Shown here piece after piece: positions 1-64,000 of a stretch of DNA of 64,000 nt (its first letter is position 1; every line of letters starts with the position of its first letter). A model generated the notes under the pieces. That model was not told the origin of the DNA and ran no database searches. It saw only the letters and a list, made by a program, of their open reading frames with translations. A program made the position numbers and the translations under genes. Origin of the DNA: a virus; the IMG/VR virus record IMGVR_UViG_3300035670_000034, positions 1-64,000 of that record; one strand, given 5' to 3'.

Positions 1-461
1 AACGAGTCGTAGTACACGAACATTTTGCCCGTATCCGACTCATACCAAAGGTCGCCAACTTCTGGTGATACTGGGGCGGTGTCGCTAACCGTGACGGTTG
101 TATTGCCGCCGCCCCCACCTGTTACTTGTGTCCAAGAGCCGTTTGAACGGAAATAGAAAAGATTGTTCGTCGTATCGACGGCGAGCGCGCCATCTGGCAG
201 TGATGCCGTTGGAGTACCGGCAACAGCCATTGTGACGACACCAGAAATCGCCTTGAGAACATCGTCGGTAGCAAGAGTATTTGCACCATCACGATAAAGA
301 TTCGTGTCATATACGCCTTCGCCGTCGCTCCACGAAATGCGACCGCCCGCTTCAATTTTTACGCGACCGTAAACCTCACCATTTACGAAAACCGTGAGCG
401 CATCAGACCCAGCAGACGCCAACTGCTTAATTGTTATGGGGACTGTAAATTTTTGCGCCAC
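1..461 (-). CDS. Tail fibre-like protein (3' part outside window)
   Basis: The minus-strand reading frame is open from 461 to the window edge, so the C-terminus is missing. The start is a GTG at 461-459; the only upstream in-frame ATG (512-510) meets a TAG after ten codons, and a GAGG precedes the GTG closely. The N-terminus MAQKFTVPITIKQL resembles the neighbouring fibre gene (MSQKFLTNIDLNQNQL). The protein then has a Gly-rich stretch followed by a G-D-L-W-Y-E-S-D-T-G-K type motif, which is common in phage tail-fibre proteins describing short beta repeats. It is the last gene seen of the leftward fibre group and probably forms part of the host-recognition apparatus. The exact role is inferred from the motif and position. 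Confidence 0.75.
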   Translation of the reverse strand, partial: MAQKFTVPITIKQLASAGSDALTVFVNGEVYGRVKIEAGGRISWSDGEGVYDTNLYRDGANTLATDDVLKAISGVVTMAVAGTPTASLPDGALAVDTTNNLFYFRSNGSWTQVTGGGGGNTTVTVSDTAPVSPEVGDLWYESDTGKMFVYYDS

Positions 462-515
462 GACCTCAATCGCTTTCGACTATGTTTTGATTGACCCCTC
501 AAGGTCAATCATAGA

Positions 516-1829
516 TTAGCCCGTGACGACGATTGTGTAGTCGTTTGCGCTAATCGTTCCGTTTAGGACAACGCTGACCGAGTTGCTGTTTGCTCGGATG
601 GTGTCGCCGATGACAGTTGCACCGCTTGACACCTCGTACACCTGAATGAGAACATCAGTCGTGTTGAAATTGTGGGTAACGGTCGTTGTGGAGACACCGC
701 CGACGCTTGCTGCGCAACCCTGCTTGGCAACTCTCGCCAAGGACGGAACGCTCGTCGTGCGACCAGTGGTTTCAGAAGCGGCAGAAGCAAGATTGGTTCT
801 TGCACCAGACTCGGTAGAAGCATTTGTACCACCGTGCTCGACGGCGACATCCGTTGCCGCCCATGTGCCCGTGGTAATCGTGCCAAGGGTGGTAATGCTC
901 GACTGACCAACATAAGTGGCGGCAATGTCAACCGCATCACTAGTAATTGCAGTTCTGTCAGCAACGACGTTGACATTGATTTGGTTGCCGACTTGCGAAA
1001 GACCATCACCAGCAACAAACGAACCAGCGCCAGAGAACTGCGTCCATGCGATTGCCGTAGAGCCAACGGTGATTGTTCCGTTGGTTGAGATGACAAAGCC
1101 CTTGTCGGAGTTGACCGTACCTTCTTCAACGAAGGTGAATGTTCCTGGAGATAGTTCACCAGTGTCGGCTGTACCGTTTGAATCAGATGCTCTTACCGGC
1201 GCACCACTTGCCTGAACAACGTAAATACCGTTGTCCACATGTGCAACACCAGGACCACCTTGGTCTTTGACCAAGATTCTGTCGCCGGTAGCGAGCGTTA
1301 CTCCATCTAGCGAATCTCCATCTTCAAGGTCGGTCGAAAGATTGACTGCAGCAGTCGTCGCCACGCGAACCGATTGCTTAACATCAAGACCTTGGCGAGC
1401 CGCATCAACATAACCCTTGGTTGCAATGTGCGCCGCATCGGTTGGAGTAGCAACCTTTGCATTTCCGTTTGCGTCACGCTTAACAAGTTTGCTTGCGGTC
1501 GCATCAGCGGTCGCATCATTGAGCATGTTCCAGAAGGTGCTGGAGAGAAGACCTGCACTGTCGGTATCAGCAAGGTTGAGGGTAAGAGTGACTTGACCGT
1601 TTGCCTCAGTAATTGTGATTGCGTCTGTGTAGTCGCCACCAGCGATGACGCTGTGTAGCATCTTGCGCCATGCGGAACCCGAATAGACCTTGATGGTATC
1701 TTCGGTTGAGTTGTAGATGAGGCGACCCTCAAAGTTGCCTGAACTTGGGTCAGAACCGACGACCTCAAAGGTGGCGTTAATCAGTTGATTCTGATTTAGG
1801 TCTATATTCGTGAGGAACTTTTGCGACAT
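516..1829 (-). CDS. Tail fibre / receptor-binding-type protein
   Basis: A 437-residue protein with the composition of a phage fibre: rich in Ser, Thr, Gly, Val and Asp, with no enzyme motif and no signal peptide. Its N-terminus (SQKFLTNIDLNQNQLIN) is of the type that attaches fibres to the tail. The middle has the R-I-L-V-K-D-Q and N-G-I-Y-V-V motifs found in many fibre proteins. The last 50 residues form a beta-rich module beginning H-N-F that resembles the C-terminus of the next upstream gene. A CAGGA ribosome site lies six bases before the ATG. It sits downstream of the baseplate and holin genes, the usual place for adsorption genes. The family is clear in general but the receptor cannot be told. 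Confidence 0.8.
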   Translation of the reverse strand: MSQKFLTNIDLNQNQLINATFEVVGSDPSSGNFEGRLIYNSTEDTIKVYSGSAWRKMLHSVIAGGDYTDAITITEANGQVTLTLNLADTDSAGLLSSTFWNMLNDATADATASKLVKRDANGNAKVATPTDAAHIATKGYVDAARQGLDVKQSVRVATTAAVNLSTDLEDGDSLDGVTLATGDRILVKDQGGPGVAHVDNGIYVVQASGAPVRASDSNGTADTGELSPGTFTFVEEGTVNSDKGFVISTNGTITVGSTAIAWTQFSGAGSFVAGDGLSQVGNQINVNVVADRTAITSDAVDIAATYVGQSSITTLGTITTGTWAATDVAVEHGGTNASTESGARTNLASAASETTGRTTSVPSLARVAKQGCAASVGGVSTTTVTHNFNTTDVLIQVYEVSSGATVIGDTIRANSNSVSVVLNGTISANDYTIVVTG

Positions 1830-1841
1830 TTAATCCTGCCT

Positions 1842-2153
1842 TTAGGTCAAATATGCGTAACCCGAAAAGGGAGCGGTAAAGGTAACCGTCACCTGAGAAT
1901 TACTGTTATATGTTACCTCACCAACGACCACCGTATCTGCAGAATCGACGATGGTTACCGAAGGTTTGCCGCCCAGTGTGTGGTTAATTACCCAAACAGA
2001 AGACACAACTGGTTGGCTATGTACATGGCGCTGTGTTAATACTGTCTGAGTAGTCGCGTTGGTCAGCGTTATTAGGTTTGGTACGTCCTCGTCAACATTT
2101 ACGTCTATTCTTACGTCTTCGACAACGACCTGGTTGGGGACAGTGTTGCTCAT
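1842..2153 (-). CDS. Small fibre-associated virion protein
   Basis: A 103-residue protein whose start codon overlaps the stop of the preceding gene (ATGA at 2150-2153), so translation is probably coupled. The N-terminal half is acidic and Val/Asn rich. The C-terminal half carries W-V-I-N-H-T-L-G, V-D-S-A-D and a closing G-Y-A-Y-L pattern, a small beta module commonly found at the ends of phage fibre and baseplate-appendage proteins; a related module ends the neighbouring 437-residue fibre. A role as a fibre tip or adaptor is inferred from this similarity and its position. No catalytic residues are recognisable. Confidence 0.65.
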   Translation of the reverse strand: MSNTVPNQVVVEDVRIDVNVDEDVPNLITLTNATTQTVLTQRHVHSQPVVSSVWVINHTLGGKPSVTIVDSADTVVVGEVTYNSNSQVTVTFTAPFSGYAYLT

Positions 2154-2524
2154 CTGGTGACCTCTTGTGACAGGGTGAAGTTGCCCTGCATTATTCTGTT
2201 AACAACGCCAGTATCCGAAATAATTTCCAAGTCGTAAACACCTGAACTTGTTAGCGCCGCAGTATCTGCGGCGGTTATATTTAGTTCAATTACTCCACTT
2301 GCACCACCAAGTGTTATGCGGCCATTTTCTGTTGTCATGGAAATAAGAATGGTAGACGAATCGATAGTTCTTCTTACCTGCATTCGCGCCGTGTAGCCAG
2401 TTAAGTCCCACGGCAAATATGTTGGGTCGGCTGGCGGAGAGAGAGGGTCGGGGTATTTAAAGGTAATAGTTCGCGCAAAAGTCGAGCCCTGCTGACAAGT
2501 AATATTGTAAATACCCGCAAGCAT
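2150..2524 (-). CDS. Baseplate appendage-type beta protein
   Basis: A 124-residue protein with a beta-sandwich pattern: Q-G-S-T-F near the N-terminus, then L-T-G-Y-T-A-R-M-Q-V-R, I-T-L-G-G-A-S-G-V-I and a closing G-V-Y-D-L-E-I pattern. This order is typical of small BppU-N-like modules that join fibres to baseplates in phages. TAGGAG lies about ten bases upstream of the ATG. It is followed by the small fibre-associated gene with a four-base overlap and preceded by the holin gene. The fold assignment is by pattern only; a minor virion protein of unknown position is the safe description. Confidence 0.6.
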   Translation of the reverse strand: MLAGIYNITCQQGSTFARTITFKYPDPLSPPADPTYLPWDLTGYTARMQVRRTIDSSTILISMTTENGRITLGGASGVIELNITAADTAALTSSGVYDLEIISDTGVVNRIMQGNFTLSQEVTR

Positions 2525-2591
2525 CGACGCGCGCTCCTAACTCTCTGCGTCCAATTGTAGATTAGAGAGCGCAAATGCGCTAGCAGGAATC

Positions 2592-2807
2592 TCAAATAAC
2601 GCTGGCAGAATCTTTCTTCGGGCCAACCTTCTTCAAGCCCATGCTCATTGCAACGGACAAGGCCACCGCAACAACACCAACTTTCAAATTGTCGGTTGCA
2701 AAAAGACCATCAAAGTCAGCGCCAGTCGCAAGCCAGGAACCAAGGTAGCCCTGCAGGAACGTACGCGCCGCTCTTTCAAGTACGTCTTTGCTAAATGAAG
2801 ACAACAT
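2592..2807 (-). CDS. Holin, r1t-like
   Basis: A 71-residue protein with an N-terminal amphipathic segment (VLERAARTFLQGYLGSWL), a short acidic turn, and one clear hydrophobic segment (VGVVAVALSVAMSMGL), ending in a Lys-rich tail. This matches the small r1t-type holin family found in phages of Gram-positive hosts, which form inner-membrane lesions that release the endolysin. AAGGA lies seven bases upstream of the ATG. It lies inside the tail module, far from the GH25 endolysin at 61 kb, so the lysis functions are split between two operons. A second small membrane protein follows the endolysin and could be a partner or alternative holin. Confidence 0.7.
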   Translation of the reverse strand: MLSSFSKDVLERAARTFLQGYLGSWLATGADFDGLFATDNLKVGVVAVALSVAMSMGLKKVGPKKDSASVI

Positions 2808-2838
2808 ATGTTTTCCTTTGTTGTATTAATTTTAGCAC

Positions 2839-4041
2839 TTAGCCAAGTGCGTTTTGCTGAAGGGGTCCAAGTGCTCCATAAAGTGCATCATCAAGAATAA
2901 ACGGCAATTGCGTAAATGCTTCATGATTGAGAGTAAAACCCATTGGTTTGGTTAGGTTGGCTATCGCAGTTACTTCCGGCGATGTATCTCCACTTGATGA
3001 AACACCAGGAGTCTCACTTAACAATGTGTAAATATTTATGGCAAAGAAACTGCCACCAGGAGAAACATAAACAGTTTTATTTCCTGTCAAAACTTGCTTT
3101 GTGCATTCTCTAATAGCGTCTAACGTTCCGGCATTTCTACCAAAATAAGCATTTTCAAGTTGCCAAGTTATTGACTCATCTACGTCACCTATGGCTTCTG
3201 TTGATGCTGTCGTTGTTACGCTTTTGTAGATGGGGGTTCCATTAAATTGCGAAAGCCAAGTTATGTAATCTCCATCGACATATGTTGGATGTATTAATTC
3301 ACTAAATCTAAATGATTCCAACTCGTTTGATGCTGAAACTTCACTATTCAGATATTGATAAAACCTACGATACAAAACAGTTGCCTTATCACCAGCGCTA
3401 GTTAAAGCATGCAAAAATTTTGCAAACGTATAATTTGGATACTGTTGAACTTTATCTCTATCCCATATAAAGTTTGGAATAAATTTTCTCATATTCCAAA
3501 CAAATACGTTTTTTGTAAAACCAAGTTCGTCCATCAAAGTTGGAACAGAAATGTAAAAAATTTGACCGAAGTGGTTACTTATGGAAATATCAACACTAAA
3601 TTCAATTTGGTCAACAGAGGTGTCAATTAGCCCAACATCAATAACAGGACTAAATGCTGCATTCCATTTTCCAACAGTCATTAATTGAGAATGCGAATCA
3701 GAAATTGAACCAGTTACATTGGTTAACTCAATTGATGCAATCATTTCTCTTTGTGGAAAAATTTGACAATGAAATTGCGCTTTGCTTCCATTGATTTCAT
3801 CATCGTCAGGAATAATCCCAGAAAGAGAAATGACTATTGTCGAACTATCGTCGTTTGGCTGAACTTGAAGCGAATATTGAAGAGGATGAACATACTTGTC
3901 GGACACAACGGAAATGCTTGAGTTTGTGGAGGTCCAATCGTGCGAATATGTTTCCGGATTTACAAAACTACCATTCAAATTTTTTGCATTAAACGCGTTG
4001 TTCCAAGCAAGAATATTCCGCGTTGGATTGAGGATTTGCAT
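2839..4041 (-). CDS. Tail protein I-like baseplate protein
   Basis: A 400-residue protein that directly follows the baseplate J-like gene, with its start two bases after that gene's stop. The order J then I matches P2-type contractile baseplates. The C-terminal half has a Trp/Tyr-rich pattern (W-D-R-D, F-A-K-F-L-H-A-L-T, Y-R-R-F-Y-Q-Y-L-N) and a L-D-A-I-R-E-C segment, the general layout of tail protein I. The N-terminal half is beta-rich and Ser-rich and may be a carbohydrate-binding-like or attachment extension. It has more A+T than the sheath and tube genes. The assignment rests mostly on context, so the name is tentative. Confidence 0.6.
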   Translation of the reverse strand: MQILNPTRNILAWNNAFNAKNLNGSFVNPETYSHDWTSTNSSISVVSDKYVHPLQYSLQVQPNDDSSTIVISLSGIIPDDDEINGSKAQFHCQIFPQREMIASIELTNVTGSISDSHSQLMTVGKWNAAFSPVIDVGLIDTSVDQIEFSVDISISNHFGQIFYISVPTLMDELGFTKNVFVWNMRKFIPNFIWDRDKVQQYPNYTFAKFLHALTSAGDKATVLYRRFYQYLNSEVSASNELESFRFSELIHPTYVDGDYITWLSQFNGTPIYKSVTTTASTEAIGDVDESITWQLENAYFGRNAGTLDAIRECTKQVLTGNKTVYVSPGGSFFAINIYTLLSETPGVSSSGDTSPEVTAIANLTKPMGFTLNHEAFTQLPFILDDALYGALGPLQQNALG

Positions 4042-4043
4042 TA

Positions 4044-5492
4044 CTACACCTCAAATGATTGCATTGTAAGAACTATTTTTTCCAGTTGCAAATTCAAAAG
4101 ACTGCCTTTGTAGAGATACAAAATGTCACCTCCAGATACAGACCCCCAATTTGGTGAAACAGCGGAAGATGTTCCTCCGGAAGAATATGTTCCAGACAAA
4201 CCCGTAGAACTGACAGTAAAAGATGTGTCTGTTCTACTTGTTATTGTTCTCGCAGTTGACGCAAAATTTAAACCGGATGGCGTTATTCCGCTGACAGTAA
4301 CCTCGTCGCCGATTGAGTAAGTATTGTTGCATGTATACGTTGCATCTCCACCACTAATTGAAACACCAGTTATCGTCGCTCCGGAAGTATCGTTGTAGGA
4401 AATTGTCAATGATTCAACACTGTGAACTGATGGGTTTGCATAAATTGCACGCAAAACGTCGTTTTCTCTAAGTTTTTCTTCTGACCACTGACAATAAATT
4501 GGAGAAAACTGACCCAGTAGGTTTTCTTTAATTACTTCAGAAACGTTTGCCGCCTCAAAGTCAGAATAATAATTTACAGTTGCAGTAATTTTAAAATTTA
4601 ACAAAACCGGGTCAGCCACACCGACCTCAAGTCCAGCAACACTTCTATCTGAAATGTCTGTTTCCAAATTTGTTTTTTCTGCCAGAGTCAAGTTTCTTTC
4701 TGGTCCATATACGTAAACAGTTACTTTTCCCGCAACGTCAGCGTCTCCTATTTCCAAATCGCCGTCTGGGTCGGTCAAATCATAAACTTTGCATCTTCTT
4801 GCCAAAGTTGGATATGCAGTAAGAATGTAATTTTTCAATTGATTGCCAGTTGTCAAAGCGGAAGACATTGACGCAAGATTTGCAGTTGCTCTAGTTAAAA
4901 ACTCATCAATAGTTTCAGAATTCGACCCTTGAACAAAATTTCCATCACTAACTGCAGAATAAAGAATTTGTGAAAATGACTGCAAAGACATTGCTGTTCC
5001 AGATGGAATTGTTGGAATTACACCAACATCTCTGGCGGTACATGGAACGGGGGAACTTTCCGGCAATGGGTCGCCAAGTGTGTTTGCCGATATGGTAACT
5101 GCTTCGTCTGTTTCAAATAAATAAGTGATATCGGATTCACCGTCATCTGTTGTTGGTGAATAAGCAATCAATGTTCCAGCCGGAACAACACCGCCGTCAT
5201 TTGAGTTTGCCGTAAATACAACGTTCATTGTTGCTCTTTCGCCATCCGCATATGGTGTTCCAAGCATTTTCCCAAGTCCAAGCATTAAGGAATCTGGCAA
5301 TCTATTAATTGAACCGATATTCAAAGCAGACATGTAAGCAAACGCTTGGAACATGGCATCCTCGATGGTGCCAGGACGCAAATCAAAACCTGGGAATACG
5401 GTTCTTGCAACCTCAATTGAATCGAGATACGCCTGAGCAGGCGATATGTCAAGTGGTCTTAAGTTTACGTATGGTCTAAAATCTGCAGACAT
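4044..5492 (-). CDS. Baseplate J-like wedge protein with inserted beta domain
   Basis: A 482-residue protein with the hallmarks of the Baseplate_J family: P-G-T-I-E-D near the N-terminus, V-P-A-G-T-L-I-A followed by a beta region, the R-D-V-G-V-I-P turn, S-N-S-E-T-I-D-E-F-L-T-R-A and a late E-K-L-R-E-N-D-V-L-R-A-I. This protein forms the wedge ring of contractile-tail baseplates. Near residues 370-440 there is an extra beta module of about 65 residues (G-D-A-T-Y-T, Y-S-I-G-D-E-V-T-V, then T-D-T-S-F-T-V) that is not part of the core family and is closely matched in the head-tail connector at 18470-19342. It lies between the gp25-like and tail-protein-I-like genes. Confidence 0.85.
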   Translation of the reverse strand: MSADFRPYVNLRPLDISPAQAYLDSIEVARTVFPGFDLRPGTIEDAMFQAFAYMSALNIGSINRLPDSLMLGLGKMLGTPYADGERATMNVVFTANSNDGGVVPAGTLIAYSPTTDDGESDITYLFETDEAVTISANTLGDPLPESSPVPCTARDVGVIPTIPSGTAMSLQSFSQILYSAVSDGNFVQGSNSETIDEFLTRATANLASMSSALTTGNQLKNYILTAYPTLARRCKVYDLTDPDGDLEIGDADVAGKVTVYVYGPERNLTLAEKTNLETDISDRSVAGLEVGVADPVLLNFKITATVNYYSDFEAANVSEVIKENLLGQFSPIYCQWSEEKLRENDVLRAIYANPSVHSVESLTISYNDTSGATITGVSISGGDATYTCNNTYSIGDEVTVSGITPSGLNFASTARTITSRTDTSFTVSSTGLSGTYSSGGTSSAVSPNWGSVSGGDILYLYKGSLLNLQLEKIVLTMQSFEV

Positions 5493-5496
5493 ATGG

Positions 5497-5793
5497 TCAC
5501 CTATTGTAAATAAATTTTACGTTTACTGTTCCAAGTTCTTCATCTAATGTGGTTCCTATCGAAACAATAGTCACTTCTGGAATAAATTTGTTTACATTTA
5601 ACATCAGATTGGCCGGAGAAACCGTAGAAAACGATGGGTCCGCCGTTCCAAAATCTGGTGTTAATGGAAGCACAAAAGGTTCTGTTAACAAGCATACGCT
5701 AATTAACTGCTTTATGTAATCATCTGTTCCGTCAACCAGTTTTACAAATTCTCTGTTTGTCGAAAATTGCAATGGAAATTTTAGTGTGTCCAT
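5497..5793 (-). CDS. gp25-like baseplate wedge protein
   Basis: A 98-residue protein of the GPW/gp25 size and layout. It begins with a short strand (LKFPLQF), has a helical L-I-S-V-C-L-L-T-E-P segment in the place where the family has its conserved R-I-P-R-P element, and ends in a beta strand pair. In T4-type and P2-type phages this protein has a lysozyme-like fold without known catalysis and joins sheath to wedge. It lies just before the baseplate J-like gene in the direction of transcription, the conserved gene order. The sequence is divergent; position gives much of the confidence. Confidence 0.75.
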   Translation of the reverse strand: MDTLKFPLQFSTNREFVKLVDGTDDYIKQLISVCLLTEPFVLPLTPDFGTADPSFSTVSPANLMLNVNKFIPEVTIVSIGTTLDEELGTVNVKFIYNR

Positions 5794-5795
5794 AA

Positions 5796-6191
5796 TTAGT
5801 CCGTTTGTTTAAAGGTCGTAAACGACGTTTGTGTGAGTGAAAGCGCTTGTTGCAGTTGATTTATTCTTGTTTGAAGTTCGTCAATAAGACTATTGAATTT
5901 TTCTTTTCCAGCAAAAACGTCTTGTTTTTTGTTGAATGCGCCAATAATAAATATTTCACTAGTTTCCATATCTATAAAAGTGCAAAGTACTCTGTCGTTT
6001 GCTTTTAATGAGCCGCGTGTTGTGTTGCCAACATATTCAACATCCTTAAATGTTACCCCCAACTGCGGAACAAAAATTGTAGGCCTTCCGGTGTTTTGTG
6101 AATCGTGATATCTAACTACACCTATATAAACACCACCAGGTTGCAATGGGTGTGAGGAGGCTTTGATTCTATTGACTTGATTTTTTTTCAC
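5796..6191 (-). CDS. Baseplate spike OB-fold protein (gp5/gpV-like)
   Basis: A 131-residue protein with a beta-rich N-terminal region of OB-fold type (G-V-Y-I-G-V-V, I-F-V-P-Q-L-G, D-R-V-L-C-T-F-I-D, E-I-F-I-I-G-A-F) followed by a C-terminal coiled coil of about 40 residues (FNSLIDELQTRINQLQQAL). This matches the OB domain that links hub to spike in contractile tails. It lies between the hub gene and the gp25-like gene, where gpV or gp5-type spike genes usually lie. There is no lysozyme domain and no triple-beta-helix needle in this gene. Confidence 0.7.
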   Translation of the reverse strand: MKKNQVNRIKASSHPLQPGGVYIGVVRYHDSQNTGRPTIFVPQLGVTFKDVEYVGNTTRGSLKANDRVLCTFIDMETSEIFIIGAFNKKQDVFAGKEKFNSLIDELQTRINQLQQALSLTQTSFTTFKQTD

Positions 6192-6194
6192 TGT

Positions 6195-7412
6195 TTACTC
6201 CATACCTTGCTGTTCGTAATTTCTGGTTGCTGATGCATTTCGCGGCGATGGATTAGCCGTATATAAACCCTGAACAGTTCCCCATTCGACAGAACCTGGA
6301 TAAATTGTTCCAACTTCAATTTGTTTAATCTTTGTTTCTTGTCTTGGTGGGGTTGCGAAACTTACAGACACTGGGTCAGCAACCATTTCTTGAAAATCTA
6401 CAGAAGTAATCAAAAAATCATCAGTGTGCCAAGGAATATCCCCAACATTAACCGTCATTCCTGGTCTGAGTCTTACTCCATTTAGTCTGTCCACAACACA
6501 TGACCCATCTCCTTCCATTGGGTCATTTTCTGCTTTATGCATTGTTGGCATTTTATGCAACACAAAACGATTGTCTGGATTTCCGTTAACAATTCTTGGA
6601 GGGTAATGAAGGTATGTAACTTTTCGAGTTACGGTCACATTCTTTTTTTTCTTTTTGTTGTATTTGGTGTGCTCGTATGAATCATGGCCCCATTTATACA
6701 TGAGCCATTGCTGAGTACCAAAATACAATGTTCCGTCAGATTCAAATAATGTGTATGGGTTTTTGTTTTCGTCCTTTGATTCACTTGCCAGCCTGTTCAA
6801 CACATCCCATAGCGAATCGGCAACTTTTTCGCCATCCGCTTGGGTAATGTTTTTGTCTTTCGTTGTTTCTTGGCACACCGCTTTAAGACCATATTTTTTG
6901 GCAGCATTTATAACAAAAGTGTGATTTTCACCTTTAACCGCGCCGGGATTTCTATCGCGCTTCATTTGCTGAATTGCCTTTGTGTAACCCTGAACTCTAA
7001 CTATTGGGGAATTACCTTGAGACTGCTCTATTGAAACATCAGCAACTTCCATAAAGTAGCCCAAATAATCCTCCAACGCAATTGCAGACATACTGCTATC
7101 TTGAACTATCCGTGAAGGGTTGTGACTTCTGTAGATGAATGTTTGCCCCACTTGAAAATAATTTTGTTTTGTTAATTCCAAACCTGGGTCAATTACCGAA
7201 AAAGTTATTGCAGTTGAGGCAGATAGTGAGTAATTTACGCTTATGTCAGTAATTTGATTGTAAAGTTTTGTTACAAACGTTTTTCCAGAATTGGTAGTTC
7301 CATACAAAAAAACCAATGGAACGTCTCTTTCGCTGCCCTGAACTCTAATAAAAGGCAAATCAGCGCCACCAACGCTTTCCATTCGTGCAATGTTCGACTC
7401 AATATTACTCAT
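6195..7412 (-). CDS. Baseplate hub protein (gpD/gp27-like)
   Basis: A 405-residue protein starting with an alternating-charge segment and then the pattern I-T-F-S-V-I-D-P-G-L-E-L, Y-F-Q-V-G-Q-T-F-I-Y-R-S found in late-control-D-type hub proteins. The middle carries D-S-L-W-D-V-L-N-R-L-A and Y-T-L-F-E-S-D-G-T-L-Y-F-G, typical of the second hub barrel, and the end has R-P-G-M-T-V-N-V-G-D and a Y-P-G-S-V-E-W-G closing motif. Such hubs cap the tail tube and hold the spike. It lies between a large tail protein and the OB-fold spike gene. No enzymatic motif is seen. Confidence 0.72.
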   Translation of the reverse strand: MSNIESNIARMESVGGADLPFIRVQGSERDVPLVFLYGTTNSGKTFVTKLYNQITDISVNYSLSASTAITFSVIDPGLELTKQNYFQVGQTFIYRSHNPSRIVQDSSMSAIALEDYLGYFMEVADVSIEQSQGNSPIVRVQGYTKAIQQMKRDRNPGAVKGENHTFVINAAKKYGLKAVCQETTKDKNITQADGEKVADSLWDVLNRLASESKDENKNPYTLFESDGTLYFGTQQWLMYKWGHDSYEHTKYNKKKKKNVTVTRKVTYLHYPPRIVNGNPDNRFVLHKMPTMHKAENDPMEGDGSCVVDRLNGVRLRPGMTVNVGDIPWHTDDFLITSVDFQEMVADPVSVSFATPPRQETKIKQIEVGTIYPGSVEWGTVQGLYTANPSPRNASATRNYEQQGME

Positions 7413-7441
7413 GGCGGGTGCAGAACTTCCTCAATACCTTG

Positions 7442-9235
7442 TCACGTGCGGTTAAGGTAACGATATTGAATATCTTGGTCAGGTTTTCTATTCAAATTAT
7501 CTGTTGTTAGTCCAAATTCAGGGTCAGTAAATGTGGGTGGTTCGTCTGGTTTTTTGGGAACGTGTTTTAGACGAGGCATTCCTATTATCGACGTTTTCTC
7601 AATGGGTATTTCTTGAAGTGTTATGTTTGCTGTTGCTCTTGTTATTTGCATATTTACATCTCGACGAGCAGCGGTAATAGAAAGGTCTTGAATTACAAAT
7701 TGAACACCCCTTGGTGCTCCATTGTCGTCATAGCGAAATTGATTGGTCAAAAGGGTGTCAAATCCGTAAAACATAACCGGATACGGAGTTTGCGCCATTC
7801 TTTGAAGTTTTTCAATTTTGTCTTTTACTGAAATGAGTAAGCCATCGCCAGTAAAAACGCCGCTGTCTTTGTCTGCAATCGTAAACGAAAAAGAAATTTG
7901 CAATAATTTAAAAGATTTCCAATCTATAAAAGGAAATCCTCCAACTCTGTCTATGGATACCCATTCTCCACCAAATCCACCATAATTTATTTCATTCGGT
8001 ATAACATCAAAAACATATTCATTTATGAGTGCTGAACCAGTTTGAGCATTGGCATCTGAACCTCTGTAAACCTGGTACATGACGGGCTTTGAATTGTCAA
8101 TTGATACACCCTTATTGGAAAGAGCACCCGCAATTTCTTCGGATGTGAAAAATATGTTTTTACTTCTTTGGACGGTAATGTCTTGAACTCTTCCTTCCGT
8201 ATAACCCTCTGGGCCTTTCCATACAGAACCATTTGCCGACCTACCACCAGCAGGACTTGAGCCGCCAGCAGACCCACCACCTCTACCGCCACCACCGGAA
8301 GATGACCCTGAACTTATTTCTTTTAATTCCGCCATTGTCAATCCGCGAACACCACGGATTGTGTTGATTTGAGACATGGTGTATCCAATGTCGAGCAATT
8401 CTCTTGTAATTGCCTGGTCTGAAAGACCTGTGTTTGCAAATTTGTTCCACAAATTTATATAGTTACTGTCAACATCCCACCATTGACCATCAACAAATAT
8501 CTTTACTGGATTTTCGTGAGCGACAAGAGAAGTAAGTGCTTCTTGTTCAAACTGTTTTTCAAACTGATAATATTTCGGAAACAATTGCTGAAATTGAGCA
8601 AACGTTTTAATTTCTTCTTGATTTCCAGTTCTTTGATTAACAAAATACAAATTTTTTGAAGTGTCTGGCTTATTGTTCCTGGCGTTGGCCAAATACGCAT
8701 TCCATGCATTTAGAACTTCCTGTGCGGAAGCATTTCTGTCTAGTTGTATGGTTCTTGATTGATTAAAAACATAAGCATCTCGTCCCTCGTCGCCTGGGAC
8801 AACTTGGGAAATAACGCCACGACGAATTATGCGTGGCACTTCATCGCCAGTTAATGTATTAAGTGGGTCAAAAACAGTTTTTGTGAGCGTTCCGCAATAT
8901 CTAGATGAACGTCCTGTTGGTCCAATGTTTGCAAACATTGGAACAACTGAAGATGGCGTTGGCTTCGAATAAGTAACTGTTGGCCGTGAGGAAATTATGT
9001 GCTGCGACGACGTAACGACAGTCTCCTTTGCCGGTTGCGTTTTTTTGCCAATAATATAATTTTCGTCTTCATAAACAACCCAACGCTGTGGATTACTTAT
9101 GTTATATTTCCAAAATATTATTGGTTTTGTTCCATAAAATTGCTGCAGTGTTGGCAACAAGTTGTGCAACAGTCCGTCAGTTTCCCGGTACACAATGTTT
9201 GGGTTCGATGTGTGAATAATTTGAGCAATAGCCAT
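7442..9235 (-). CDS. Tail tip / tube-hub connecting protein
   Basis: A 597-residue protein immediately following the tape measure gene (two bases apart). The N-terminal 300 residues are predicted mixed alpha/beta with many Asn and Gln. A Gly/Ser linker at about residues 305-340 separates it from a C-terminal domain that contains F-D-V-I-P-N-E-I-N-Y-G-G, I-D-W-K-S-F-K-L-L-Q-I-S-F-S-F and V-M-F-Y-G-F-D, and ends in a conserved I-T-R-A-T-A-N-I-T-L-Q-E-I-like strand. Proteins with this C-terminal pattern occupy the same slot in other contractile phages, in place of the LysM-type hub adaptor. No LysM repeat was found here. The function is inferred from the slot. Confidence 0.6.
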   Translation of the reverse strand: MAIAQIIHTSNPNIVYRETDGLLHNLLPTLQQFYGTKPIIFWKYNISNPQRWVVYEDENYIIGKKTQPAKETVVTSSQHIISSRPTVTYSKPTPSSVVPMFANIGPTGRSSRYCGTLTKTVFDPLNTLTGDEVPRIIRRGVISQVVPGDEGRDAYVFNQSRTIQLDRNASAQEVLNAWNAYLANARNNKPDTSKNLYFVNQRTGNQEEIKTFAQFQQLFPKYYQFEKQFEQEALTSLVAHENPVKIFVDGQWWDVDSNYINLWNKFANTGLSDQAITRELLDIGYTMSQINTIRGVRGLTMAELKEISSGSSSGGGGRGGGSAGGSSPAGGRSANGSVWKGPEGYTEGRVQDITVQRSKNIFFTSEEIAGALSNKGVSIDNSKPVMYQVYRGSDANAQTGSALINEYVFDVIPNEINYGGFGGEWVSIDRVGGFPFIDWKSFKLLQISFSFTIADKDSGVFTGDGLLISVKDKIEKLQRMAQTPYPVMFYGFDTLLTNQFRYDDNGAPRGVQFVIQDLSITAARRDVNMQITRATANITLQEIPIEKTSIIGMPRLKHVPKKPDEPPTFTDPEFGLTTDNLNRKPDQDIQYRYLNRT

Positions 9236-9238
9236 GGC

Positions 9239-12200
9239 CTACATCCTGTTTTGATACTCGTACATAGCGCGTTCTAGTTCTGCTTTGATTTGTGGTAATG
9301 CTTCTTTTATTCCCAATCCATTCACATTTAAAGTAACAGAAATATCACCCTTTCCTGCTGGTGCAACGGGTGCCGACGTGGCTACTGGTTGCTTAAACGG
9401 AGCATACGTGTCACCCATTGGACCAGGACCAGGTACGACATGCAGGTGTCGGTTTGTGGAGCCGCCGTGGAATTCTGCAAATCCACCATTTTTTTCCACA
9501 ATTGTTTTGTACATTCCGAGTTGATTTCCTACCAAGTCGTATGCCCTGCCGGTAACGTGGTCGGAACTTGGCGAGCCAAGGTTGTAATTCCTCCAAGATG
9601 AAGTAATCATTCGCTTTCCAGAAAGCATGCTGTCCATTTCTTGATGTCTGGAAAGTGTTCTTGAAAGGCGCGAGCCAACCGTATCTCCGATTCTTGAACC
9701 CCTGGGTGTTCGCGTATCCTCTGGCTTGATTACGCCAGCCTCAATAAACAATTCACGCAAAGCATCCTTGGACCACCACTCTGGGTTTGAAGATTCTGGG
9801 CCGAAAAATTTACCCATCCCTTCAATAATTTCTCGTTCTGCTTCAAGCAAAATCATTTCTTTTTCTGCGTTATCTGTTGCCATCTTGAAAGCAGCACTTT
9901 GCTGGCTAATGTCATCAAAACCAACATTCATTCCATATTGTTTAAAGAAGTCAGATGTATTGGAACCAATATTCCCCGATGTTATTGCATTGAAAAATGC
10001 TTGCTGTTGTCCAAAATCCAAGTTTTTAAATTGCTCTGTAACTTTCTTCATGTCGCCCGGTTTCAGCATCTTGCCGCGTTCTGCAAGAACTGCGCCCATC
10101 TGGGGAGTCATTGTATTGATTACGCCTTTTTGGCTTTCTTCCAAAAACTTTGTCATTGCCTGGCCGGTCATCCCTGAGAAAAATTGATTTCCTAATCCGC
10201 CTAATGGATTTTTCTTTCCAGTAAGCGGATTTGTTTCTCTGAACGCAAGTCCTTGCGGGCTCCCAATTTGCTCTTGTAGGGCAAAATATGCAGCAGAAGC
10301 ATCTCCGCCGTACATATTGGTGAGTTGTTCGGCGTATCCCCTGGCAATTGTTGATGCGTCTTCAACGGTTACGTTTGCCCCAGCGCCTCTTTGGTTAAAA
10401 TCTTGCCTAAAGTTTTTGACCAATTCGTCTAATATATGTGGTGCTTGTTCCTGTTTGATGGCGGTGTCAAAAGCAGTGGCAGCAGCATTTTGCATAATTT
10501 CTGCAATCGCCATATCTATTTCTTGAGCCGTTTTCTTTACGGTTATGCCAAGTTTTGTAAGTTGTTCATTGAAATCAGCCGTACTATCGGCAAGATTAAC
10601 ACCCATGGTCTGAGCGAGTTCCATCATTTCCATTTCGCTCTTTCCTGTCATTTGTGTCATGACTTTTAGTCGTGAACTCAAAGTTGTGGTTGCCGTCTCC
10701 ATGGCAGTTGCCATTGCCGCAGACTTCTTTTGACCTTCCGTAAAATACGCATTGACAAGGTCCATGTCAAATTCTTCGTCGCGAGCAAAACGTCTTTTCT
10801 TCCTCTTGGTCAATCTGTCGTAATCTGATTTGCTCATTGCACCAGATGCGTATAGGTCATTTAGCACTGCTCTTTGGTCTTTTCTTGTTCGTTTGTCGTC
10901 CGAACTATTTCCAAAAAGCAAATCTCTTCCTTTTCTAAATCCATAACTTGCCACCCCAGTGGCGGCTCCAGCAATACCACCGGCGACACCTCCGATGATT
11001 ATTCCGGGAGCAAGGCCAAGACCGCCGGTTGCAAGTCCTACGCCAGTTCCAATGCCCGCTCCTATCCCGGCACCAACGCCGCCAAAACGTGTCATTTCCT
11101 CAATCAGGCTCAACTGACCACTCTTTTTGCCACCCAGCGCAGACCCCTTGGCCATTAGATTTGCCATATCTCTATATTTTTTGGCTTGTTTTTCCATTGA
11201 CTTAACAACAGTGGTTTCTGTTTTACCAGATTTTCTTGCACCACCTTCAAGCAATGACATTTGAACTGCAAATTCGCCAAATGAATTTTCAAAATAGGAA
11301 TCAACCATTGCTTTCGCTTCTTTTGTCTTGGCTTTGAGAGCATTGATTGGCGCCATTATCGCACCAGTTATTGTGCCAACTGCTGCGCCGATTGCAGTGC
11401 CCATGGGCCCAAACGATTTTCCAAATTGCGCACCAGCAAGAGCGCCACCACCCATTGCTAAACCCATATTTCCGCTCTTTATGGCGAACGTACCACCAGC
11501 AATTCCAGCAGCAAGTTTTGGACTAAATAAAGCCATCGATGATGCAAGGCCAAGACCGCCTTTGATTTCTTCGTCACCAACCCTATTGGATAGTCGCGAT
11601 AATCCCTGTTGGAGCATGAACGCTCCAATCATTCCGTCCAACTTATATTTTGAACCGCGTTCTTTTCTGTCTGCCTCCATCTGATTCGATGTGGCCATTA
11701 TGTTTTTGTAATTTTGTGCTCGCGACAACATGCTGAAATTTTTCTGCAAACCTTTTTTGGTCCCAACCCCAGGCATTACCGTGCCCCTCCACATGTCTCT
11801 GACCGCCGTGGTGGGAGAGGCGCCGCTACTTCTAAATCGTTTGAACGAACGCCACATTCCCCCAACGGATGTTGGCATCGTGCCGGGTGGGGTGTAGGGA
11901 CTTGTTGGTCCACTCGGCGTTAAGCCTCCACCAGGTGGAACAAGTGGGGGGATTCCACCACCACCACCACCACCGCCGCCTGGCATGACTGGAATCATCG
12001 GCGGAATTCCGCCAGTTCCAGTTCTTAGGCCAGCAGTTGCACTTGCTAGGCCTGCAGTAAAACCATGTAGTGCCTGAGTTGCTCCGCCCAAAGATGCTGG
12101 TAATGCCTGTGCGGATACGGCACTTTGACCAAGAAGAACTGCGCCACGCGCTTGCGATGGTGAAAGCGTTGACGATGCAAGACCTGCGCCGGCCGCACTC

Positions 12201-14182
12201 GCCCCACTACCAGAAAGTCCGAGCATTCCAGCCGCGCCACCCGGCATCGTGCCAGGTCCACCAGTAAGGGTGCTCGCAGTGCTCATTAGTGGGTAATACC
12301 TATTCCACGCTTGTTGTGCATCTGCCCCAAGCCAGCCGCCTTTTGCGGCGCCGCCTATTGCGGCTCCAATTAATGGACTTGTTCCGCCAGTTGGGCCCAT
12401 GAATGCTGGGTGGGAGCCAAGTTTTGCGCCCTGAATTGCCCCCTGAACAGTCCCAACAATCGACACGCTGTTTGCTTTTACGTTCATTCTTTGTGTCAGC
12501 ATTTCCCTGTCGAGAACAGTTCCGCGAGCAGTTTTCATTCCCCTGCCCATTGCGAGGAGTGCCGCAAGAGCGCCTTGGCTACCAAGATTGCCGCCAAAGA
12601 ATGGCAAGTTTTCCATGAAATTAAATATTCTTGTGAACTGCTGAACAAGAAGTTTTAGGCCTTTAAAAATATTGTTTATGAAAGGTAAATTCTCTTTAAT
12701 TACTCTTTGGAACACCCTAATTACGCTTAGAACTTCGGCAATTGTTTCACCAATGGAAGTACCAAGTTTTTCAAATTCAGCCCTATTGAATTGAAGACTT
12801 CTGTTGAATTCTTTTGATGCTCCGCTAATTTCTCGCCATATTGGTCGCCATGCATTGCCAAACATTTTTTCAATAACCCGCGCGCCGTCAATGAATGGTC
12901 TTAGGTCATTTAAAATTTCATTCCAGCCTTCTTTGAATCTTCTCCACCATTCACCAAGACGGCTAAACATTCCTTCGGATTTTGGCAGGTATTCGCGAAT
13001 TAGTTTGACGTAAAAGTCTGAGATTTTTTGTACTGCATTAACGATTGCATCAACAAAGCCACCGCGCTTTTCCCATCCGGCAACGGCTCCTGTCGTCATT
13101 TGCATTGTTCTTGTAAAGATTCGGTAGATTCTTTCTAAACCAACTTTTGCTTCTGGCAAAAACTGTTGTCCGAAGTCAGCAAATTGTCCGCGTATTAGGT
13201 TGAAATACTTTTTTACTTGTCCAATAAGGGTGTTATTTACTGCATCAAATTGACCAGTTACGCCGCCAAGGGTAGACAGTTGACCACTCTTCATGGCGTC
13301 TATGAACTTTTGTTTGGTGTCAATACCTTGTTTTTGTGCTTGCTTAAGAGCCTCTTCTGCTGCTGGTCCTAGTTCTTTAAATGCAGACTTGATTGCGCCA
13401 AGTCCTTTTTTGGGGTCTTGTATTGCGGTGACAACTTTGGCTGCTTTTACAAGTCCTTCCTCAAGTGGCTGACCGGCTGCTGCAAAATCACCAAGGTCCT
13501 TAAGAAGGCTTTTACTACTTGCGAGATACCCCGTTTTGGATTTTGCTATTTCTGAGTATGCCTTATTAAGTGTTTCAACTCCGGCGCCAGCAAGTTTTGC
13601 ATCCATGTGCAAACCGCGCATATTTACGCGAACCTGATTTAAGCCGCTGCCAAATTCTTTGTTATTTTTGCCGGTGTACGCAAACATCGCTGCTTGCTGT
13701 TCTCTGATGGCAGTTGAAACCAATCCAATTGCAACTGCGGCTCCGGCAGCAGTTGCGGCCAGGCCCTTCAATGCAACGTGATATGACTTTACCAAGAACC
13801 TGCCGGTAACAAATAATGCGTGAATACCGACCAACGCGACCGACATCGCACCAAGACCAAGTGTTGCAAGTTTTAGGCCCCCAACAAGCATGGTTTGCAA
13901 AACAGCGCCCATGTTCCGCAGCATTTTCGTGCCCGCAAAAGCGTGTCGTTCAAGAACTCTTGTGCTCTTGTTTAACTTTTCAGTTGCTATGGCTGCCGCA
14001 GCAGATGAACTGGCAAGGCCAATGAGGGCTCTTGATGCCTTGTTTGCCTGTGAGGCAAGGAACTTGAGTCTTACTCCGGTTTTTGTTGCGTGGTCGCCAA
14101 GTTCATCGACACGCTCTGTGGAGCGTGTTGGACCTTCGTCCCTCTTCGTCTCGACAAATATTTCTGCTCTGCTACTGGCCAT
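9239..14182 (-). CDS. Tape measure protein with C-terminal M15-like peptidase domain
   Basis: At 1647 residues this is the longest leftward gene. It has long helical tracts, several hydrophobic segments (about residues 95-165, 920-1010 and 1090-1140), Gly/Pro-rich linkers near residue 720-790 and high Ala content, all typical of tape measures that set tail length and may form a membrane channel. Near the C-terminus, S-S-D-H-V-T-G-R-A-Y-D (about residue 1540) and H-L-H-V-V-P (about 1578) match the zinc-binding SxHxxGxAxD and HxH motifs of D-Ala-D-Ala carboxypeptidase/M15-type peptidases, suggesting it can open peptide cross-links at the tail tip. AGGAAG precedes the ATG. It follows the tail assembly chaperone, as expected. 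Confidence 0.9.
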   Translation of the reverse strand: MASSRAEIFVETKRDEGPTRSTERVDELGDHATKTGVRLKFLASQANKASRALIGLASSSAAAAIATEKLNKSTRVLERHAFAGTKMLRNMGAVLQTMLVGGLKLATLGLGAMSVALVGIHALFVTGRFLVKSYHVALKGLAATAAGAAVAIGLVSTAIREQQAAMFAYTGKNNKEFGSGLNQVRVNMRGLHMDAKLAGAGVETLNKAYSEIAKSKTGYLASSKSLLKDLGDFAAAGQPLEEGLVKAAKVVTAIQDPKKGLGAIKSAFKELGPAAEEALKQAQKQGIDTKQKFIDAMKSGQLSTLGGVTGQFDAVNNTLIGQVKKYFNLIRGQFADFGQQFLPEAKVGLERIYRIFTRTMQMTTGAVAGWEKRGGFVDAIVNAVQKISDFYVKLIREYLPKSEGMFSRLGEWWRRFKEGWNEILNDLRPFIDGARVIEKMFGNAWRPIWREISGASKEFNRSLQFNRAEFEKLGTSIGETIAEVLSVIRVFQRVIKENLPFINNIFKGLKLLVQQFTRIFNFMENLPFFGGNLGSQGALAALLAMGRGMKTARGTVLDREMLTQRMNVKANSVSIVGTVQGAIQGAKLGSHPAFMGPTGGTSPLIGAAIGGAAKGGWLGADAQQAWNRYYPLMSTASTLTGGPGTMPGGAAGMLGLSGSGASAAGAGLASSTLSPSQARGAVLLGQSAVSAQALPASLGGATQALHGFTAGLASATAGLRTGTGGIPPMIPVMPGGGGGGGGGIPPLVPPGGGLTPSGPTSPYTPPGTMPTSVGGMWRSFKRFRSSGASPTTAVRDMWRGTVMPGVGTKKGLQKNFSMLSRAQNYKNIMATSNQMEADRKERGSKYKLDGMIGAFMLQQGLSRLSNRVGDEEIKGGLGLASSMALFSPKLAAGIAGGTFAIKSGNMGLAMGGGALAGAQFGKSFGPMGTAIGAAVGTITGAIMAPINALKAKTKEAKAMVDSYFENSFGEFAVQMSLLEGGARKSGKTETTVVKSMEKQAKKYRDMANLMAKGSALGGKKSGQLSLIEEMTRFGGVGAGIGAGIGTGVGLATGGLGLAPGIIIGGVAGGIAGAATGVASYGFRKGRDLLFGNSSDDKRTRKDQRAVLNDLYASGAMSKSDYDRLTKRKKRRFARDEEFDMDLVNAYFTEGQKKSAAMATAMETATTTLSSRLKVMTQMTGKSEMEMMELAQTMGVNLADSTADFNEQLTKLGITVKKTAQEIDMAIAEIMQNAAATAFDTAIKQEQAPHILDELVKNFRQDFNQRGAGANVTVEDASTIARGYAEQLTNMYGGDASAAYFALQEQIGSPQGLAFRETNPLTGKKNPLGGLGNQFFSGMTGQAMTKFLEESQKGVINTMTPQMGAVLAERGKMLKPGDMKKVTEQFKNLDFGQQQAFFNAITSGNIGSNTSDFFKQYGMNVGFDDISQQSAAFKMATDNAEKEMILLEAEREIIEGMGKFFGPESSNPEWWSKDALRELFIEAGVIKPEDTRTPRGSRIGDTVGSRLSRTLSRHQEMDSMLSGKRMITSSWRNYNLGSPSSDHVTGRAYDLVGNQLGMYKTIVEKNGGFAEFHGGSTNRHLHVVPGPGPMGDTYAPFKQPVATSAPVAPAGKGDISVTLNVNGLGIKEALPQIKAELERAMYEYQNRM

Positions 14183-14241
14183 ATCTTCCTAAGTTGTAAT
14201 GAAAGAAACTTATCTTTCTCTAACTCGGGCAGAGGGGAGTG

Positions 14242-14445
14242 CTACTTTTTCTCCATTTCGCGCCGTTCTCGCTCGCGGTCTTCTGATACAACTTTAGCAC
14301 ATGCCATGAGTATCAGCCATTCATTTGGTGATACGTCAAGTAGTTCTAGTGGATTAGTGCCCCAAAGTTCACCAAGTCTTGCGGCATTGATGATTAAGGA
14401 ATCTTCGACTAATTCGTCAAAGACTCCTTCATAGGGTCCTCTGTG
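14242..14445 (-). CDS. Tail assembly chaperone, -1 frame extension
   Basis: Downstream of the chaperone stop the -1 frame is open from 14445 to a TAG at 14244-14242 and encodes about 67 residues without a good start of its own. Readable parts are F-D-E-L-V-E-D-S-L-I-I-N-A-A-R-L-G, then W-G-T-N-P-L-E-L-L-D, W-L-I-L-M-A-C-A-K, and a run of alternating Arg and Glu. Tail phages commonly make a second, longer chaperone by programmed frameshifting just before the tape measure gene; the position, overlap and absence of a ribosome site fit this. It fills most of the space between the chaperone stop and the tape measure gene. Confidence 0.6.
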   Translation of the reverse strand, partial: HRGPYEGVFDELVEDSLIINAARLGELWGTNPLELLDVSPNEWLILMACAKVVSEDRERERREMEKK

Positions 14446-14933
14446 TCAACCGTATCCGAATATCCTGCTGCTTCAAGGATTGCAACTGCGGCTGACTCAA
14501 CATGCGGGTCAACTCCAAAAAAGGCGCGCACACAGTCTGGTTGCGGACGGGTTGTCTCAGTCATTTCAAGAATGATGTCCGAAGCAAAGGTGAGTTCATT
14601 TCCATCTGCATCTTTAACTTCTTCATCGTCGAACATCATTCCGACGGTGGTGCTACCAACAACCAAACATGCAAATCGCAGTGCATCCATTCCGGCTTTT
14701 GTGTCCTCGCCAGCAGACTTTCTCCAGTTTCTAATTTGATTCTGGGTAATGTTTGGGCTGATAATCAATTTGACATTTGGTCGTTCTGGAATCGCCATTA
14801 AAACTTGCGCGCGCTCAACCTTGCGCTTGACGACCGCCGTAAGTTGGTCAAGCAAAGTCGGCTCAGACTTTTTTTCTGCCTTTGCTGGCTTCTTTGGTTC
14901 TTCTGATGATGTGTAAAGTTCGTTGTTGCTCAT
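14409..14933 (-). CDS. Tail assembly chaperone (short form)
   Basis: A 174-residue soluble, acidic protein (MSNNELYTSS start) located between tail tube and tape measure, the fixed position of tail assembly chaperones (lambda G/GT type). It has a Lys/Glu/Pro-rich N-terminus, then a mixed helical body with I-S-P-N-I-T-Q-N-Q-I-R-N-W-R-K. The ATG at 14933 is preferred over an in-frame TTG 33 bases upstream (14966) because AGG stands nine bases before it and the extra residues would be an odd Cys-rich leader. The frame ends with TAG at 14409, and the -1 frame continues to 14242. It should bind the tape measure during tube assembly. Confidence 0.75.
   Translation of the reverse strand: MSNNELYTSSEEPKKPAKAEKKSEPTLLDQLTAVVKRKVERAQVLMAIPERPNVKLIISPNITQNQIRNWRKSAGEDTKAGMDALRFACLVVGSTTVGMMFDDEEVKDADGNELTFASDIILEMTETTRPQPDCVRAFFGVDPHVESAAVAILEAAGYSDTVDTEDPMKESLTN
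14433..14436 (-). other. Candidate -1 slip site in tail chaperone
   Basis: Within the overlap of the two frames (14445-14409) the message reads GAC CCT ATG AAG. Slippage of the proline tRNA from CCU to CCC by one base would enter the open -1 frame. No classic X-XXY-YYZ heptamer is present in the overlap, so this site is a guess by elimination. Confidence 0.3.
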
Positions 14934-14986
14934 GGGGAAAAACCTAGCACAACAAACACCAACCAAGTGTAAATTGTTTAATTAAT

Positions 14987-15460
14987 TTACTTGCTGGTAA
15001 CCGTCGACACCGAGAAGGTGAGCGCAAAGGTTGACGGAGCGCCAGAGGACGAGTCTCCGTCCGGCTCGGTAAGGCCAACCAAGAGCGCCTTGGAGTAGAT
15101 GCGGTCCAAACCGGGCTTCTTCAAGTCGCAGTCGTAGGTCTCCACCACGATGTCGTAGTAGGCCTTGCCGACGTACTCGCGCAACTTGGCAACTTTTGCG
15201 GCCAAGCCAGTGGCACTATCCGAGGCGACTCTGTCATCGTCGTAGTGTGCGGTAACGGTAATGTCGCCGATATCGAATGGGGCGCACAGAACAGTTGGGG
15301 AAGCCTTTCCGCCCTCGTAAATCTTCTCCACCGAGGCGGTGATTTCTCCACCCGACACTTGGGCAAACAAAAAGGTCTCAAACTTTGGCAGGTCAGTGAC
15401 TTGCTGCGCTGCGTGCGGAGCAATTCTTGCAAGGACTTGCCTTTGTGATACTTTTGCCAT
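14987..15460 (-). CDS. Tail tube protein
   Basis: A 157-residue protein placed directly after the sheath gene, in the standard sheath-tube order of contractile tails. It is beta-rich with one short helix, contains F-E-T-F-L-F-A-Q-V-S-G-G-E-I near the N-terminus, D-I-G-D-I-T-V-T-A-H-Y-D-D-D in the middle, and a closing S-T-F-A-L-T-F-S-V-S-T-V strand, the layout of gp19/gpFII-type tube subunits. The ribosome site GGAGG is strong. Its codons are visibly more G+C-rich than those of the baseplate genes, as expected for a protein made in many copies. Confidence 0.85.
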   Translation of the reverse strand: MAKVSQRQVLARIAPHAAQQVTDLPKFETFLFAQVSGGEITASVEKIYEGGKASPTVLCAPFDIGDITVTAHYDDDRVASDSATGLAAKVAKLREYVGKAYYDIVVETYDCDLKKPGLDRIYSKALLVGLTEPDGDSSSGAPSTFALTFSVSTVTSK

Positions 15461-15476
15461 TTCCTATCCTCCGTTT

Positions 15477-16955
15477 TTAGACGACCGACTTGGTCAAGTT
15501 CGACTTAATGATGTCGACTTCAATCTTGTCACCGACACTGGAAACTCTCAAGCCAACCTTGGCCTTGACCAAACCATCAGCAAGTTGCGAGGTTGGGTTG
15601 AGCGATGCGTCGCACTTGACCGTGTAGCCAAAGTCAATTCTCTTGCCGTTTGCGTCAAACGCCTCAAACAGGGCGCCATTCGCTCTAAGCGGCTCAAGAA
15701 TTGCAAACAACTTTGACTCAACAGCGGCAAACACCGTGTTTCGTCCATCGATAACACTGAAGATGAGGTCTTCCAGCGAGCGATAGGCCTCAACAACCAC
15801 CTGGTTGACAACGTCTTGCGCCGTGATGTAGCGGAAGTTTGTGGTGTCTGGCGAAACTGAACGAGCACCATAAACACGAATCGTGTTGTTTATTACACGA
15901 ATTGCGTTTACATACGAATCATCAAGAGAGTCTCCGTTGCTCTTGTCGATGTCAGTTGCAACGCCATTCACAAACGATGCAACAGAAATCAGACCAGCGC
16001 CTGGTTTATGTGCTCCAACTTGAGTGTGGGCAACAGCGCGCTTTGCAGCCGCATAGCCAACCGGTGGAATCAGTCTGTTTACACCAGCAGTGGTGGTTGG
16101 AATATAGACCCATGGGTAGAAATATGCAACGTGCTCAGCGTTTTCATCTGCTGCAGAAAGGTTATTGCCAGCAGTCTTTGCTTCCGCAATCGTGTCATCA
16201 AATGCGCCACTCAAGAATGCAATTCTATTGTAGGCATTTGCGTGAGTTGCAAGACCCGTCTGCACTGTGGTGTTATGCGACTCTGGGCAAACAACAACAC
16301 CAGTTCCATAAGACTCAAGGAAAAGGTTAAGGCCAGTGACGTAGTCTGCAGCAGCAACGGTTTCCTCGTTGTCATCGCCAGCGCTAAGTGCAGTGGCAGA
16401 TGAGTTTTCCGGAAGTGGGGAGCCTGACGCTTCCAGGTCAGCAGCAACTACAACCTTCGACGCTTTTGCGCTTGAGTTGATACGACCGACCGCTTGAGCA
16501 ACTGAGGTGCAGTTGCCGGTGCTGTAAAGCAAAGTTCCGCTGTCGTAAATCTTGATGATGAATGTTCCGGAAACAGTTCCTGGGTTAACCGTTTCGACTG
16601 TTATGTCACTGCTCCATGCGCCAGGGCCGTTGGCAGTAATCGTCATGACGTCATCGCCACCGACCCCACCCTCATTCAGGGTAAGGGAACCAGTTGAGTG
16701 ACCAGAACCAGCAACACGAGCAATGTACGCTCTTGTGCCGCCCTCTTCAAAAAATGTTTGAATAGTCGGGTGCAAGTACGCATACGATGCGTACCCACCA
16801 TAAATCGCCTCAAACTCCTCGAGACTTGTCACCAACTTTGCGGTGTCAACAGGACCGCGAGCGGCCTTGCCAACTGCGAACAGTTGCGACGTCTCAACGG
16901 ACGTCGCCGCATTCGGTCCGACTCTTACTGCTGTTTGTATGCTTACGCCTGGCAT
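15477..16955 (-). CDS. Tail sheath protein
   Basis: A 492-residue protein with the sheath-family signature: a short N-terminus M-P-G-V-S-I-Q-T, then a G-K-A-A-R-G-P-V-D and F-E-A-I-Y-G-G motif, F-F-E-E-G-G-T-R-A-Y-I-A-R-V, a long variable middle, and a C-terminal region with V-Y-G-A-R-S-V, Y-R-S-L-E-D-L-I-F and G-Y-T-V-K-C-D. This subunit forms the contractile outer tail tube. GAGGAAGG precedes the ATG. It is followed by the tube gene 16 bases later. Identification is firm from both sequence and gene order. Confidence 0.95.
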   Translation of the reverse strand: MPGVSIQTAVRVGPNAATSVETSQLFAVGKAARGPVDTAKLVTSLEEFEAIYGGYASYAYLHPTIQTFFEEGGTRAYIARVAGSGHSTGSLTLNEGGVGGDDVMTITANGPGAWSSDITVETVNPGTVSGTFIIKIYDSGTLLYSTGNCTSVAQAVGRINSSAKASKVVVAADLEASGSPLPENSSATALSAGDDNEETVAAADYVTGLNLFLESYGTGVVVCPESHNTTVQTGLATHANAYNRIAFLSGAFDDTIAEAKTAGNNLSAADENAEHVAYFYPWVYIPTTTAGVNRLIPPVGYAAAKRAVAHTQVGAHKPGAGLISVASFVNGVATDIDKSNGDSLDDSYVNAIRVINNTIRVYGARSVSPDTTNFRYITAQDVVNQVVVEAYRSLEDLIFSVIDGRNTVFAAVESKLFAILEPLRANGALFEAFDANGKRIDFGYTVKCDASLNPTSQLADGLVKAKVGLRVSSVGDKIEVDIIKSNLTKSVV

Positions 16956-16999
16956 GACACCTTCCTCGCTGTAGAGAAACTTCTCATGTTAATTTAGAA

Positions 17000-17320
17000 C
17001 TATTGTACAGACTCAACATCTTCCGCTGATGCAACTGTTTGCTTAACTTCGTCAGTTTCTTCTAAAACTTGTTTTTGTTTTGGTTTTGGAGAGGAAGGCT
17101 TGGCTGGTCTGTGCAAAACAACTAGTTTTCCGTCGCTTATTCCCTTTGCGCAAATCGGACAAGACTCATCAATTGCTGCCATTGTGTTTTTGGCAAGGGT
17201 TCGTCCATCGCTGTCTACCTCAAATGGACCACCAGAAACGTTTTTTACGACAACTACTGATGAGCCAGACAAACCAGAGTAATCCCCTTTGTTTTTCACT
17301 TTTTTAAAAAAATGGCTCAT
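17000..17320 (-). CDS. Small virion-region protein with CxxC
   Basis: A 106-residue protein I do not recognise. It starts with a basic segment, contains a compact beta region (SSVVVVKNVSGGPFEV) and a single C-P-I-C pair near the middle, and ends in a Lys/Pro-rich then acidic tail. AGGAG precedes the ATG by nine bases. It lies between the tail terminator-like protein and the sheath, a slot that often holds small assembly or decoration proteins in contractile phages. A C-P-I-C pair might bind metal, but a second pair is missing, so no zinc site is claimed. Confidence 0.6.
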   Translation of the reverse strand: MSHFFKKVKNKGDYSGLSGSSVVVVKNVSGGPFEVDSDGRTLAKNTMAAIDESCPICAKGISDGKLVVLHRPAKPSSPKPKQKQVLEETDEVKQTVASAEDVESVQ

Positions 17321-17366
17321 TTGACAATCTCCTAAGCGTTATCAGTAAATTGTACTTTATAAACAA

Positions 17367-18002
17367 TCAATCAATTGTAAATGTTTCCGTGTTTGCGGAG
17401 ACGTCTAGGTTTGTGTCGGTGATTCCATCTTGCGAAACTGACAATTCAATTTCCTGTATTTCCCCAATATCCTGACGAGTCACAACCTCATTGATTCCAA
17501 GGTTGTACCCGACGTAGCCACCACACAAAACCCTGTCGCCTTTCAAAAGGGTTATTTCAGAAAATTCTTCCCTCATGGTATTTTCGTCAATCATTACCTG
17601 AAATGACTGACGCGGGTCAACAGCCTGTAGGCACGGATAATCCAAAAGTGCAGACCTGACAACAGATGTAAGTCTGTCGCGAGCGACTGTCGCCTCATCA
17701 GGGCCAACCGCCCTGCACCAAACATAAGTTCTCATTGAGTAATTAACTCGATACAAAGGGTCTGGGCCATCAAATCCCATTCTTTCAAAACTTTGCGTTG
17801 ATATAGCGACCGTAATTACTGTCGGCCAAGCATCCAGGGCAAGGGGCTCGTAAGCAAAATACTTTTCTGGCATTGGTAATTCAGTGCTTGAAATATCCCA
17901 GCCGTTTCTATATCTAACAATTCGTTTTGGCAAATCATTTTGCAAATATGTAGAAACGTAGTTTTTTGCAAAGTGCGCCCCATGCATTAAGTAATTCGGC
18001 AT
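17367..18002 (-). CDS. Tail terminator/completion-like protein
   Basis: A 211-residue protein of mixed alpha/beta type with a W-P-T-V-I-T-V-A-I-S strand, Y-R-V-N-Y-S-M-R-T-Y-V-W, then A-R-D-R-L-T-S-V-V-R-S-A-L-L-D-Y-P-C-L helix, and acidic C-terminus. The central strand-helix-strand pattern is that of neck or tail-terminator proteins that close the tail tube at the head side. Its start follows the stop of the virion morphogenesis gene by one base, and the sheath gene follows one gene later. The family is inferred by order and pattern, not by a diagnostic motif. Confidence 0.6.
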   Translation of the reverse strand: MPNYLMHGAHFAKNYVSTYLQNDLPKRIVRYRNGWDISSTELPMPEKYFAYEPLALDAWPTVITVAISTQSFERMGFDGPDPLYRVNYSMRTYVWCRAVGPDEATVARDRLTSVVRSALLDYPCLQAVDPRQSFQVMIDENTMREEFSEITLLKGDRVLCGGYVGYNLGINEVVTRQDIGEIQEIELSVSQDGITDTNLDVSANTETFTID

Positions 18003-18467
18003 TTACTCAACTCCATCAACAATGTAATCGGCAATCATTTGGGCAACATCTTCTGTCCATTCTTCTGATGCAAAAATAATTGGACGTGCAGGCATTTTTG
18101 TAGTTCCATACTGATGAAATTTTGGTATTTCTCCAGCAAAACTGAACGTAGCGCTTCGCAGGTTTCCATCAACATCAGGGCCTTGTGCGATTTTGGAAAA
18201 CAATCCGCCTTCTTTTACCAGCATTGGCGAGCCTGGATAGTTTCGTATTTTCCACGACCCATATTCTGCATCCAATGGGGCCCAACCACCAGAGGGCAAA
18301 CCCTGTGAAGTAAAGTTTGCAATCATGTAGGCCTTCAAACTTGCGTTTGCTTTTGGCCAAACCGGACGAAGGTCTTTCATCCTTCGTTTAATCATTTTCA
18401 AATCGTGACTCATTTCCTTGAGTCCGGTTATTTTTAACTTTATGTTGCAAGCAAGTTCAGCGCCCAT
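18003..18467 (-). CDS. Virion morphogenesis protein, Mu gpG-like
   Basis: A 154-residue protein with an N-terminal basic helical segment, W-P-K-A-N-A-S-L-K-A-Y-M, then G-G-W-A-P-L-D and P-M-L-V-K-E-G-G-L-F-S-K-I, and the C-terminal K-F-H-Q-Y-G-T-T-K-M-P-A-R-P-I-I-F motif. The last two elements are the signature of the phage virion morphogenesis family (Mu gpG, P2 gpS), which acts in tail completion and head-tail joining. Neighbours on both sides are connector and terminator proteins, with one- to two-base spacing, so these genes form one translational unit. Confidence 0.85.
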   Translation of the reverse strand: MGAELACNIKLKITGLKEMSHDLKMIKRRMKDLRPVWPKANASLKAYMIANFTSQGLPSGGWAPLDAEYGSWKIRNYPGSPMLVKEGGLFSKIAQGPDVDGNLRSATFSFAGEIPKFHQYGTTKMPARPIIFASEEWTEDVAQMIADYIVDGVE

Positions 18468-18469
18468 AA

Positions 18470-19342
18470 TTAAGCAATTCTGCGTCTTGAGTATTTTTTT
18501 AGTTGAGCAAGTTCGGTGTCCAAAAACCCAGTTTGGGCAACAGCAACATTTCGTGGATTCAAATCCTTTACGCCGACAACATCATCATGCATGTTTTGCA
18601 TTTCTCGTGTTGCTGCCCTGAGAATCATAAGTTTAAACATCTTGATGTTTTCTCCGTCCAGCCCACCCATATATGTGATGCGAAGAATATCATTTGCAAA
18701 TCCGGTGTAAACATCTATTCCGTAACGACGCACTGTATATTCGCTTCCATTTGCAGTAGCAGAACCATCAGAAACATATGTTCCGGTAACGCCCGAATTT
18801 GCAACGCTAAATGTAGTAGACGTTACTCCCGTTATGACTTTTGCATTTAAGTTGAACGTTGATGGATTGCAATCAATCACCGTCACTGTTTGCCCAAGTG
18901 TAAACCCGTGATTACCGGCTGTGTATGTTGCTGTGCCGGAAGATACGGTTGCAGCAGTTATATTCGCAGTTCTTTTTACCGCTTCCCCAAGAATCTTGTT
19001 CGTTATTGTTGGTCCGTCCATTTCAACTTTTGTCACGGATGCAACTGGGGTATTTCTTAAATAAACAGTGCTCGGAGGAGCGGCATAAGTAATAATTCCA
19101 TTTGGGTCAGAATCGCCGAGCCCTAGGCCCTGATTATAAAAATAGGAACCCATCGGAACGTTGACGTGATTGGCCTCAAGGATATGAGTCTCATCGACAA
19201 ACTCGGTAATCTCAACAGGGCGGCCCAAGAAAGTCTCCATTTCGCTTTGGAGACCTTGCAAAATTATTTCTGCGGCATCTTGCTGCCTTAAGGAAAGGCT
19301 GATGTCCATGTATGTCGTGAGGTCAGAAAGCGTTACCAACAT
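18470..19342 (-). CDS. Head-tail connector with inserted beta domain
   Basis: A 290-residue protein. The N-terminus L-S-D-L-T-T-Y-M-D-I, the helical A-A-E-I-I-L-Q-G-L-Q-S-E-M-E-T-F-L-G-R-P and the late E-N-I-K-M-F-K-L-M-I-L-R-A-A-T-R-E-M-Q helix are the pattern of head-tail connector (gp6-like) proteins that sit under the portal. Between about residues 125 and 195 an extra beta module interrupts the fold (G-T-A-T-Y-T, F-T-L-G-Q-T-V-T-V, T-S-T-T-F-S-V); the same module type is inserted in the baseplate J-like protein. It precedes the gpG-like gene and forms part of the joint between head and tail. Confidence 0.72.
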   Translation of the reverse strand: MLVTLSDLTTYMDISLSLRQQDAAEIILQGLQSEMETFLGRPVEITEFVDETHILEANHVNVPMGSYFYNQGLGLGDSDPNGIITYAAPPSTVYLRNTPVASVTKVEMDGPTITNKILGEAVKRTANITAATVSSGTATYTAGNHGFTLGQTVTVIDCNPSTFNLNAKVITGVTSTTFSVANSGVTGTYVSDGSATANGSEYTVRRYGIDVYTGFANDILRITYMGGLDGENIKMFKLMILRAATREMQNMHDDVVGVKDLNPRNVAVAQTGFLDTELAQLKKYSRRRIA

Positions 19343-19372
19343 TTTTCAACCTCTCAATGTGGATTGGCGACT

Positions 19373-19507
19373 TTAGCGTCGTCTACCACGCAAACGGTCG
19401 ACAAGGCCACGGCCAACTCGCTGAGCGGTTTCAACCGCGCGAGAAGCAGCACGGCGAATTCTTCCGGCTCTTCCGCCTTCTCCACCACCAATTTCAACAC
19501 TTGGCAT
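19373..19507 (-). CDS. Very basic 44-residue protein
   Basis: A short ORF with a well-placed GGAG site six bases before the ATG, encoding 44 residues. It starts PSVEIGGGEGG and continues as an Arg/Ala-rich amphipathic helix ending in GRRR. The density of Arg suggests nucleic-acid or membrane contact, but no family is recognisable. It lies between the connector gene and the ParB-like gene and is tightly spaced to the connector gene. The ribosome site and the fit to the gap support it being real. Confidence 0.55.
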   Translation of the reverse strand: MPSVEIGGGEGGRAGRIRRAASRAVETAQRVGRGLVDRLRGRRR

Positions 19508-19593
19508 TGCTCAACTCCTTACGTTAAGAAACGTCGCAAATAATCGCGATTGCAACGCAAGAAAATATTAGCACTGTTATTGGCTGTAAAAAT

Positions 19594-20136
19594 TTACCTA
19601 TCTGGATTTGGTGGTCGTTCTGGCACAAACGTTTCGACAGCATTTTTGGGTGCCTCAATGGGAACCCACGCCCTCGAGTATTTGTGCTCAGAAATATTGA
19701 CGCGCTTGACAATCGTTCCATCCAACAAAACGTCGAGTTCATCGTCGCTCATTGACAATAGTTGAGACAAATCATCCTCTGTGTATTTTTTGCTTCGTAC
19801 GAGTTTTTTCACCAAATCCGAAACTCGATGGGCAACAAGGGAGCCCTTTGACCTGTTAATCCGAAGATGCATCATTGTTGCCTCAAGTGAATCGCAATCA
19901 ATAAGAATGCAGGGAATCGACGGAAACATATCGCTCAATTTTTTATTTTCTTTCACAATCATCCAGCGCTGGTATCCATCAATGATGGCCATGTCGCGCT
20001 TCATGACAATGATTGGAGATATAAAACCAAAGTCAGCAATTGACCTAGCCAAAACCTTAAGGTCTGGCTTAAGTATGTGGTTTGAGTGCCAATCTCCCTT
20101 TTTTAATTCTTCAATTGGTACATTTTCAATTTTCAT
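19594..20136 (-). CDS. ParB-like domain protein (IbrB-like) A
   Basis: A 180-residue ParB/sulfiredoxin-fold protein. The core is P-I-E-E-L-K-K-G-D-W near the N-terminus, L-A-R-S-I-A-D-F-G-F-I-S-P-I-I-V and I-D-G-Y-Q-R-W (residues 52-58), the usual D-G-x-x-R box. C-terminally there is a helical part with D-D-L-S-Q-L-L-S-M-S-D-D. It overlaps by 11 bases with the PAPS-reductase-like gene upstream and with a second ParB-like protein beyond that. In E. coli a comparable pair, IbrB (ParB-like) and IbrA (PAPS-reductase-like), occurs on prophages. The role here is unknown; such ParB domains can bind nucleotides. Confidence 0.75.
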   Translation of the reverse strand: MKIENVPIEELKKGDWHSNHILKPDLKVLARSIADFGFISPIIVMKRDMAIIDGYQRWMIVKENKKLSDMFPSIPCILIDCDSLEATMMHLRINRSKGSLVAHRVSDLVKKLVRSKKYTEDDLSQLLSMSDDELDVLLDGTIVKRVNISEHKYSRAWVPIEAPKNAVETFVPERPPNPDR

Positions 20137-21274
20137 CGTTTACCTCTGAATTATCTATTTCCTCTACCGCCCTGACGGCGTGTGATTTTGTCTTGGGACC
20201 TATTGGAGATACGGCAACACTATGAGCCATGGCGCCCATGAACATTTGGTATATGAGCGAATACATCGTGTAGGAGCGTGGGTCAAGTGCGTGTTTTTTT
20301 CTAAACTCAGCGACAAACGCTTTTGCGCGTTTTGCTTTAAATTCATTAACCATAAAATCATTAATGAACTCCTTGGCTCCATCAAAACCCTTTTCTGCGT
20401 AGCGCTTTATCAACTTGTCGTAGTCGTAAACGGACCAGTACCGCCGCTGTGCATCGATATAAGGGAAACAACGAACAAGTTCGTCGTAAAACTCAGGTTC
20501 TGTTCTGATTACGTCACCAATACGCCTAATGGCAATGCCGTGCAATGGTATTCCCACTCTCGTATTACTTCCCGTAATTCCAGCCCTGTCGTAATAACCA
20601 CAATATGGAAAGTTGTGCTCCTCAATGATGTACTTGAAGACATCGGCAGTTTGCCAATCATAAATAACCTTTGCAAACTTCAACGGTATGCCCTTTTTGG
20701 ACTTATATGGAGTGACGATGTAATTTTCGTGAAGTTTCTGGACAAGGGACCGATATCGCAGCATTGACTCAGATGCGCGAACACCCGTTATGAAAGCGGT
20801 ATTCCCTTGCTTGCCCTGCATTGTGTAATAGTCGACAATTTCTGGCGGTGGCTTGCCAAGTGGTAAGCCAAAGTGTGCAGCGGTAATCGCCCATGGCGGA
20901 ATCTCTCTGCATAGACGGCCCTCTTGTCGTCGTGTTTCGCTCCACAAAATAATTGATTCTCGCTTACCAAGAACCCACACCTCAGAGCCCTGGGGAAGGC
21001 AATACCACTCCATGTCAACCCATGGCTGCTCACGAACGTAATTTACGTAGTCGATTACCAATGGGCTAACCATTTCCTCATCTCTAAAAATAACTTTTAC
21101 AGGACCAAGCCCGCGCTCCTCATGAACCTCTTTGGCCAATAGCAAAACTGCAGTTGAGTCTTTCCCGCCAGAAAATTGAACACATACGGTGTCAAACGTG
21201 TCGTATACGTGGCGGATGCGCTGGCGTGCGGCATCCACGCAATTGATGTCAAGAAATAATCGTTGCCTGGTCAT
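20126..21274 (-). CDS. PAPS reductase-like PP-loop protein (IbrA-like)
   Basis: A 382-residue protein with a PP-loop S-G-G-K-D-S-T at residues 35-41, as in ATP pyrophosphatases of the PAPS reductase/DndC group, followed by F-R-D-E-E-M and a W-C-L-P-Q-type region typical of the DUF3440 IbrA family. A central G-V-R-A-S-E-S motif (substrate-binding loop) and several aromatic-rich segments follow. Such enzymes activate a substrate by adenylation and often transfer sulphur. It overlaps the ParB-like gene before and after it, making a three-gene cassette. Sulphur chemistry on DNA, RNA or a protein is possible but unproven here. Confidence 0.82.
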   Translation of the reverse strand: MTRQRLFLDINCVDAARQRIRHVYDTFDTVCVQFSGGKDSTAVLLLAKEVHEERGLGPVKVIFRDEEMVSPLVIDYVNYVREQPWVDMEWYCLPQGSEVWVLGKRESIILWSETRRQEGRLCREIPPWAITAAHFGLPLGKPPPEIVDYYTMQGKQGNTAFITGVRASESMLRYRSLVQKLHENYIVTPYKSKKGIPLKFAKVIYDWQTADVFKYIIEEHNFPYCGYYDRAGITGSNTRVGIPLHGIAIRRIGDVIRTEPEFYDELVRCFPYIDAQRRYWSVYDYDKLIKRYAEKGFDGAKEFINDFMVNEFKAKRAKAFVAEFRKKHALDPRSYTMYSLIYQMFMGAMAHSVAVSPIGPKTKSHAVRAVEEIDNSEVNDEN

Positions 21275-22062
21275 GCGTCTGTGTGTGCGTCTATAAAGTT
21301 AATTAATCGTTCTGCCGTGGTTGTTCCATCAATTGATGGGTCATTACGCAACCATCTGATGAAGTCGTACCATCTGCGCTGTTGTTCTGGTGAGTCAAAA
21401 ACAACCTGAACGGAGACTATTGCCTGTGGTGCGGAGCCTGGTAAAGCAACGGCAGAACCCCTAATGGCTACTTCCGAGTGGTCAACGTCTTTTGGCGCAA
21501 TTAGTTTTGTTTCGCCATCTTCATCTGTCGCCGCCAATGATTTTATTTGTTTGTCCATTTCCGCCGACACGGAAGGTGGTGCAACAATTACCGGAGCAAT
21601 GTAAGTCGAATTTGTCAATTCCTCATTGGCCTTTATTGTTGCTTTTTCATCCATAGCGGCCATTTCGAATTCATCCCAGCCAAGACCAGTCCAAAGGTCG
21701 CTAAATTCAGTGGATACTTCGGTGAGCATCTTCTGCAAAAGGTCGTCGTCTGTGTAGCCCAACTCCATCGTCCTATTGTCAGCAAGTGCATATGCGACGG
21801 CCTGCTTATCGTCTGCGTCAAGAAAGATGACTGCAATCTTGTCCCACCCAAGTTTTATTGCCGCCATCAATTGGTGATTGCCAGCGATAACCGTGCCGCT
21901 TCCATCCATATTCTTTTTGGCGACTATCGGTTTGACTTGTCCAAATTCCTTATATGAAGCAGCAATTGCGTCAACATTCCCCTTTCTGGGGTTTCCTTCA
22001 AGAAAATCCAATTCGTGAATTGGCCAAGCCATGCCCTGCAACGATGGATGAATATTGTTCAT
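21271..22062 (-). CDS. ParB-like domain protein B
   Basis: A 263-residue protein beginning with a ParB-like domain: P-I-H-E-L-D-F-L-E-G-N-P-R, then F-G-Q-V-K-P-I-V and I-A-G-N-H-Q-L-M-A-A-I-K (residues 59-70), where the usual Arg of the box is Gln, then V-A-Y-A-L-A-D-N-R-T-M-E-L. The rest is an extended region with a V-V-F-D-S-P-E-Q-Q-R-R-W segment near the C-terminus. The four-base overlap (ATGA) with the PP-loop gene indicates translational coupling. Adenine-methyltransferase fusions of this ParB type are common in phages, but no methylase motif is present here. Confidence 0.72.
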   Translation of the reverse strand: MNNIHPSLQGMAWPIHELDFLEGNPRKGNVDAIAASYKEFGQVKPIVAKKNMDGSGTVIAGNHQLMAAIKLGWDKIAVIFLDADDKQAVAYALADNRTMELGYTDDDLLQKMLTEVSTEFSDLWTGLGWDEFEMAAMDEKATIKANEELTNSTYIAPVIVAPPSVSAEMDKQIKSLAATDEDGETKLIAPKDVDHSEVAIRGSAVALPGSAPQAIVSVQVVFDSPEQQRRWYDFIRWLRNDPSIDGTTTAERLINFIDAHTDA

Positions 22063-22397
22063 ACTTGAACCCTCACGTTTGCGTTAAGTGTCCTGAGTGA
22101 ATCCATTGACGTGCGCAGAGAAAACAGTTTTTCACGCTTTGACTTAACCAGCGCTTCCGCAATTTTGTAGTCATAATCAAAATCTGCCATTTTGTAATCA
22201 GCCCATGCTTCGCGCTCTTTGATTGAGCCTTTTGCGGATAGGTATTCTTTTGCCCAGTTTGCCTTGTACAGCGATTCTTTTTTTGCTGCGTCTTCTGCAA
22301 GTTTCTCAAATGCTTCTGTTTCTTCTTCAAGCATGTCCATCATTCGCAACAACTCCTGCTCAATCTCTACTTGGCTTATTGGAGCAGTTCTGACCAT
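22059..22397 (-). CDS. Coiled-coil protein of recombination block
   Basis: A 112-residue helical protein (MVRTAPISQVEIEQEL start) with a central heptad-like stretch (about residues 10-100) and no recognised domain. The ATG at 22397 is chosen because GGAG lies eight bases upstream and it overlaps the end of the RuvC-like gene, whereas the longer reading from 22475 would run inside it. It overlaps the ParB-like gene by four bases. Conserved company with RuvC-like, HNH and annealing genes suggests a role in phage DNA processing, but function cannot be read from sequence. Confidence 0.65.
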   Translation of the reverse strand: MVRTAPISQVEIEQELLRMMDMLEEETEAFEKLAEDAAKKESLYKANWAKEYLSAKGSIKEREAWADYKMADFDYDYKIAEALVKSKREKLFSLRTSMDSLRTLNANVRVQV

Positions 22398-22954
22398 CTC
22401 GAATTTCTCCTTAATTCTTCGTACAGTGGTTCCCAATCTACCCTGTCCAGAGCCGACAACTGCTTGTCCGACCAAGAATATTCGGATTCGTTCAATTTTG
22501 CGTATGCCATTTGCTCAAGCACCCAAGCATCGCACTCATCGTCGCTACGAACATCGTAAAATCGTGTTGGAAATTGATGCTTCAGGGAGGCGAGAACGCC
22601 TGCTTTATTTGCGTTTCCATTACCAGTGGCAAATTTTGCCCTGCATTTTGGGGGGACCTCTATGGCAATAAAACCAGCCCTATGAAGGTCTGACTTAACA
22701 ACGCCACCCAACTCCCCCAAAGAGTGAGCCCGTGAAAATTTTGACCCAAACGAATATCCCTCAATAATTGCTGCCACTGGCTGAACATTTATGGCCAAAG
22801 TTACAATTTTGTCTGATATTTCAATTAGGCGCTCTACACCGCGTGTTTTGGGCCTAATAGAAAAAGTTTCTCCATTAACACTTACGCCAGTCGAAGTTAG
22901 TGATAAATCAAGGCCCATGAATTTTGGGTGTTCAATTTCTGCCGTGCTAACCAT
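22376..22954 (-). CDS. RuvC-like Holliday junction resolvase
   Basis: A 192-residue protein with the RNase H fold of RuvC: G-L-D-L-S-L-T (D16) at the first strand, I-I-E-G-Y-S-F-G (E65) at the second acidic position, and a S-D-D-E-C-D-A-W helix start (residues 137-143) carrying the last two catalytic acids. K-A-G-V-L precedes that. Such enzymes cut four-way junctions that arise by recombination before packaging. The gene lies just downstream of the HNH gene in the leftward recombination block. The catalytic tetrad is complete. Confidence 0.85.
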   Translation of the reverse strand: MVSTAEIEHPKFMGLDLSLTSTGVSVNGETFSIRPKTRGVERLIEISDKIVTLAINVQPVAAIIEGYSFGSKFSRAHSLGELGGVVKSDLHRAGFIAIEVPPKCRAKFATGNGNANKAGVLASLKHQFPTRFYDVRSDDECDAWVLEQMAYAKLNESEYSWSDKQLSALDRVDWEPLYEELRRNSRWSELLQ

Positions 22955-22963
22955 GGCAAAAGA

Positions 22964-23278
22964 TTAGTCTGGCAATCGTTCCTCCCAGTGATGCCTGGAT
23001 AATCCCAAATCAAAAGCCAACTGCGGGTATCTGCCAATTCTGTTGTGGCAACTCCTGCAAACCGCCAAGAGGTTTGACTCGTCAAGTATTGAGCCACCCT
23101 GAGAGCGCCTAACCAATTCATGTATGTCCTGAGAGGGATTTTGCTGATATGTGACTTTTCCGTCGTGCTTTGCAAAAACACCGCACGCTTGACAATATGG
23201 ATACTTTTCAAGCATCTTGACAACAAGTGGCCGTCGAAGTTTGTATTCCTCTTCTTTTTTCTTGCTGCGATAACGCAT
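22964..23278 (-). CDS. HNH endonuclease
   Basis: A 104-residue protein with a Cys-coordinated HNH core: Y-C-Q-A-C (C29, C32), D-I-H-E-L (H53), S-N-L-L-A-V-C-R-S-C-H-N-R (N69, C74, C77, H78). The order and spacing match free-standing HNH nucleases that bind one structural zinc and cut DNA. Many phages carry such an enzyme near terminase, where it helps packaging cuts, though here it is about 4 kb from the terminase gene, inside the recombination block. Its start overlaps the previous stop by one base. Confidence 0.85.
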   Translation of the reverse strand: MRYRSKKKEEEYKLRRPLVVKMLEKYPYCQACGVFAKHDGKVTYQQNPSQDIHELVRRSQGGSILDESNLLAVCRSCHNRIGRYPQLAFDLGLSRHHWEERLPD

Positions 23279-23802
23279 TAAATATTATTTCCGGTAATTT
23301 CTTCAAAAGCCCATTCATTGTCTAGGGTTCGCCATAGAGCCCTGTCTATCTCTGTTGCTTCCAGGTCATATTCCTCCAGCAACGCGCGATGCTTCGCAAT
23401 TGCTTTTCTGTAAAAATTTGCGTCGCTGCTAACCGTGAGAACATCTTTGTTTACATGTTCTGATACTCCGGTTTCGATTACCTTCATAACATCATCAAGT
23501 CTCCTGTTTACATGAAACCTGAACCGTTCTATTTTTGTTTTGCGAGTCCTGTAGGCAAAATTTGACTCTTGCAATAAAACTTCGCCATCTCGACCCATTG
23601 AGCCAAAACGCTCTGCATCAGCACGCTGGTCATCATCGATGTTTTCAATTTGCTCATCAAGATTTTCAACCAACATTACAAGTGCTCGTTTCCAGCGATT
23701 CCAATTTTGTGGGTCTAGCAACACCTGACGCTGTCTGGATGAAACTTTATTTTTTACATCTTCTGATACAAGGCGAGCAAATTCGTCATCGGAAATATAC
23801 AT
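23278..23802 (-). CDS. Helical protein of unknown function
   Basis: A 174-residue, mostly helical, highly charged protein (MYISDDEFARLVSEDVKNK start). It has R-Q-V-L-L-D-P-Q-N-W-N-R-W-K-R-A-L, a central acidic coil, and Y-R-T-R-K-T-K-I-E-R-F-R-F-H-V-N-R-R-L-D-D-V. No known catalytic motif is seen. The last base overlaps the HNH gene start. It lies between exonuclease and HNH nuclease, so association with DNA processing is likely by context only. Confidence 0.65.
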   Translation of the reverse strand: MYISDDEFARLVSEDVKNKVSSRQRQVLLDPQNWNRWKRALVMLVENLDEQIENIDDDQRADAERFGSMGRDGEVLLQESNFAYRTRKTKIERFRFHVNRRLDDVMKVIETGVSEHVNKDVLTVSSDANFYRKAIAKHRALLEEYDLEATEIDRALWRTLDNEWAFEEITGNNI

Positions 23803-23804
23803 AA

Positions 23805-24590
23805 TTAGTTACCCCATGCTGGACAAATATTCTTATACGAACACCAATCACACAGTCTAGATTTTACAGGTTCAAATATTCCAGTTTCGCAACGCTCGTC
23901 AACCATTTGTTTAATGTTGTGGATTCTGCTAACAGTTGATTCCAGAGACTCAGCGGTTACGGCTTCCGTGAATTTTACGCCGTCTTTTAGATAAATAAGT
24001 TCAAGGTGCGACACGGGAAAAATCTGAACTTCCTGCATAATCGCCGCGTATATGCGCAATTGCTCAAATTTGTCAGACAGCCATTCCTTTTTCGGAGTTT
24101 TGCCAGTTTTGTAATCAGAAATAACCAAACCGCCATCACCGCCATCTGTCTTTGTGTAACGGTCTATGTAGCCCTTAAGAACCACACCGCCAAGAGAATG
24201 ATTTAGTTCGCTTTCTAGACCAACAGGGTGAACTGATTGTGGGTCTTCAACCTGCCACAAATTCTCTATACAGAACCATGCCTGCCAACGAAATTGTCGT
24301 ATTTCCTCATCTCTACGTAAAAGCGAAGATACGGGTTCAGACCACGTTGAATGCCAATACTCTCTGGCTATGCCCCTGGCCGCATCAAGAGTGCGTTCCA
24401 TCCATGGCAACTTGTATAAATTTTCAAGCACGTCATGGACAAAGTTGCCCATAAGGGCTTCTTTGCCTGGCCTATCCGGAATTAAGTCTATTTTGTTGAA
24501 TTTAAATTTAAGAGGACATTGCTCAAATGTCGATAGCGATGACGGCGATAGATGTGGTGGTGGTTTTAATTCATTTTCACTGGGCGACAT
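23805..24590 (-). CDS. Cas4/RecB-like PD-(D/E)XK exonuclease with Fe-S site
   Basis: A 261-residue PD-(D/E)XK nuclease. It begins L-S-P-S-S-L-S-T-F-E-Q-C-P-L-K-F-K-F, the typical first Cys and helix of RecB-family nucleases. H-D-V-L-E-N-L-Y, then L-K-G-Y-I-D-R, L-V-I-S-D-Y-K-T-G-K (catalytic D and K) and Q-L-R-I-Y-A follow. Three further Cys lie at the end (L-C-D-W-C-S-Y-K-N-I-C-P), completing a four-Cys iron-sulfur cluster as in Cas4 and AddB. The ATG at 24590 overlaps the Rad52-like stop by 14 bases; a longer form starting at 24635 is possible. It should resect DNA ends for annealing. Confidence 0.85.
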   Translation of the reverse strand: MSPSENELKPPPHLSPSSLSTFEQCPLKFKFNKIDLIPDRPGKEALMGNFVHDVLENLYKLPWMERTLDAARGIAREYWHSTWSEPVSSLLRRDEEIRQFRWQAWFCIENLWQVEDPQSVHPVGLESELNHSLGGVVLKGYIDRYTKTDGGDGGLVISDYKTGKTPKKEWLSDKFEQLRIYAAIMQEVQIFPVSHLELIYLKDGVKFTEAVTAESLESTVSRIHNIKQMVDERCETGIFEPVKSRLCDWCSYKNICPAWGN

Positions 24591-25227
24591 GTGTTCCACC
24601 GAACTGAATGCGAACTGTTTCTGCCAATAGCGCATCCAATTCTTCGGTGGTCACCTGACTGTGTGATGTCGGCTTTGGTTTATCGCCGTGGTTTTGCTTC
24701 CAAAAAACACCAAGTTGTTCGCGACCATCTTTGTCTAGGGTTTTGGATATTTCTTTAAAGTTTTCCCACTTTTGTTCGTGTTCTGAAAGCGGAACATTTG
24801 CAGCATCAATCGCTTGTTCGATTTCAATCGCATCTTCGCTACGGGCAAGGTATAGACCGACACCAAATGCTTGCGCAGCCTTTTTCAGGGCATCAGAAAT
24901 GGCGCCCTTGAACTCGTCACCAAGGTCAAGAATTTGGCCAGCCTTTGTGCGCTTAATTTTCTGCCCACCGATTCCATCGCGGACGATGGTTGAAAATTCG
25001 CTAACAAAGTATTCAATCCGAACGTGCGCAATTACAAAATCTGAGTCAATTGCATCACGCTCACATTTTTGAACCGTATATGACCACTTGTCAACACCGA
25101 ACACTTTGTTTAAGCGTGTAATGACTTCACTGACTGGAATGTACGTGAGGTTAACCCCACCCTTGTTAATCACCTTTTCCATTTCTTGCGGAAATGGCTC
25201 GGACAATCTGTTGTACATGTCGCTCAT
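24577..25227 (-). CDS. Rad52/22-like single-strand annealing protein
   Basis: A 216-residue protein of the Rad52 family: Y-N-R-L-S-E-P-F-P-Q-E-M near the start, Y-I-P-V-S-E-V-I-T-R-L-N-K-V-F-G, W-S-Y-T-V, and G-I-G-G-Q then L-G-D-E-F-K-G-A-I-S-D-A-L-K-K-A-A-Q-A-F-G-V-G-L-Y-L, the strongest signature of the family. It forms rings that anneal complementary single strands. Its partner exonuclease is the adjacent downstream gene, so these two plus the RuvC-like enzyme make a recombination set. The C-terminal 70 residues are variable and acidic. Confidence 0.88.
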   Translation of the reverse strand: MSDMYNRLSEPFPQEMEKVINKGGVNLTYIPVSEVITRLNKVFGVDKWSYTVQKCERDAIDSDFVIAHVRIEYFVSEFSTIVRDGIGGQKIKRTKAGQILDLGDEFKGAISDALKKAAQAFGVGLYLARSEDAIEIEQAIDAANVPLSEHEQKWENFKEISKTLDKDGREQLGVFWKQNHGDKPKPTSHSQVTTEELDALLAETVRIQFGGTHVAQ

Positions 25228-25733
25228 TTGTTTTTGTCCCCCAATCGAACAATAATGCTGGTTTTGTGTTCTCCCTGTTCACAATACAGGTCTGGATTGA
25301 TTCCAAGTTCACCCAACTTGCCGACTCGCCAATACGAAACGGCGGCGTAGTCAAGTAATTTTTCAACCATTTGAGTTGCCGTCATCATGCGTTCGCCAGT
25401 ATCAATATCAACTGACATTTCGTTGAGTCGTTCGGCAACGCGATTTGCAAGTTTGGAGTGGTCCCATTTCTTGCGGTCTGTCGCGCCCTTTTTTTCGATT
25501 GTGGCGCCAGACTGAGTCTCAACCATGCCCTGATTGCCCATAAGTGAGCCAACCTTGCCGGCAAACGAGTCGTAAATAATTCCCAAATCTCGCTTCATCA
25601 TGTTGAATTGTGCTAACAATTCCGCTGCTTCAGCAACACCTGGTGTCGTTTTGATGTATTCATCAAGAAGCGAATCAATTTCCATTAGGTCACTGCGCCA
25701 TTTATCAAATACGGACACATCAAGTAGCATCAT
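25224..25733 (-). CDS. Phage protein of unknown function beside annealing protein
   Basis: A 169-residue protein with helical N-terminus (LDVSVFDKWRSDLMEIDSLL), a hinge with M-V-E-T-Q-S-G-A-T-I-E-K-K, then K-W-D-H-S-K-L-A-N-R-V-A-E-R-L and a C-terminal Y-W-R-V-G-K-L-G-E-L-G-I-N-P-D-L-Y motif. The last motif looks conserved and might contact DNA or the annealing protein; I cannot assign a family. It overlaps the Rad52-like gene by four bases, so they are co-translated. It lies one gene after terminase in the direction of transcription. Confidence 0.65.
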   Translation of the reverse strand: MMLLDVSVFDKWRSDLMEIDSLLDEYIKTTPGVAEAAELLAQFNMMKRDLGIIYDSFAGKVGSLMGNQGMVETQSGATIEKKGATDRKKWDHSKLANRVAERLNEMSVDIDTGERMMTATQMVEKLLDYAAVSYWRVGKLGELGINPDLYCEQGEHKTSIIVRLGDKNK

Positions 25734-25760
25734 TTTCTCCAGTAGTAGTGAGTTTTTAAC

Positions 25761-27065
25761 TTACACCACAATACTGACTTTTCTTCTTTGTGGCAACCCC
25801 AAGCCAGTTAAATAATTGAAAGCGCCAGTGGCCGAGTCAACTTGGTCATCGTGTGGTGCCGCCTCCGGAAAAGATGACAGTTCATCAAGCCAATCGCTCA
25901 ACCACGCACCACGCACGACCTTTACGTTGCCATTGGCCATTGCTGCGGAAAATGGTCTTGCTCTGGTTATTTTGTCTCCAGTAGACCGATTTGCCCCAAA
26001 ATCAAAACCAGGAAGCACATATCTGGCGAACTGGTCAATAACTGCCTTGCCCGATGAGCCAGGCTCCTGCTCCATTCGTATGGGCACGGTAACCCCATCT
26101 TCGTATGCTGTTTGCGCTATAAATTGCTCAACTTTGTCGGCTTTAAGACGTTTTTTCCTAACATCCAAGACATAGGCAATGCCTTGGTCAAACATCATTA
26201 GTGTTCCGACCGTCCAGTCGGGGTCTGGGGTCGCCTGATTTGGCTCTGTGGCTGCCAAGTCCCAAAAACGAACGACCCTTGCAGACGACGTGGTTACAGG
26301 TATTTCGTCATTATCTATTATAATAACTGATGTTCTATCAAACATGGTTCCAAGGGTCGTGGACCACCAGTCTCCCTCTTCCAGTCTCCTTCTTTCGACT
26401 GGGTCAAGAGCCGAAAGGGCTTGGCGGTATGAAATCGCATCAATACCTGGGTTATCAGTCAATTTGGAGGGAACAAAAATTCTTCCCTTTTCCTTGCCCT
26501 CAACAATGAATCTTTGCCTAACCCAGTTTGGGGCAGGGTTTGATGCGCAGCGCATTCGTAGGGGGACCTTTGAAAGAGGTCCATTTGCAGGTCGGCGAAG
26601 ACGAGAGAAGAGATATCGGTAGTCACTTTCCCTAATTTCGGTCACCTCGTCCATGCCAATGAACTGGAATTCTGAACCCTTATATCGCAAATAATCACCA
26701 GTATTGTTGAGGTAACCAAAAGAAATTCTTGCACCAGATGGAAATGTTGCAATAAAACTATTGTTGTTCCAATGAACATCTTCGTACTGGCTAACCCATG
26801 TTCTGAATCTGTCCATCAATGCGCCGGGAAGCGATAAGTCAGCAAAAGTTCTTCTGAATAAAATTGCAGAATAATTTGGCACATCAACATATTGGAGTGC
26901 CGCCATCAGCAGGGCGGAACTTTTTCCACCACCTGCTGCCCCTCCAAAAAGAGCCTCAATCGAATAGGTTCTTAGAAAAACTTTTTGATTTATTGACGGC
27001 TTCTCAGGGCAATACAGGGTCGCCTTGGGTTCTAGGTATTCAAGGATTTTGTTCCAGTCACTCAC
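25761..27065 (-). CDS. Terminase large subunit
   Basis: A 434-residue packaging motor. Walker A is G-G-A-A-G-G-G-K-S (residues 41-49), followed by an adenine-binding-type pattern; Walker B is I-G-M-D-E-V-T-E; the nuclease domain has V-V-R-F-W-D-L-A-A-T with the first Asp and P-H-D-D-Q-V-D-S-A with the last acids. The start is GTG (27065-27063); an ATG further up is out of frame. It is the first gene of the leftward operon. No small terminase gene was recognised next to it. The portal gene lies on the other strand, which is unusual, since terminase and portal are normally co-directional. Confidence 0.95.
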   Translation of the reverse strand: MSDWNKILEYLEPKATLYCPEKPSINQKVFLRTYSIEALFGGAAGGGKSSALLMAALQYVDVPNYSAILFRRTFADLSLPGALMDRFRTWVSQYEDVHWNNNSFIATFPSGARISFGYLNNTGDYLRYKGSEFQFIGMDEVTEIRESDYRYLFSRLRRPANGPLSKVPLRMRCASNPAPNWVRQRFIVEGKEKGRIFVPSKLTDNPGIDAISYRQALSALDPVERRRLEEGDWWSTTLGTMFDRTSVIIIDNDEIPVTTSSARVVRFWDLAATEPNQATPDPDWTVGTLMMFDQGIAYVLDVRKKRLKADKVEQFIAQTAYEDGVTVPIRMEQEPGSSGKAVIDQFARYVLPGFDFGANRSTGDKITRARPFSAAMANGNVKVVRGAWLSDWLDELSSFPEAAPHDDQVDSATGAFNYLTGLGLPQRRKVSIVV

Positions 27066-27118
27066 CGATAACCGCCATATTCAATCGTAGACCAATAAGT
27101 ACGCTAGTTTATAACAGC
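27066..27118. promoter_or_regulatory. Divergent intergenic region between terminase and membrane protein
   Basis: Only 53 bases separate the terminase GTG from the small rightward ORF, so promoters for both directions must lie here or in the flanking genes. A TATAAC at 27110-27115 stands just before the rightward ATG, but no fitting -35 box is seen. The region is A+T-rich. Confidence 0.4.
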
Positions 27119-27298
27119 ATGAAGAAACTTGTTGAAATTATAAAGAAGTCTGCAAAAAGGCCTACCTTCGCAAATATCTTGATGTCTTCATTTATACTGT
27201 TTACTGCAGTAGGAGGCTTTTTAATAGCGCCGCCTGTCGGATTTATCGTTGCGGGAGTTACCTGTGGAATCTTTGGTTATCTATTGGGCGCTGAGTAA
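27119..27298 (+). CDS. Small membrane protein
   Basis: A 59-residue protein (MKKLVEIIKKSAKRPTF start) with a basic N-terminus and two adjacent hydrophobic segments (ANILMSSFILFTAVGGFL and PPVGFIVAGVTCGIFGYLL), consistent with two membrane helices. It is the first gene of the rightward operon, seven bases before the portal gene. No ribosome site of note is seen. A role in membrane attachment, superinfection exclusion or lysis is possible; nothing in the sequence decides. It was chosen over a longer reading in the same frame that would overlap the terminase gene. Confidence 0.6.
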   Translation: MKKLVEIIKKSAKRPTFANILMSSFILFTAVGGFLIAPPVGFIVAGVTCGIFGYLLGAE

Positions 27299-27305
27299 CT
27301 AAAAA

Positions 27306-29327
27306 ATGGCTTGGAACTCTTTTAAAAACAAATCTCTTGGAAATGGCGCGATTAAGGCGCTTGGCCCTGGCGCGCCCGTAAACCTGGACCCGGGCAGAGT
27401 TGGCAGGCCATACCACGACCTTTGGGACATAGAGCGGGCATATAGAGAGGGATTCCAAAAAATAACGTGGGTGCAACGCTGCATCGATGCAATTGCGGGC
27501 AATCAGGCCAGACTCTCAATCATTTTGAGAAAAGATAATTCCAGAGATGGTCAGGTACTTACGGGAAGAAGAGCGTTGCGCTCTCCGCTAATAGACATAT
27601 TCAACACAAAATCAAATGAAGCGGAAAATGCTTTTATTTTTAGATACAGACTCTCATCGCAGTTGTTGATGAGTTCTCGTGGGGCATTTATTGAAAAAGT
27701 AAAGGGGAAGGATGGTCGTTTAATCGGTTTGAGTCTTCTTCCGCCACAGTTTACGGCGCCAATACCACATGCAAAAACGTTTGTTTCTGGATACGAAGTT
27801 TCCATGCCAAATGGAGACAAAGTAATCATGAAGAAAGAAGATGTTCTTTGGATTAGGAGACCCCATCCGCTTGACCCATATCTATCTCTAACGCCAATGG
27901 AATCTGCTGGAATTGCGATAGAAATAGAAAACTTGGCAAAAGTTTATAACAGGAATTACTTAATCAATGATGGCCGACCTGGCGGAATTCTTGTCGTCAA
28001 GGGAGAAATTGACGACGACGACAAGGATGAACTCAGAAATAGGTTCAGGGGAAATATTGGTCGAGCAGGAAACACTACGGTCATTTCCTCCGACGAGGGT
28101 GTTGATTACGTCGATACTTCGGCAAATCCACGAGATGCCGCATACGTTCAAATGCGCCAAATTCAAAAAGAAGAAATTCTTGCCGCGTTCGGCGTTCCTG
28201 AATCAGTTATTGGAAATGCTTCTGGAAGAACGTTTGCAAATGCCGCAGAAGAGCATCGAGTGTTCTGGAATGAAACAATGCTTCCGCACCTCGACCTATT
28301 GGCCAGAGGTTTTGACGAACTAGACGATGTTAACTACGTTGATTTTGATATTTCAAACGTTCCTGTTTTGATTTTGTACAAACAGGAGCGGTCCAGATAC
28401 TTCATGGACGAAGTTCAAATGGGATTGATAAGCACAAATGAGTACAGAGAACTAACCAGCCGCAAAAAGGTTGAAAGCGACCTTGCTGACTCGCTTTTGA
28501 TGAACCCCAACCTGACACCAATTGCCAATACCGAAAAGAAAATGGAACAACAGCCTCAGGCCGGAATGCCGGGGATGCCTGGAATGCCTGGAGCGCCCGG
28601 AATGCCGCCCGGAGCACCAGGGGAGCAACCCGCAATGCCTGGAGCGCCAGATGCGCAGGGCAACATCCCAAGCCCACTCGACCCCAACACCATGGCTGGC
28701 TCTCTTGCCGCCCAGGGCGTTGCGCCAGGGGCGCAATTGCCCGATATGCCACCCCCACCACAAGAAATGCAAAATTCTGCACTACAGCCAGCACAGCAGG
28801 CATCTGCAGAATCAATTGACACCATTGAGGTCAAAGAGGACAATATTTCCCTGCAGAGGTGGTCCTCAATTCTCAGTAGAGCATTTGAGCGAGTTATTGA
28901 GCGCCAACAGCGCGTAACAATTGAAAAAATTAATGGGATTAGGTCGAAAAAAGCAATAGCAAATGGAAATTTTTCAGTTGAGTCGGTTTTCAACACGGAC
29001 ATCTGGGACAAACAGATGGAGGAAGACATTCGCCCTGTTCTCTCAACAATTATCAATGACGGTTTTGAAGTTTCAGAAAAATCACTTGATGCTTCTGACG
29101 CCATTGCCCATCTAAACGCACAAATTGAGCGGTTTAAACAAGTAAATGTCTCCACATTTTCTGCCCTAAATTCCGCTTACGTGTCAAGCCTGTCGGTAAA
29201 GGACGAAGACAATAGAAACATTCATTTCAAAGCGCACTGCGTGAGCATCTTCACAAACATACTGGCGAAGACGGTTAACGAAATGGCCATCACGGAAGCG
29301 CGACGCGCATGGGCATTTGCTAACTAA
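27306..29327 (+). CDS. Portal protein with Pro/Gly-rich insert and C-terminal extension
   Basis: A 673-residue HK97-type portal: W-V-Q-R-C-I-D-A-I-A-G-N-Q, then L-L-P-P-Q-F and L-W-I-R-R-P-H-P-L-D-P-Y-L-S-L-T-P-M-E-S-A, Y-N-R-N-Y-L-I-N-D-G-R-P-G-G-I-L-V, F-G-V-P-E-S-V-I-G, and T-F-A-N-A-A-E-E-H-R-V-F-W. These lie within the first 375 residues. At about residues 425-510 a Met/Pro/Gly-rich stretch follows (repeats of P-G-M-P-G and P-G-A-P-G), and then a helical domain of about 160 residues at the C-terminus. Such an extension is longer than in most portals and may bind the large internal proteins encoded after it. The portal forms the dodecameric vertex for DNA passage. Confidence 0.92.
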   Translation: MAWNSFKNKSLGNGAIKALGPGAPVNLDPGRVGRPYHDLWDIERAYREGFQKITWVQRCIDAIAGNQARLSIILRKDNSRDGQVLTGRRALRSPLIDIFNTKSNEAENAFIFRYRLSSQLLMSSRGAFIEKVKGKDGRLIGLSLLPPQFTAPIPHAKTFVSGYEVSMPNGDKVIMKKEDVLWIRRPHPLDPYLSLTPMESAGIAIEIENLAKVYNRNYLINDGRPGGILVVKGEIDDDDKDELRNRFRGNIGRAGNTTVISSDEGVDYVDTSANPRDAAYVQMRQIQKEEILAAFGVPESVIGNASGRTFANAAEEHRVFWNETMLPHLDLLARGFDELDDVNYVDFDISNVPVLILYKQERSRYFMDEVQMGLISTNEYRELTSRKKVESDLADSLLMNPNLTPIANTEKKMEQQPQAGMPGMPGMPGAPGMPPGAPGEQPAMPGAPDAQGNIPSPLDPNTMAGSLAAQGVAPGAQLPDMPPPPQEMQNSALQPAQQASAESIDTIEVKEDNISLQRWSSILSRAFERVIERQQRVTIEKINGIRSKKAIANGNFSVESVFNTDIWDKQMEEDIRPVLSTIINDGFEVSEKSLDASDAIAHLNAQIERFKQVNVSTFSALNSAYVSSLSVKDEDNRNIHFKAHCVSIFTNILAKTVNEMAITEARRAWAFAN

Positions 29328-29357
29328 TTTCTGTATTTAGATGCCAATTACAGAAAT
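29327..29357. repeat. Inverted repeat downstream of portal
   Basis: ATTTCTGTA (29327-29335) and TACAGAAAT (29349-29357) form nine-base arms with a 13-base loop, beginning at the last base of the portal stop. There is no U-run, so it is not a clear intrinsic terminator. The right arm continues as ACAGAAATACTTT, a sequence almost repeated upstream of the 451-residue gene and the major capsid gene, so a regulatory site is as likely as an RNA hairpin. Confidence 0.55.
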
Positions 29358-29414
29358 ACTTTCACTGAGACAAACCGATATTCGTTTATCATTGCTAGGT
29401 CGTAAAGGAATGTG

Positions 29415-32400
29415 ATGCAGGACATTCAATTTAAAGCCGCTAGCGGTCAGTTCAACATTGACGAAGCACAGGGAATCGTTGAGTGCTTTGTGGCGGGCAT
29501 AGGCAACAAGGACTCTGTTGGCGACATTGTTGTTTCCGGCGCTTTTGCCAAGAGCCTTATGAGGCGAAAGCCAAGAGTTGTTTGGGGCCACAATTGGAAT
29601 GACCCAATTGGCAAAGTTTTGGAAATCTACGAAGTTCCGGCAAATGACCCAAGACTTCCTGCAAAAATGAAAGCAGCCGGAATTGGCGGTCTGTACGCAA
29701 AAGTTCAGTTTAACTTGAATTCCGAAAAGGGCAAAGAAGCGTTTACGAATGTTGCCTTTTTTGGCGAAGAGCAAGAGTGGTCAATTGGATACAAAACACT
29801 CGATGCAATTTACGACAACTCCAAACAAGCCAATATTTTGCGAGAAGTTGAACTCTACGAGTTGAGCCCTGTGTTGCACGGAGCGAATCAATTGACTGGA
29901 ACTATTTCTGTTAAGAGCGAAGAAAAGGGACACGGCATGTCACCCATGGGGGTGATTATGCTCGAAGAAAAGCCCAAGCAACCGCAAGACCCATTTTTGC
30001 AAGGTGTTGCGCAACCACTTGAGGGCGACAGGCTTGTGGCGCTGCAGAACGAACTTGCATCGCGAACTGGCGGCCCTGTCAAGGTAATGAAGGCGACTGA
30101 AAGTTCTGTTACGTTCCTCAAGCCTGGCAAGGGAATGTTCAGGCTTGGATATTATTTTGACGGCGAACAATACATGTTTGGCAAACCAGAAAAAATTGGA
30201 ATGCCGATGATGATTAACAAGCCGATGCCACCAATGCAGCGCCCTGGCGCTGGCCCCAAACCAATGCCGAGAATTCCCAATTTCCCCGGCGTCACCCAAA
30301 AGCCGTATTCCGCTCAAGAACCGGCAGTGCCAGTTAAGTATGGCGATTCTGATATTCAAAGTGGATTGTTCGATTCATCAAAATCAGAAAATGATGAGTT
30401 TGTTGGAAAACTTAAAGGAATAATTTCCTCTCTTCAGGAAATTGTTGGAGACGACACCGAAGAGAAAAGTGCCTGGGTTATCCCGTGCAGCATAGAGAAT
30501 GCATTTGAAACTAAGCAAGCCCTAGACCCAGTTTTTGATTATCACAGAATAGAAACGTTCGTTACCGAGGAAGGCATAGTTATTGCATCCCCGCTTGACT
30601 ATGAGGCCTATGAGGCGGTGGAAACTGCCACCAAGGGACTTGCGGGGAGAATTGGTCGCGGGCTCACTCCCGGTGGTGGGGGAAAAGTTAGGCGCGGCAG
30701 GGCCGCGCTAGCCAGAATAGAGGGGGTTCTTGACCCAAGAAAAAGACGTGACGTTGACGGCGACGGAATGATTTTTGATGGCACTTGGATGGAGCAGCCA
30801 GACCCAACGAGATTTGCTGAGCCTGAGCGTGGCGCACTTTCTCCAAGAAGAGGTCGCGGACTTGCCTCCAGCACAGATGATGAGCGACTATACATTCCCA
30901 CAGAAAAACCAGAAACACCCAAAAAAGAAAAAAGAAAAGCAACAGACGAACAAAAGAAGAATAAAAGACGTGCTGGCGGTGGAACGCCGTGGTACATAAT
31001 TGAAAAACAAAAAAACAATAGAGATATTGTTCCTTTCATTATCCCGCGATACTTTAAGCCTCGCCTTGACAGAATGATTGACGACTTCCTGGACACAGAC
31101 GAAGGCAAAGCATTGCCAGAAGACCACATATTGCGAAGAGTTGGAAAAGCAATAAAGACAGCAAAGCGTTATCAGGAACTACAGCCGGAAATTAACGAAT
31201 TTGGTCAGGAAACTGGCTTTACCAGACCAAAGCAAACTTCCGATTTCCTGCCCGATATTGATGAAAAAATGCTAAAAGAACTCCAAGATGTCTGGCCGCA
31301 AATTAGTGATGGACTTGCAAAAACAGGTGGCCATAGGACCAACGAAAAAGGCAATCAAGAAAAGGGTCAAACTGCGTTTGATGCACTTAGTTCACTTATC
31401 AAAAATGGTTCTTGGTCTCGTGTTAATAAACAAACTTCTGGATATATGTCAGAAGAACAGGGTAGGCAAGCAGACGAAGCGTTTGATGATTCTTCGATTC
31501 TTGCCGGAGTAGTTCGCAGGGGGGAAAGAGTTAGAAAGGCTCGCAACGAGGCCGACAAGAGGGGGCAACGATTCCAGCGCGGCGTTGATACGCGAGCCGG
31601 ACAAAGAAGAGCAGATACTGGAAAGAAACGCGTAATTAAAAAAGTTTGGCCTGGGGATTTCCAACACGCGCCATTTGAGTTTCCAACAATAAAGGGCGAA
31701 CAAACAATCTCTTATGAAAAAGTAATTGATGGCAAAAAAGTAGATTTGTTGAAACCCTACATCGATGCTGGGCTTTTCCCAGAAAATTGGAAAACAATGA
31801 GCACTGAAGAGAAGTTTGCTTGGTTTAATGAAAATCAAAAAAAACTTGAAAGCATAAAAGAAACTAGAACAAGTCCACGGTGGAGAAATACAATTGCAAA
31901 ATTAAACGACTTTCTGCTGGAAGAAACCATGAAGGAAGACGAAAAAAGGGAGCGCGCGCTCAGACTTACGGAACTAAGAGATAAGCCAAAGCCCGCTGCC
32001 GAGGCCCCCAAAGCACCCGCTCCGAAGGCACCAGAAAAGCCAAAACCGCAAAAGCCTGCATCAGCGCCAACCGACGGGCCGGACAGGGTGACTTCCCAAA
32101 CCAAGAAAAAGATAAGAGCATGGGCAGACACAATCGCAGAGGCTGTCAACTCATCGGGCGTTGATGGTGACTTTGCTGATACCGCATACGACGGAGCGGA
32201 ACGGGTTTTTTCAATTGCGTTTCCCGATGATTCAACGCCACTAACAAGAGAACTTGTTGACGATGCCCAGGAAGAACTTGACAATGTTATTGCAGAACTC
32301 GGCAGCATCGCAAAAGAAAGAAAACTCACGAAACGTGAGAAGTCAACTCTTCAATTCATGTTCCAGGCAAGAAAATTCCTGGACGAACCATTTGGTGACA

Positions 32401-33089
32401 GAGAAAATACAGAAGCAGAACTAAGGGGCGACGAGGCTGGCGAAGCCCTTGCTAGGCGTGGCAGACAAGTTTCAAGACTTGGACTTGACGATGACGATGA
32501 AGAGGTTCTTGGTGGCGCAGACCTAGGAGATATATACGACAACGACGAAAGAAACCCAGGGGATTGGGACGACAATGACGGTGGCGGACTATCCAGCAGT
32601 ACTGTAAACAACATTGTTGGTCTGCGTTCATCTACAAGAAAAGCGCGTTCGTTCCAATCAGCAAACCAAAGAAAACGCGAAGGCCGTTCCGGGCTTGCGT
32701 CGTCCTCAAAGAGTCCAAGAACAGAAATAACCAAAGAATCAACTTGGTGGAAGAGAGTCGATGAATCTCTTCCAAAAGAAATACGAAGTGCTGACTCAGA
32801 AGCAATTAAGCAAGGCTTGACAATACTTCAACAAAAAATATCGAAATATGAAGCAGGCTCGTTTAGGCCAAATTCCAAGAGAACAAATGTCGGTTCAATA
32901 AAAATTACTGCCGACGAAGCCGACAAAATCCTTGATGCGGTCATGTCGGTAATCGACAGACAAAAAACTGCCGGAAGGGACGGCGGCGTTGGAAGTAGAG
33001 GAGAAATATTTGCAGAACTACTTGAGGCAGTTGCATCTTCCGCAATGTCAACGTTTGTTGATAAAACATCAAAACCAGCAGATGATTGA
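29415..33089 (+). CDS. HK97-type prohead protease fused to long modular extension
   Basis: A 1224-residue protein. Residues 1-170 are a U35-type prohead protease: V-V-S-G-A-F-A-K-S-L, V-V-W-G-H-N-W (catalytic His 59), E-Q-E-W-S-I-G-Y (Ser 123), and V-E-L-Y-E-L-S-P-V-L-H-G-A-N. Then come a Pro-rich linker, a mixed domain to about 400, a Gly/Arg-rich segment (G-R-I-G-R-G-L-T-P-G) and an EF-hand-like D-V-D-G-D-G-M-I-F-D-G-T (446-457). G-L-A-S-S-T occurs at 482, with related copies near 1058 (G-L-S-S-S-T) and 1093 (G-L-A-S-S-S). The remainder is charged and helical. Normal proteases of this type are about 200 residues, so the 1000-residue tail is unusual. The ATG at 29415 has AAAGGA five bases upstream. 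Confidence 0.85.
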   Translation: MQDIQFKAASGQFNIDEAQGIVECFVAGIGNKDSVGDIVVSGAFAKSLMRRKPRVVWGHNWNDPIGKVLEIYEVPANDPRLPAKMKAAGIGGLYAKVQFNLNSEKGKEAFTNVAFFGEEQEWSIGYKTLDAIYDNSKQANILREVELYELSPVLHGANQLTGTISVKSEEKGHGMSPMGVIMLEEKPKQPQDPFLQGVAQPLEGDRLVALQNELASRTGGPVKVMKATESSVTFLKPGKGMFRLGYYFDGEQYMFGKPEKIGMPMMINKPMPPMQRPGAGPKPMPRIPNFPGVTQKPYSAQEPAVPVKYGDSDIQSGLFDSSKSENDEFVGKLKGIISSLQEIVGDDTEEKSAWVIPCSIENAFETKQALDPVFDYHRIETFVTEEGIVIASPLDYEAYEAVETATKGLAGRIGRGLTPGGGGKVRRGRAALARIEGVLDPRKRRDVDGDGMIFDGTWMEQPDPTRFAEPERGALSPRRGRGLASSTDDERLYIPTEKPETPKKEKRKATDEQKKNKRRAGGGTPWYIIEKQKNNRDIVPFIIPRYFKPRLDRMIDDFLDTDEGKALPEDHILRRVGKAIKTAKRYQELQPEINEFGQETGFTRPKQTSDFLPDIDEKMLKELQDVWPQISDGLAKTGGHRTNEKGNQEKGQTAFDALSSLIKNGSWSRVNKQTSGYMSEEQGRQADEAFDDSSILAGVVRRGERVRKARNEADKRGQRFQRGVDTRAGQRRADTGKKRVIKKVWPGDFQHAPFEFPTIKGEQTISYEKVIDGKKVDLLKPYIDAGLFPENWKTMSTEEKFAWFNENQKKLESIKETRTSPRWRNTIAKLNDFLLEETMKEDEKRERALRLTELRDKPKPAAEAPKAPAPKAPEKPKPQKPASAPTDGPDRVTSQTKKKIRAWADTIAEAVNSSGVDGDFADTAYDGAERVFSIAFPDDSTPLTRELVDDAQEELDNVIAELGSIAKERKLTKREKSTLQFMFQARKFLDEPFGDRENTEAELRGDEAGEALARRGRQVSRLGLDDDDEEVLGGADLGDIYDNDERNPGDWDDNDGGGLSSSTVNNIVGLRSSTRKARSFQSANQRKREGRSGLASSSKSPRTEITKESTWWKRVDESLPKEIRSADSEAIKQGLTILQQKISKYEAGSFRPNSKRTNVGSIKITADEADKILDAVMSVIDRQKTAGRDGGVGSRGEIFAELLEAVASSAMSTFVDKTSKPADD

Positions 33090-33117
33090 TGTTCAACTAC
33101 CAGAATTGCAATAATTC

Positions 33118-33147
33118 ACGACAGAAATAATTTGGGTGAAGTATAAT
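33118..33147 (+). promoter_or_regulatory. Promoter upstream of 451-residue gene
   Basis: A perfect TATAAT at 33142-33147 with ACGACA at 33118-33123 and an 18-base spacer makes a good sigma-70-type promoter in a 137-base gap. Transcription would begin near 33154 and leave a leader of about 70 bases with a GGAG ribosome site (AAGGAGCC) before the ATG at 33227. The -35 box overlaps the shared ACAGAAATAATTT element. Confidence 0.55.
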
Positions 33148-33226
33148 TTGTGAAAACGAATCTTTACACAGCGAGTCGACACGGCGCATGCTAATGTCGT
33201 CACGTCGATAACAAGGAGCCGAAACA

Positions 33227-34582
33227 ATGGAATACGACAAGAACGCAGTTGTCAAGTTGGATACCGATGGTTCGGTGTTGAAGTGTGCGAAGGGCGCCGA
33301 TGCTGGCTCCTGTGGATACACACCAGGCGCAAAGGTGTGCGCAAAGTGTGGCGCTATTCCGCTTCAAATGAAGGCGATGCCCATGTCGGATGAAGAGGAA
33401 ATGGACGACCAGGAAGAAATGGTTGATGCAGAGGAAGAAACCGAAAAGGGCTGGAGCAAAAAGAAGAAGCCCATGAAAATGAAGGCTGCTCCAGATGACA
33501 TGGACGACGAAGATGAAGACGAGGAAGACGTTGACATGGAGGCAGGCGACTCCGAAGAGGAAGACTCGGATGAGGAAGACGTTGACGTGGAGGCAGACGA
33601 CGAAGAGGAAGACGAAGAGGCTGACTCCGAAATGGAGCAAATGAAGTCAAGACGCCTTCGCACCATGGGCTACAAGAGCGCCGATGTTGGCGCAAGAGGC
33701 TATCTTTGCGCAATTGACCGCAAGGTTTACCCAGGTGGACAGCCAGTATGTGATGACTGTGTTGGCGGATGCATGGCAGAAAAGGGAATGCCAGGACTGC
33801 TTCATGTAGAAGGACTTGCAGAAGACATGTTTGACGGAAAGGTTCTTGACTCTGGCTATTCGGCGGAGGCAGACATGTTCGTTGTTGATGTCGAGGCCAA
33901 GGATGGTCGACCGGTGGAAGTCTTCATTGACGGCACTTCGGCAGAAGTTCTCGGTTGGCACAAACTTGATAACAATGCTTTTGAGCAGAAATCACTTGTT
34001 GATGAAATGATGCTCATCGACTTTAACGATGCTGCAGACATTGCAACCAAGTCAATCCAGGGCCATGTTGTGGCAGTGGAGCCAGATGTCTTCGAGGGAT
34101 ACGACGCATACGCGGTTGAAATTGACGGCATCGACGGCAAGTCGTATGACGTCTTTGTTTCGCTTGACGGCGAAGTTCTTGGCTACGACAAGTACGAAGA
34201 GGAAGATGCGCAGGCGATTGAAGCCGAGGCTGCAGAAATTGCCCTCAAGCGCGCATTTACGCCAGAGCAGAGAGAAAGAATGGCCGAGGAGGGAACAGCA
34301 CTCCCAGATGGCTCATTCCCAATCGGAAACAAGGAAGACCTTGGAAACGCGATTCAGGCATTTGGCCGAGCAAAGGATAAGTCGGCAGCAAAGCGTCACA
34401 TCATGAAGCGCGCAAAGGCACTTGGTGCTGAGGCGATGATTCCGGCAAATTGGATTGCTGGGAATAAGTCAGCCGATGACACTGGGTCAACAACCCTTGA
34501 TGACAACTTTATGTCTCAGTTGCTGGAGTTCGAACTGCTCAGCACAGAGGTTGAAGAACAAAATAAAACACCAGAGTCGTGA
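33227..34582 (+). CDS. Capsid-region protein with Cys clusters, acidic tract, PepSY-like pair and DUF6582-like end
   Basis: A 451-residue protein in clear segments. Cys 20, 29, 38 and 41 form a possible zinc site. Residues 54-136 are extremely acidic, broken by a Lys-rich patch at 78-86. A second Cys cluster lies at 161, 175, 178 and 182. Two similar domains (about 196-243 and 264-320) each end in a G-x-x-x-E-V-L-G pattern and read like PepSY domains, known as protease propeptides or inhibitors. Residues 342-409 (R-A-F-T-P-E-Q-R, L-P-D-G-S-F-P-I, H-I-M-K-R-A-K-A-L-G) match the DUF6582 type found near phage capsid genes. A scaffold or protease-regulating role is possible. It has its own promoter and a strong ribosome site. 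Confidence 0.7.
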   Translation: MEYDKNAVVKLDTDGSVLKCAKGADAGSCGYTPGAKVCAKCGAIPLQMKAMPMSDEEEMDDQEEMVDAEEETEKGWSKKKKPMKMKAAPDDMDDEDEDEEDVDMEAGDSEEEDSDEEDVDVEADDEEEDEEADSEMEQMKSRRLRTMGYKSADVGARGYLCAIDRKVYPGGQPVCDDCVGGCMAEKGMPGLLHVEGLAEDMFDGKVLDSGYSAEADMFVVDVEAKDGRPVEVFIDGTSAEVLGWHKLDNNAFEQKSLVDEMMLIDFNDAADIATKSIQGHVVAVEPDVFEGYDAYAVEIDGIDGKSYDVFVSLDGEVLGYDKYEEEDAQAIEAEAAEIALKRAFTPEQRERMAEEGTALPDGSFPIGNKEDLGNAIQAFGRAKDKSAAKRHIMKRAKALGAEAMIPANWIAGNKSADDTGSTTLDDNFMSQLLEFELLSTEVEEQNKTPES

Positions 34583-34608
34583 CCGACTACTAGAAAAAGG
34601 TGCCTGCC

Positions 34609-37600
34609 ATGCAGGAACATAGGCTAGTTGTATCCCGAACTATCACGAGTGGCAGATTTTCTCCAGTAATAGAAAAATCAATTCGTGAACGCATTGAGGA
34701 CTTTGCTGAAGTTCGCCAACTATTAAGTCTTTATCCATTTTCCGCTGACTATGCAGTGAAGGCGGCAATGGGCGGCTCAAAGAGAACCGGCGGAGCGAGA
34801 AACCCGGCAGCAGATAATAAGGCAAAGCGTCAGAAAGAACTTAATTTTCGTCGACTGGGGACTTATTGTTTTGACCCAAAAGCAACAAGGAAGCCGAATC
34901 AATACTTTGAAACAAAACCGCGTTTCAATCTTGATGGGCAAATGGGTGATGTCGCGAATGTTGGGTGGCTAGATGTACCAAAAGCAGTTGAGCCAGAAAA
35001 TCTAGTCAAAAGAGCAAATGAGTTTTACGCATCTCAGGCGGGCAAACCAAAAATAATTGCGCGTGCAGCAAAAATAAACAAACGAACAGGACAACTTGAA
35101 GCAAAAGCCCTTGGGCAGCCAATTGGCCGGGTAGCAGGAAACATCGGTCAGGCCGCAGCAAGGGCAATAGGAATTGTCCTGGACCCAAGCGGAAGAATGC
35201 GTTGCCCGCCTGGTGTGCCTGCCGCAAATCAATTTACTGATGAAATTGGAAGTAACTGCTTTGACTTTACGCCCGCAATTGGTAGGGCAGTTATGAATAT
35301 TGTTCGCAGAGCAACCCAATCAATAATTGACGATGTCAACAAGATTGACGGTGCTTTGCCGATAGTCAGAAATGAAGATGGAAGCATTTCTGAAGTTTCA
35401 GCAGAAACTGCATCATTGATTCGCGGTGGACTACGAAGTTCAACTGGAACCATAAGGGGACCACGCGGAGAATTGCTTGGACCCGACGGCATGCCCATAA
35501 GAAGACCAGAGCCGCCTGCACTCCCAGACGTCACCCCAGAGTTTGATAGAGATGTTGCCGATATAGCATCACGCTCTAGAGCAATACCACCAGAAGAGTA
35601 TGAAGAAGTTTTTGAAGGAATGATTAGGCGCGCCTATCCGGAACTTTCACTTAGCGAAGTTAAAAGATTGGCAAAACAGGCTGTCCGAAGACAAAGAATG
35701 AAGGACAAGCAAAGAGCAGATGTAAAAGAGGTTCTTGATTTTGCCAGCAGTCTCGGCATAGAGATAGACCCAACCGACCCCAACTCGGTTCAAGATGGGC
35801 TAGCAAAAGTTCTCAACGCCCTAAAACAACCAGAAAATGGCGCCTGGGACATCAATCTCAAGTCATATTTTGGAAATAGATTTGGGTCGGGCGACATGTC
35901 GGTGGCCATGCTTGAACACAGGGCAAGACAACTTGAATCGATAATTAACTATGCAATTACAAATCCAGCAGCATTTGGTATGGATTCAGAGGAATTTAAA
36001 TCACTTATTGTCTCAAGGTTCGGTGGAAGTCCACAACGCCTTCATGACGGAATGCTTGAAGTTCTCACGGGAATAAAAAGCATTGAAGAAGTCTTTGGCT
36101 CGGAACCAAGAGCAAGAAGTCTTTTTGCTTCAATTGTTAAAAAGCATAATCAAATGCGAATGCAAGAGGCCGGATTGCTGATTGGTTTAATAAATCAACG
36201 TCGTCGAAATCCGGAACTCACAAAAGACATGCACACACTAAGCATTCTTGACCCGTTTGATAGACGTGGGGAAATGAGCGACGCAATAACTTATGTGGAC
36301 CCTAGAAAAAATGGATACGGGATGCATTTAAACCCGCTTGCAACGGTGATGCAAAGTGATGAGTTCATGGGCGGACCTACACCTGACTACATTCTTTTTG
36401 AACCAGATGGCGCAGCGGGAACGGAAGTGGCAAAACTTGCCGCAATTACGTCCTCCCTTGATGCACATGGAGCGGCAAGAGCAAAACAAGCATATTTGTC
36501 GGAATTGCAAAATATTGATGTGTACCAAGAGTCAGTGGGAAGGGGTGACGGCTGGCAACAGTTTGACTTATTGCAAAACCTCGGTCAGGCCGGCTCAGGA
36601 ATGTACATTATGGCCCACGAAATGGTGCATGGAAGACAGTTGATGCTAATTCAAAAGTATCTAAAGTCCATACCTGGCCTTACGGATTCAATGACAAACG
36701 AAGACATAATTCAGTTGTCCCAAGACCTGCTTGCTGGGGACCGTAAATTTCCAAGCGTTTTTGGTCATGATTGGGATTACTCATCAATAATCTCAAATAA
36801 AGATTGGCTTCCATCGGCAGTAGAAAACATGCCAGAAATTATTCAAATATTACTCCGGAAAAATGCCGGCGGTAAGTATGCAATGAATCAATATTGGCAC
36901 GCAGCGTTTACTGACCCATTTTTGAGCGCGAAATCGACAGACGAACTATATCTACATTTGAATAATTTACGTCAAAAAATGGAGACGATGGACCCAAACT
37001 CAACCCAATTCGAACAAGCATTATTGGTTTTCAATGAAATGGCGCAAATATACAATTCTGGGGACATGGGAAAGATGCAAGCGGCGTTTGCATCACATAA
37101 ACAAAAATCAGCGCTTGTGTTTGCCGAAATGCAAGCAGAATTAATGGCTGGCATTGAGTCTGGGTTGATTGAAATGACGCCTGAAATAGAAGCATTTTTG
37201 GGTCCGCTCGCACCAGGTAGGGATATCCCATCAGATTTTGGAATAGTGAATCCAGACGCAAAACCAGTTGTGGCAGTAACAAGGGAAAGCATAAAAGAGG
37301 GAATCAAGAACACAATAAGTATCCGCAAAAACATTGAAAGAGGAAAACGCAAACTTCGCGAAAGAATGGCGATGAATGATTTGCCGGACTCAATCCCAGG
37401 ACTTGGAAGTGATACCACTGGTGATTCGCGCAGAATATTCGACGCACTATCTGGAGTTGCGTCAAGAACGGATATGTCAAAGCGTGGATTCTTGGTGAGA
37501 GAAGCCGTTCTCGATGCAGCCACAGAGCAACAAAAACAAATTTTGTCAGGAAACTGGCGTGATGCTTCCTGGAACACGTCAGACCCGGTCGACTGGGGCA

Positions 37601-40600
37601 GGGCTCTGCGTTCGAGGCCGGAAGATGTCGTTAACGCGGTAGAAAATCAACTAATTCCATTTATGGATTTAATTGACTCCTCAGAAGTGCCAACTGATAC
37701 GGTTGCCGAAGTTCAACTGCCACTTGGCTCACTTGGTTTTCCTGGTGACGAAGGGGGTTCAATGCTGTCTGTGAACAAACACTTCACGGCCGTAATGCAC
37801 TCTGCTGAAGACGCTGATTTTGGTGGTTCCGAAAATGCAGAACGAATTCTATTGCTCGTGCCAGAAGGTTCGACTGGACTTCCCGATTACACCCCAGGAA
37901 CGCAAAGGGGGGAAGTTGGCTCCCTCATAATGCCACCAGGAGACATAGAAATACTAGGCAGGGCAGATGATGGGGCGGTAATAGGAAAAGTTTCATCGCA
38001 AAAACCAACAAGCCAACAACTGAATGAATTGCGACAAGTTCTTCATTCTCTCGGCTCGAACGAATCGATGCCGCTTGGAAAGAGGATTGTCGCCAAGCGG
38101 GCTGAAAACAGAATTGAAAGGCGCCAAGAGGCATCGCGCATTGGTCGAGCGCAGGCGGCAGTGGCCATGGAAATGGACCCAAGAAATTCAAGGTTGGCTA
38201 GACAAATTGAATATGACCCACAAACACGAACGCTTTCCGTCTCATATAGAAATGGCCACAAACGCGAATTTCAAAATGTTCCGTATGGGAAAGTTAGAGA
38301 TGCGGGCGCCTCAAGTTCTCCCGACAAACTCATTAGAGAACTTGAAGACATTCCCCAGGAATACAACCCAAGCGCTCCGCTACCAAGAAATTTTGGACTT
38401 GCCTCCAGTACTGTTTCGCAAATCAATGAATCAGCCAGAAAACAAAATGCCAGACAAAGAACAGTGGATATTTTGGCACGTGCTGGAGATATTGGTGTTG
38501 ACATAGACAGACAGGAAAGAGAAATAGTTCCAAGAATAAAAGAACAAATATCTGACAATCTCAAGTATGCACGCGAGCAGGTTCGACTTCTGGATATTGA
38601 CCAGGACACTGCAACACTCATAAGACAAAGTGCCGCAAACGGCATGTCAGATTCAGAAATATTACGCAATGTTGTTGGAGGAAGATTCGAAGACAATTTT
38701 GCATCACGACTGTCGATACTCAGGGCGGTTGCGGAGGGCAAGGGCGATACCGAATTGGTTTCTCAAATTGATGATTTTGTAAAAGATATTTCAGATATGA
38801 GTGATGACGAATTCAAAAAAGCCTACGAGGAAGCACTGGAAACTTTTACCAGCCCGTTTGATGACAGGCCAGTTGTTTTGGTGAGAGACCCACTTGCGAT
38901 AGTTGGAAGAGGTAGATATTTAACAACCCATGAGGGCACAAGAACCATGGGCGGAACCAATACATTTGATGACGACACGGTAAGAAACGCAAGAATGGCA
39001 ACAGAATCAATGCTATTTGGTTTTAATGGAGACACAGATGTAGACACGCAGGCTTTGCGTCCATCAAGTGGTTTGACTATGAGCAAGCACCACTCAGAAG
39101 ACAGGGCGGAAAGACTGAGGGCAATTTACGGCGACGGAGTTGAAATACAACACAATTACCCCACCGCAAGCACCGCAGGGCAGAATGTTGCGACCACTGG
39201 AAGTGGCAAAAATGCTTCATCAACAGGCAGGGCATATGGCGACGTTTCCATAATCCTTCGCCCTGAAACATCAGACAGAACACTCTCGGTTAGCGGTGAT
39301 TCAATAAGCGGAGTCAGCACCAGTGGCTCTGATGTGCTGGAGCCAAGCGGAAAACTATCGAATATTGCCAAAGATGGAAAATTGGCATCTACGTTTTTTA
39401 ATCCCGCAGCAGTAATTTTTGACGCAAGAACAAACAGGAAAAACACCATTGCGAGCGCGGCTCAATCAAATAGAAAAACATACATTGAAAGCCTTACTTT
39501 GGGAAGTTTTGAAAATCAAGATATTCAAGCCATAGTTGGCGGTGCACAGCAACTTCGCGGCGACAAAATATGGCGCGCCGACGAATCAACAATGAGCATG
39601 TCGGGGGTTAACCCGAGCGCAAGTTTCACAAGCATGATTGGCGCTGCTCGCACTAGAGACGACATGCTCGAAAAATACGGGATAGACGTTGTTCCACAAA
39701 GTAGATTTTTTGACCTTGACGAAGTTGAACCGTTTAACGCCTCGATGACAGAAAAATGGGTTGAAGAAAAAATCAAAAAAGGTGATTTTTCAAACGTTTC
39801 CGCATCTGACTTAATACCAAACGAAAAAACAACTCCATACGAGGCTCTTTTGCGCTACCAAAAGAGAAGAGCGGAAAACGATGGAGAATTTCCGGTATTT
39901 GACCATCCAGACAATGCTTCAGGATTTGATGATGCAAGCAAAGCAAAGAATAGAGCAAACTTCATATCCATGGTGGACGAAGAACTCAAACGAGTTGGTG
40001 GTGGGGGAAGTGACTCCACGACACGCCGAAGTGCTGGCCTGGCCTCCTCAACGGAAAATTATGGTTCTGAAACCATAAAAAGAAATATTGAGAGAGCAGA
40101 CGAAAGAGTAATAGAGGCGGACAGACGGGTTAGCGCCCTAGAAAAAGCACTTGACCATCTTGAAAAAACAGGTGAATGGAGGGGGGAGGATTTTGGTGTT
40201 TCGGCATCAATGGACCCCAACTACATGGGTGATGTTGACCTCTTCGATAGCACGGGAATAAGGAACCTATCAAAGGCCGAGGTGGAGGAATTAAACATTG
40301 GCCTAGATGGTCTCAAAACAAAAGTTCGCAAGAAAATACAACTAGCCAAAAAAGAACGTGTTTTTCAAGAGCATTTAGCAAAAAGCAAAAAGAAACGACA
40401 TTCTCAAAATGTGCTTGACGTAGAAGACATACCAGACGAAGAACTCGATGTCTTGATTAAAGAAGCATTGGATATGGCCGACATGGAACCAAGCGCCAAA
40501 CGACAAGAATTTGTTGATGGCGATGGCCGTACTGCGGTTGTTCACGTTGGCTCGCCGGAGTTGGACGGCGATGCCCTAGACCCTTCGAAGACAAGCGGAG

Positions 40601-43600
40601 TAGATACCAGAACATCAAGTTCTGGCAACACTGGTCAATTGAATCAAATGGCAATAGCATCATTTAGAAATCAACACGAACGAATCAAGGGTGAGGTTTC
40701 TGCAATTAACGGCGTTGTCAACGCAGTCAAAACAAATCGCGGAAAATATAAGCCGCGAAATAGCACCGAAGCAAACTATCTCAATTCTGTATTTTCAATT
40801 CCGCGCGACACAAAGACAAGGTCGTACACAAGATTTACTGAAGGTTATGAGTTTGATTTGCTAAAAGATGGACCAAAATTTTTCATGGGTGTTAGCAAAG
40901 ATGATGAACCAGATAGGTATCTTTCGGCAATAGCGGAAAGATTGCCAGAAAGACTTCAAGACTTAACAAAACGACTTGAAAAATCACAGAGAGTCATAGA
41001 CAAGATAGATACGAGCCCAGAATTTGGTTTCCTGAGTTCGTACCCAGCATCACTGCCTTTTACTGACAGAGGATATTTTGGTAGAAATGCAGGTAAAGCA
41101 ATTCCAAAAGACGTCGGAGAGTGGAGAACCGAATACGAAAGAACACGTGATGGCGGGGACAAGGGCCATGTGGTTCTGGACGACGAAATGTGGTCGAGAT
41201 GGAACAATCATCTGAGGGGTACTGGCTGGCTTGTACCAGACGATGGTGACAACATTACGACAGACCTTGGACCGGGTGACGGAGAACACCAAATTCTTGG
41301 TAAAACAAAACCGATATTTGGGTTTTCTGCTCCAGTATCTGACAATGCAGTGAGAGAAAGGCTCAGGGGTAGGTCGCCATCTGCACGAAGCGCAGTTTCC
41401 CTTATTGGCGATGCACTAATGGCTCGAGCAATGAGGCTAAAGAGGGAAGGTCGCGAGATAACACCCGCTTCGGTGCTTTCCGCCCGCCGTGGAAAACCAC
41501 TTCCAGATGTCCAACCGCCTCGTTCGATAGCGTCTGGTGCCGGAAACGTAGTGTCTGGTCTTGCGTCGTCAACGACTGATGGTCCAACAAAACCACAGTA
41601 TCCAAGAAAACCAACCTATGGACCGTTGCTTGGCAAGGCCAATGAGATATTTGATGGAGTTAAAACGTGGGAAGAGTTTAAGAAGAGATACGAAGATACC
41701 GAAATTACATTTATCGACTACGAAACAACTGGACTCAAGTTTGACGAATGGAATTTCTCCAACGGAAACGGCAATGTTGTACAAATAGGCGGAGTAAAGG
41801 TAAAAAACGGCAAGGTTGTTGACCGTTTTTCCACATTTGTTAACCCAGGAATGAAGAGAGACGAATGGGAAGATTGGTCAAAGAAAACACTGAAAGACGG
41901 CGCTGGCAACCTGCTTTCAGATGATTTTTTGGCTGACAAGCCTTCTGTGGCTGATGCTCATAAGCAATTTGCTAAATGGGCAGGACCAAACGCAATCATG
42001 GGTGTTCAGAATGCAGCCTTTGATAAAGACGTCCTTGATGATGCATTGCGCGAAAACGGCATTGATTGGAGCCCAGACGGCTGGATTGACCTTAAAGATG
42101 TTGCGGCAATGACCCTCCCCAGGTGGAGCGAGGAAAATCCGGATGGTCCATTTAGGTTTGACAAAAAGAAAAAGAAAAATGTTCCGTCCAACTCACTTGC
42201 CGACATAACTAAGTATCTTGACGTAAAACTTGATGAATCCGACCATCACGACGCAAGCAATGATGCTGAGGCAACTGCGAAATCTCTTCAAACACTAATT
42301 GATAGGGCAATAGAAAAACGATGGTCGCCAGATGTCTTTGATAAGACAAAACGCGACAACTACGTGCGCGCCTCAGAAGAAAAATTTAAAAATGACATAG
42401 AGATATTTGAAACAGAAAAAACGAATTGGATTAATCAATCTAATGGCCTTGCAAGTAGAACAACAGACCAAAAAATCACTCAAGGTCCACAATTCGAAGC
42501 AGGCGGCAGAGACGACAAGGGTATGCCAAGAATGATTGACCCATCAGAAGCAAATGTGAGGTTTGGCGGAAGTAAGCGCGCTGCTAAAAAATATTTTAAA
42601 GATAAATATGGAATAAATGTAAAGATGCGAACTGGGCCTAAATCCTTTTCTGACATTGACGGTCCGACTGCAGGTGTACTGCAGGCAATTGATGATGCGC
42701 TAAGTCAAATTCCAAATTTAAAAAAATTGATTGGAAAAGACAATTTAGAAATATCAACTCAAGCGCAGTATAGTTCTACATTCGATTTTGATGTTGGCAC
42801 CCGCGGTGCAATAGTGCGTAGGCAGAAATGGGGCGGCTGGGCAAAATTTATTCCCGGAATACAAGGCCAAAAATATAATATAATTCTCAACGGAGAAGCA
42901 CTACAAAGTGCTGAACTGAAGTATATTTACGGCAAGGGGAGCAGAGTTAGAAGAGAAAAATTTACGACTGGTTCTACCGAACTGACAGACACTTGGAGCA
43001 TGGCTAACTTATTTGCACAATTTGGCATACCTGATAGGACTGACTTTGATGATGTAGCCAATGACCCTGATTTTAAATATGGCGAATTATCTGGAAAAGC
43101 CGCAAAGGAAAAATTGGAAGATGAAGTTAGACAAAGACTTGCATATGCGATAACAATTCATGAATTGGGTCATTTCTTCGATTCGCAGGCCAGGGATAGA
43201 AGAGACATAGAGTCTCGGGGTGGTTTTTCAGAAACATATGGCGGCGGCAAAGGGTTTCACGAAGAGATGTTTTTTAGTTCGAGTTCGGCCGCAATGTCAG
43301 GCGAAGATGTTTCTCGTGGTGTTGATTGGCGAACTGCACCATCTGTATCACAATACGGGAAAACAAACGAGAAAGAAAGAATGGCTGAAGCCTTTATGGC
43401 TTGGTTTTTGTTTTCTGGAAGTGAATCAGTAGATGTGGCAATTGAGGGAAATGACAAAATCACACAATTCAGAGAAGCAATGGCCACAATCGTTAGGCCG
43501 CTTTTGGAAAAACTTGGTGATGGAATAAAGAGCGCCAAAAAACCAAAGAAAAAAGACGACGGCATATCCTTGGAGGATTTACCGCCTTTTGCCGTCCTAT

Positions 43601-43719
43601 ACGCCTTAATGCCGCTTGCACGTGTTGCCCAAAAGGGTAACAATGAGTCTGGTAAAATTGCTCGTAGGCGCGCGCGCAGAATGCGACGCAATGAAAAAAA
43701 GAACGAAGAACTTGTGTGA
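34609..43719 (+). CDS. Giant modular virion-region protein (two zincins, ART-like, KTSC-like, DEDDh exonuclease)
   Basis: 3036 residues, the longest gene here. Order: N-terminal segment; Gly/Ala-rich segment and Cys module C-P-P-G ... F-T-D-E-I-G-S-N-C (about 200-225); G-L-R-S-S-T (274); metallopeptidase-like region with H-E-M-V-H (670-674); ADP-ribosyltransferase-like region (about 1050-1120, H-F-T-A-V-M-H-S-A, S-L-I-M-P-P-G); KTSC-like domain (1188-1244); G-L-A-S-S-T (1263); region with A-L-R-P-S-S-G (about 1482); G-L-A-S-S-T (1810 and 2317); DEDDh exonuclease with F-I-D-Y-E-T-T-G-L (D2370, E2372) and H-H-D-A-S-N-D-A-E; G-L-A-S-R-T-T (2613); second zincin with H-E-L-G-H (2851-2855) and downstream R-M-A-E-A-F-M-A-W. 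The ATG at 34609 has AAAGG eight bases upstream; an in-frame GTG at 34600 overlaps that site. Likely an internal virion protein. Confidence 0.8.
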   Translation: MQEHRLVVSRTITSGRFSPVIEKSIRERIEDFAEVRQLLSLYPFSADYAVKAAMGGSKRTGGARNPAADNKAKRQKELNFRRLGTYCFDPKATRKPNQYFETKPRFNLDGQMGDVANVGWLDVPKAVEPENLVKRANEFYASQAGKPKIIARAAKINKRTGQLEAKALGQPIGRVAGNIGQAAARAIGIVLDPSGRMRCPPGVPAANQFTDEIGSNCFDFTPAIGRAVMNIVRRATQSIIDDVNKIDGALPIVRNEDGSISEVSAETASLIRGGLRSSTGTIRGPRGELLGPDGMPIRRPEPPALPDVTPEFDRDVADIASRSRAIPPEEYEEVFEGMIRRAYPELSLSEVKRLAKQAVRRQRMKDKQRADVKEVLDFASSLGIEIDPTDPNSVQDGLAKVLNALKQPENGAWDINLKSYFGNRFGSGDMSVAMLEHRARQLESIINYAITNPAAFGMDSEEFKSLIVSRFGGSPQRLHDGMLEVLTGIKSIEEVFGSEPRARSLFASIVKKHNQMRMQEAGLLIGLINQRRRNPELTKDMHTLSILDPFDRRGEMSDAITYVDPRKNGYGMHLNPLATVMQSDEFMGGPTPDYILFEPDGAAGTEVAKLAAITSSLDAHGAARAKQAYLSELQNIDVYQESVGRGDGWQQFDLLQNLGQAGSGMYIMAHEMVHGRQLMLIQKYLKSIPGLTDSMTNEDIIQLSQDLLAGDRKFPSVFGHDWDYSSIISNKDWLPSAVENMPEIIQILLRKNAGGKYAMNQYWHAAFTDPFLSAKSTDELYLHLNNLRQKMETMDPNSTQFEQALLVFNEMAQIYNSGDMGKMQAAFASHKQKSALVFAEMQAELMAGIESGLIEMTPEIEAFLGPLAPGRDIPSDFGIVNPDAKPVVAVTRESIKEGIKNTISIRKNIERGKRKLRERMAMNDLPDSIPGLGSDTTGDSRRIFDALSGVASRTDMSKRGFLVREAVLDAATEQQKQILSGNWRDASWNTSDPVDWGRALRSRPEDVVNAVENQLIPFMDLIDSSEVPTDTVAEVQLPLGSLGFPGDEGGSMLSVNKHFTAVMHSAEDADFGGSENAERILLLVPEGSTGLPDYTPGTQRGEVGSLIMPPGDIEILGRADDGAVIGKVSSQKPTSQQLNELRQVLHSLGSNESMPLGKRIVAKRAENRIERRQEASRIGRAQAAVAMEMDPRNSRLARQIEYDPQTRTLSVSYRNGHKREFQNVPYGKVRDAGASSSPDKLIRELEDIPQEYNPSAPLPRNFGLASSTVSQINESARKQNARQRTVDILARAGDIGVDIDRQEREIVPRIKEQISDNLKYAREQVRLLDIDQDTATLIRQSAANGMSDSEILRNVVGGRFEDNFASRLSILRAVAEGKGDTELVSQIDDFVKDISDMSDDEFKKAYEEALETFTSPFDDRPVVLVRDPLAIVGRGRYLTTHEGTRTMGGTNTFDDDTVRNARMATESMLFGFNGDTDVDTQALRPSSGLTMSKHHSEDRAERLRAIYGDGVEIQHNYPTASTAGQNVATTGSGKNASSTGRAYGDVSIILRPETSDRTLSVSGDSISGVSTSGSDVLEPSGKLSNIAKDGKLASTFFNPAAVIFDARTNRKNTIASAAQSNRKTYIESLTLGSFENQDIQAIVGGAQQLRGDKIWRADESTMSMSGVNPSASFTSMIGAARTRDDMLEKYGIDVVPQSRFFDLDEVEPFNASMTEKWVEEKIKKGDFSNVSASDLIPNEKTTPYEALLRYQKRRAENDGEFPVFDHPDNASGFDDASKAKNRANFISMVDEELKRVGGGGSDSTTRRSAGLASSTENYGSETIKRNIERADERVIEADRRVSALEKALDHLEKTGEWRGEDFGVSASMDPNYMGDVDLFDSTGIRNLSKAEVEELNIGLDGLKTKVRKKIQLAKKERVFQEHLAKSKKKRHSQNVLDVEDIPDEELDVLIKEALDMADMEPSAKRQEFVDGDGRTAVVHVGSPELDGDALDPSKTSGVDTRTSSSGNTGQLNQMAIASFRNQHERIKGEVSAINGVVNAVKTNRGKYKPRNSTEANYLNSVFSIPRDTKTRSYTRFTEGYEFDLLKDGPKFFMGVSKDDEPDRYLSAIAERLPERLQDLTKRLEKSQRVIDKIDTSPEFGFLSSYPASLPFTDRGYFGRNAGKAIPKDVGEWRTEYERTRDGGDKGHVVLDDEMWSRWNNHLRGTGWLVPDDGDNITTDLGPGDGEHQILGKTKPIFGFSAPVSDNAVRERLRGRSPSARSAVSLIGDALMARAMRLKREGREITPASVLSARRGKPLPDVQPPRSIASGAGNVVSGLASSTTDGPTKPQYPRKPTYGPLLGKANEIFDGVKTWEEFKKRYEDTEITFIDYETTGLKFDEWNFSNGNGNVVQIGGVKVKNGKVVDRFSTFVNPGMKRDEWEDWSKKTLKDGAGNLLSDDFLADKPSVADAHKQFAKWAGPNAIMGVQNAAFDKDVLDDALRENGIDWSPDGWIDLKDVAAMTLPRWSEENPDGPFRFDKKKKKNVPSNSLADITKYLDVKLDESDHHDASNDAEATAKSLQTLIDRAIEKRWSPDVFDKTKRDNYVRASEEKFKNDIEIFETEKTNWINQSNGLASRTTDQKITQGPQFEAGGRDDKGMPRMIDPSEANVRFGGSKRAAKKYFKDKYGINVKMRTGPKSFSDIDGPTAGVLQAIDDALSQIPNLKKLIGKDNLEISTQAQYSSTFDFDVGTRGAIVRRQKWGGWAKFIPGIQGQKYNIILNGEALQSAELKYIYGKGSRVRREKFTTGSTELTDTWSMANLFAQFGIPDRTDFDDVANDPDFKYGELSGKAAKEKLEDEVRQRLAYAITIHELGHFFDSQARDRRDIESRGGFSETYGGGKGFHEEMFFSSSSAAMSGEDVSRGVDWRTAPSVSQYGKTNEKERMAEAFMAWFLFSGSESVDVAIEGNDKITQFREAMATIVRPLLEKLGDGIKSAKKPKKKDDGISLEDLPPFAVLYALMPLARVAQKGNNESGKIARRRARRMRRNEKKNEELV

Positions 43720-43721
43720 CC

Positions 43722-44177
43722 ATGAAATCAATACTTGTCGGGAAAAAAGGAAACAACAGGGTTTATTTTGTGGTCGACTCGAATAGCCAGGAATCAGATG
43801 GAATTGTTAAAAATATTGTTGGAGACACAGAAGTTGTTAATTTTTGGCAATATGTTGACGACAATCCATCTATGCACAAAATTAAGGGAACGGTCTTCCA
43901 CGACTACCTTTGGGACGGACATCAATCCAAAACGGGAGTTCACTGGTATTCTGTTTTTGTAAGCAAATCTTTGCCGATAAGTGATAATTTGCTGGATGGC
44001 GCCATAGTCAACAAAGATATTTTGCGCCGTATACCAAAGTCACTTGATTACGAAAATAGGGCAATGGATTTCAAACTGGCCAAAAACACTGGGAATTGGT
44101 CGCAGAAAATGATTTCGCATTGGATAGATAACCCAAATAGGCAATTTAAAACCAAAAAACGAAAGAAAAAGAAGTGA
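43722..44177 (+). CDS. Small basic-tailed protein
   Basis: A 151-residue protein (MKSILVGKKGNNRVYFVV start) of mixed alpha/beta character ending in a Lys/Arg-rich tail (KKRKKKK). Aromatic clusters occur in the middle (FHDYLWDGHQ, VHWYSVFVSK). The ATG follows the stop of the giant gene by two bases; a GTG six bases earlier is also in frame. I do not recognise the family. It lies inside the large modular operon and may be a chaperone or structural partner of its neighbours. Its basic tail could contact DNA. Confidence 0.65.
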   Translation: MKSILVGKKGNNRVYFVVDSNSQESDGIVKNIVGDTEVVNFWQYVDDNPSMHKIKGTVFHDYLWDGHQSKTGVHWYSVFVSKSLPISDNLLDGAIVNKDILRRIPKSLDYENRAMDFKLAKNTGNWSQKMISHWIDNPNRQFKTKKRKKKK

Positions 44178-44833
44178 ACGAGTTTGATTTCAAAGCGCCG
44201 CAGGATGTTATTTTTGACCTCCCGCAAGAAAGAATCACTGGTGACATTCTTCGTGGGTATGGTCCGCGTCGAGGAAATCTAGAAAGACTTTTAAGATACT
44301 GGCGCCCGATAATGCGAAAGCCGGGTGGATTCAGAAGGTGTCGTGTTATCTTGGCCAACCACCCAGAACTCTACCCGCTTAATAATATTTGCGCATGGCT
44401 ACACCATGAAACAACTGGCCTATGGCCAAATGAGGGATGCCACCATCCGGGTATGAAGAATTGCAAGGGAAAACTCAAGAAAAGAAATTGGACCAATTCT
44501 GAATTCGGTGAGCGACTTAGCCGTGCAATTAGGGCCCCCAAGAAACTCGCAAGAAGTGTTGGTTCCGCAAAGCCACTCGGAAAAACAGCAGAGCAATTAG
44601 AAAATAAAGATGAATTTTTTTCAGAGGATATATGGCGGGAAAAATCAGAAGAGGTAAATCTTTTGACCGCTGGCGACATGGAGTACGCTGATAAGGTCCT
44701 CATGGAATTCATGGATGCAGAATCAGAATTCGTAAAATACCTGCGTAATGATGACAATTGGGAGATAGAGGGCGAGGATGCTGCCGGAATGCCAGTAAAA
44801 GCACAATACATCGGAATGAAGTGTTGCGGATAA
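44174..44833 (+). CDS. Phage protein of unknown function (Cys/His-containing)
   Basis: A 219-residue protein started by GTG overlapping the previous stop (GTGA at 44174-44177). It has P-R-R-G-N-L-E-R-L-L-R-Y-W, then H-P-E-L-Y-P-L-N-N-I-C-A-W-L-H-H-E-T-T-G-L-W-P-N-E-G-C-H-H and M-K-N-C-K-G-K, with Cys and His placed so that a metal site is possible. The C-terminal half is helical and acidic and ends in K-C-C-G. The W-L-H-H-E-T-T-G-x-W segment looks strongly conserved in character but I cannot name a family. Tight coupling with neighbours suggests a role linked to the modular virion proteins. Confidence 0.6.
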   Translation: MNEFDFKAPQDVIFDLPQERITGDILRGYGPRRGNLERLLRYWRPIMRKPGGFRRCRVILANHPELYPLNNICAWLHHETTGLWPNEGCHHPGMKNCKGKLKKRNWTNSEFGERLSRAIRAPKKLARSVGSAKPLGKTAEQLENKDEFFSEDIWREKSEEVNLLTAGDMEYADKVLMEFMDAESEFVKYLRNDDNWEIEGEDAAGMPVKAQYIGMKCCG

Positions 44834-44834
44834 T

Positions 44835-46901
44835 ATGCAAAACAAACTCGTAGTTTCTGAAATTAAGTCAATTGTCACTAAGAGTTTGTGCTGCCCTGAC
44901 ACAGAAATAAAAAAGACTCGAGTTGTGTTTGCTTCTAATGGAAATGCACCAACAAAAATAATGAAGCATTTTGCCGCAACCAGGCAGGAACTAATTTCCT
45001 ATAAGGCCCTCATCAAACGCTCTGGACGTGGCAGGGACATGGAGTTCAAGAGAATCGGCACAGTCGCTTCAAATAGTCGATTGCTGCAAGGTGCGCAGGC
45101 AGTCGGTTCCGCGATAACGCCCGGAAACCTAAGCGTAGTCAGAAGTCCAATTAGGTCTGCGCTCACAAGAGCGATAACGCCAGGAATCCCTGGAATTCCA
45201 GGGCGTGGTCGTGGTGGTGATGGTTACTCTAGGTGTCCAGAGGGATATCAATACGGCGGAAGATTTACCGATAATAGATTTTCTACGTGTGGTCAAAAAT
45301 TATTTGCATTGCCAGGACCATTGGGTGCCGCAATAGGCCTAATAAGAAGGATTATTAGACAGGAAACTCCAAGCGCAACAACAACGGGAACTGTTCTTGG
45401 CGCTGGCAATTACCCAGAAGGCAACGTTTCTAGTAGGGCACCGCAAATTCCAAGAGTTTCACTTTCTAACCCAGCAAGAGCACGCGCAGAAATTCAAAAA
45501 CTCGTAAAACCACTTGGCGCAGTTGACCAAGCGACATCGAGAATGGTGAGAAGAGACGGGTTTGTTCTTGAGCCTGTCGTTCCGCCGTCTGTTTTGCGAA
45601 CAATCCCAGACAACAGGGATATGGAAGGCGCCACATACATGATGAGCGTCTCTAGTCCTGACCTGATTGGCAAAGATGAACTTGGCCTATTGTCAAATAC
45701 TGGTGTTCAAAGTCTTAAGTACATTCTCCCTGGCGGTAGTGAATTGACTCTTGAGAAGCGTCGCCCGCTTACGGTTGGTGAAAGAAGAAAACTTGGACGA
45801 ACCGTTAACTCTGCAATTGAATCCAGCAACTCAAAGGACCCGGCGTCACGCTTAAAGATGGTCGCCATGGAAACTGGCGATGGAATTGGTTATTCGGAAA
45901 AATTTGTTGGAATAAAGAACCCGAATGAAATAGGCAAAGATGGACGTCAACGTTGGGCCAGCATGGCTTTTGCGAAGAGAAATATTAAACCGAGAAATAC
46001 CGAAGAAGTTGACGTTCCGGCAGCGGAGGAGGCGGCACCAACTCCACAAGCGGCACAAGAAATCGGCGGGAAAATCACCACTGTCGCCGATGCAGTTGCC
46101 CATATTGCTCGTGGAGGTTCGTTGTCTCAAATATCGCCAGAGATATTGCAGCAAGCACTCGCAAAAGCGAACGGAATCAAGAGGGACAGAATTTCTGACT
46201 CTCGCTTCATGATGACATTGCCCAATGGGGATAAGTACATAGAGAATGTGAAGCCCTCCAAGTACGAAGCCTTGGGGCAAAGATTTGCCTCAGAAGTTCA
46301 GCAACATCTTGGCCTTGAGTCACCGGCAATATCTTTCATTGGAATTGGCGATTCACGAAGGTATTTGGTTGAAAGTCCAGAAATTGCACTAAAAGGCGGA
46401 AAAGTAAACGACGATGCAACATTTAGAAGTTCACCCTGGCAAGAAGTTTCGAGACTTATGATTGCAGACGTTTTAACCGATGTACAGAACAGAAATCCTG
46501 GTTCTGTTGAGATAGTCGACTCAAATAATCGACAAAAAATTGTTCCGATGGTTAATGATGGCGCGGGTTTGGTTGAGTTGTCAAAAATATCAATCCGCGA
46601 AAGAACAGAGCAATCTTTAACTGATTTGTTTTCGCCAACACAAAGCCAGTTGTACGCCCAGTACTTTAGGGAACTGAGGGAAAGCCAGCGCGCCCAGCAA
46701 CTTAAATTTATTGCTACACTTATTCAACGCGCCAGAGAGTTTAACTTTTCTAACTTTAAGTCAAAACTTTACAACGACGGAAAACTTACCGATGGCGAAA
46801 AGATACACCTAAATATTCTGCAAAAACTTTACGAGCAGAGATTGAATCAATTGGTAACCCAAAATGAAGTATTCAACGAGATAGTTTCTGGTAAGAAATG
46901 A
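44835..46901 (+). CDS. Modular protein with Cys module and kinase-like C-terminal domain
   Basis: 688 residues. The N-terminus is basic. A Gly/Arg/Pro-rich stretch (about 90-130, with G-I-P-G-I-P-G) leads into the Cys module R-C-P-E-G ... F-T-D-N-R-F-S-T-C (about 133-153) and a hydrophobic helix, the same order as in the 3036-residue protein. After a middle domain, residues about 440-600 resemble a HipA/PI3K-like kinase: a Lys in Y-I-E-N-V-K-P, Glu in F-A-S-E-V-Q, D-V-L-T-D-V-Q-N-R-N-P and V-N-D-G-A-G. The loop is weaker than in the 2206-residue protein, so it may be inactive. Its stop overlaps the next start (ATGA). No G-L-A-S-S-T copy was found in it. Confidence 0.65.
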   Translation: MQNKLVVSEIKSIVTKSLCCPDTEIKKTRVVFASNGNAPTKIMKHFAATRQELISYKALIKRSGRGRDMEFKRIGTVASNSRLLQGAQAVGSAITPGNLSVVRSPIRSALTRAITPGIPGIPGRGRGGDGYSRCPEGYQYGGRFTDNRFSTCGQKLFALPGPLGAAIGLIRRIIRQETPSATTTGTVLGAGNYPEGNVSSRAPQIPRVSLSNPARARAEIQKLVKPLGAVDQATSRMVRRDGFVLEPVVPPSVLRTIPDNRDMEGATYMMSVSSPDLIGKDELGLLSNTGVQSLKYILPGGSELTLEKRRPLTVGERRKLGRTVNSAIESSNSKDPASRLKMVAMETGDGIGYSEKFVGIKNPNEIGKDGRQRWASMAFAKRNIKPRNTEEVDVPAAEEAAPTPQAAQEIGGKITTVADAVAHIARGGSLSQISPEILQQALAKANGIKRDRISDSRFMMTLPNGDKYIENVKPSKYEALGQRFASEVQQHLGLESPAISFIGIGDSRRYLVESPEIALKGGKVNDDATFRSSPWQEVSRLMIADVLTDVQNRNPGSVEIVDSNNRQKIVPMVNDGAGLVELSKISIRERTEQSLTDLFSPTQSQLYAQYFRELRESQRAQQLKFIATLIQRAREFNFSNFKSKLYNDGKLTDGEKIHLNILQKLYEQRLNQLVTQNEVFNEIVSGKK

Positions 46902-49900
46902 AAAAGTACGCATTACTCAAAAACATTTCAAAAGGAATTAACTTTGGAATTGTTGTCAAGTCAGAAAACGGATACTCCTTTTACGGATGGAGCGACAAGG
47001 GCATTGAATGGTCAAAATGGGCCAATGAGAATAACGGCGGGCTAAAAGACCTTCCAGTGGGAATTTCTGTCAGCGAATTTAAGTCTCTCTCCGAAGAGAT
47101 GATGAATAAAATTGTCATCAATACAAAAGACGCTGTTGCTGCTGGGTCCGGATTGCTCAAATCGGAATCAAGCATGGTGCTGGTGGAATCAGAAAAGTTT
47201 CCAAATGCTTCCAAATTCCCTTCCGTAACAAACAGCCGTATTTTGATTGGGTCAACCAACAAGAAAACTTCTGTTGCCTATAAGGCAAAACATTTTAAGC
47301 ACTCTATTGCGCGAAGCGAGATTGCTTTTAAGGTAAGAAATAATGAACTTGCATTCAACCCCAAAACAAAACAATTTAACGCAAAACCAAACAGGGCTTC
47401 GCAATTTGCAGAGAGAAACAATATCCAGTCAAAGATGTCGCGTGGAGCAGAAAGAAAGTTTGGCGAAAGAGTTGTCAAATCTATTAATGACCAAGTATTT
47501 GAAACCGAAAAGGTCAAACTTACCAAGCGCGACAGCGTTGGCGTAAACACAAAAGAGGTAGTTGAGTTCTTTGCAAAGGGAAGACTTGGCTATACAATTG
47601 GTCGCGCCGGCAGCGCTGCTGTTCGCGGAATTACCCCAAACAGACGCACTCGCGGTGCCGCTTCGCGGGTAATTGCTGGAGTTCTTGACCCAAGAAAGAG
47701 AAGAGACGTCGACGGCGATGGAATGATTTTTGACGGCACCTGGCGAGAAATGCCAGACCCAACCAGATTTGTGAATAAGCCCGAAAACTTCAGTGGGGGA
47801 TTGGCTCGCCGCAACAGGGAGGGGGCTGGGAGGGTTGTTCCGCTTCCGAGTCGAAGTAACGACGATAGGGGCGGGTATGCGCTATTGAGCAGCACTCAAG
47901 GTGAGCGACAGCGCCCGAGAAATATTACCCAAACTGCAGCGGCTGGAGGTGGAGACGGTCCAAACCCGCCACGTGTCGCAACTGCACGACTGATGAGAAT
48001 GGACCCGAAGAATTCTCGCCTTGCAAGAGAAATGACATATGACCCACAAAATGGGGATTTTACCGTCAGGTACAGAGATGGTCGTGTCGAAAAATTTACT
48101 GATGTTCCATACGAAAGAGTCAGAAAGGCTGGTTTTGATGACAAGCCAGACCCGTTAATCACCGCGCTAGAAAACGAGCAGAACAAGAAGCCAAGTCGCC
48201 CGATGGGATTAATGTCATCGACTGACAAAACACCTTCATCGAAGAAACCAAAAGTTGTTAACAGAACTTCATTTGTTGAACCGAATAAGGGAAGTAAATC
48301 TTCCACAAAAATGACGATGGAACGAGCCGCCGACATTCTCGGTGATATGACCAAAAATTCTGAAGACCGTGGTTATGGTGCATGGGATGAGGCAATAAGC
48401 AAAGTCTTTGGCACAGACAGAACGGATATGACCGGATTCCCGAGGCTCATATCAAATATTGGCGCTCGAATTGACCAGGCCATAAATTCTCCGTCAATGT
48501 CCGATGAAAAAAATAAATCAAAACTGAAGACGTGGACAAAAATTGTAAACGACGTTGCCGATTCACTCTCTCCAAACGAGGGCAGATTCAATGCAGATGC
48601 CATAAGCGAATTAGCAAAGTTCATTGATGATGTTTGGCTAAACAGAGACGCCGACGCAAGCGCCGTTATCAGGGCGTTTGACCCAGATGACAAAAATTCC
48701 AATTTTGCAACCGCGATTGAAGCGGTTATGGCGTATTCGCTGGGCAAATTGAAGGACGCAAAATCTCGTGGCCTATACATGGACGGCAGAGGGAGAAAAT
48801 CAAGAACCGGAAGCGTTATAGACGAAATTCTTGATTCTGCTGGTGGGGCGAACGAGCCAGAACTTGCACGAGGCCTCAACAAGGTACGACGGGGAATGAC
48901 GCTAAATTCAGAAGAGCGTTCCGGCCTTCTCGAATCATTGGACAATATTAAGAAAAATAATGAAGATTTTGATGGCGATTCACGTCTTGATGACCTTATC
49001 GACGAAGTTAACTCCCTCGGCGATGGAGGCGACATCATAGATGATTTGCTTACTGCTGCAGATGGTGCCAACGAGCGAGAACTGGAAAAGAATCTTAAGA
49101 AAGTTAGAGATAACAGAAAACTAACCCCGCAAGAACGAGCAAACTTGCTCGAAGATTTAAGAAACACCCAGAAGAATAATGATGATTTCAGCGGCGACAA
49201 GAGACTCGAAAAACTAATTAACGATGTTAAAAAGGGTGATGACCGTGGCGGCCTCGCGTCTCGGACTTCTGGGCCGGATGATGACGACTCGCGAGAAGAC
49301 GCATACATTGAATCAAGAAGAGAAAAAGAACGTGAACAATTGCAGGGTGTCGCAGATGATATGGCAGAAGATGCGTACATTGAGCAACAGAGAGAGTCTC
49401 GTGGTCTGTCATCATCCACTTCTTCCCTAAAGCCAAAGCCATCAAATCCACAAAGAAACAGCGATGGGAGTTTTGTTAACGTCTTCGATGATTTTGAAAC
49501 GGATGACCTTTTTGGCCGTCTAGGTCACCACAACAAGATAATTAAGCAATTACAAAAGTGGCTGGATGGTGACGGGCCTTTCCCAAAGTCGCTGAACGAT
49601 TGGTACCGCGACCGTGACCGCGCTGAAAAATTTCTTCGCGAATCTAGACAAGAACGCCTTAAGGTAATCAAAGCCTTAAAGGACAGGGGTTACGAAAGTC
49701 CAAATGAGGCAAGGAAAGAATACAATCGTTCCAAGAAAAAGCCAAAAAGTGATTCCCAAAAGCCGCTTACCTATTTGCCATTAGATGCTTTGCCAGATGT
49801 TTTGAGACGGCTCAAGGACAATTTGGATAAAGAAGACAAACCCTCTTACAGGCCACAAAGAGAAGACAAACCCTCTTATAAGCCACTAATTAACTCAGAC

Positions 49901-52900
49901 CTACTCAGTTCTTGGGATGATTTTGCTGAGCAAAGGCCTGCGATGGTCTACAGAGGGAGCGGGCAAAAGCGCCCATCACGTGGACTTGCATCTTCCACCG
50001 ACACAAATAAGCGTGGCTCGATAGTCAATGAACTAATCGATTCAGCGCGCGGCGCAAATGAACCAGATTTTGAAGCCAATCTAAAGAAATTCCGCTCTGG
50101 CGCTGACTTAACCGATGATGAGCGTTCAAGTTTGTTGGAGTCACTCAACGATGTTAAAAATAATAATGCCGACTTTAGCGATGATGCGCGTCTTGACGAT
50201 TTGATTGAGCAGGTTGGCGGAAAGAGCGATACCGAAGACGCCATAAACGCAATCAATAAAATTAGGCGTGGACAAATGCCAACACCAGAAGAAAGAAAGA
50301 GGGCTCTTGCATCTCTTAAATTGATGCGTTCGCCGGATAAGAATCTTAGCGAGGATGAGCGCGACACCATCATGGCGTTGGAAAAGCAAATTTCAGGTCT
50401 CAAGTCGAGCACCGAAGATGATGGTGCAGATATCGACGATGCAATTAAAGCAATCGAAAAAGTCAATCGCGGTGAAAGACTTACCCCTGACGAAAAACAA
50501 AAGGCTCTTAATGCCCTAAAACTTGCCAGGACGCCAGACAGGGGGCTCAGTGAAGACGAGAGAATAGGCGTAATGGATATGGAGAAGCGGATTTCACAAT
50601 CCGCTTTGGCATCCAGAACAACAGGCCGCTCAACAAGAAGGCCAGTTGAACAACCGCTGTCAACAAGAATGGCTATGGTCACAACAGAAAGAGCGAGCAG
50701 GCCAAGGGGACTTGCATCAACAACTGGCACTGACGCTCGCACTGAAGCACCAAAGAAAGATGCCAAACCAAAGAGGCGCAGTCGTCTCATTATTGATATG
50801 GTCGACAATTTTGGAAAAACCAAAAAAGATGGTGACGGAGAACTTTGGGAGTCGATGTCCGACGAACAAAAGTCTCAAGCAAAAGAAGCGATTGCAGCAC
50901 AAAGGAAAGTCATCGAGGACAGACTCAAGACAAAATCATTTAAGGGTTGGTGGCAAAAAGCCGAGCAAGGAAGCGACAAAGAGACACTGCGCGCAGTAAA
51001 GAAGCGTGCCAAGGGTCAAGCCGGCGGCACATACGAGGGAAGACCCAAGGACGACCCACTAAACAAAAATGACGTTCAAGACCTTCTTGTGGTTCTTGAT
51101 GATGCCGTTGCTAAAGGTCGAATTAAGAAATACAAACTCAATGATGACGGAACAGTCAAAACTGATAAAGATGGAAGGCCGATAATGACGGAGGCCTATT
51201 CGCGTGCAGCGAGAGACCTTGACGACCTTCTCACAATTCTGAACATGGAAGAAGAGGGTGATTTTTCGGCGCTTGAACATTTCCATACCGGAACAAGGGC
51301 CGCAATTCACAAAAAAGTTGGAACCACCGCAACCGGAAAATTCAAAATGGGCGATTCCTCAATCGCTGGCCAGGCGGGCGGCCTATCAAAGGCGCAAAGC
51401 GTCGAGGAACTCAGCGATGTCGACCTTGGCAAAGCCAAAAAACTCTCCATTGGCCGCAGACTGCTGCGCGTCAATGAAAGGCGTGCCGCACGAGCACGAC
51501 AGCGAGCACTGAGAAGACAGGGTGCTTTCAGAAAGGGAAGAATCCTTACATCGGGAGACCCCGAACTTGAACTAAAGAGAGCACGCCTGCGTGCTCGCGC
51601 CCTGAAGAGAACAATGGTTTCGAAATTCAGAAAGTCAAGAGATGCCGACGGACTCTCAAGGGACATGAGCAAGGCAAAGGCTGAGGTTGGAGCGGTAACA
51701 ATTGATAACGATGGCAAAGTCACAATAACACCACGCTATGTATCGATGCTTTCCAAACTTGGCGGAGAGTACAACAGAGCAAAGAATGTTGGCGATGACG
51801 ACGCAAAGAGAAAAGTGTTTGACCAATTGCTTGCAGACCTGTGGGTGAACAGTGGAATGTCTGGAGAACCAACACTAATCACCGAAGATGAAGCGCGAAA
51901 ACTGGTTGCCGCTGGCTGGCAGCCAGTGATTCGTGGAACTGGTAGTGAAGAGGTAAACAGCGAGTCTTATGTTGAACAGTTTTTGACGAACAAGGAAGAA
52001 CTGCGATTCATTCCGGGCCAAGGCATGAGGGCATACGGCGTTGGCGAATATTTTGCATTCCCGGGAAGCAACTGGAGCGGATATAGAGGAACCGGGGACC
52101 AAAGACACACCATTCTTGCCCTCATTCCACCAAGTGCCGACATTGTCAGTGTTGGCGAACTTACCCGCGAACGAGACAAGATGCGCGATTTGACTTCCCG
52201 TGCGGTTGATGCGACCAAAGCACTCGGTGGGCGTGATGCCGCTGCTGCACTCTCACCTGGAGAACTGGCTGAGGCTTACAGAAAGGCGTTGCCAAATCTT
52301 GATGCAGAAACATCGAGAAGTGGTCAGATTGTGAGCCAACTCGTGCAAAGACTTGAAGAACTTGACAAGATGCCAGCATCTGATGAGGCAACAAAAGAGA
52401 AGAAAGAAATTTTGGGAGCATTTGACTACCTGCAAAGTTTCACAAGACAAAAGGATGTCGGCTACTTTGCGCCACTTATCGGTGTTGACGGAATTGACAC
52501 GAACGATAACACTGGAACAGGTTCGCCATTCTTGTTGCACAACAGAGCAAATGTTGCCGCTGTGCTCAGGCCGCTAACCAGCGACGAGGCAGAGGGCCTC
52601 GCAAAACAGGAGAATGGTGGCTCCGTTGGAAACATTTGGAGAAACTGGAAGACAAGACCAGATAGAAGCCGCGAGGGTGCAGCAATTGAGGACCGAAGAA
52701 GAGTTCTTGTTGGCGGCAAGAGAAGACGCCTGTCGACAAGACGTCCTGGCTCAGATGGCGGTGACTCTGGCTCATCGGCACCCGATTCCCCAGCACCAAC
52801 ACCACAAAACGTAACGCCAGTTTCAAAGAGCGCAGTAAACACTGACTCATGGAAGCAAGGAAGACCCCAGTCAGTTGGCTCAAATCCAGCAACTCTTCTT

Positions 52901-53518
52901 ACTGACCCAAATGGAACCACCTATTACACAAAACTAAAGAAGGCTGGCGAAACAACGCAACAGGCACGCGAGAGAATGGAGACCGAGGTTCTTGCCGGAA
53001 AACTGTACGAACTTGCCGGAGTTCCGGTTGCTGACCTTCAAATGGGAACAAACAATGGCGACCCTGTCATGTTGTCCAGAATGATTCAATCAAGAATGCC
53101 ACAAGGCGCTGGTGACAATAACGCCGCTAGAGACGGTTTTGTTGTTGACGCTTGGTTGGCCAACTGGGACGCCCCACTAAATGACAACATTAAAATCGAC
53201 AACAACGGCAGGGCGGTCAGACTTGACGTTGGCGGCTCCCTCGACTACAGGGCGCAAGGCGCCAAAAAGGGGAGCGGAGGAAGCGTTTCTTTTGGAAATA
53301 GTGTAGGCGAAATGACATCTCTACAAAAAAGAGGAAATATTGACTTTACCGCAATGGATGCAAATGAACTAAAGAAGCAGGCTCAAAAATTAGGAACAGT
53401 AACAGATGACCAAATTAGAAAAACTGTATCTGCGATAGTTTCTGACCCTGCACGTGCAAAAGTTCTTGCTGATACACTCATTGCTCGCCGCGACGATATT
53501 GTGAAACGATATGGGTGA
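46898..53518 (+). CDS. Giant modular protein (EF-hand-like, KTSC-like, helical repeats, ART-like, kinase-like)
   Basis: 2206 residues. Order: N-terminal domain; Gly/Arg-rich segment; EF-hand-like D-V-D-G-D-G (270-281) within L-D-P-R-K-R-R; L-L-S-S-T (329); KTSC-like domain (about 367-425); G-L-M-S-S-T (437); helical region with five related repeats (about 639-1235); G-L-A-S-x-T-type peptides at 785, 836, 1029, 1167, 1236 and 1271; long Arg/Lys-rich region (about 1500-1600); ADP-ribosyltransferase-like domain (V-I-R-G-T-G, R1679; G-V-G-E-Y-F-A-F); acidic/Arg linker; C-terminal HipA/PI3K-like kinase with Y-Y-T-K-L-K, M-E-T-E-V-L, W-D-A-P-L-N-D-N (D2091, N2097) and D-V-G-G (D2110). Coupled to its neighbours by short overlaps. 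Internal virion or delivered effector protein by inference. Confidence 0.8.
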   Translation: MKKYALLKNISKGINFGIVVKSENGYSFYGWSDKGIEWSKWANENNGGLKDLPVGISVSEFKSLSEEMMNKIVINTKDAVAAGSGLLKSESSMVLVESEKFPNASKFPSVTNSRILIGSTNKKTSVAYKAKHFKHSIARSEIAFKVRNNELAFNPKTKQFNAKPNRASQFAERNNIQSKMSRGAERKFGERVVKSINDQVFETEKVKLTKRDSVGVNTKEVVEFFAKGRLGYTIGRAGSAAVRGITPNRRTRGAASRVIAGVLDPRKRRDVDGDGMIFDGTWREMPDPTRFVNKPENFSGGLARRNREGAGRVVPLPSRSNDDRGGYALLSSTQGERQRPRNITQTAAAGGGDGPNPPRVATARLMRMDPKNSRLAREMTYDPQNGDFTVRYRDGRVEKFTDVPYERVRKAGFDDKPDPLITALENEQNKKPSRPMGLMSSTDKTPSSKKPKVVNRTSFVEPNKGSKSSTKMTMERAADILGDMTKNSEDRGYGAWDEAISKVFGTDRTDMTGFPRLISNIGARIDQAINSPSMSDEKNKSKLKTWTKIVNDVADSLSPNEGRFNADAISELAKFIDDVWLNRDADASAVIRAFDPDDKNSNFATAIEAVMAYSLGKLKDAKSRGLYMDGRGRKSRTGSVIDEILDSAGGANEPELARGLNKVRRGMTLNSEERSGLLESLDNIKKNNEDFDGDSRLDDLIDEVNSLGDGGDIIDDLLTAADGANERELEKNLKKVRDNRKLTPQERANLLEDLRNTQKNNDDFSGDKRLEKLINDVKKGDDRGGLASRTSGPDDDDSREDAYIESRREKEREQLQGVADDMAEDAYIEQQRESRGLSSSTSSLKPKPSNPQRNSDGSFVNVFDDFETDDLFGRLGHHNKIIKQLQKWLDGDGPFPKSLNDWYRDRDRAEKFLRESRQERLKVIKALKDRGYESPNEARKEYNRSKKKPKSDSQKPLTYLPLDALPDVLRRLKDNLDKEDKPSYRPQREDKPSYKPLINSDLLSSWDDFAEQRPAMVYRGSGQKRPSRGLASSTDTNKRGSIVNELIDSARGANEPDFEANLKKFRSGADLTDDERSSLLESLNDVKNNNADFSDDARLDDLIEQVGGKSDTEDAINAINKIRRGQMPTPEERKRALASLKLMRSPDKNLSEDERDTIMALEKQISGLKSSTEDDGADIDDAIKAIEKVNRGERLTPDEKQKALNALKLARTPDRGLSEDERIGVMDMEKRISQSALASRTTGRSTRRPVEQPLSTRMAMVTTERASRPRGLASTTGTDARTEAPKKDAKPKRRSRLIIDMVDNFGKTKKDGDGELWESMSDEQKSQAKEAIAAQRKVIEDRLKTKSFKGWWQKAEQGSDKETLRAVKKRAKGQAGGTYEGRPKDDPLNKNDVQDLLVVLDDAVAKGRIKKYKLNDDGTVKTDKDGRPIMTEAYSRAARDLDDLLTILNMEEEGDFSALEHFHTGTRAAIHKKVGTTATGKFKMGDSSIAGQAGGLSKAQSVEELSDVDLGKAKKLSIGRRLLRVNERRAARARQRALRRQGAFRKGRILTSGDPELELKRARLRARALKRTMVSKFRKSRDADGLSRDMSKAKAEVGAVTIDNDGKVTITPRYVSMLSKLGGEYNRAKNVGDDDAKRKVFDQLLADLWVNSGMSGEPTLITEDEARKLVAAGWQPVIRGTGSEEVNSESYVEQFLTNKEELRFIPGQGMRAYGVGEYFAFPGSNWSGYRGTGDQRHTILALIPPSADIVSVGELTRERDKMRDLTSRAVDATKALGGRDAAAALSPGELAEAYRKALPNLDAETSRSGQIVSQLVQRLEELDKMPASDEATKEKKEILGAFDYLQSFTRQKDVGYFAPLIGVDGIDTNDNTGTGSPFLLHNRANVAAVLRPLTSDEAEGLAKQENGGSVGNIWRNWKTRPDRSREGAAIEDRRRVLVGGKRRRLSTRRPGSDGGDSGSSAPDSPAPTPQNVTPVSKSAVNTDSWKQGRPQSVGSNPATLLTDPNGTTYYTKLKKAGETTQQARERMETEVLAGKLYELAGVPVADLQMGTNNGDPVMLSRMIQSRMPQGAGDNNAARDGFVVDAWLANWDAPLNDNIKIDNNGRAVRLDVGGSLDYRAQGAKKGSGGSVSFGNSVGEMTSLQKRGNIDFTAMDANELKKQAQKLGTVTDDQIRKTVSAIVSDPARAKVLADTLIARRDDIVKRYG
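48812..50600 (+). repeat. Five related helical repeats in 2206-residue protein
   Basis: Units begin near 48812, 49031, 50015, 50228 and 50429. The first three share I-x-x-x-L-x-x-A-x-G-A-N-E and L-L-E-S/D-L; the last two are nearly identical in plan (A-I-x-A-I-x-K, L-x-x-x-E-x-x-x-A-L, S-E-D-E-R). Each unit is about 55-70 residues and helical. They are related at protein level but the DNA has diverged. G-L-A-S-x-T-type peptides stand between or after units. Confidence 0.65.
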
Positions 53519-53525
53519 GGAAAAT

Positions 53526-53921
53526 ATGGAAAAAAAGAGAGATTACGAGGCATATAAAGCCGCAGAAGCAAAAATGGAGAAGATGGAGCGCGAATTGCAC
53601 CAACTTATTGAGTATCCTCCCTTTTCAGAGATAGACGATGGAAGTGGCGATGAAGATTATGACGGATTGAACCCCAAATGGGGATTTCCGGACCTAACCG
53701 AAAGAGGATTGCAACTTCAGGAAGCAGTGAAAGACGCAATCAAAGGAATGAATGAGGAAACCGCTGGCGTCGACTACTACGACGTTGACCCTTCGGTTAT
53801 GGCAAAGTGTTTTACTAAAGTTTTTGATGAATTCAAAGATGATATTGAGGAGGCTCGCTTGTATGCAAAGCGACACCCGGGGAATAACATTCCCGCCCTC
53901 AAGGCTTACAAAATGAAGTAG
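53526..53921 (+). CDS. Small acidic helical protein
   Basis: A 131-residue protein (MEKKRDYEAYKAAEAKMEKM start). The first 30 residues form a coiled coil, followed by an acidic region with D-D-G-S-G-D-E-D-Y-D-G-L-N-P-K-W-G and a helical C-terminus. The ATG at 53526 is preferred over one at 53511 because GAGGA stands six bases before it; the earlier ATG overlaps the previous stop. I do not recognise it. Its position between two large modular genes suggests an accessory or chaperone function. It has no Cys-based motif and no signal peptide. Confidence 0.6.
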   Translation: MEKKRDYEAYKAAEAKMEKMERELHQLIEYPPFSEIDDGSGDEDYDGLNPKWGFPDLTERGLQLQEAVKDAIKGMNEETAGVDYYDVDPSVMAKCFTKVFDEFKDDIEEARLYAKRHPGNNIPALKAYKMK

Positions 53922-53928
53922 GTTGCCC

Positions 53929-56556
53929 ATGGCGGCAGAAGAAGATACGAACTCAAAGGTTTTTGCACTTCGTGCTGCTCAATGGATTGGGTGTTCTGGG
54001 GCACACAAAAAAGACGGCAAATGGATGCCGTGCGAAACACACGAAGAACTTGAAAGAATTTCCAATGAAGCGGAACCCCAAAAAAAGACAGGTTTTGAAG
54101 CCCTCACCGAAAATTATACAAAGCGCAAGGCAAAGGGTAAAAAGAAAAGAAATCGCGGTTGGGAAAAACTAAAAGAAAGAAAACCGCTTGGTTTTGCGAC
54201 GCTTGAGGGTGGGGGAATAGTTTCTGCCCCAATCGTTGCCTTTCCAAACGTAACCCTTGGCAACAAGTCCTATATTCCCGGAGTATCTCCAAGAGATAAC
54301 GACCCAGACGTATTTACTGACATTGAGTCGGCGCGCAAACGCTCAAGAATGCTTGGCTGCATCGGCGTACGAAGAATGCCATCGTCAACTGGTCGAACTA
54401 TATGGATGCCATGCACAAACAATTCTGATTATTCACGTCTTGCCGGAACAACGTTTCTTGGAAGAAGAAATCAACGAGAAGCACAACGGAGAATGATTAG
54501 AACAATATTGCGTCGCGAAATGGCAAATAACAACAGACGGAACAAAATTAGAAAGAAATCATTATTTGATGAATTAAACGAAACAAAAGGAATTGGTAGG
54601 GCGATAGGTAGAGCCGCTTCTGGAAACTCATTGAGCAGAAGATTAAGGCGCTCAGTTGAAAAAATTGAAGGAGTTTTAAATCCACTCGAACGCCGAGATA
54701 TGGATGGGGATGGCTTTATTTTTGACGGCACATGGCGGGAAATGAGGGCGCCAAGATTGGCCAGTTCAACCGGGGAGCGACCAGAAATGGAAAAGCCTTC
54801 ATGGGTTTCACCAACCGACAATAGATGGATGAAACCTGCAAAAATCGGAAAAGGTGGACCATTGAAAGCAAGTGAACTGCTTAACTACGACAGATTGAGA
54901 ATTAGAAAAAACAGAGACGAACAGGCTCGAGTCCTCGGAGTGACCAGAGACGTCATAGACGCAATGCACGAGCCGGATGCATCAATAGATGCGTTCGATG
55001 CCGACAGGTTGACAATGTCCGCACTTGGCCTTCACCCAGCGTTGATTTGGGGAGAATCATGGCTTGATGCCGACAAACAACCAAAACCCGAAAAACCTAT
55101 TCGAATAGCAAAAAGAACTGGAAAGCCAGACCAACGCTCTGTTGTGAACGCAAAACGCCGCGACCTAAACGATAGGGACAGGCAAGTTCTTGAGATGCGA
55201 AGAAATGGTAAAACGCAACAAGAGATAGCGGACGAAATTGGAGTAAGCAAGGAGCGGGCAAGACAAATACTTAATGCCGCCATAAAAAGAAACGAAGATG
55301 AAATCGATAAAAATGATGGTCTTGCGTCATCGACTAGTTCCGACCCAATTAACAGACCTGGTCAAATCCCAAGGGATTCGCGCGGAAACATTCTAAAACA
55401 AGGTGATAGAAGAAAAGAAACTCTTGATAAAACCATTGAAAAACTCAAATCAATTGGATTTACCCAGGAAGAAATAAATTTGTTAATGACTGGAGATGCA
55501 GGAACTCCAGTTGACACGGCAACGAGAGATGTTGATATCGCTGCGGCAAAAAGAGGTTCTTTGGCCAGCAGGACAACTGGCCTTGCGTCAATGACATTGT
55601 CCGAAATGGCGCGCACAAACTCATCCGAATGGGCCCAAAATCAAAAAACCCACATAGTCGACTGGGCAAATTCGCGCCCATCATTCAACGTTCCATACTC
55701 TCTTGCTCAGCAATACAAGAGAGACGGTGACCTGAAAGATTCCGAATGGAAAAGATTGCTTAGGTTCTACACGCAGTATGGCCCGGAAAACAGGGGTTTG
55801 CGCTCAACAACTGAAGCAAATCCATTTGAAAATGTCGGCGCAAAAAGAATGGCAAAAATTATTCTTGACAGAGTAAGACAGGATAAGAGAAACAAAAAAC
55901 CAGGTGAAAGAACCCACTATCACGTTGTCGGACCGGGCGCTGTTGGCAAAACAACATTAAGAAAGTATCTAGTTGAACAAGGAATAATCCCCGGGGATAG
56001 CGAGTCAGCCCATGTTGACCCAGACTTCATAAAGCAGGGAATTGAGGGGTACAACGGCGGCGCTGGTTCAATGGCAGTTCATAGAGAATCCGCATATTCC
56101 GCCACAAGAACTGTTAACAATGCCGCAAATGAAGGGATGGACATCGTCACTGAAGGGACCGGATACAGATTATTTGAGTACAAAACAACAAGCGACCCCG
56201 CCTACAAAAAGGTCCTACATATCCCCTATCTCTCATTTGACGAAGCAGAAAAAAGACTCAGAAAACGGAATGCAGAAGGTAAGCGGCAACTTCCCGAAAG
56301 CCAAATAAGAATAAAGGGTCAGCAATTTTATGGATGGCTTGCCGACCACATCCAAAGGGGCGAAGTTCAAGATATGTATATCTGGGATATGGATGTACCC
56401 AAAGGTGCTGCGCCAAGAGTCATCGCAAAAATAGAAAATGGTGTGTTTAGAGCAATAGACGAGCCGGCATTTAAGAAGTGGTCAGAACAATCTGGCGGGC
56501 ACAGGGGTGGCGACGCAAACCTCGCATGGTTCAAGAGACGTTTTCCAGAAAAATAA
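53929..56556 (+). CDS. Modular protein with Cys modules, EF-hand-like element, HTH and zeta-toxin-like kinase
   Basis: 875 residues. Two copies of a G-C-x-G ... G-x-x-W-M-P-C module lie at 21-35 and about 142-162. A basic region leads to G-I-G-R-A-I-G-R and the EF-hand-like D-M-D-G-D-G-F-I-F-D-G-T (257-268). L-A-S-S-T (277), G-L-A-S-S-T (464) and a double copy (about 544-556) follow. Residues about 411-455 (L-N-D-R-D-R-Q-V-L-E-M-R, T-Q-Q-E-I-A-D-E-I-G-V-S, E-R-A-R-Q-I-L) are a sigma-region-4-like HTH. The C-terminus is a zeta-toxin-like P-loop kinase: G-P-G-A-V-G-K-T-T (668-676), H-V-D-P-D-F-I-K, H-R-E-S-A. Zeta toxins phosphorylate UDP-N-acetylglucosamine. The ATG at 53929 follows AGG by six bases. 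Confidence 0.75.
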   Translation: MAAEEDTNSKVFALRAAQWIGCSGAHKKDGKWMPCETHEELERISNEAEPQKKTGFEALTENYTKRKAKGKKKRNRGWEKLKERKPLGFATLEGGGIVSAPIVAFPNVTLGNKSYIPGVSPRDNDPDVFTDIESARKRSRMLGCIGVRRMPSSTGRTIWMPCTNNSDYSRLAGTTFLGRRNQREAQRRMIRTILRREMANNNRRNKIRKKSLFDELNETKGIGRAIGRAASGNSLSRRLRRSVEKIEGVLNPLERRDMDGDGFIFDGTWREMRAPRLASSTGERPEMEKPSWVSPTDNRWMKPAKIGKGGPLKASELLNYDRLRIRKNRDEQARVLGVTRDVIDAMHEPDASIDAFDADRLTMSALGLHPALIWGESWLDADKQPKPEKPIRIAKRTGKPDQRSVVNAKRRDLNDRDRQVLEMRRNGKTQQEIADEIGVSKERARQILNAAIKRNEDEIDKNDGLASSTSSDPINRPGQIPRDSRGNILKQGDRRKETLDKTIEKLKSIGFTQEEINLLMTGDAGTPVDTATRDVDIAAAKRGSLASRTTGLASMTLSEMARTNSSEWAQNQKTHIVDWANSRPSFNVPYSLAQQYKRDGDLKDSEWKRLLRFYTQYGPENRGLRSTTEANPFENVGAKRMAKIILDRVRQDKRNKKPGERTHYHVVGPGAVGKTTLRKYLVEQGIIPGDSESAHVDPDFIKQGIEGYNGGAGSMAVHRESAYSATRTVNNAANEGMDIVTEGTGYRLFEYKTTSDPAYKKVLHIPYLSFDEAEKRLRKRNAEGKRQLPESQIRIKGQQFYGWLADHIQRGEVQDMYIWDMDVPKGAAPRVIAKIENGVFRAIDEPAFKKWSEQSGGHRGGDANLAWFKRRFPEK

Positions 56557-56703
56557 GACGTCTATTTACATACATTCGTTTGCCAAGTTTTATTGGTAGT
56601 TCCACTACAGAAACAATATTTTCTGTATCTTAGATACCTAAGGGCTGGGTGCTTACCTGAGCCAAGCAACAAGTCCATAACTCACAAGAAAGTAAAAATC
56701 AAC
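56557..56703 (+). promoter_or_regulatory. Leader of major capsid gene with inverted repeats
   Basis: A 147-base gap. TACAGAAA (56606-56613) and TTTCTGTA (56620-56627) form eight-base arms, then CTTAG/CTAAG (56629-56642) make a smaller dyad. The first arm is the same element seen after the portal and before the 451-residue gene. TATCTT and TAGATA offer possible -10 boxes. The gap very likely carries the promoter for the highly expressed capsid gene. Confidence 0.5.
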
Positions 56704-58023
56704 ATGTCTACAGAAGACACCAACAGATTGAGCGAACTGCAAGGCGCACTTCGCTCGAAGATGGCGGAGAATAAGGCAATTGCCGATTCGTTCCGCGTCG
56801 AGGAAGGCGTTGTCGTCGTTTCGACTGCGCAGAAGACCGCGTTCGACAAGAACATGGCCGACATTCGCGAAATCAAGTCGCTCATCAGCGGCCTTGAGGC
56901 AATGAGTGAAGTCGAGTCGTGGGGTGGCGCACAGGCCAAGGAGTCGGTTGCTCAAGCAGCCGCCGCACAGGCTCAGACGTTCAACCAAGCGGAAACCCGC
57001 AGCATCGGTGAGGCGTTCCTTGCCTCAGCCGAGTTCAAGTCGTTGGCCAATGGCCGCAACGGCGCGAACATGGCTGCTCCGTTCCAGTACAACGGTGGCA
57101 TTCAGGTCAAGGACGTGTACACCACGCTCCCGACCGGCAACTTGGGCAACAACGCCAACGCAGTGTTCGGCACCGTGCAGCGTGACCCGATGATTGTTCC
57201 GCCGAAGCGCACCAAGAGAGTCCGTGACCTCTTCCCAGCGCGTTCGACGTCCTCGACCGTCATCGAGTACTTCCGCATGACCGGCTTCACCAACAACGCC
57301 GCAGCAGTTGCTGAGCGTGTTGGCAACCAGTTCGGCATCAAGCCACAGTCGAGCATGTCGTTCGAAGGTGCGCAAACGTCCGTCAAGACGCTTGCACACT
57401 GGGAGGCGGCGCACCGCAACGTTCTGGCCGACGAGCCACAGTTGCGCGGCATCATCGACAACGAACTGATGTACGGCTTGCGTCTGCAGGAAGATGCTCA
57501 GATTCTTCTGGGTGACGGCACTGGTGAGAACCTGCTCGGCATCCTCAAGACCCCTGGCATCCAGACCTACAACTGGTCGTCGGGCGCAACCGATGCGCAG
57601 AACAACAAGAAGGACTCGCGTGCGGATGCAATTCGTCGCGCGTTGACCCTCTCGATGCTCGCCTACTACGAGCCATCTGGCGTTGTTCTTCACCCGAATG
57701 ACTGGGAGCAGATTGAACTGACCAAGGATGCAAACGGCCAGTACCTCATCGCAACTTCGGTTGCGCTGGGTGGCGAGCCGCGCGTCTGGCGCACGCCGCT
57801 TATTGAGAGCGTCGCAATGCCAGAGGGCACTGCCCTTGTCGGTTCGTTCGGCCAAGGCGCGCAGTTGTACGACCGCGAGCAGGCCAGCATCCGAGTCAGC
57901 GAGCAGCACGCGGACTTCTTCATCCGCAACGCCATTGTGATTCTTGCCGAACAGCGCCTTGCGCTGGCCGTCAAGCGTCCAGAGTCGTTCGTGCGTGTCT
58001 CGTTCGACCAGGCCCCTGCCTGA
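56704..58023 (+). CDS. Major capsid protein, HK97 fold
   Basis: A 439-residue protein (MSTEDTNRLSEL start). The N-terminal 110 residues are a helical scaffold-like delta domain with A-Q-K-T-A-F-D-K-N-M-A-D-I. The body has the HK97 pattern: V-Q-R-D-P-M-I-V-P-P-K-R-T, R-V-R-D-L-F-P-A-R-S-T-S-S-T-V-I-E-Y, F-G-I-K-P-Q-S, D-E-P-Q-L-R-G-I-I-D-N-E-L, L-L-G-D-G-T-G-E-N-L-L-G-I-L, and L-H-P-N-D-W-E-Q-I. The codons are clearly G+C-richer than in nearby genes. The ATG at 56704 is preferred over an in-frame start at 56593 that would cover the leader. A strong hairpin follows the stop. The prohead protease in this phage should remove the delta domain. Confidence 0.93.
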   Translation: MSTEDTNRLSELQGALRSKMAENKAIADSFRVEEGVVVVSTAQKTAFDKNMADIREIKSLISGLEAMSEVESWGGAQAKESVAQAAAAQAQTFNQAETRSIGEAFLASAEFKSLANGRNGANMAAPFQYNGGIQVKDVYTTLPTGNLGNNANAVFGTVQRDPMIVPPKRTKRVRDLFPARSTSSTVIEYFRMTGFTNNAAAVAERVGNQFGIKPQSSMSFEGAQTSVKTLAHWEAAHRNVLADEPQLRGIIDNELMYGLRLQEDAQILLGDGTGENLLGILKTPGIQTYNWSSGATDAQNNKKDSRADAIRRALTLSMLAYYEPSGVVLHPNDWEQIELTKDANGQYLIATSVALGGEPRVWRTPLIESVAMPEGTALVGSFGQGAQLYDREQASIRVSEQHADFFIRNAIVILAEQRLALAVKRPESFVRVSFDQAPA

Positions 58024-58043
58024 TAGGACAGCCAATTAAGTAG

Positions 58044-58087
58044 CGCCCCCGCTACCCGCCGTGAAACATACGGCGGGGGCGGGGGTT
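58044..58087 (+). terminator. Strong hairpin after capsid gene
   Basis: CCCCCGC and CCCGCCGT (58046-58062) pair with ACGGCGGG and GCGGGGG (58070-58086) around a GAAACAT loop, with one small internal mismatch. Only a weak T-rich stretch follows. It likely ends or stabilises the very abundant capsid message. Confidence 0.75.
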
Positions 58088-58093
58088 CTGCTT

Positions 58094-58099
58094 TATACT
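58094..58099 (+). promoter_or_regulatory. Possible -10 box for a leaderless start
   Basis: TATACT stands seven bases before the ATG at 58107, so transcription could begin at that ATG. No -35 is recognisable. The region just before it is the capsid terminator. Confidence 0.3.
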
Positions 58100-58106
58100 G
58101 ATGACT

Positions 58107-58334
58107 ATGCAGATGCCATCGTTTACACAAGAAGAGCGAAACGCGATGCGAGAGAGTTTTCTTGAGGTGAACCCAGAACAACTACGCAAAGCGAAACTGG
58201 TGGCGTCACTCCTCGCTGACGAGGAAGAAAACCCAGAAGATGCGCGACTTGCCCTAATGTTTTATTTCTCGCTGGACGAAAATAAGGACGAATTAGAGTC
58301 CATAATGGGCGAACTTATGCTTGATGGGGAGTAA
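58107..58334 (+). CDS. Small acidic protein
   Basis: A 75-residue protein (MQMPSFTQEERNAMRESFLE start) that is helical and strongly acidic, with D-E-E-E-N-P-E-D-A-R near the middle and E-L-E-S-I-M-G-E-L at the end. ATG codons occur at 58101, 58107 and 58113; 58107 fits the -10 box spacing. No ribosome site is visible, supporting a leaderless message. It follows the capsid terminator, in a run of small genes. The family is not recognised; acidic helical proteins of this size are common near capsid genes. Confidence 0.55.
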   Translation: MQMPSFTQEERNAMRESFLEVNPEQLRKAKLVASLLADEEENPEDARLALMFYFSLDENKDELESIMGELMLDGE

Positions 58335-58353
58335 CCCGAAGGTATTATTGTTT

Positions 58354-58491
58354 ATGGCCAAAAATAACGATTTCAAGAGCGAATTTGGCCGTTTTGCGCT
58401 TAATACAAAAGCAAAACCGGAAAGTTTTGAAAAGTGGATGGTCGCAATGTACGGCATGACACCCAAATCATCAAAAAAGAAAAGGCGTTAA
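58354..58491 (+). CDS. Small basic protein of 45 residues
   Basis: An ORF of 45 codons, MAKNNDFKSEFGRFALNT at the start and a SKKKRR end. It has a helix with W-M-V-A-M-Y-G-M-T-P. It precedes a 139-residue gene by two bases, so the two are probably coupled. The longer reading of that gene (from 58434) would overlap this one, and the arrangement of two short neighbours is more natural. Function unknown. Confidence 0.55.
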   Translation: MAKNNDFKSEFGRFALNTKAKPESFEKWMVAMYGMTPKSSKKKRR

Positions 58492-58493
58492 AG

Positions 58494-58913
58494 ATGCAAC
58501 TTCACGGGATGAGCCCAAAGGAAACACAGAGACTCGTCAATTGGTATTGGGGAAACATTCCTAAGGATGCATGGGCCATTATCGCAGCGTGGGATGACAA
58601 AGCGCGCGATGCGGCCCGTGAAATAACCGAAAGCATTAAGGACTTTTCCGACAAGGACAAGAAGGCGCAATTTGCGGACAAATGGAATGATTGGCTAAAG
58701 GAGAATCCGCCACCAAATGAAGTTGATGACATCAATAGGTATCAACTCAGCCAGGGGAAAAAGCCGGTGAACTGGGAAGAAGTAGCCAAATGGGATTTGC
58801 CAAAACTTGACGATATTGAAAAGTACAAAGATTTTGATTTTTCAAAAATTATGGACCCCAAGGTGTATGAGTATTACAAGAAACTCGAGGAGGATGACGA
58901 CGATGACAAATGA
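58494..58913 (+). CDS. Acidic C-terminal protein of unknown function
   Basis: A 139-residue protein (MQLHGMSPKETQRLVNWYWG start) rich in Trp and Lys, with W-A-I-I-A-A-W-D-D-K-A-R and a terminal acidic run (EEDDDDDK). The ATG at 58494 has AAAAGG about nine bases upstream and directly follows the 45-residue gene. The end overlaps the next gene by 11 bases. The W-Y-W-G and K-F-A-D-K-W-N-D-W-like segments suggest a packed helical domain, but no family is recognised. Confidence 0.6.
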   Translation: MQLHGMSPKETQRLVNWYWGNIPKDAWAIIAAWDDKARDAAREITESIKDFSDKDKKAQFADKWNDWLKENPPPNEVDDINRYQLSQGKKPVNWEEVAKWDLPKLDDIEKYKDFDFSKIMDPKVYEYYKKLEEDDDDDK

Positions 58914-59808
58914 GGAGCCAACGACACTTGAGGAAATGGTCAAAAGGTATGGTCGTGCTGTCGTTGTTGTAGACGAGCAGTCAGACGGACTTAAGGTCAT
59001 GGGTGCTGCTAGGGCGCACAGTGTTGACATGGATGGAAAACCCAAGAAGGGCACCAAACGCCCAGCGGGTGACGGATTCATCCCGGAAGACGACGATGAG
59101 GAATATTACATGCACGGCATGGAACTTGACGACAATCAAAGAAAAGTCTTGTCGTACATATCCGATATGGATGAAGTTGAATTCGATTCCACGTTTCCGG
59201 AAGACAAAGACGAGGAATCTGCAGAAGAGGTAAAAGTATTTTTTGATACGGCATTTGCCTTTGTTAGAAGAGCACTCACAAATCGTAGAAAAAAGCGCCG
59301 TCGACTAAAAATAAAAGACGGGGAGCAAGACGACATAGAGCAAAAGGCGTCTCCATGTTGGGATGGATACATTCAGGTCGGCATGAAAGCCGGCAAGAAT
59401 GGGAAAATGGTACCAAACTGTGTTCCAGAGGGTCAAGAAAAGTCTTTTTTTGCCGATGACATTGAGCAAAAAGCCGCAAAGAAGCCACTGAAAGACCCAA
59501 AGGGTGGATTGACTGCTGCGGGTAGGGCGCATTTCAAGAGAAAGGAAGGTGCGAATCTAAAACCCGGAGTTAAGGGCGCTGCAAATACGCCAGAAAAGAT
59601 GAGACGCAAGGGTTCTTTCCTAACCAGATTTTTCACCAATCCCTCAGGACCGATGCAGGATGATAAGGGGAGGCCGACAAGGCTCGCACTATCTGCTGCC
59701 GCGTGGGGTGAGCCCGTACCAAAGAACGCACAAGACGCCGCAGCACTGGCCGCAAAGGGCAGAAGAATGCTGGAGCGATACGAAAATACAAAGAAAAAGA
59801 AGAAATGA
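58903..59808 (+). CDS. DUF6321-type protein with CxxxV-P-N-C-V-P motif
   Basis: A 301-residue protein starting M-T-N-E-E-P-T-T with GAGGAGG upstream. After an acidic N-terminal half, C-W-D-G-Y-I-Q-V-G-M-K and K-M-V-P-N-C-V-P form a motif found in many phage capsid-region proteins. The C-terminus L-K-D-P-K-G-G-L-T-A-A-G-R-A-H-F, L-K-P-G-V-K-G, T-P-E-K-M-R-R-K-G-S-F-L is the DUF6321 signature. Many copies in other phages are attached to larger polyproteins. Its role is unknown. It overlaps the neighbouring gene at both ends, making a continuous translational unit. Confidence 0.75.
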   Translation: MTNEEPTTLEEMVKRYGRAVVVVDEQSDGLKVMGAARAHSVDMDGKPKKGTKRPAGDGFIPEDDDEEYYMHGMELDDNQRKVLSYISDMDEVEFDSTFPEDKDEESAEEVKVFFDTAFAFVRRALTNRRKKRRRLKIKDGEQDDIEQKASPCWDGYIQVGMKAGKNGKMVPNCVPEGQEKSFFADDIEQKAAKKPLKDPKGGLTAAGRAHFKRKEGANLKPGVKGAANTPEKMRRKGSFLTRFFTNPSGPMQDDKGRPTRLALSAAAWGEPVPKNAQDAAALAAKGRRMLERYENTKKKKK

Positions 59809-60206
59809 ATCGCTTCTGGTACGGTGCTCGAGTTCTCAACGTAGTTGATGGTGACACCGTCGACTTGATGATTGACCTTGGGTTTAATATTCACCACAAG
59901 ATTCGCGTTCGTTTGTTTGGCGTAAATACCCCCGAATCGAGAACAAAAGATTTGGCAGAAAAGCAAATGGGCCTAAAAGCAAAATCGTTTACCAAGGACT
60001 GGCTTGACCGTCACCAGTGGGTTTTTATTAATACAATTCCAGATAAAAACGATAAATACGGAAGAATACTTGCGAAAATTTATTCTTCAGAAAACGTTGA
60101 AGACCCAATTACTGCATGTCTAAACACTGACATAATCGAAGCAGGATATGCGCGAGAGTATTTTGGCGTCGGCGATAAGACCTGGACAGAATTTAAAAAA
60201 GCATAA
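59805..60206 (+). CDS. Thermonuclease (staphylococcal nuclease family)
   Basis: A 133-residue SNase-type protein. V-V-D-G-D-T-V-D-L (Asp) leads, R-V-R-L-F-G-V-N-T-P-E carries the Arg and catalytic Glu, and K-Y-G-R-I-L-A-K-I supplies the third basic residue. It ends A-G-Y-A-R-E-Y-F-G, with no signal peptide, so it acts in the cytoplasm or in the virion. It overlaps the DUF6321 gene by four bases. Such nucleases may degrade host nucleic acid. Catalytic residues appear complete. Confidence 0.85.
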   Translation: MNRFWYGARVLNVVDGDTVDLMIDLGFNIHHKIRVRLFGVNTPESRTKDLAEKQMGLKAKSFTKDWLDRHQWVFINTIPDKNDKYGRILAKIYSSENVEDPITACLNTDIIEAGYAREYFGVGDKTWTEFKKA

Positions 60207-60371
60207 TTCAACACTGTCAACAAAATTTATTAAATAAAAAAACGAGCACTTTTCCCTAGGTTTTATTGATTTTTTTTAATGTGTAGAGATGTTGCAATAA
60301 AAAGTTGCAACACGACCAATGTTGTTGTGTTACTGTTGTAGTCAACAACAATTCCATAGGAGGAATTCATC
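60207..60371 (+). promoter_or_regulatory. A+T-rich control region of decoration gene
   Basis: A 165-base gap with A+T runs, two TTGCAA hexamers seven bases apart, and TGTTG/CAACA arms just before the start. It ends in AGGAGG five bases before the ATG, one of the best ribosome sites in the window. This fits strong, controlled expression of an abundant protein. No exact TATAAT is present. Confidence 0.5.
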
Positions 60372-60881
60372 ATGGCAAGTCAGCCAACTGCATATCCATA
60401 TCCATCAGTAGTCACCGCCCAAATCGAGGGCACGCTTACGACCGACTCGTCGGTCAAGTTCGTGATGCCGTTCAAGGGTCGCGTCGCAGGTGGCCATGCC
60501 GCCGTCACGACTGCCCCAGCAGGTTCGGCTCTTACGTTCGACCTGAAGAAGGGTTCGACCGTCATGGGTGCGTTCTCGATTGCCGCTGGTGCATCGACGG
60601 ACGAAATTGCAATGTCGTCCACTGAGGCCTACACGACGTTTGCCGCTGGTGAAGTCCTCGAAATCGACGTCACCGCTATTGGTTCTGGCACTGCTGGCGC
60701 AGGCCTCGTGGTCACCCTGGTCGTTGACCAGTACAACCTCGACGGCGCAGGCACCAACGAGTACGCACTCACCTTCCGCCGTGGCGGACACGATGGTGGC
60801 GTTCTCACCGCAGCCAACACCAACACCTACCAGGAGAATGGCACCACGACTGCTGGCGCCGCGACCCCGAAGACTGTCTGA
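60372..60881 (+). CDS. Probable capsid decoration / head-fibre protein
   Basis: A 169-residue protein, rich in Ala, Thr, Gly and Val, beta-rich, without enzyme motif. V-K-F-V-M-P-F-K-G-R-V-A-G-G-H-A, F-D-L-K-K-G-S-T-V-M-G and a C-terminal N-E-Y-A-L-T-F-R-R-G-G segment are typical of small head-decoration domains. The ribosome site is very strong, the codons are G+C-rich like those of the major capsid protein, and a terminator follows, all signs of high expression. It lies about 2.3 kb after the capsid gene. The function is inferred by these features and not by a diagnostic motif. Confidence 0.6.
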   Translation: MASQPTAYPYPSVVTAQIEGTLTTDSSVKFVMPFKGRVAGGHAAVTTAPAGSALTFDLKKGSTVMGAFSIAAGASTDEIAMSSTEAYTTFAAGEVLEIDVTAIGSGTAGAGLVVTLVVDQYNLDGAGTNEYALTFRRGGHDGGVLTAANTNTYQENGTTTAGAATPKTV

Positions 60882-60920
60882 TTACAGACAAATAGTTCGC
60901 CCTACTACCTTAGGACGCTC

Positions 60921-60956
60921 AAGGCCCGTTGCCGAAAGGCACGGGCCTTGTGTTTT
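60921..60956 (+). terminator. Intrinsic terminator after decoration gene
   Basis: AAGGCCCGT with GCC pairs with GGC and ACGGGCCTT around GAAA, one bulged T, followed by TGTTTT. This is a textbook rho-independent terminator, 40 bases beyond the stop codon. Confidence 0.85.
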
Positions 60957-60961
60957 ATAAT
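60956..60961 (+). promoter_or_regulatory. TATAAT -10 box, start at GTG
   Basis: A perfect TATAAT lies six bases before the GTG at 60968, so transcription would start at the codon itself, giving a leaderless message. The box overlaps the end of the terminator T-run, so the new transcript begins right where the previous ends. No clear -35 is seen. Confidence 0.45.
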
Positions 60962-60967
60962 AGTAAG

Positions 60968-61165
60968 GTGAAGAGGGTAATTTTCGCATCTGTTTTTGTC
61001 ATTCTGTCCGCCTCCTGCGGATATGACGGCTACTACAGATACGAGTGTCAAGACCCTGAAAATTGGGAAGAAGATTACTGCAACCCCCCAATCTGCCTAG
61101 TTGACAATATGTGCACGGAAACACTTTTGGGTTTTGACCCAAGAGAGGAAACAATAGACCCATGA
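60968..61165 (+). CDS. Small secreted or lipoprotein-like protein
   Basis: A 65-residue protein: basic start MKRV, hydrophobic IFASVFVILSA, then S-C-G-Y-D-G. The L-S-A-S-C run resembles a lipobox, though the -3 residue is not ideal. Mature residues include three further Cys (EDYCNPPICLVDNMCTE), which could form disulfides outside the cell. The GTG start fits a leaderless message from the TATAAT at 60956. It overlaps the endolysin gene by four bases. A lysis-related (spanin-like) or exclusion role is possible. Confidence 0.6.
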   Translation: MKRVIFASVFVILSASCGYDGYYRYECQDPENWEEDYCNPPICLVDNMCTETLLGFDPREETIDP

Positions 61166-61860
61166 CGGAAAACTTCGCAACAGGAATTGATGTCTCTGAG
61201 TACCAAGGAAACATAACTTGGAAAAAGGTAAAAGATGCGGGTATAGATTTTGCCTACGTCCGAAGCAATGTGGGGCTAAAGGAAGATGCACTACTGAAGC
61301 AAAACTGCAGTAGGGCCCGAAAAAACGGCATACCTTTTGGCCTTTATGTTTATATCAAGCCAGAGGAAGATGTCGTTGAGCAGATGCGCATGGTTTTGGA
61401 TAACCACAAAAAGCACGGCGCAACACTTGTCCCTCAAATTGACATTGAACATCATGGTGGTGTTACGCCAAGGATTATGAAGCAAATTGTCAGGATGTGC
61501 GTGAAGATGGCGACCGATGCACTGGGAAAACCACCGGTGATTTACACTTACGCAGTTTTCTGGAACGCACATGTAAACATGAGATTTGGAATCTCCCATT
61601 GTCCACTGTGGGTTGCCCGCTATGTGTATTACTCGGATGCCGAGTTCAAGGATAAGCCAATACCCAAAGACCCCTCCTTGTGGGCAGATTATGCATTTGA
61701 TTCTCAAAAACTCCCACAACCCGTCAAGGGGTGGAAGACATGGGACGTTTGGCAGTTTGCAGCAAACCACAACCGTGCGGGCAGGAAGTTTGGCATGACA
61801 TCTGCACACCTTGACTTGAACATATTGAAAATCGCATCCATGGAACGGCTAAAACTATGA
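61162..61860 (+). CDS. Endolysin, GH25 muramidase
   Basis: A 232-residue GH25 enzyme. G-I-D-V-S-E-Y-Q-G (catalytic-region Asp10), D-F-A-Y-V-R-S-N-V-G, P-Q-I-D-I-E-H-H-G-G (D94 and E96), W-V-A-R-Y, W-D-V-W-Q-F-A and L-D-L-N-I-L occur in the proper order for the whole domain. It cleaves the glycan backbone of peptidoglycan between N-acetylmuramic acid and N-acetylglucosamine. There is no separate cell-wall-binding domain and no signal peptide, so a holin must release it. It is coupled to the lipoprotein-like gene and the following membrane protein gene by four-base overlaps. Confidence 0.92.
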   Translation: MTENFATGIDVSEYQGNITWKKVKDAGIDFAYVRSNVGLKEDALLKQNCSRARKNGIPFGLYVYIKPEEDVVEQMRMVLDNHKKHGATLVPQIDIEHHGGVTPRIMKQIVRMCVKMATDALGKPPVIYTYAVFWNAHVNMRFGISHCPLWVARYVYYSDAEFKDKPIPKDPSLWADYAFDSQKLPQPVKGWKTWDVWQFAANHNRAGRKFGMTSAHLDLNILKIASMERLKL

Positions 61861-62129
61861 AACAACGCCTAACCCCTGACGAAATTGACGCTCGACTCAA
61901 GTTTGTTGTCGGTTGTGTTTTGGCTGCTGTTCTCACTATCACCACCGTTGGTGTCCTCTATGCTCTTGTATTCGTAACACAGCCCATAGGCGCGCAAGCA
62001 GAGAACGACAAAATGTTTTTTGGAGTTCTATCATCCGTGGCAACTTTTATTACTGGAACACTTGCTGGATTAATGATTTCAACTGGAAGAAATGGAAAAA
62101 ATGATGATGAACAACAAGACTTGGGCTGA
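61857..62129 (+). CDS. Holin-like membrane protein
   Basis: A 90-residue protein overlapping the endolysin gene by four bases (ATGA). It has two hydrophobic segments, about residues 16-40 (VVGCVLAAVLTITTVGVLYAL) split by a short loop from 55-75 (FGVLSSVATFITGTLAGLMI), and a charged C-terminus (K-N-D-D-E-Q-Q-D). Size and location after the endolysin fit a holin or antiholin. An r1t-like holin is encoded in the tail operon, so one may regulate the other. The family is not certain. Confidence 0.6.
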   Translation: MKQRLTPDEIDARLKFVVGCVLAAVLTITTVGVLYALVFVTQPIGAQAENDKMFFGVLSSVATFITGTLAGLMISTGRNGKNDDEQQDLG

Positions 62130-62493
62130 ATATAAGGGCGAAATAAAGGGGGTTCGATTTGAATCCCACGAAATGCAGGAGATGGCTGACCCCACCTCCA
62201 CCAAGCCACCGTATTACCCCCCAGCAGAACAGGAATTCATTTCCGCAATGCAAGTTATTGCCAGGAGGTTCGGGAAATTAGCCGACAATGATGGCAACGG
62301 GATTTGGGTTGGCTACGTTGACAAGAAGAACAACGACAACTACTCAAAGGGCATTTACTGTGAGCACTGCGCACACTACGAATCAGAAAAAGTATGCAAG
62401 ATTATTGCGGCAAAGATAGAGCCGGGTGGCTACTGCAGACTGGCTGCAATCCCTTCGGAAAAAGTGACTATAAAAGGCAAAAAGAAGAACTAA
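62092..62493 (+). CDS. Four-Cys small protein
   Basis: A protein of up to 133 residues; ATG codons occur at 62092, 62101, 62104 and 62107 and the start cannot be chosen firmly. It overlaps the holin-like gene. The C-terminal half has Y-C-E-H-C-A-H-Y and V-C-K ... G-G-Y-C-R-L, four Cys spaced C-x2-C-x8-C-x12-C, resembling small iron-sulfur (HiPIP-like) domains seen in phage proteins. The N-terminal half is mixed, with R-F-E-S-H-E-M-Q. Function unknown. Confidence 0.55.
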   Translation: MEKMMMNNKTWAEYKGEIKGVRFESHEMQEMADPTSTKPPYYPPAEQEFISAMQVIARRFGKLADNDGNGIWVGYVDKKNNDNYSKGIYCEHCAHYESEKVCKIIAAKIEPGGYCRLAAIPSEKVTIKGKKKN

Positions 62494-62594
62494 ATCTTAA
62501 TCTGCCCATAATCTCCGTCATAATTCTCAACTGCTCTCTTGACGGCAACATGCAGGGCCCCATACATGGTCAGTGCGATTAGTGCTAAAATCAT
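62490..62594 (-). CDS. Possible 34-residue membrane peptide
   Basis: A minus-strand ORF in a gap that lacks plus-strand genes. It reads MILALIALTMYGALHVAV and then a charged end (KRAVENYDGDYGQIKI). The hydrophobic start and polar end look like a small membrane peptide. No ribosome site is apparent, and the end touches the stop of the four-Cys gene. It may be chance. Confidence 0.3.
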   Translation of the reverse strand: MILALIALTMYGALHVAVKRAVENYDGDYGQIKI

Positions 62595-62665
62595 AGGGAA
62601 AGATTATGGACAAAAACCCACCCACCATGGTGGAACTATGGGGTAGCATTTGTCACTAGGCACTT

Positions 62666-62803
62666 ATGAAAAAAATTAAAGACGACATAACGGTTATGGC
62701 AAAATTCTTTGTATTTCTGCCTTTTATCGTTTTCTCAATGCTGAAAATGGCCATAAAGGTGCGCAAGGATATGAGCCACCCCAATCCGGAAATGTGGGAG
62801 TAA
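62666..62803 (+). CDS. Small single-span membrane protein
   Basis: A 45-residue ORF, MKKIKDDITVMAKFFV start, with a hydrophobic segment (FFVFLPFIVFSMLKMAI) and a polar end (SHPNPEMWE). It ends two bases before the MazG-like gene. The basic start and single span suggest an inner-membrane protein. No ribosome site of note. The gap from 62594 to 62665 otherwise holds nothing recognisable. Confidence 0.45.
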   Translation: MKKIKDDITVMAKFFVFLPFIVFSMLKMAIKVRKDMSHPNPEMWE

Positions 62804-62805
62804 AC

Positions 62806-63135
62806 ATGGTCGGATTTAACGATTATCAAGCAGCAACAGAATCAACTGCCGTATACCCAAAGGACAAGGCTCTTGAGTATCTAGTTCTTGGATTGACGTC
62901 CGAGGCTGGCGAGGTGGCAGGAAAATTAAAGAAAATCATTAGAGATAATGAGTCTGTTGTCGGCATCCATGAGCAACAGGTGATTTGCAAAGAACTTGGT
63001 GATGTCCTTTGGTACATCGCCCAGATTGCTCTGGAACTTAACACAACCCTAGAAACAGTGGCGATGATGAACATCGAAAAATTATCTGACCGAAAGACGC
63101 GAGGCGTAATTGGTGGCAGCGGCGATAGTCGCTAA
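62806..63135 (+). CDS. MazG-like nucleotide pyrophosphohydrolase
   Basis: A 109-residue protein with the MazG metal-binding motif: T-S-E-A-G-E-V-A-G-K-L-K-K (E33, E36) and C-K-E-L-G-D-V-L-W-Y (E63, D66). It hydrolyses nucleoside triphosphates to monophosphates and pyrophosphate; in phages it may adjust nucleotide or alarmone levels. GGGAG lies five bases upstream of the ATG at 62806, so that start is chosen over one 12 bases earlier. It ends convergently with the next gene, with four shared bases. Confidence 0.85.
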   Translation: MVGFNDYQAATESTAVYPKDKALEYLVLGLTSEAGEVAGKLKKIIRDNESVVGIHEQQVICKELGDVLWYIAQIALELNTTLETVAMMNIEKLSDRKTRGVIGGSGDSR

Positions 63136-63380
63136 CCAAGTATTTTTCTATATAGGTCTGAAAGGGCTTCGTTTGGCGTTTTGCCAAGTCCAATCTTTTC
63201 TTTATTTTCAATAAACCAGTTATTGCATTCCGAGTCGTCGCCGTGTGCGTCAAATGGAACGGCATCACACTCAGCAACCGCAAACCAATTGGCGCCGAAT
63301 TCGTATGTCCCCTGATAGCGAGCCTCGAATATCGCAATTGGCCAAAGGGAGAGTTTTGAAGATTCCGAGTATTCTTCCAT
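63132..63380 (-). CDS. Small protein of unknown function
   Basis: An 82-residue minus-strand protein with aromatic residues (E-A-R-Y-Q-G-T-Y-E-F-G-A-N-W-F-A-V-A) then a E-C-D-A-V-P-F-D-A-H-G-D-D region and a helical end (T-P-N-E-A-L-S-D-L-Y). No family is recognised. It lies between MazG-like gene and tRNA and is on the same strand as the tRNA and ribonucleotide reductase. The aromatic pattern and size are those of many small phage early proteins. Confidence 0.5.
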   Translation of the reverse strand: MEEYSESSKLSLWPIAIFEARYQGTYEFGANWFAVAECDAVPFDAHGDDSECNNWFIENKEKIGLGKTPNEALSDLYRKILG

Positions 63381-63395
63381 CCAGACAGTCTAGCG

Positions 63396-63468
63396 CGCCC
63401 CCGCCAGGGCTCGAACCTGGAACCTACTGATTAGAAGTCAGTTGCGCTATCCATTGCGCCACGAGGGC
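63396..63468 (-). tRNA. tRNA-Arg (anticodon TCT)
   Basis: The cloverleaf is complete: acceptor GCCCTCG pairs with CGGGGGC (one G-U), D-arm GCGC/GCGC, anticodon stem ACTGA/TCAGT with loop CTTCTAA (anticodon TCT), T-arm CCAGG/CCTGG with TTCGAGC. No CCA is encoded. It reads AGA codons, which are frequent in the A+T-rich phage genes, for example in the large modular proteins. Confidence 0.95.
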
Positions 63469-63479
63469 CTACCGAAATA

Positions 63480-64000
63480 TTACTTAATCGGGCAGGCGCC
63501 AGTCGCGCAGTCATCCATGGTCAGTTCGCCGTCAAAAGAACGCTGAACAAGCGGAATCGACATGTCAATCTTTGATACTGCCTTTTCGTATTCCTCTTTT
63601 GTTGTCTCCTCGTATGGGGGGAGCGGGAAATTGTGGTCGGTATGCAAAAGGAACGACACGGATTTCACCGAACTGTCGTAGTTTTTGGACAGCCATTCCT
63701 TGATTTCAGGTAGTTCCTCAAGTCGGTAGTAAACGGTAACCGACACGGCGTTGTCGGCCCAAATCGTCTGCATTTTCTTCACCCACTCCAACTGCTGAAC
63801 GGCGGTCATCTCAGAAGCGAGGATTGCGTTGTCTGGAGACTTGCACGGGAAGTCAACCACGTAACGCGTGTGGTCTTCTCGGCCATCGATACCAATATCC
63901 CACTGCACTTTGTAGCCACGCTTGCGGCAAGCCTCAACAAGTGGGTCAGAAGACCCGAATCGAACACGGCGCGTGTAGTACTTAGCGTATGCGGGGTGGA
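63480..64000 (-). CDS. nrdJ: Ribonucleoside-triphosphate reductase, adenosylcobalamin-dependent (class II), C-terminal part
   Basis: The frame is open to the right window edge, so the N-terminus is missing. The visible 173 residues contain Y-Y-T-R-R-V-R-F-G-S-S-D-P-L-V near the edge, V-V-D-F-P-C-K-S-P, W-A-D-N-A-V-S-V-T-V-Y-Y and L-P-E-I-K-E-W-L, the pattern of the monomeric B12-dependent enzyme (Lactobacillus RTPR type). The C-terminus D-C-A-T-G-A-C-P-I-K holds the redox-active Cys pair (C-x4-C) that passes electrons to the active site. It makes dNTPs for phage replication. The phage must rely on host cobalamin. Confidence 0.85.
   Translation of the reverse strand, partial: HPAYAKYYTRRVRFGSSDPLVEACRKRGYKVQWDIGIDGREDHTRYVVDFPCKSPDNAILASEMTAVQQLEWVKKMQTIWADNAVSVTVYYRLEELPEIKEWLSKNYDSSVKSVSFLLHTDHNFPLPPYEETTKEEYEKAVSKIDMSIPLVQRSFDGELTMDDCATGACPIK

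What the first reader, a model, noticed from the sequence alone, without database searches (positions are those of the whole stretch)
30858..55815. A G-L-A-S-S-T peptide recurs about 20 times in four giant proteins
Seen directly: near-copies of [R/S/N]-G-L-A-S-[S/R]-T occur in the protease-fusion (30858, 32586, 32691), the 3036-residue protein (35428, 38395, 40036, 41557, 42445), the 2206-residue protein (47882, 48206, 49250, 49403, 49982, 50396, 50603, 50708) and the 875-residue protein (54757, 55318, 55558, 55795). Synonymous codons differ between copies, so conservation is at the protein level. They stand mostly between modules. Inference: a cleavage site for the neighbouring prohead protease, or a capsid-targeting tag, which would make these genes polyproteins of internal virion proteins. 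I know of no described system with this signature.
Basis: partly seen in the sequence, partly recalled or inferred. Interest (0 to 1): 0.88.

Follow-up and report, generated by a model that had tools for sequence, protein, structure and literature searches.

The report
Shared cut-site-like tag in phage polyproteins
An uncultured phage strings its probable injected helper proteins together as giant chains separated by one short repeated tag, relatives carry their own private version of that tag, and the tag resembles the place where a phage protease cuts the shell protein of phage HK97, so the chains are probably cut into separate working parts.

Summary
GLxSxT occurs 18 times in four giant proteins against 0.16 expected; about 24 copies in all, codons differing at random. 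The proteins lie between portal and major capsid protein (MCP); the first starts with an S78 prohead protease. A fifth giant protein outside the window and the tape-measure-like protein also carry it.

Related phages keep the sites but change the code: GLxSST, TLRSSG, GLASRR, GLSSG, GLAS, GMASR, R[LF]SSG. Each code is uniform across a phage's own giant proteins, and in several phages its tape-measure-like protein. Sites lie in linkers: 0 of 75 fall inside a recognised domain (16.8 expected). The pattern (R)-[GST]-[LM]-x-S fits the established S78 cut in HK97, K103|SLGSD, which aligns with a near-invariant [TAGS]-[LMI]-P-[ST] in this family's MCP.

Best explanation: processing sites dividing virion-borne polyvalent polyproteins, cut most likely by the S78 protease. 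Against: that protease domain barely changes when the code changes, the MCP site does not follow the code, and a tail protein carries it. No cleavage has been shown.

A separate once-per-protein DxDGDG element is a better tag candidate.

The parts
29412..33089 (+). Protein A, 1225 aa: S78 prohead protease (aa 21-165; His60 and Ser124 invariant) fused to polyvalent modules
   Evidence: Pfam PF04586 5.4e-10, phrog_80 7.5e-28; invariant columns
30717..30815 (+). A: IEGVLDP..RRDVDGDGMIFDGTW element (EF-hand-like loop pattern), once per protein, before the first site
30858..30875 (+). site A1 GLASST
   Evidence: low-pLDDT segment 457-525 of the A model
32586..32603 (+). site A2 GLSSST
32691..32708 (+). 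site A4 GLASSS
33227..34582 (+). 451-aa acidic, scaffold-like protein; aa 333-409 match the C-terminal part of the Gordonia phage GMA6 protease protein; no lineage-specific motif
34600..43719 (+). Protein B, 3039 aa: KTSC, RNase_T exonuclease, two HExxH zincin-like motifs
35161..35277 (+). B: IGIVLDPSGRMRCPPGVPAANQFTDEIGSNCFDF, in the place of the DGDG element
35428..35445 (+). site B1 GLRSST
37399..37416 (+). site B2 GLGSDT
37453..37470 (+). possible weak site GVASRT
   Evidence: below threshold
38395..38412 (+). site B3 GLASST, after the KTSC domain
40036..40053 (+). site B4 GLASST
41557..41574 (+). site B5 GLASST, before RNase_T
42445..42462 (+). site B6 GLASRT, between RNase_T and the C-terminal zincin-like module
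46898..53518 (+). Protein C, 2206 aa: DGDG element, KTSC-like stretch, ART-like region (by eye), C-terminal domain shared with other phages (kinase-like by eye)
47669..47767 (+). C: VIAGVLDPRKRRDVDGDGMIFDGTW element
47879..47896 (+). possible weak site ALLSST
48206..48223 (+). site C1 GLMSST, after the KTSC-like stretch
49250..49267 (+). site C2 GLASRT
49403..49420 (+). site C3 GLSSST
49982..49999 (+). site C4 GLASST
50396..50413 (+). site C5 GLKSST
50603..50620 (+). site C6 ALASRT
   Evidence: below threshold
50708..50725 (+). site C7 GLASTT
53923..56556 (+). Protein D, 877 aa: DUF3721, DGDG element, Sigma70_r4, zeta-toxin-like kinase
54661..54753 (+). D: IEGVLNPLERRDMDGDGFIFDGTW element
54754..54771 (+). 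site D1 RLASST; orthologous place reads GLASET, NLRSSG, SLRSSG, GLTSMR in relatives
   Evidence: pLDDT <50
55318..55335 (+). site D2 GLASST, just after Sigma70_r4
   Evidence: pLDDT <50
55558..55575 (+). site D3a SLASRT
   Evidence: pLDDT <50
55579..55596 (+). site D3b GLASMT
   Evidence: pLDDT <50
55795..55812 (+). site D4 GLRSTT, just before the zeta-like kinase
   Evidence: pLDDT <50
56704..58023 (+). Major capsid protein, HK97 fold, 439 aa from ATG 56704
   Evidence: PF05065 2.1e-45; PDB HK97 chains
57124..57141 (+). MCP TLPTGN (aa 141-146): aligns with the HK97 maturation junction K103|SLGSDA; small-[LMI]-P-[ST]-G in nearly all relatives
9239..14182 (-). Tape-measure-like protein, 1647 aa (named from gene order and size only)
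   Evidence: synteny with tail sheath 15477-16955(-); no informative family hit
12167..12184 (-). site GLASST (aa 667 of the tape-measure-like protein)
12035..12052 (-). site GLASAT (aa 711); relative G001 has LRSSG/LRSGG at aa 667/708 of its homologue

Best explanation
GLxSxT is a processing site in the flexible linkers of virion-borne polyvalent polyproteins, and of the tape-measure-like protein. One phage-specific protease recognises it and cuts the giants into separate effector modules (nuclease, kinase, sigma-like, KTSC, zincin and ART-like domains). The most likely protease is the S78 prohead protease at the N-terminus of protein A, which would also mature the MCP and release itself from its own polyprotein. 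The DxDGDG element near each N-terminus is the likelier packaging tag. Shown: the repeated motif, its linker position, a uniform code within each phage, its near-absence from other proteins, and its fit to the HK97 S78 junction. Inferred: that cutting happens, that S78 does it, when it happens, and that the modules are injected.
For: 18 copies vs 0.16 expected; random codons. Codes differ between phages and are uniform within one: a matrix from protein A of G000 finds 18 and 16 sites in the other giants of G000 and G003, and one from G001 finds 18 and 17 in G001 and G002, with 1 expected; D sites change code at orthologous places. 0 of 75 sites inside Pfam or homology-defined domains vs 16.8 expected, often 8-40 aa from a domain edge; all D sites and A1 in segments with pLDDT <50; hydrophilic flanks. 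S78 heads polyproteins of 1,100-4,740 aa in the motif-bearing relatives reached; two phages with short S78 genes (707, 701 aa) lack the motif, and motif-negative phages tend to have shorter proteins (p=0.007). HK97: 385-aa gp5 vs 282-aa mature chain places the cut at 103|104, K|SLGSD (N-terminal removal by gp4 in PMC9024508); Arg at -1 in 57/137 sites vs 7.7% background. The aligned MCP position is small-[LMI]-P-[ST] in nearly all relatives. Almost all copies are in giant proteins or the tape-measure-like protein.
Against: No cleavage data. The S78 domain is 85-90% identical between several phages with different codes; G000/G003 vs G001/G002 differ by a few mostly mild changes, and the seven positions separating the SSG phages probably reflect one clade. 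The MCP site does not follow the code. A tape-measure protein is not inside the prohead. The MCP alignment there is gappy. Several giants also hold zincin-like peptidase motifs. The Arg preference is absent at -1 in G014, and in the R[LF]SSG phages the Arg is position 1.
Confidence: 0.5

Rival explanations
1. The sites are processing sites, but the protease is another one: a zincin-like peptidase inside the giants, acting in the virion or after injection (as Iyer et al. 2017 propose for polyvalent proteins), or a host protease.
For: HExxH motifs occur in giants of all motif-bearing phages examined and MPTase-PolyVal in three of four scanned; the C-terminal zincin-like region of B diverges fast (27-28% identity to relatives) while S78 barely changes; motif-bearing proteins include the tape-measure-like protein, which is not in the prohead; PMC5512222.
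Against: The zincin-like motifs vary in type, place and number (G016 has one, G008 three), whereas S78 heads protein A in each motif-bearing phage where that gene was reached; the pattern matches the HK97 S78 junction.
Confidence: 0.2
2. An uncut docking motif: a short linear motif bound by a phage hub (scaffold, portal, capsid or tail chaperone) that organises, packages or unfolds ejected proteins; code differences reflect co-evolution with that partner.
For: A uniform code within a phage needs one common partner but not necessarily a protease; LPPs and the tape measure are the proteins expected to leave through the tail; the S78 domain hardly varies.
Against: Several copies per protein, up to 16, near domain edges, is more than a tag needs; sites lie downstream of a separate once-per-protein DxDGDG element where that is present; resemblance to a known cut site with Arg upstream.
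Confidence: 0.2
3. The repeat comes from DNA-level copying: linker cassettes spread by recombination or gene conversion, without a protein-level role.
For: Modules are shuffled between proteins (KTSC in B and C).
Against: All 23 copies differ in DNA and codon identity equals random expectation.
Confidence: 0.03
4. Ordinary flexible linkers rich in G, S and T, with no specific reader.
For: Sites are in hydrophilic, low-confidence segments; motif-negative G028 has Pro-rich repeats instead.
Against: Invariant L and S, phage-specific codes predictable across proteins and a 100-fold excess are not expected of plain linkers.
Confidence: 0.04

Closest known systems
Polyvalent proteins of phages and conjugative elements (Iyer et al. 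2017, PMC5512222)
   Same: Giant multi-domain proteins; Pfam MPTase-PolyVal and ArdcN in three relatives, with KTSC, exonuclease, helicase and zeta-like modules.
   Different: In the parts of that paper read here, processing is credited mainly to zincin domains, assemblin-like peptidases are always C-terminal, and no shared inter-domain motif is described; here S78 is N-terminal and one code is repeated across several proteins.
HK97 prohead protease gp4 and MCP gp5 maturation
   Same: A phage head maturation protease encoded next to an HK97-fold MCP; gp5 junction K103|SLGSD of the same pattern.
   Different: HK97 gp4 is a separate gene (about 225 codons) with no polyprotein; here S78 is fused to 1,100-4,740 aa. 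That gp4 is in the same Pfam family is from general knowledge, not tested here.
SPN3US gp245 and T4 gp21 processing of head and ejection proteins (PMC10052503)
   Same: A prohead protease cuts many packaged proteins at one motif, including multiple cuts in propeptides.
   Different: Those cuts remove N-terminal propeptides at a motif with Glu at P1 (P1 from memory); here sites separate functional modules and the code differs from phage to phage.
Phage P1 Dar antirestriction proteins (PMC9024508)
   Same: Head-borne antirestriction proteins made with a head protease; DarA is believed to be processed, and a capsid localisation signal was found in the 250-kDa DarB.
   Different: No multi-site polyprotein code reported in the passages read.

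Membership tests
Polyvalent proteins (LPPs) | Two or more functionally different domains in one polypeptide of a mobile element | tested here: met
   S78, KTSC, RNase_T, Sigma70_r4, zeta-like, UvrD, ArdcN, MPTase-PolyVal
Polyvalent proteins (LPPs) | Delivered with the DNA into the host | not testable with these tools
   Inferred from position between portal and MCP and from domain types only
S78/U35 prohead protease | PF04586 match with conserved His and Ser | tested here: met
   5.4e-10; phrog_80 7.5e-28; H60 and S124 invariant; their catalytic role is inferred from the family
S78/U35 prohead protease | Gene next to portal and in the head operon of an HK97-fold MCP | tested here: met
   Portal 27306-29327, MCP 56704-58023
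S78 cleavage sites | Sequence pattern of the established HK97 junction (basic | small-Leu-x-Ser) | tested here: met
   based on one experimentally established example
S78 cleavage sites | Peptide bond actually cut | not testable with these tools
   No proteomics available
S78 cleavage sites | Protease and site co-vary between phages | tested here: inconclusive
   Seven discriminating S78 positions in the SSG phages but only mild changes for GLxSST versus TLRSSG; MCP site constant
Viral polyprotein | Several mature products separated by repeats of one protease site | tested here: inconclusive
   Site layout met; mature products unknown

The most novel reading that the evidence does not exclude
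A clade of uncultured phages builds retro- or picornavirus-style virion polyproteins led by a prohead protease (up to 4,740 aa), cut by one private processing code per phage that also governs the tape-measure protein; codes diverge between close relatives and are changed at some 15-25 sites in concert.
Probability: 0.42. Interest if true: 0.92.

Novelty: new variant of a known kind. Interest (0 to 1): 0.84.

Why it matters
If the sites are cut, one short code would predict the mature products of dozens of giant unannotated phage proteins and explain how very large effector chains are packed and passed through a tail. The concerted change of some 15-25 sites between near relatives would be a natural experiment on how a protease and its whole substrate set co-evolve. 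It also gives a sequence-only way to split such giants into domains for structure prediction and defence/counter-defence screens.

Tried and rejected
The search for related loci with protein B gave no relatives. BLOSUM-seeded motif discovery was swamped by helical and Pro-rich seeds; gapped 4-mers worked. ELASRTGG at 30051 in A was rejected as a site: it lies in a confident helix (H206-219) and is much the same in phages with other codes. GLLSNT in the 688-aa protein 44835-46901 was rejected because it is the same in phages with other codes. MCP boundary peptides before [ST]IGEAF (SLRSET, LSSREIK, SLGSSNS) looked like matches in some clades but not in the window clade (ETRS), so they are not used as main evidence. 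Annotated phages GMA6, Hanem and Phendrix and the metagenome-assembled DSL-LC01 lack an enriched motif of this kind in the regions examined. DNA-cassette copying was rejected by the codon test. PDB has no sequence relative of this S78 domain. AF2 models returned no coordinates, so docking of the site in the active site could not be read. The whole genome was not available as a file, so it was searched in pieces. The MCP column printed is wrong for some phages (a stale value was reprinted); the MCP comparison rests instead.

Full report
1. The observation. The window lies in a 136-kb uncultured virus record of a myophage-type genome: tail sheath and terminase on the minus strand, portal, S78 protease and HK97-fold MCP on the plus strand. 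Its nearest cultured relatives by MCP and protease are Gordonia and Brevibacterium phages. Four large proteins A-D lie between portal and MCP. GL.S.T occurs 18 times in their 7,347 residues (0.16 expected) and is the most enriched of all gapped 4-mers; nothing like it is enriched in the other window proteins. A self-trained matrix keeps 20 sites. Copies share no codon pattern beyond chance (0.229 vs 0.235).

2. Beyond the window. A fifth giant (3,365 aa, genome 80806-90901) carries a similar DGDGDG element near its N-terminus and has seven GLxSxT sites, with one looser GLRSLS before that element. The tape-measure-like protein has two. In relatives G020, G010 and G017 nearly all R[FLMY]SSG copies in about 26,000-50,000 scanned residues lie in giant proteins or the tape-measure-like protein; G010 and G017 each have one further copy in a small ORF.

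3. Relatives. A DNA pattern for DxDGDGxIFDGT, a D-protein scan and an MCP-profile scan gave loci from dozens of contigs; the MCP scan does not depend on the motif. Regions from protease to MCP were fetched for 14 phages. The most enriched gapped 4-mer per phage was GL.S.T (G000 18, G003 16), LRSS/LRS.G (G001 19, G002 15), LSSG/GL.SG (G008 14, G019 14), GLAS (G014 15), RGM.S (G016 15), R.SSG (G017 15, G010 17, G020 23, G022 19) and LSSG (G025 8), each with 0.09-0.29 expected; GL.S.R is enriched in G004-G006, at the top of the list in G005 and G006. G013 and G028 have short protease genes (707, 701 aa) and no such motif. The regular expressions used for counting in relatives were written after seeing these k-mers; the k-mer ranking itself was unbiased. 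Many contigs are fragments and related, so counts are not independent events.

4. One code per phage. A matrix trained only on protein A predicts sites in the other giants of the same or same-code phage (18, 16, 18, 17; 1 expected) and few elsewhere; the SSG phages cross-predict each other and GLAS partly predicts GLxSST. In the D alignment orthologous places switch spelling: RLASST / GLASET / NLRSSG / SLRSSG / GLTSMR and GLRSTT / GLRSST / RLRSSG / GLRSTS / GLRSRT. In the tape-measure-like protein most sites lie in the unconserved stretch between two conserved blocks, at aa 667/711 in the window (GLASST, GLASAT) and 667/708 in G001 (LRSSG, LRSGG).

5. Sites are linkers. None of 75 sites falls inside a Pfam or homology-defined domain, 16.8 expected; examples are 8-9 aa before ArdcN in three phages, on both sides of UvrD and RNase_T, and next to Sigma70_r4 and the zeta-like kinase. 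Flanks are hydrophilic. In the AF2 model of D all sites lie in segments below pLDDT 50 (39% of residues; shallow alignment of 12), and A1 does in A.

6. Why a protease site. HK97 gp5 has 385 residues and its mature chain 282, so the maturation cut lies at K103|S104, reading K|SLGSDADS; a paper states that gp4 removes about 104 N-terminal residues (PMC9024508). The pattern small-Leu-x-Ser with a basic residue in front is the motif: Arg precedes 57 of 137 sites against 7.7% background, and 184 of 218 sites have a basic residue within positions -3 to 0. In an MCP alignment the HK97 junction falls on TLPTGN in the window and [TAGS]-[LMI]-P-[ST]-G in nearly all relatives; this part of the alignment is gappy. 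S78 is fused to polyproteins of up to 4,740 aa in relatives. Motif-negative phages tend to have shorter proteins upstream of the MCP (p=0.007; groups assigned by hand).

7. What does not fit. The S78 domain is 85-90% identical between several phages with different codes. Seven positions separate the SSG phages from the rest, some close to the Ser124 strand, but these phages look like one clade. The MCP site does not follow the code. A tape-measure protein is not packaged with the prohead protease. So either S78 acts before packaging with few specificity-changing residues, or another protease or a docking partner reads the code. Zincin-like motifs occur in most sets.

8. A second shared element. 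A, C, D and the fifth giant carry one DxDGDGxI..DGT-type loop (EF-hand-like spacing, by eye) after an Arg-rich segment; in A, C and D, and wherever the pattern was found in relatives' giants, it lies before the first site; B has an LDP..CPPG..NQFTD variant. One copy per protein suits a packaging signal better than GLxSxT does.

9. Known systems. These are polyvalent proteins (PMC5512222); the parts read propose zincin autoprocessing and a C-terminal assemblin-like peptidase, and no linker code. Multi-substrate head processing is known for SPN3US and T4 and for P1 DarA. A module-separating code that differs between close phages was not found in the open-access library searched; subscription papers were not searched.

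10. Verdict. Observation confirmed; processing-site reading favoured (about 0.7 for any protease, 0.5 for S78); no cleavage shown.

Noticed in passing
G000 80806-90901 (L190:107-10201), outside the window: A fifth giant, 3,365 aa, with DGDGDG element, HEFGHH zincin-like motif and seven GLxSxT sites, more than 22 kb from the MCP.
   Followed up: partly
window 9239-14182 (-), sites at 12184 and 12052: The tape-measure-like protein carries the phage-specific site in the linker between conserved blocks; relatives carry their own code there.
   Followed up: yes
window 30717-30815, 47669-47767, 54661-54753: Shared Arg-rich + GVLDP + DxDGDGxIFDGT element, once each in A, C and D; possible Ca-binding packaging domain.
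   Followed up: partly
window 33227-34582: Scaffold-like protein whose C-terminal part is joined to the protease in Gordonia phage GMA6; here the two are separate genes with polyvalent modules added to the protease.
   Followed up: partly
window 52800-53515 (C aa 1970-2206): C-terminal domain (kinase-like by eye) shared with proteins of Pseudomonas, Aeromonas, Gordonia and other phages, some annotated ADP-ribosyltransferase.
   Followed up: no
L029, ORF of 906 aa on the minus strand: A 906-aa DGDG protein begins with a domain matching the stand-alone 153-aa protein at window 43716-44177.
   Followed up: no
L064 upstream ORF, 3,223 aa: A different repeated peptide, PTASM, in a giant protein of a relative; possibly another code.
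   Followed up: partly
G013 (L148+L065), G028 (L152+L105): Motif-negative relatives with Pro-rich repeats (TPAPKP in L065, PExTP in G028).
   Followed up: partly
window 20126-21274 (-): Phosphoadenosine phosphosulfate reductase gene (phrog_2302, 5.2e-79), an auxiliary metabolic gene.
   Followed up: no
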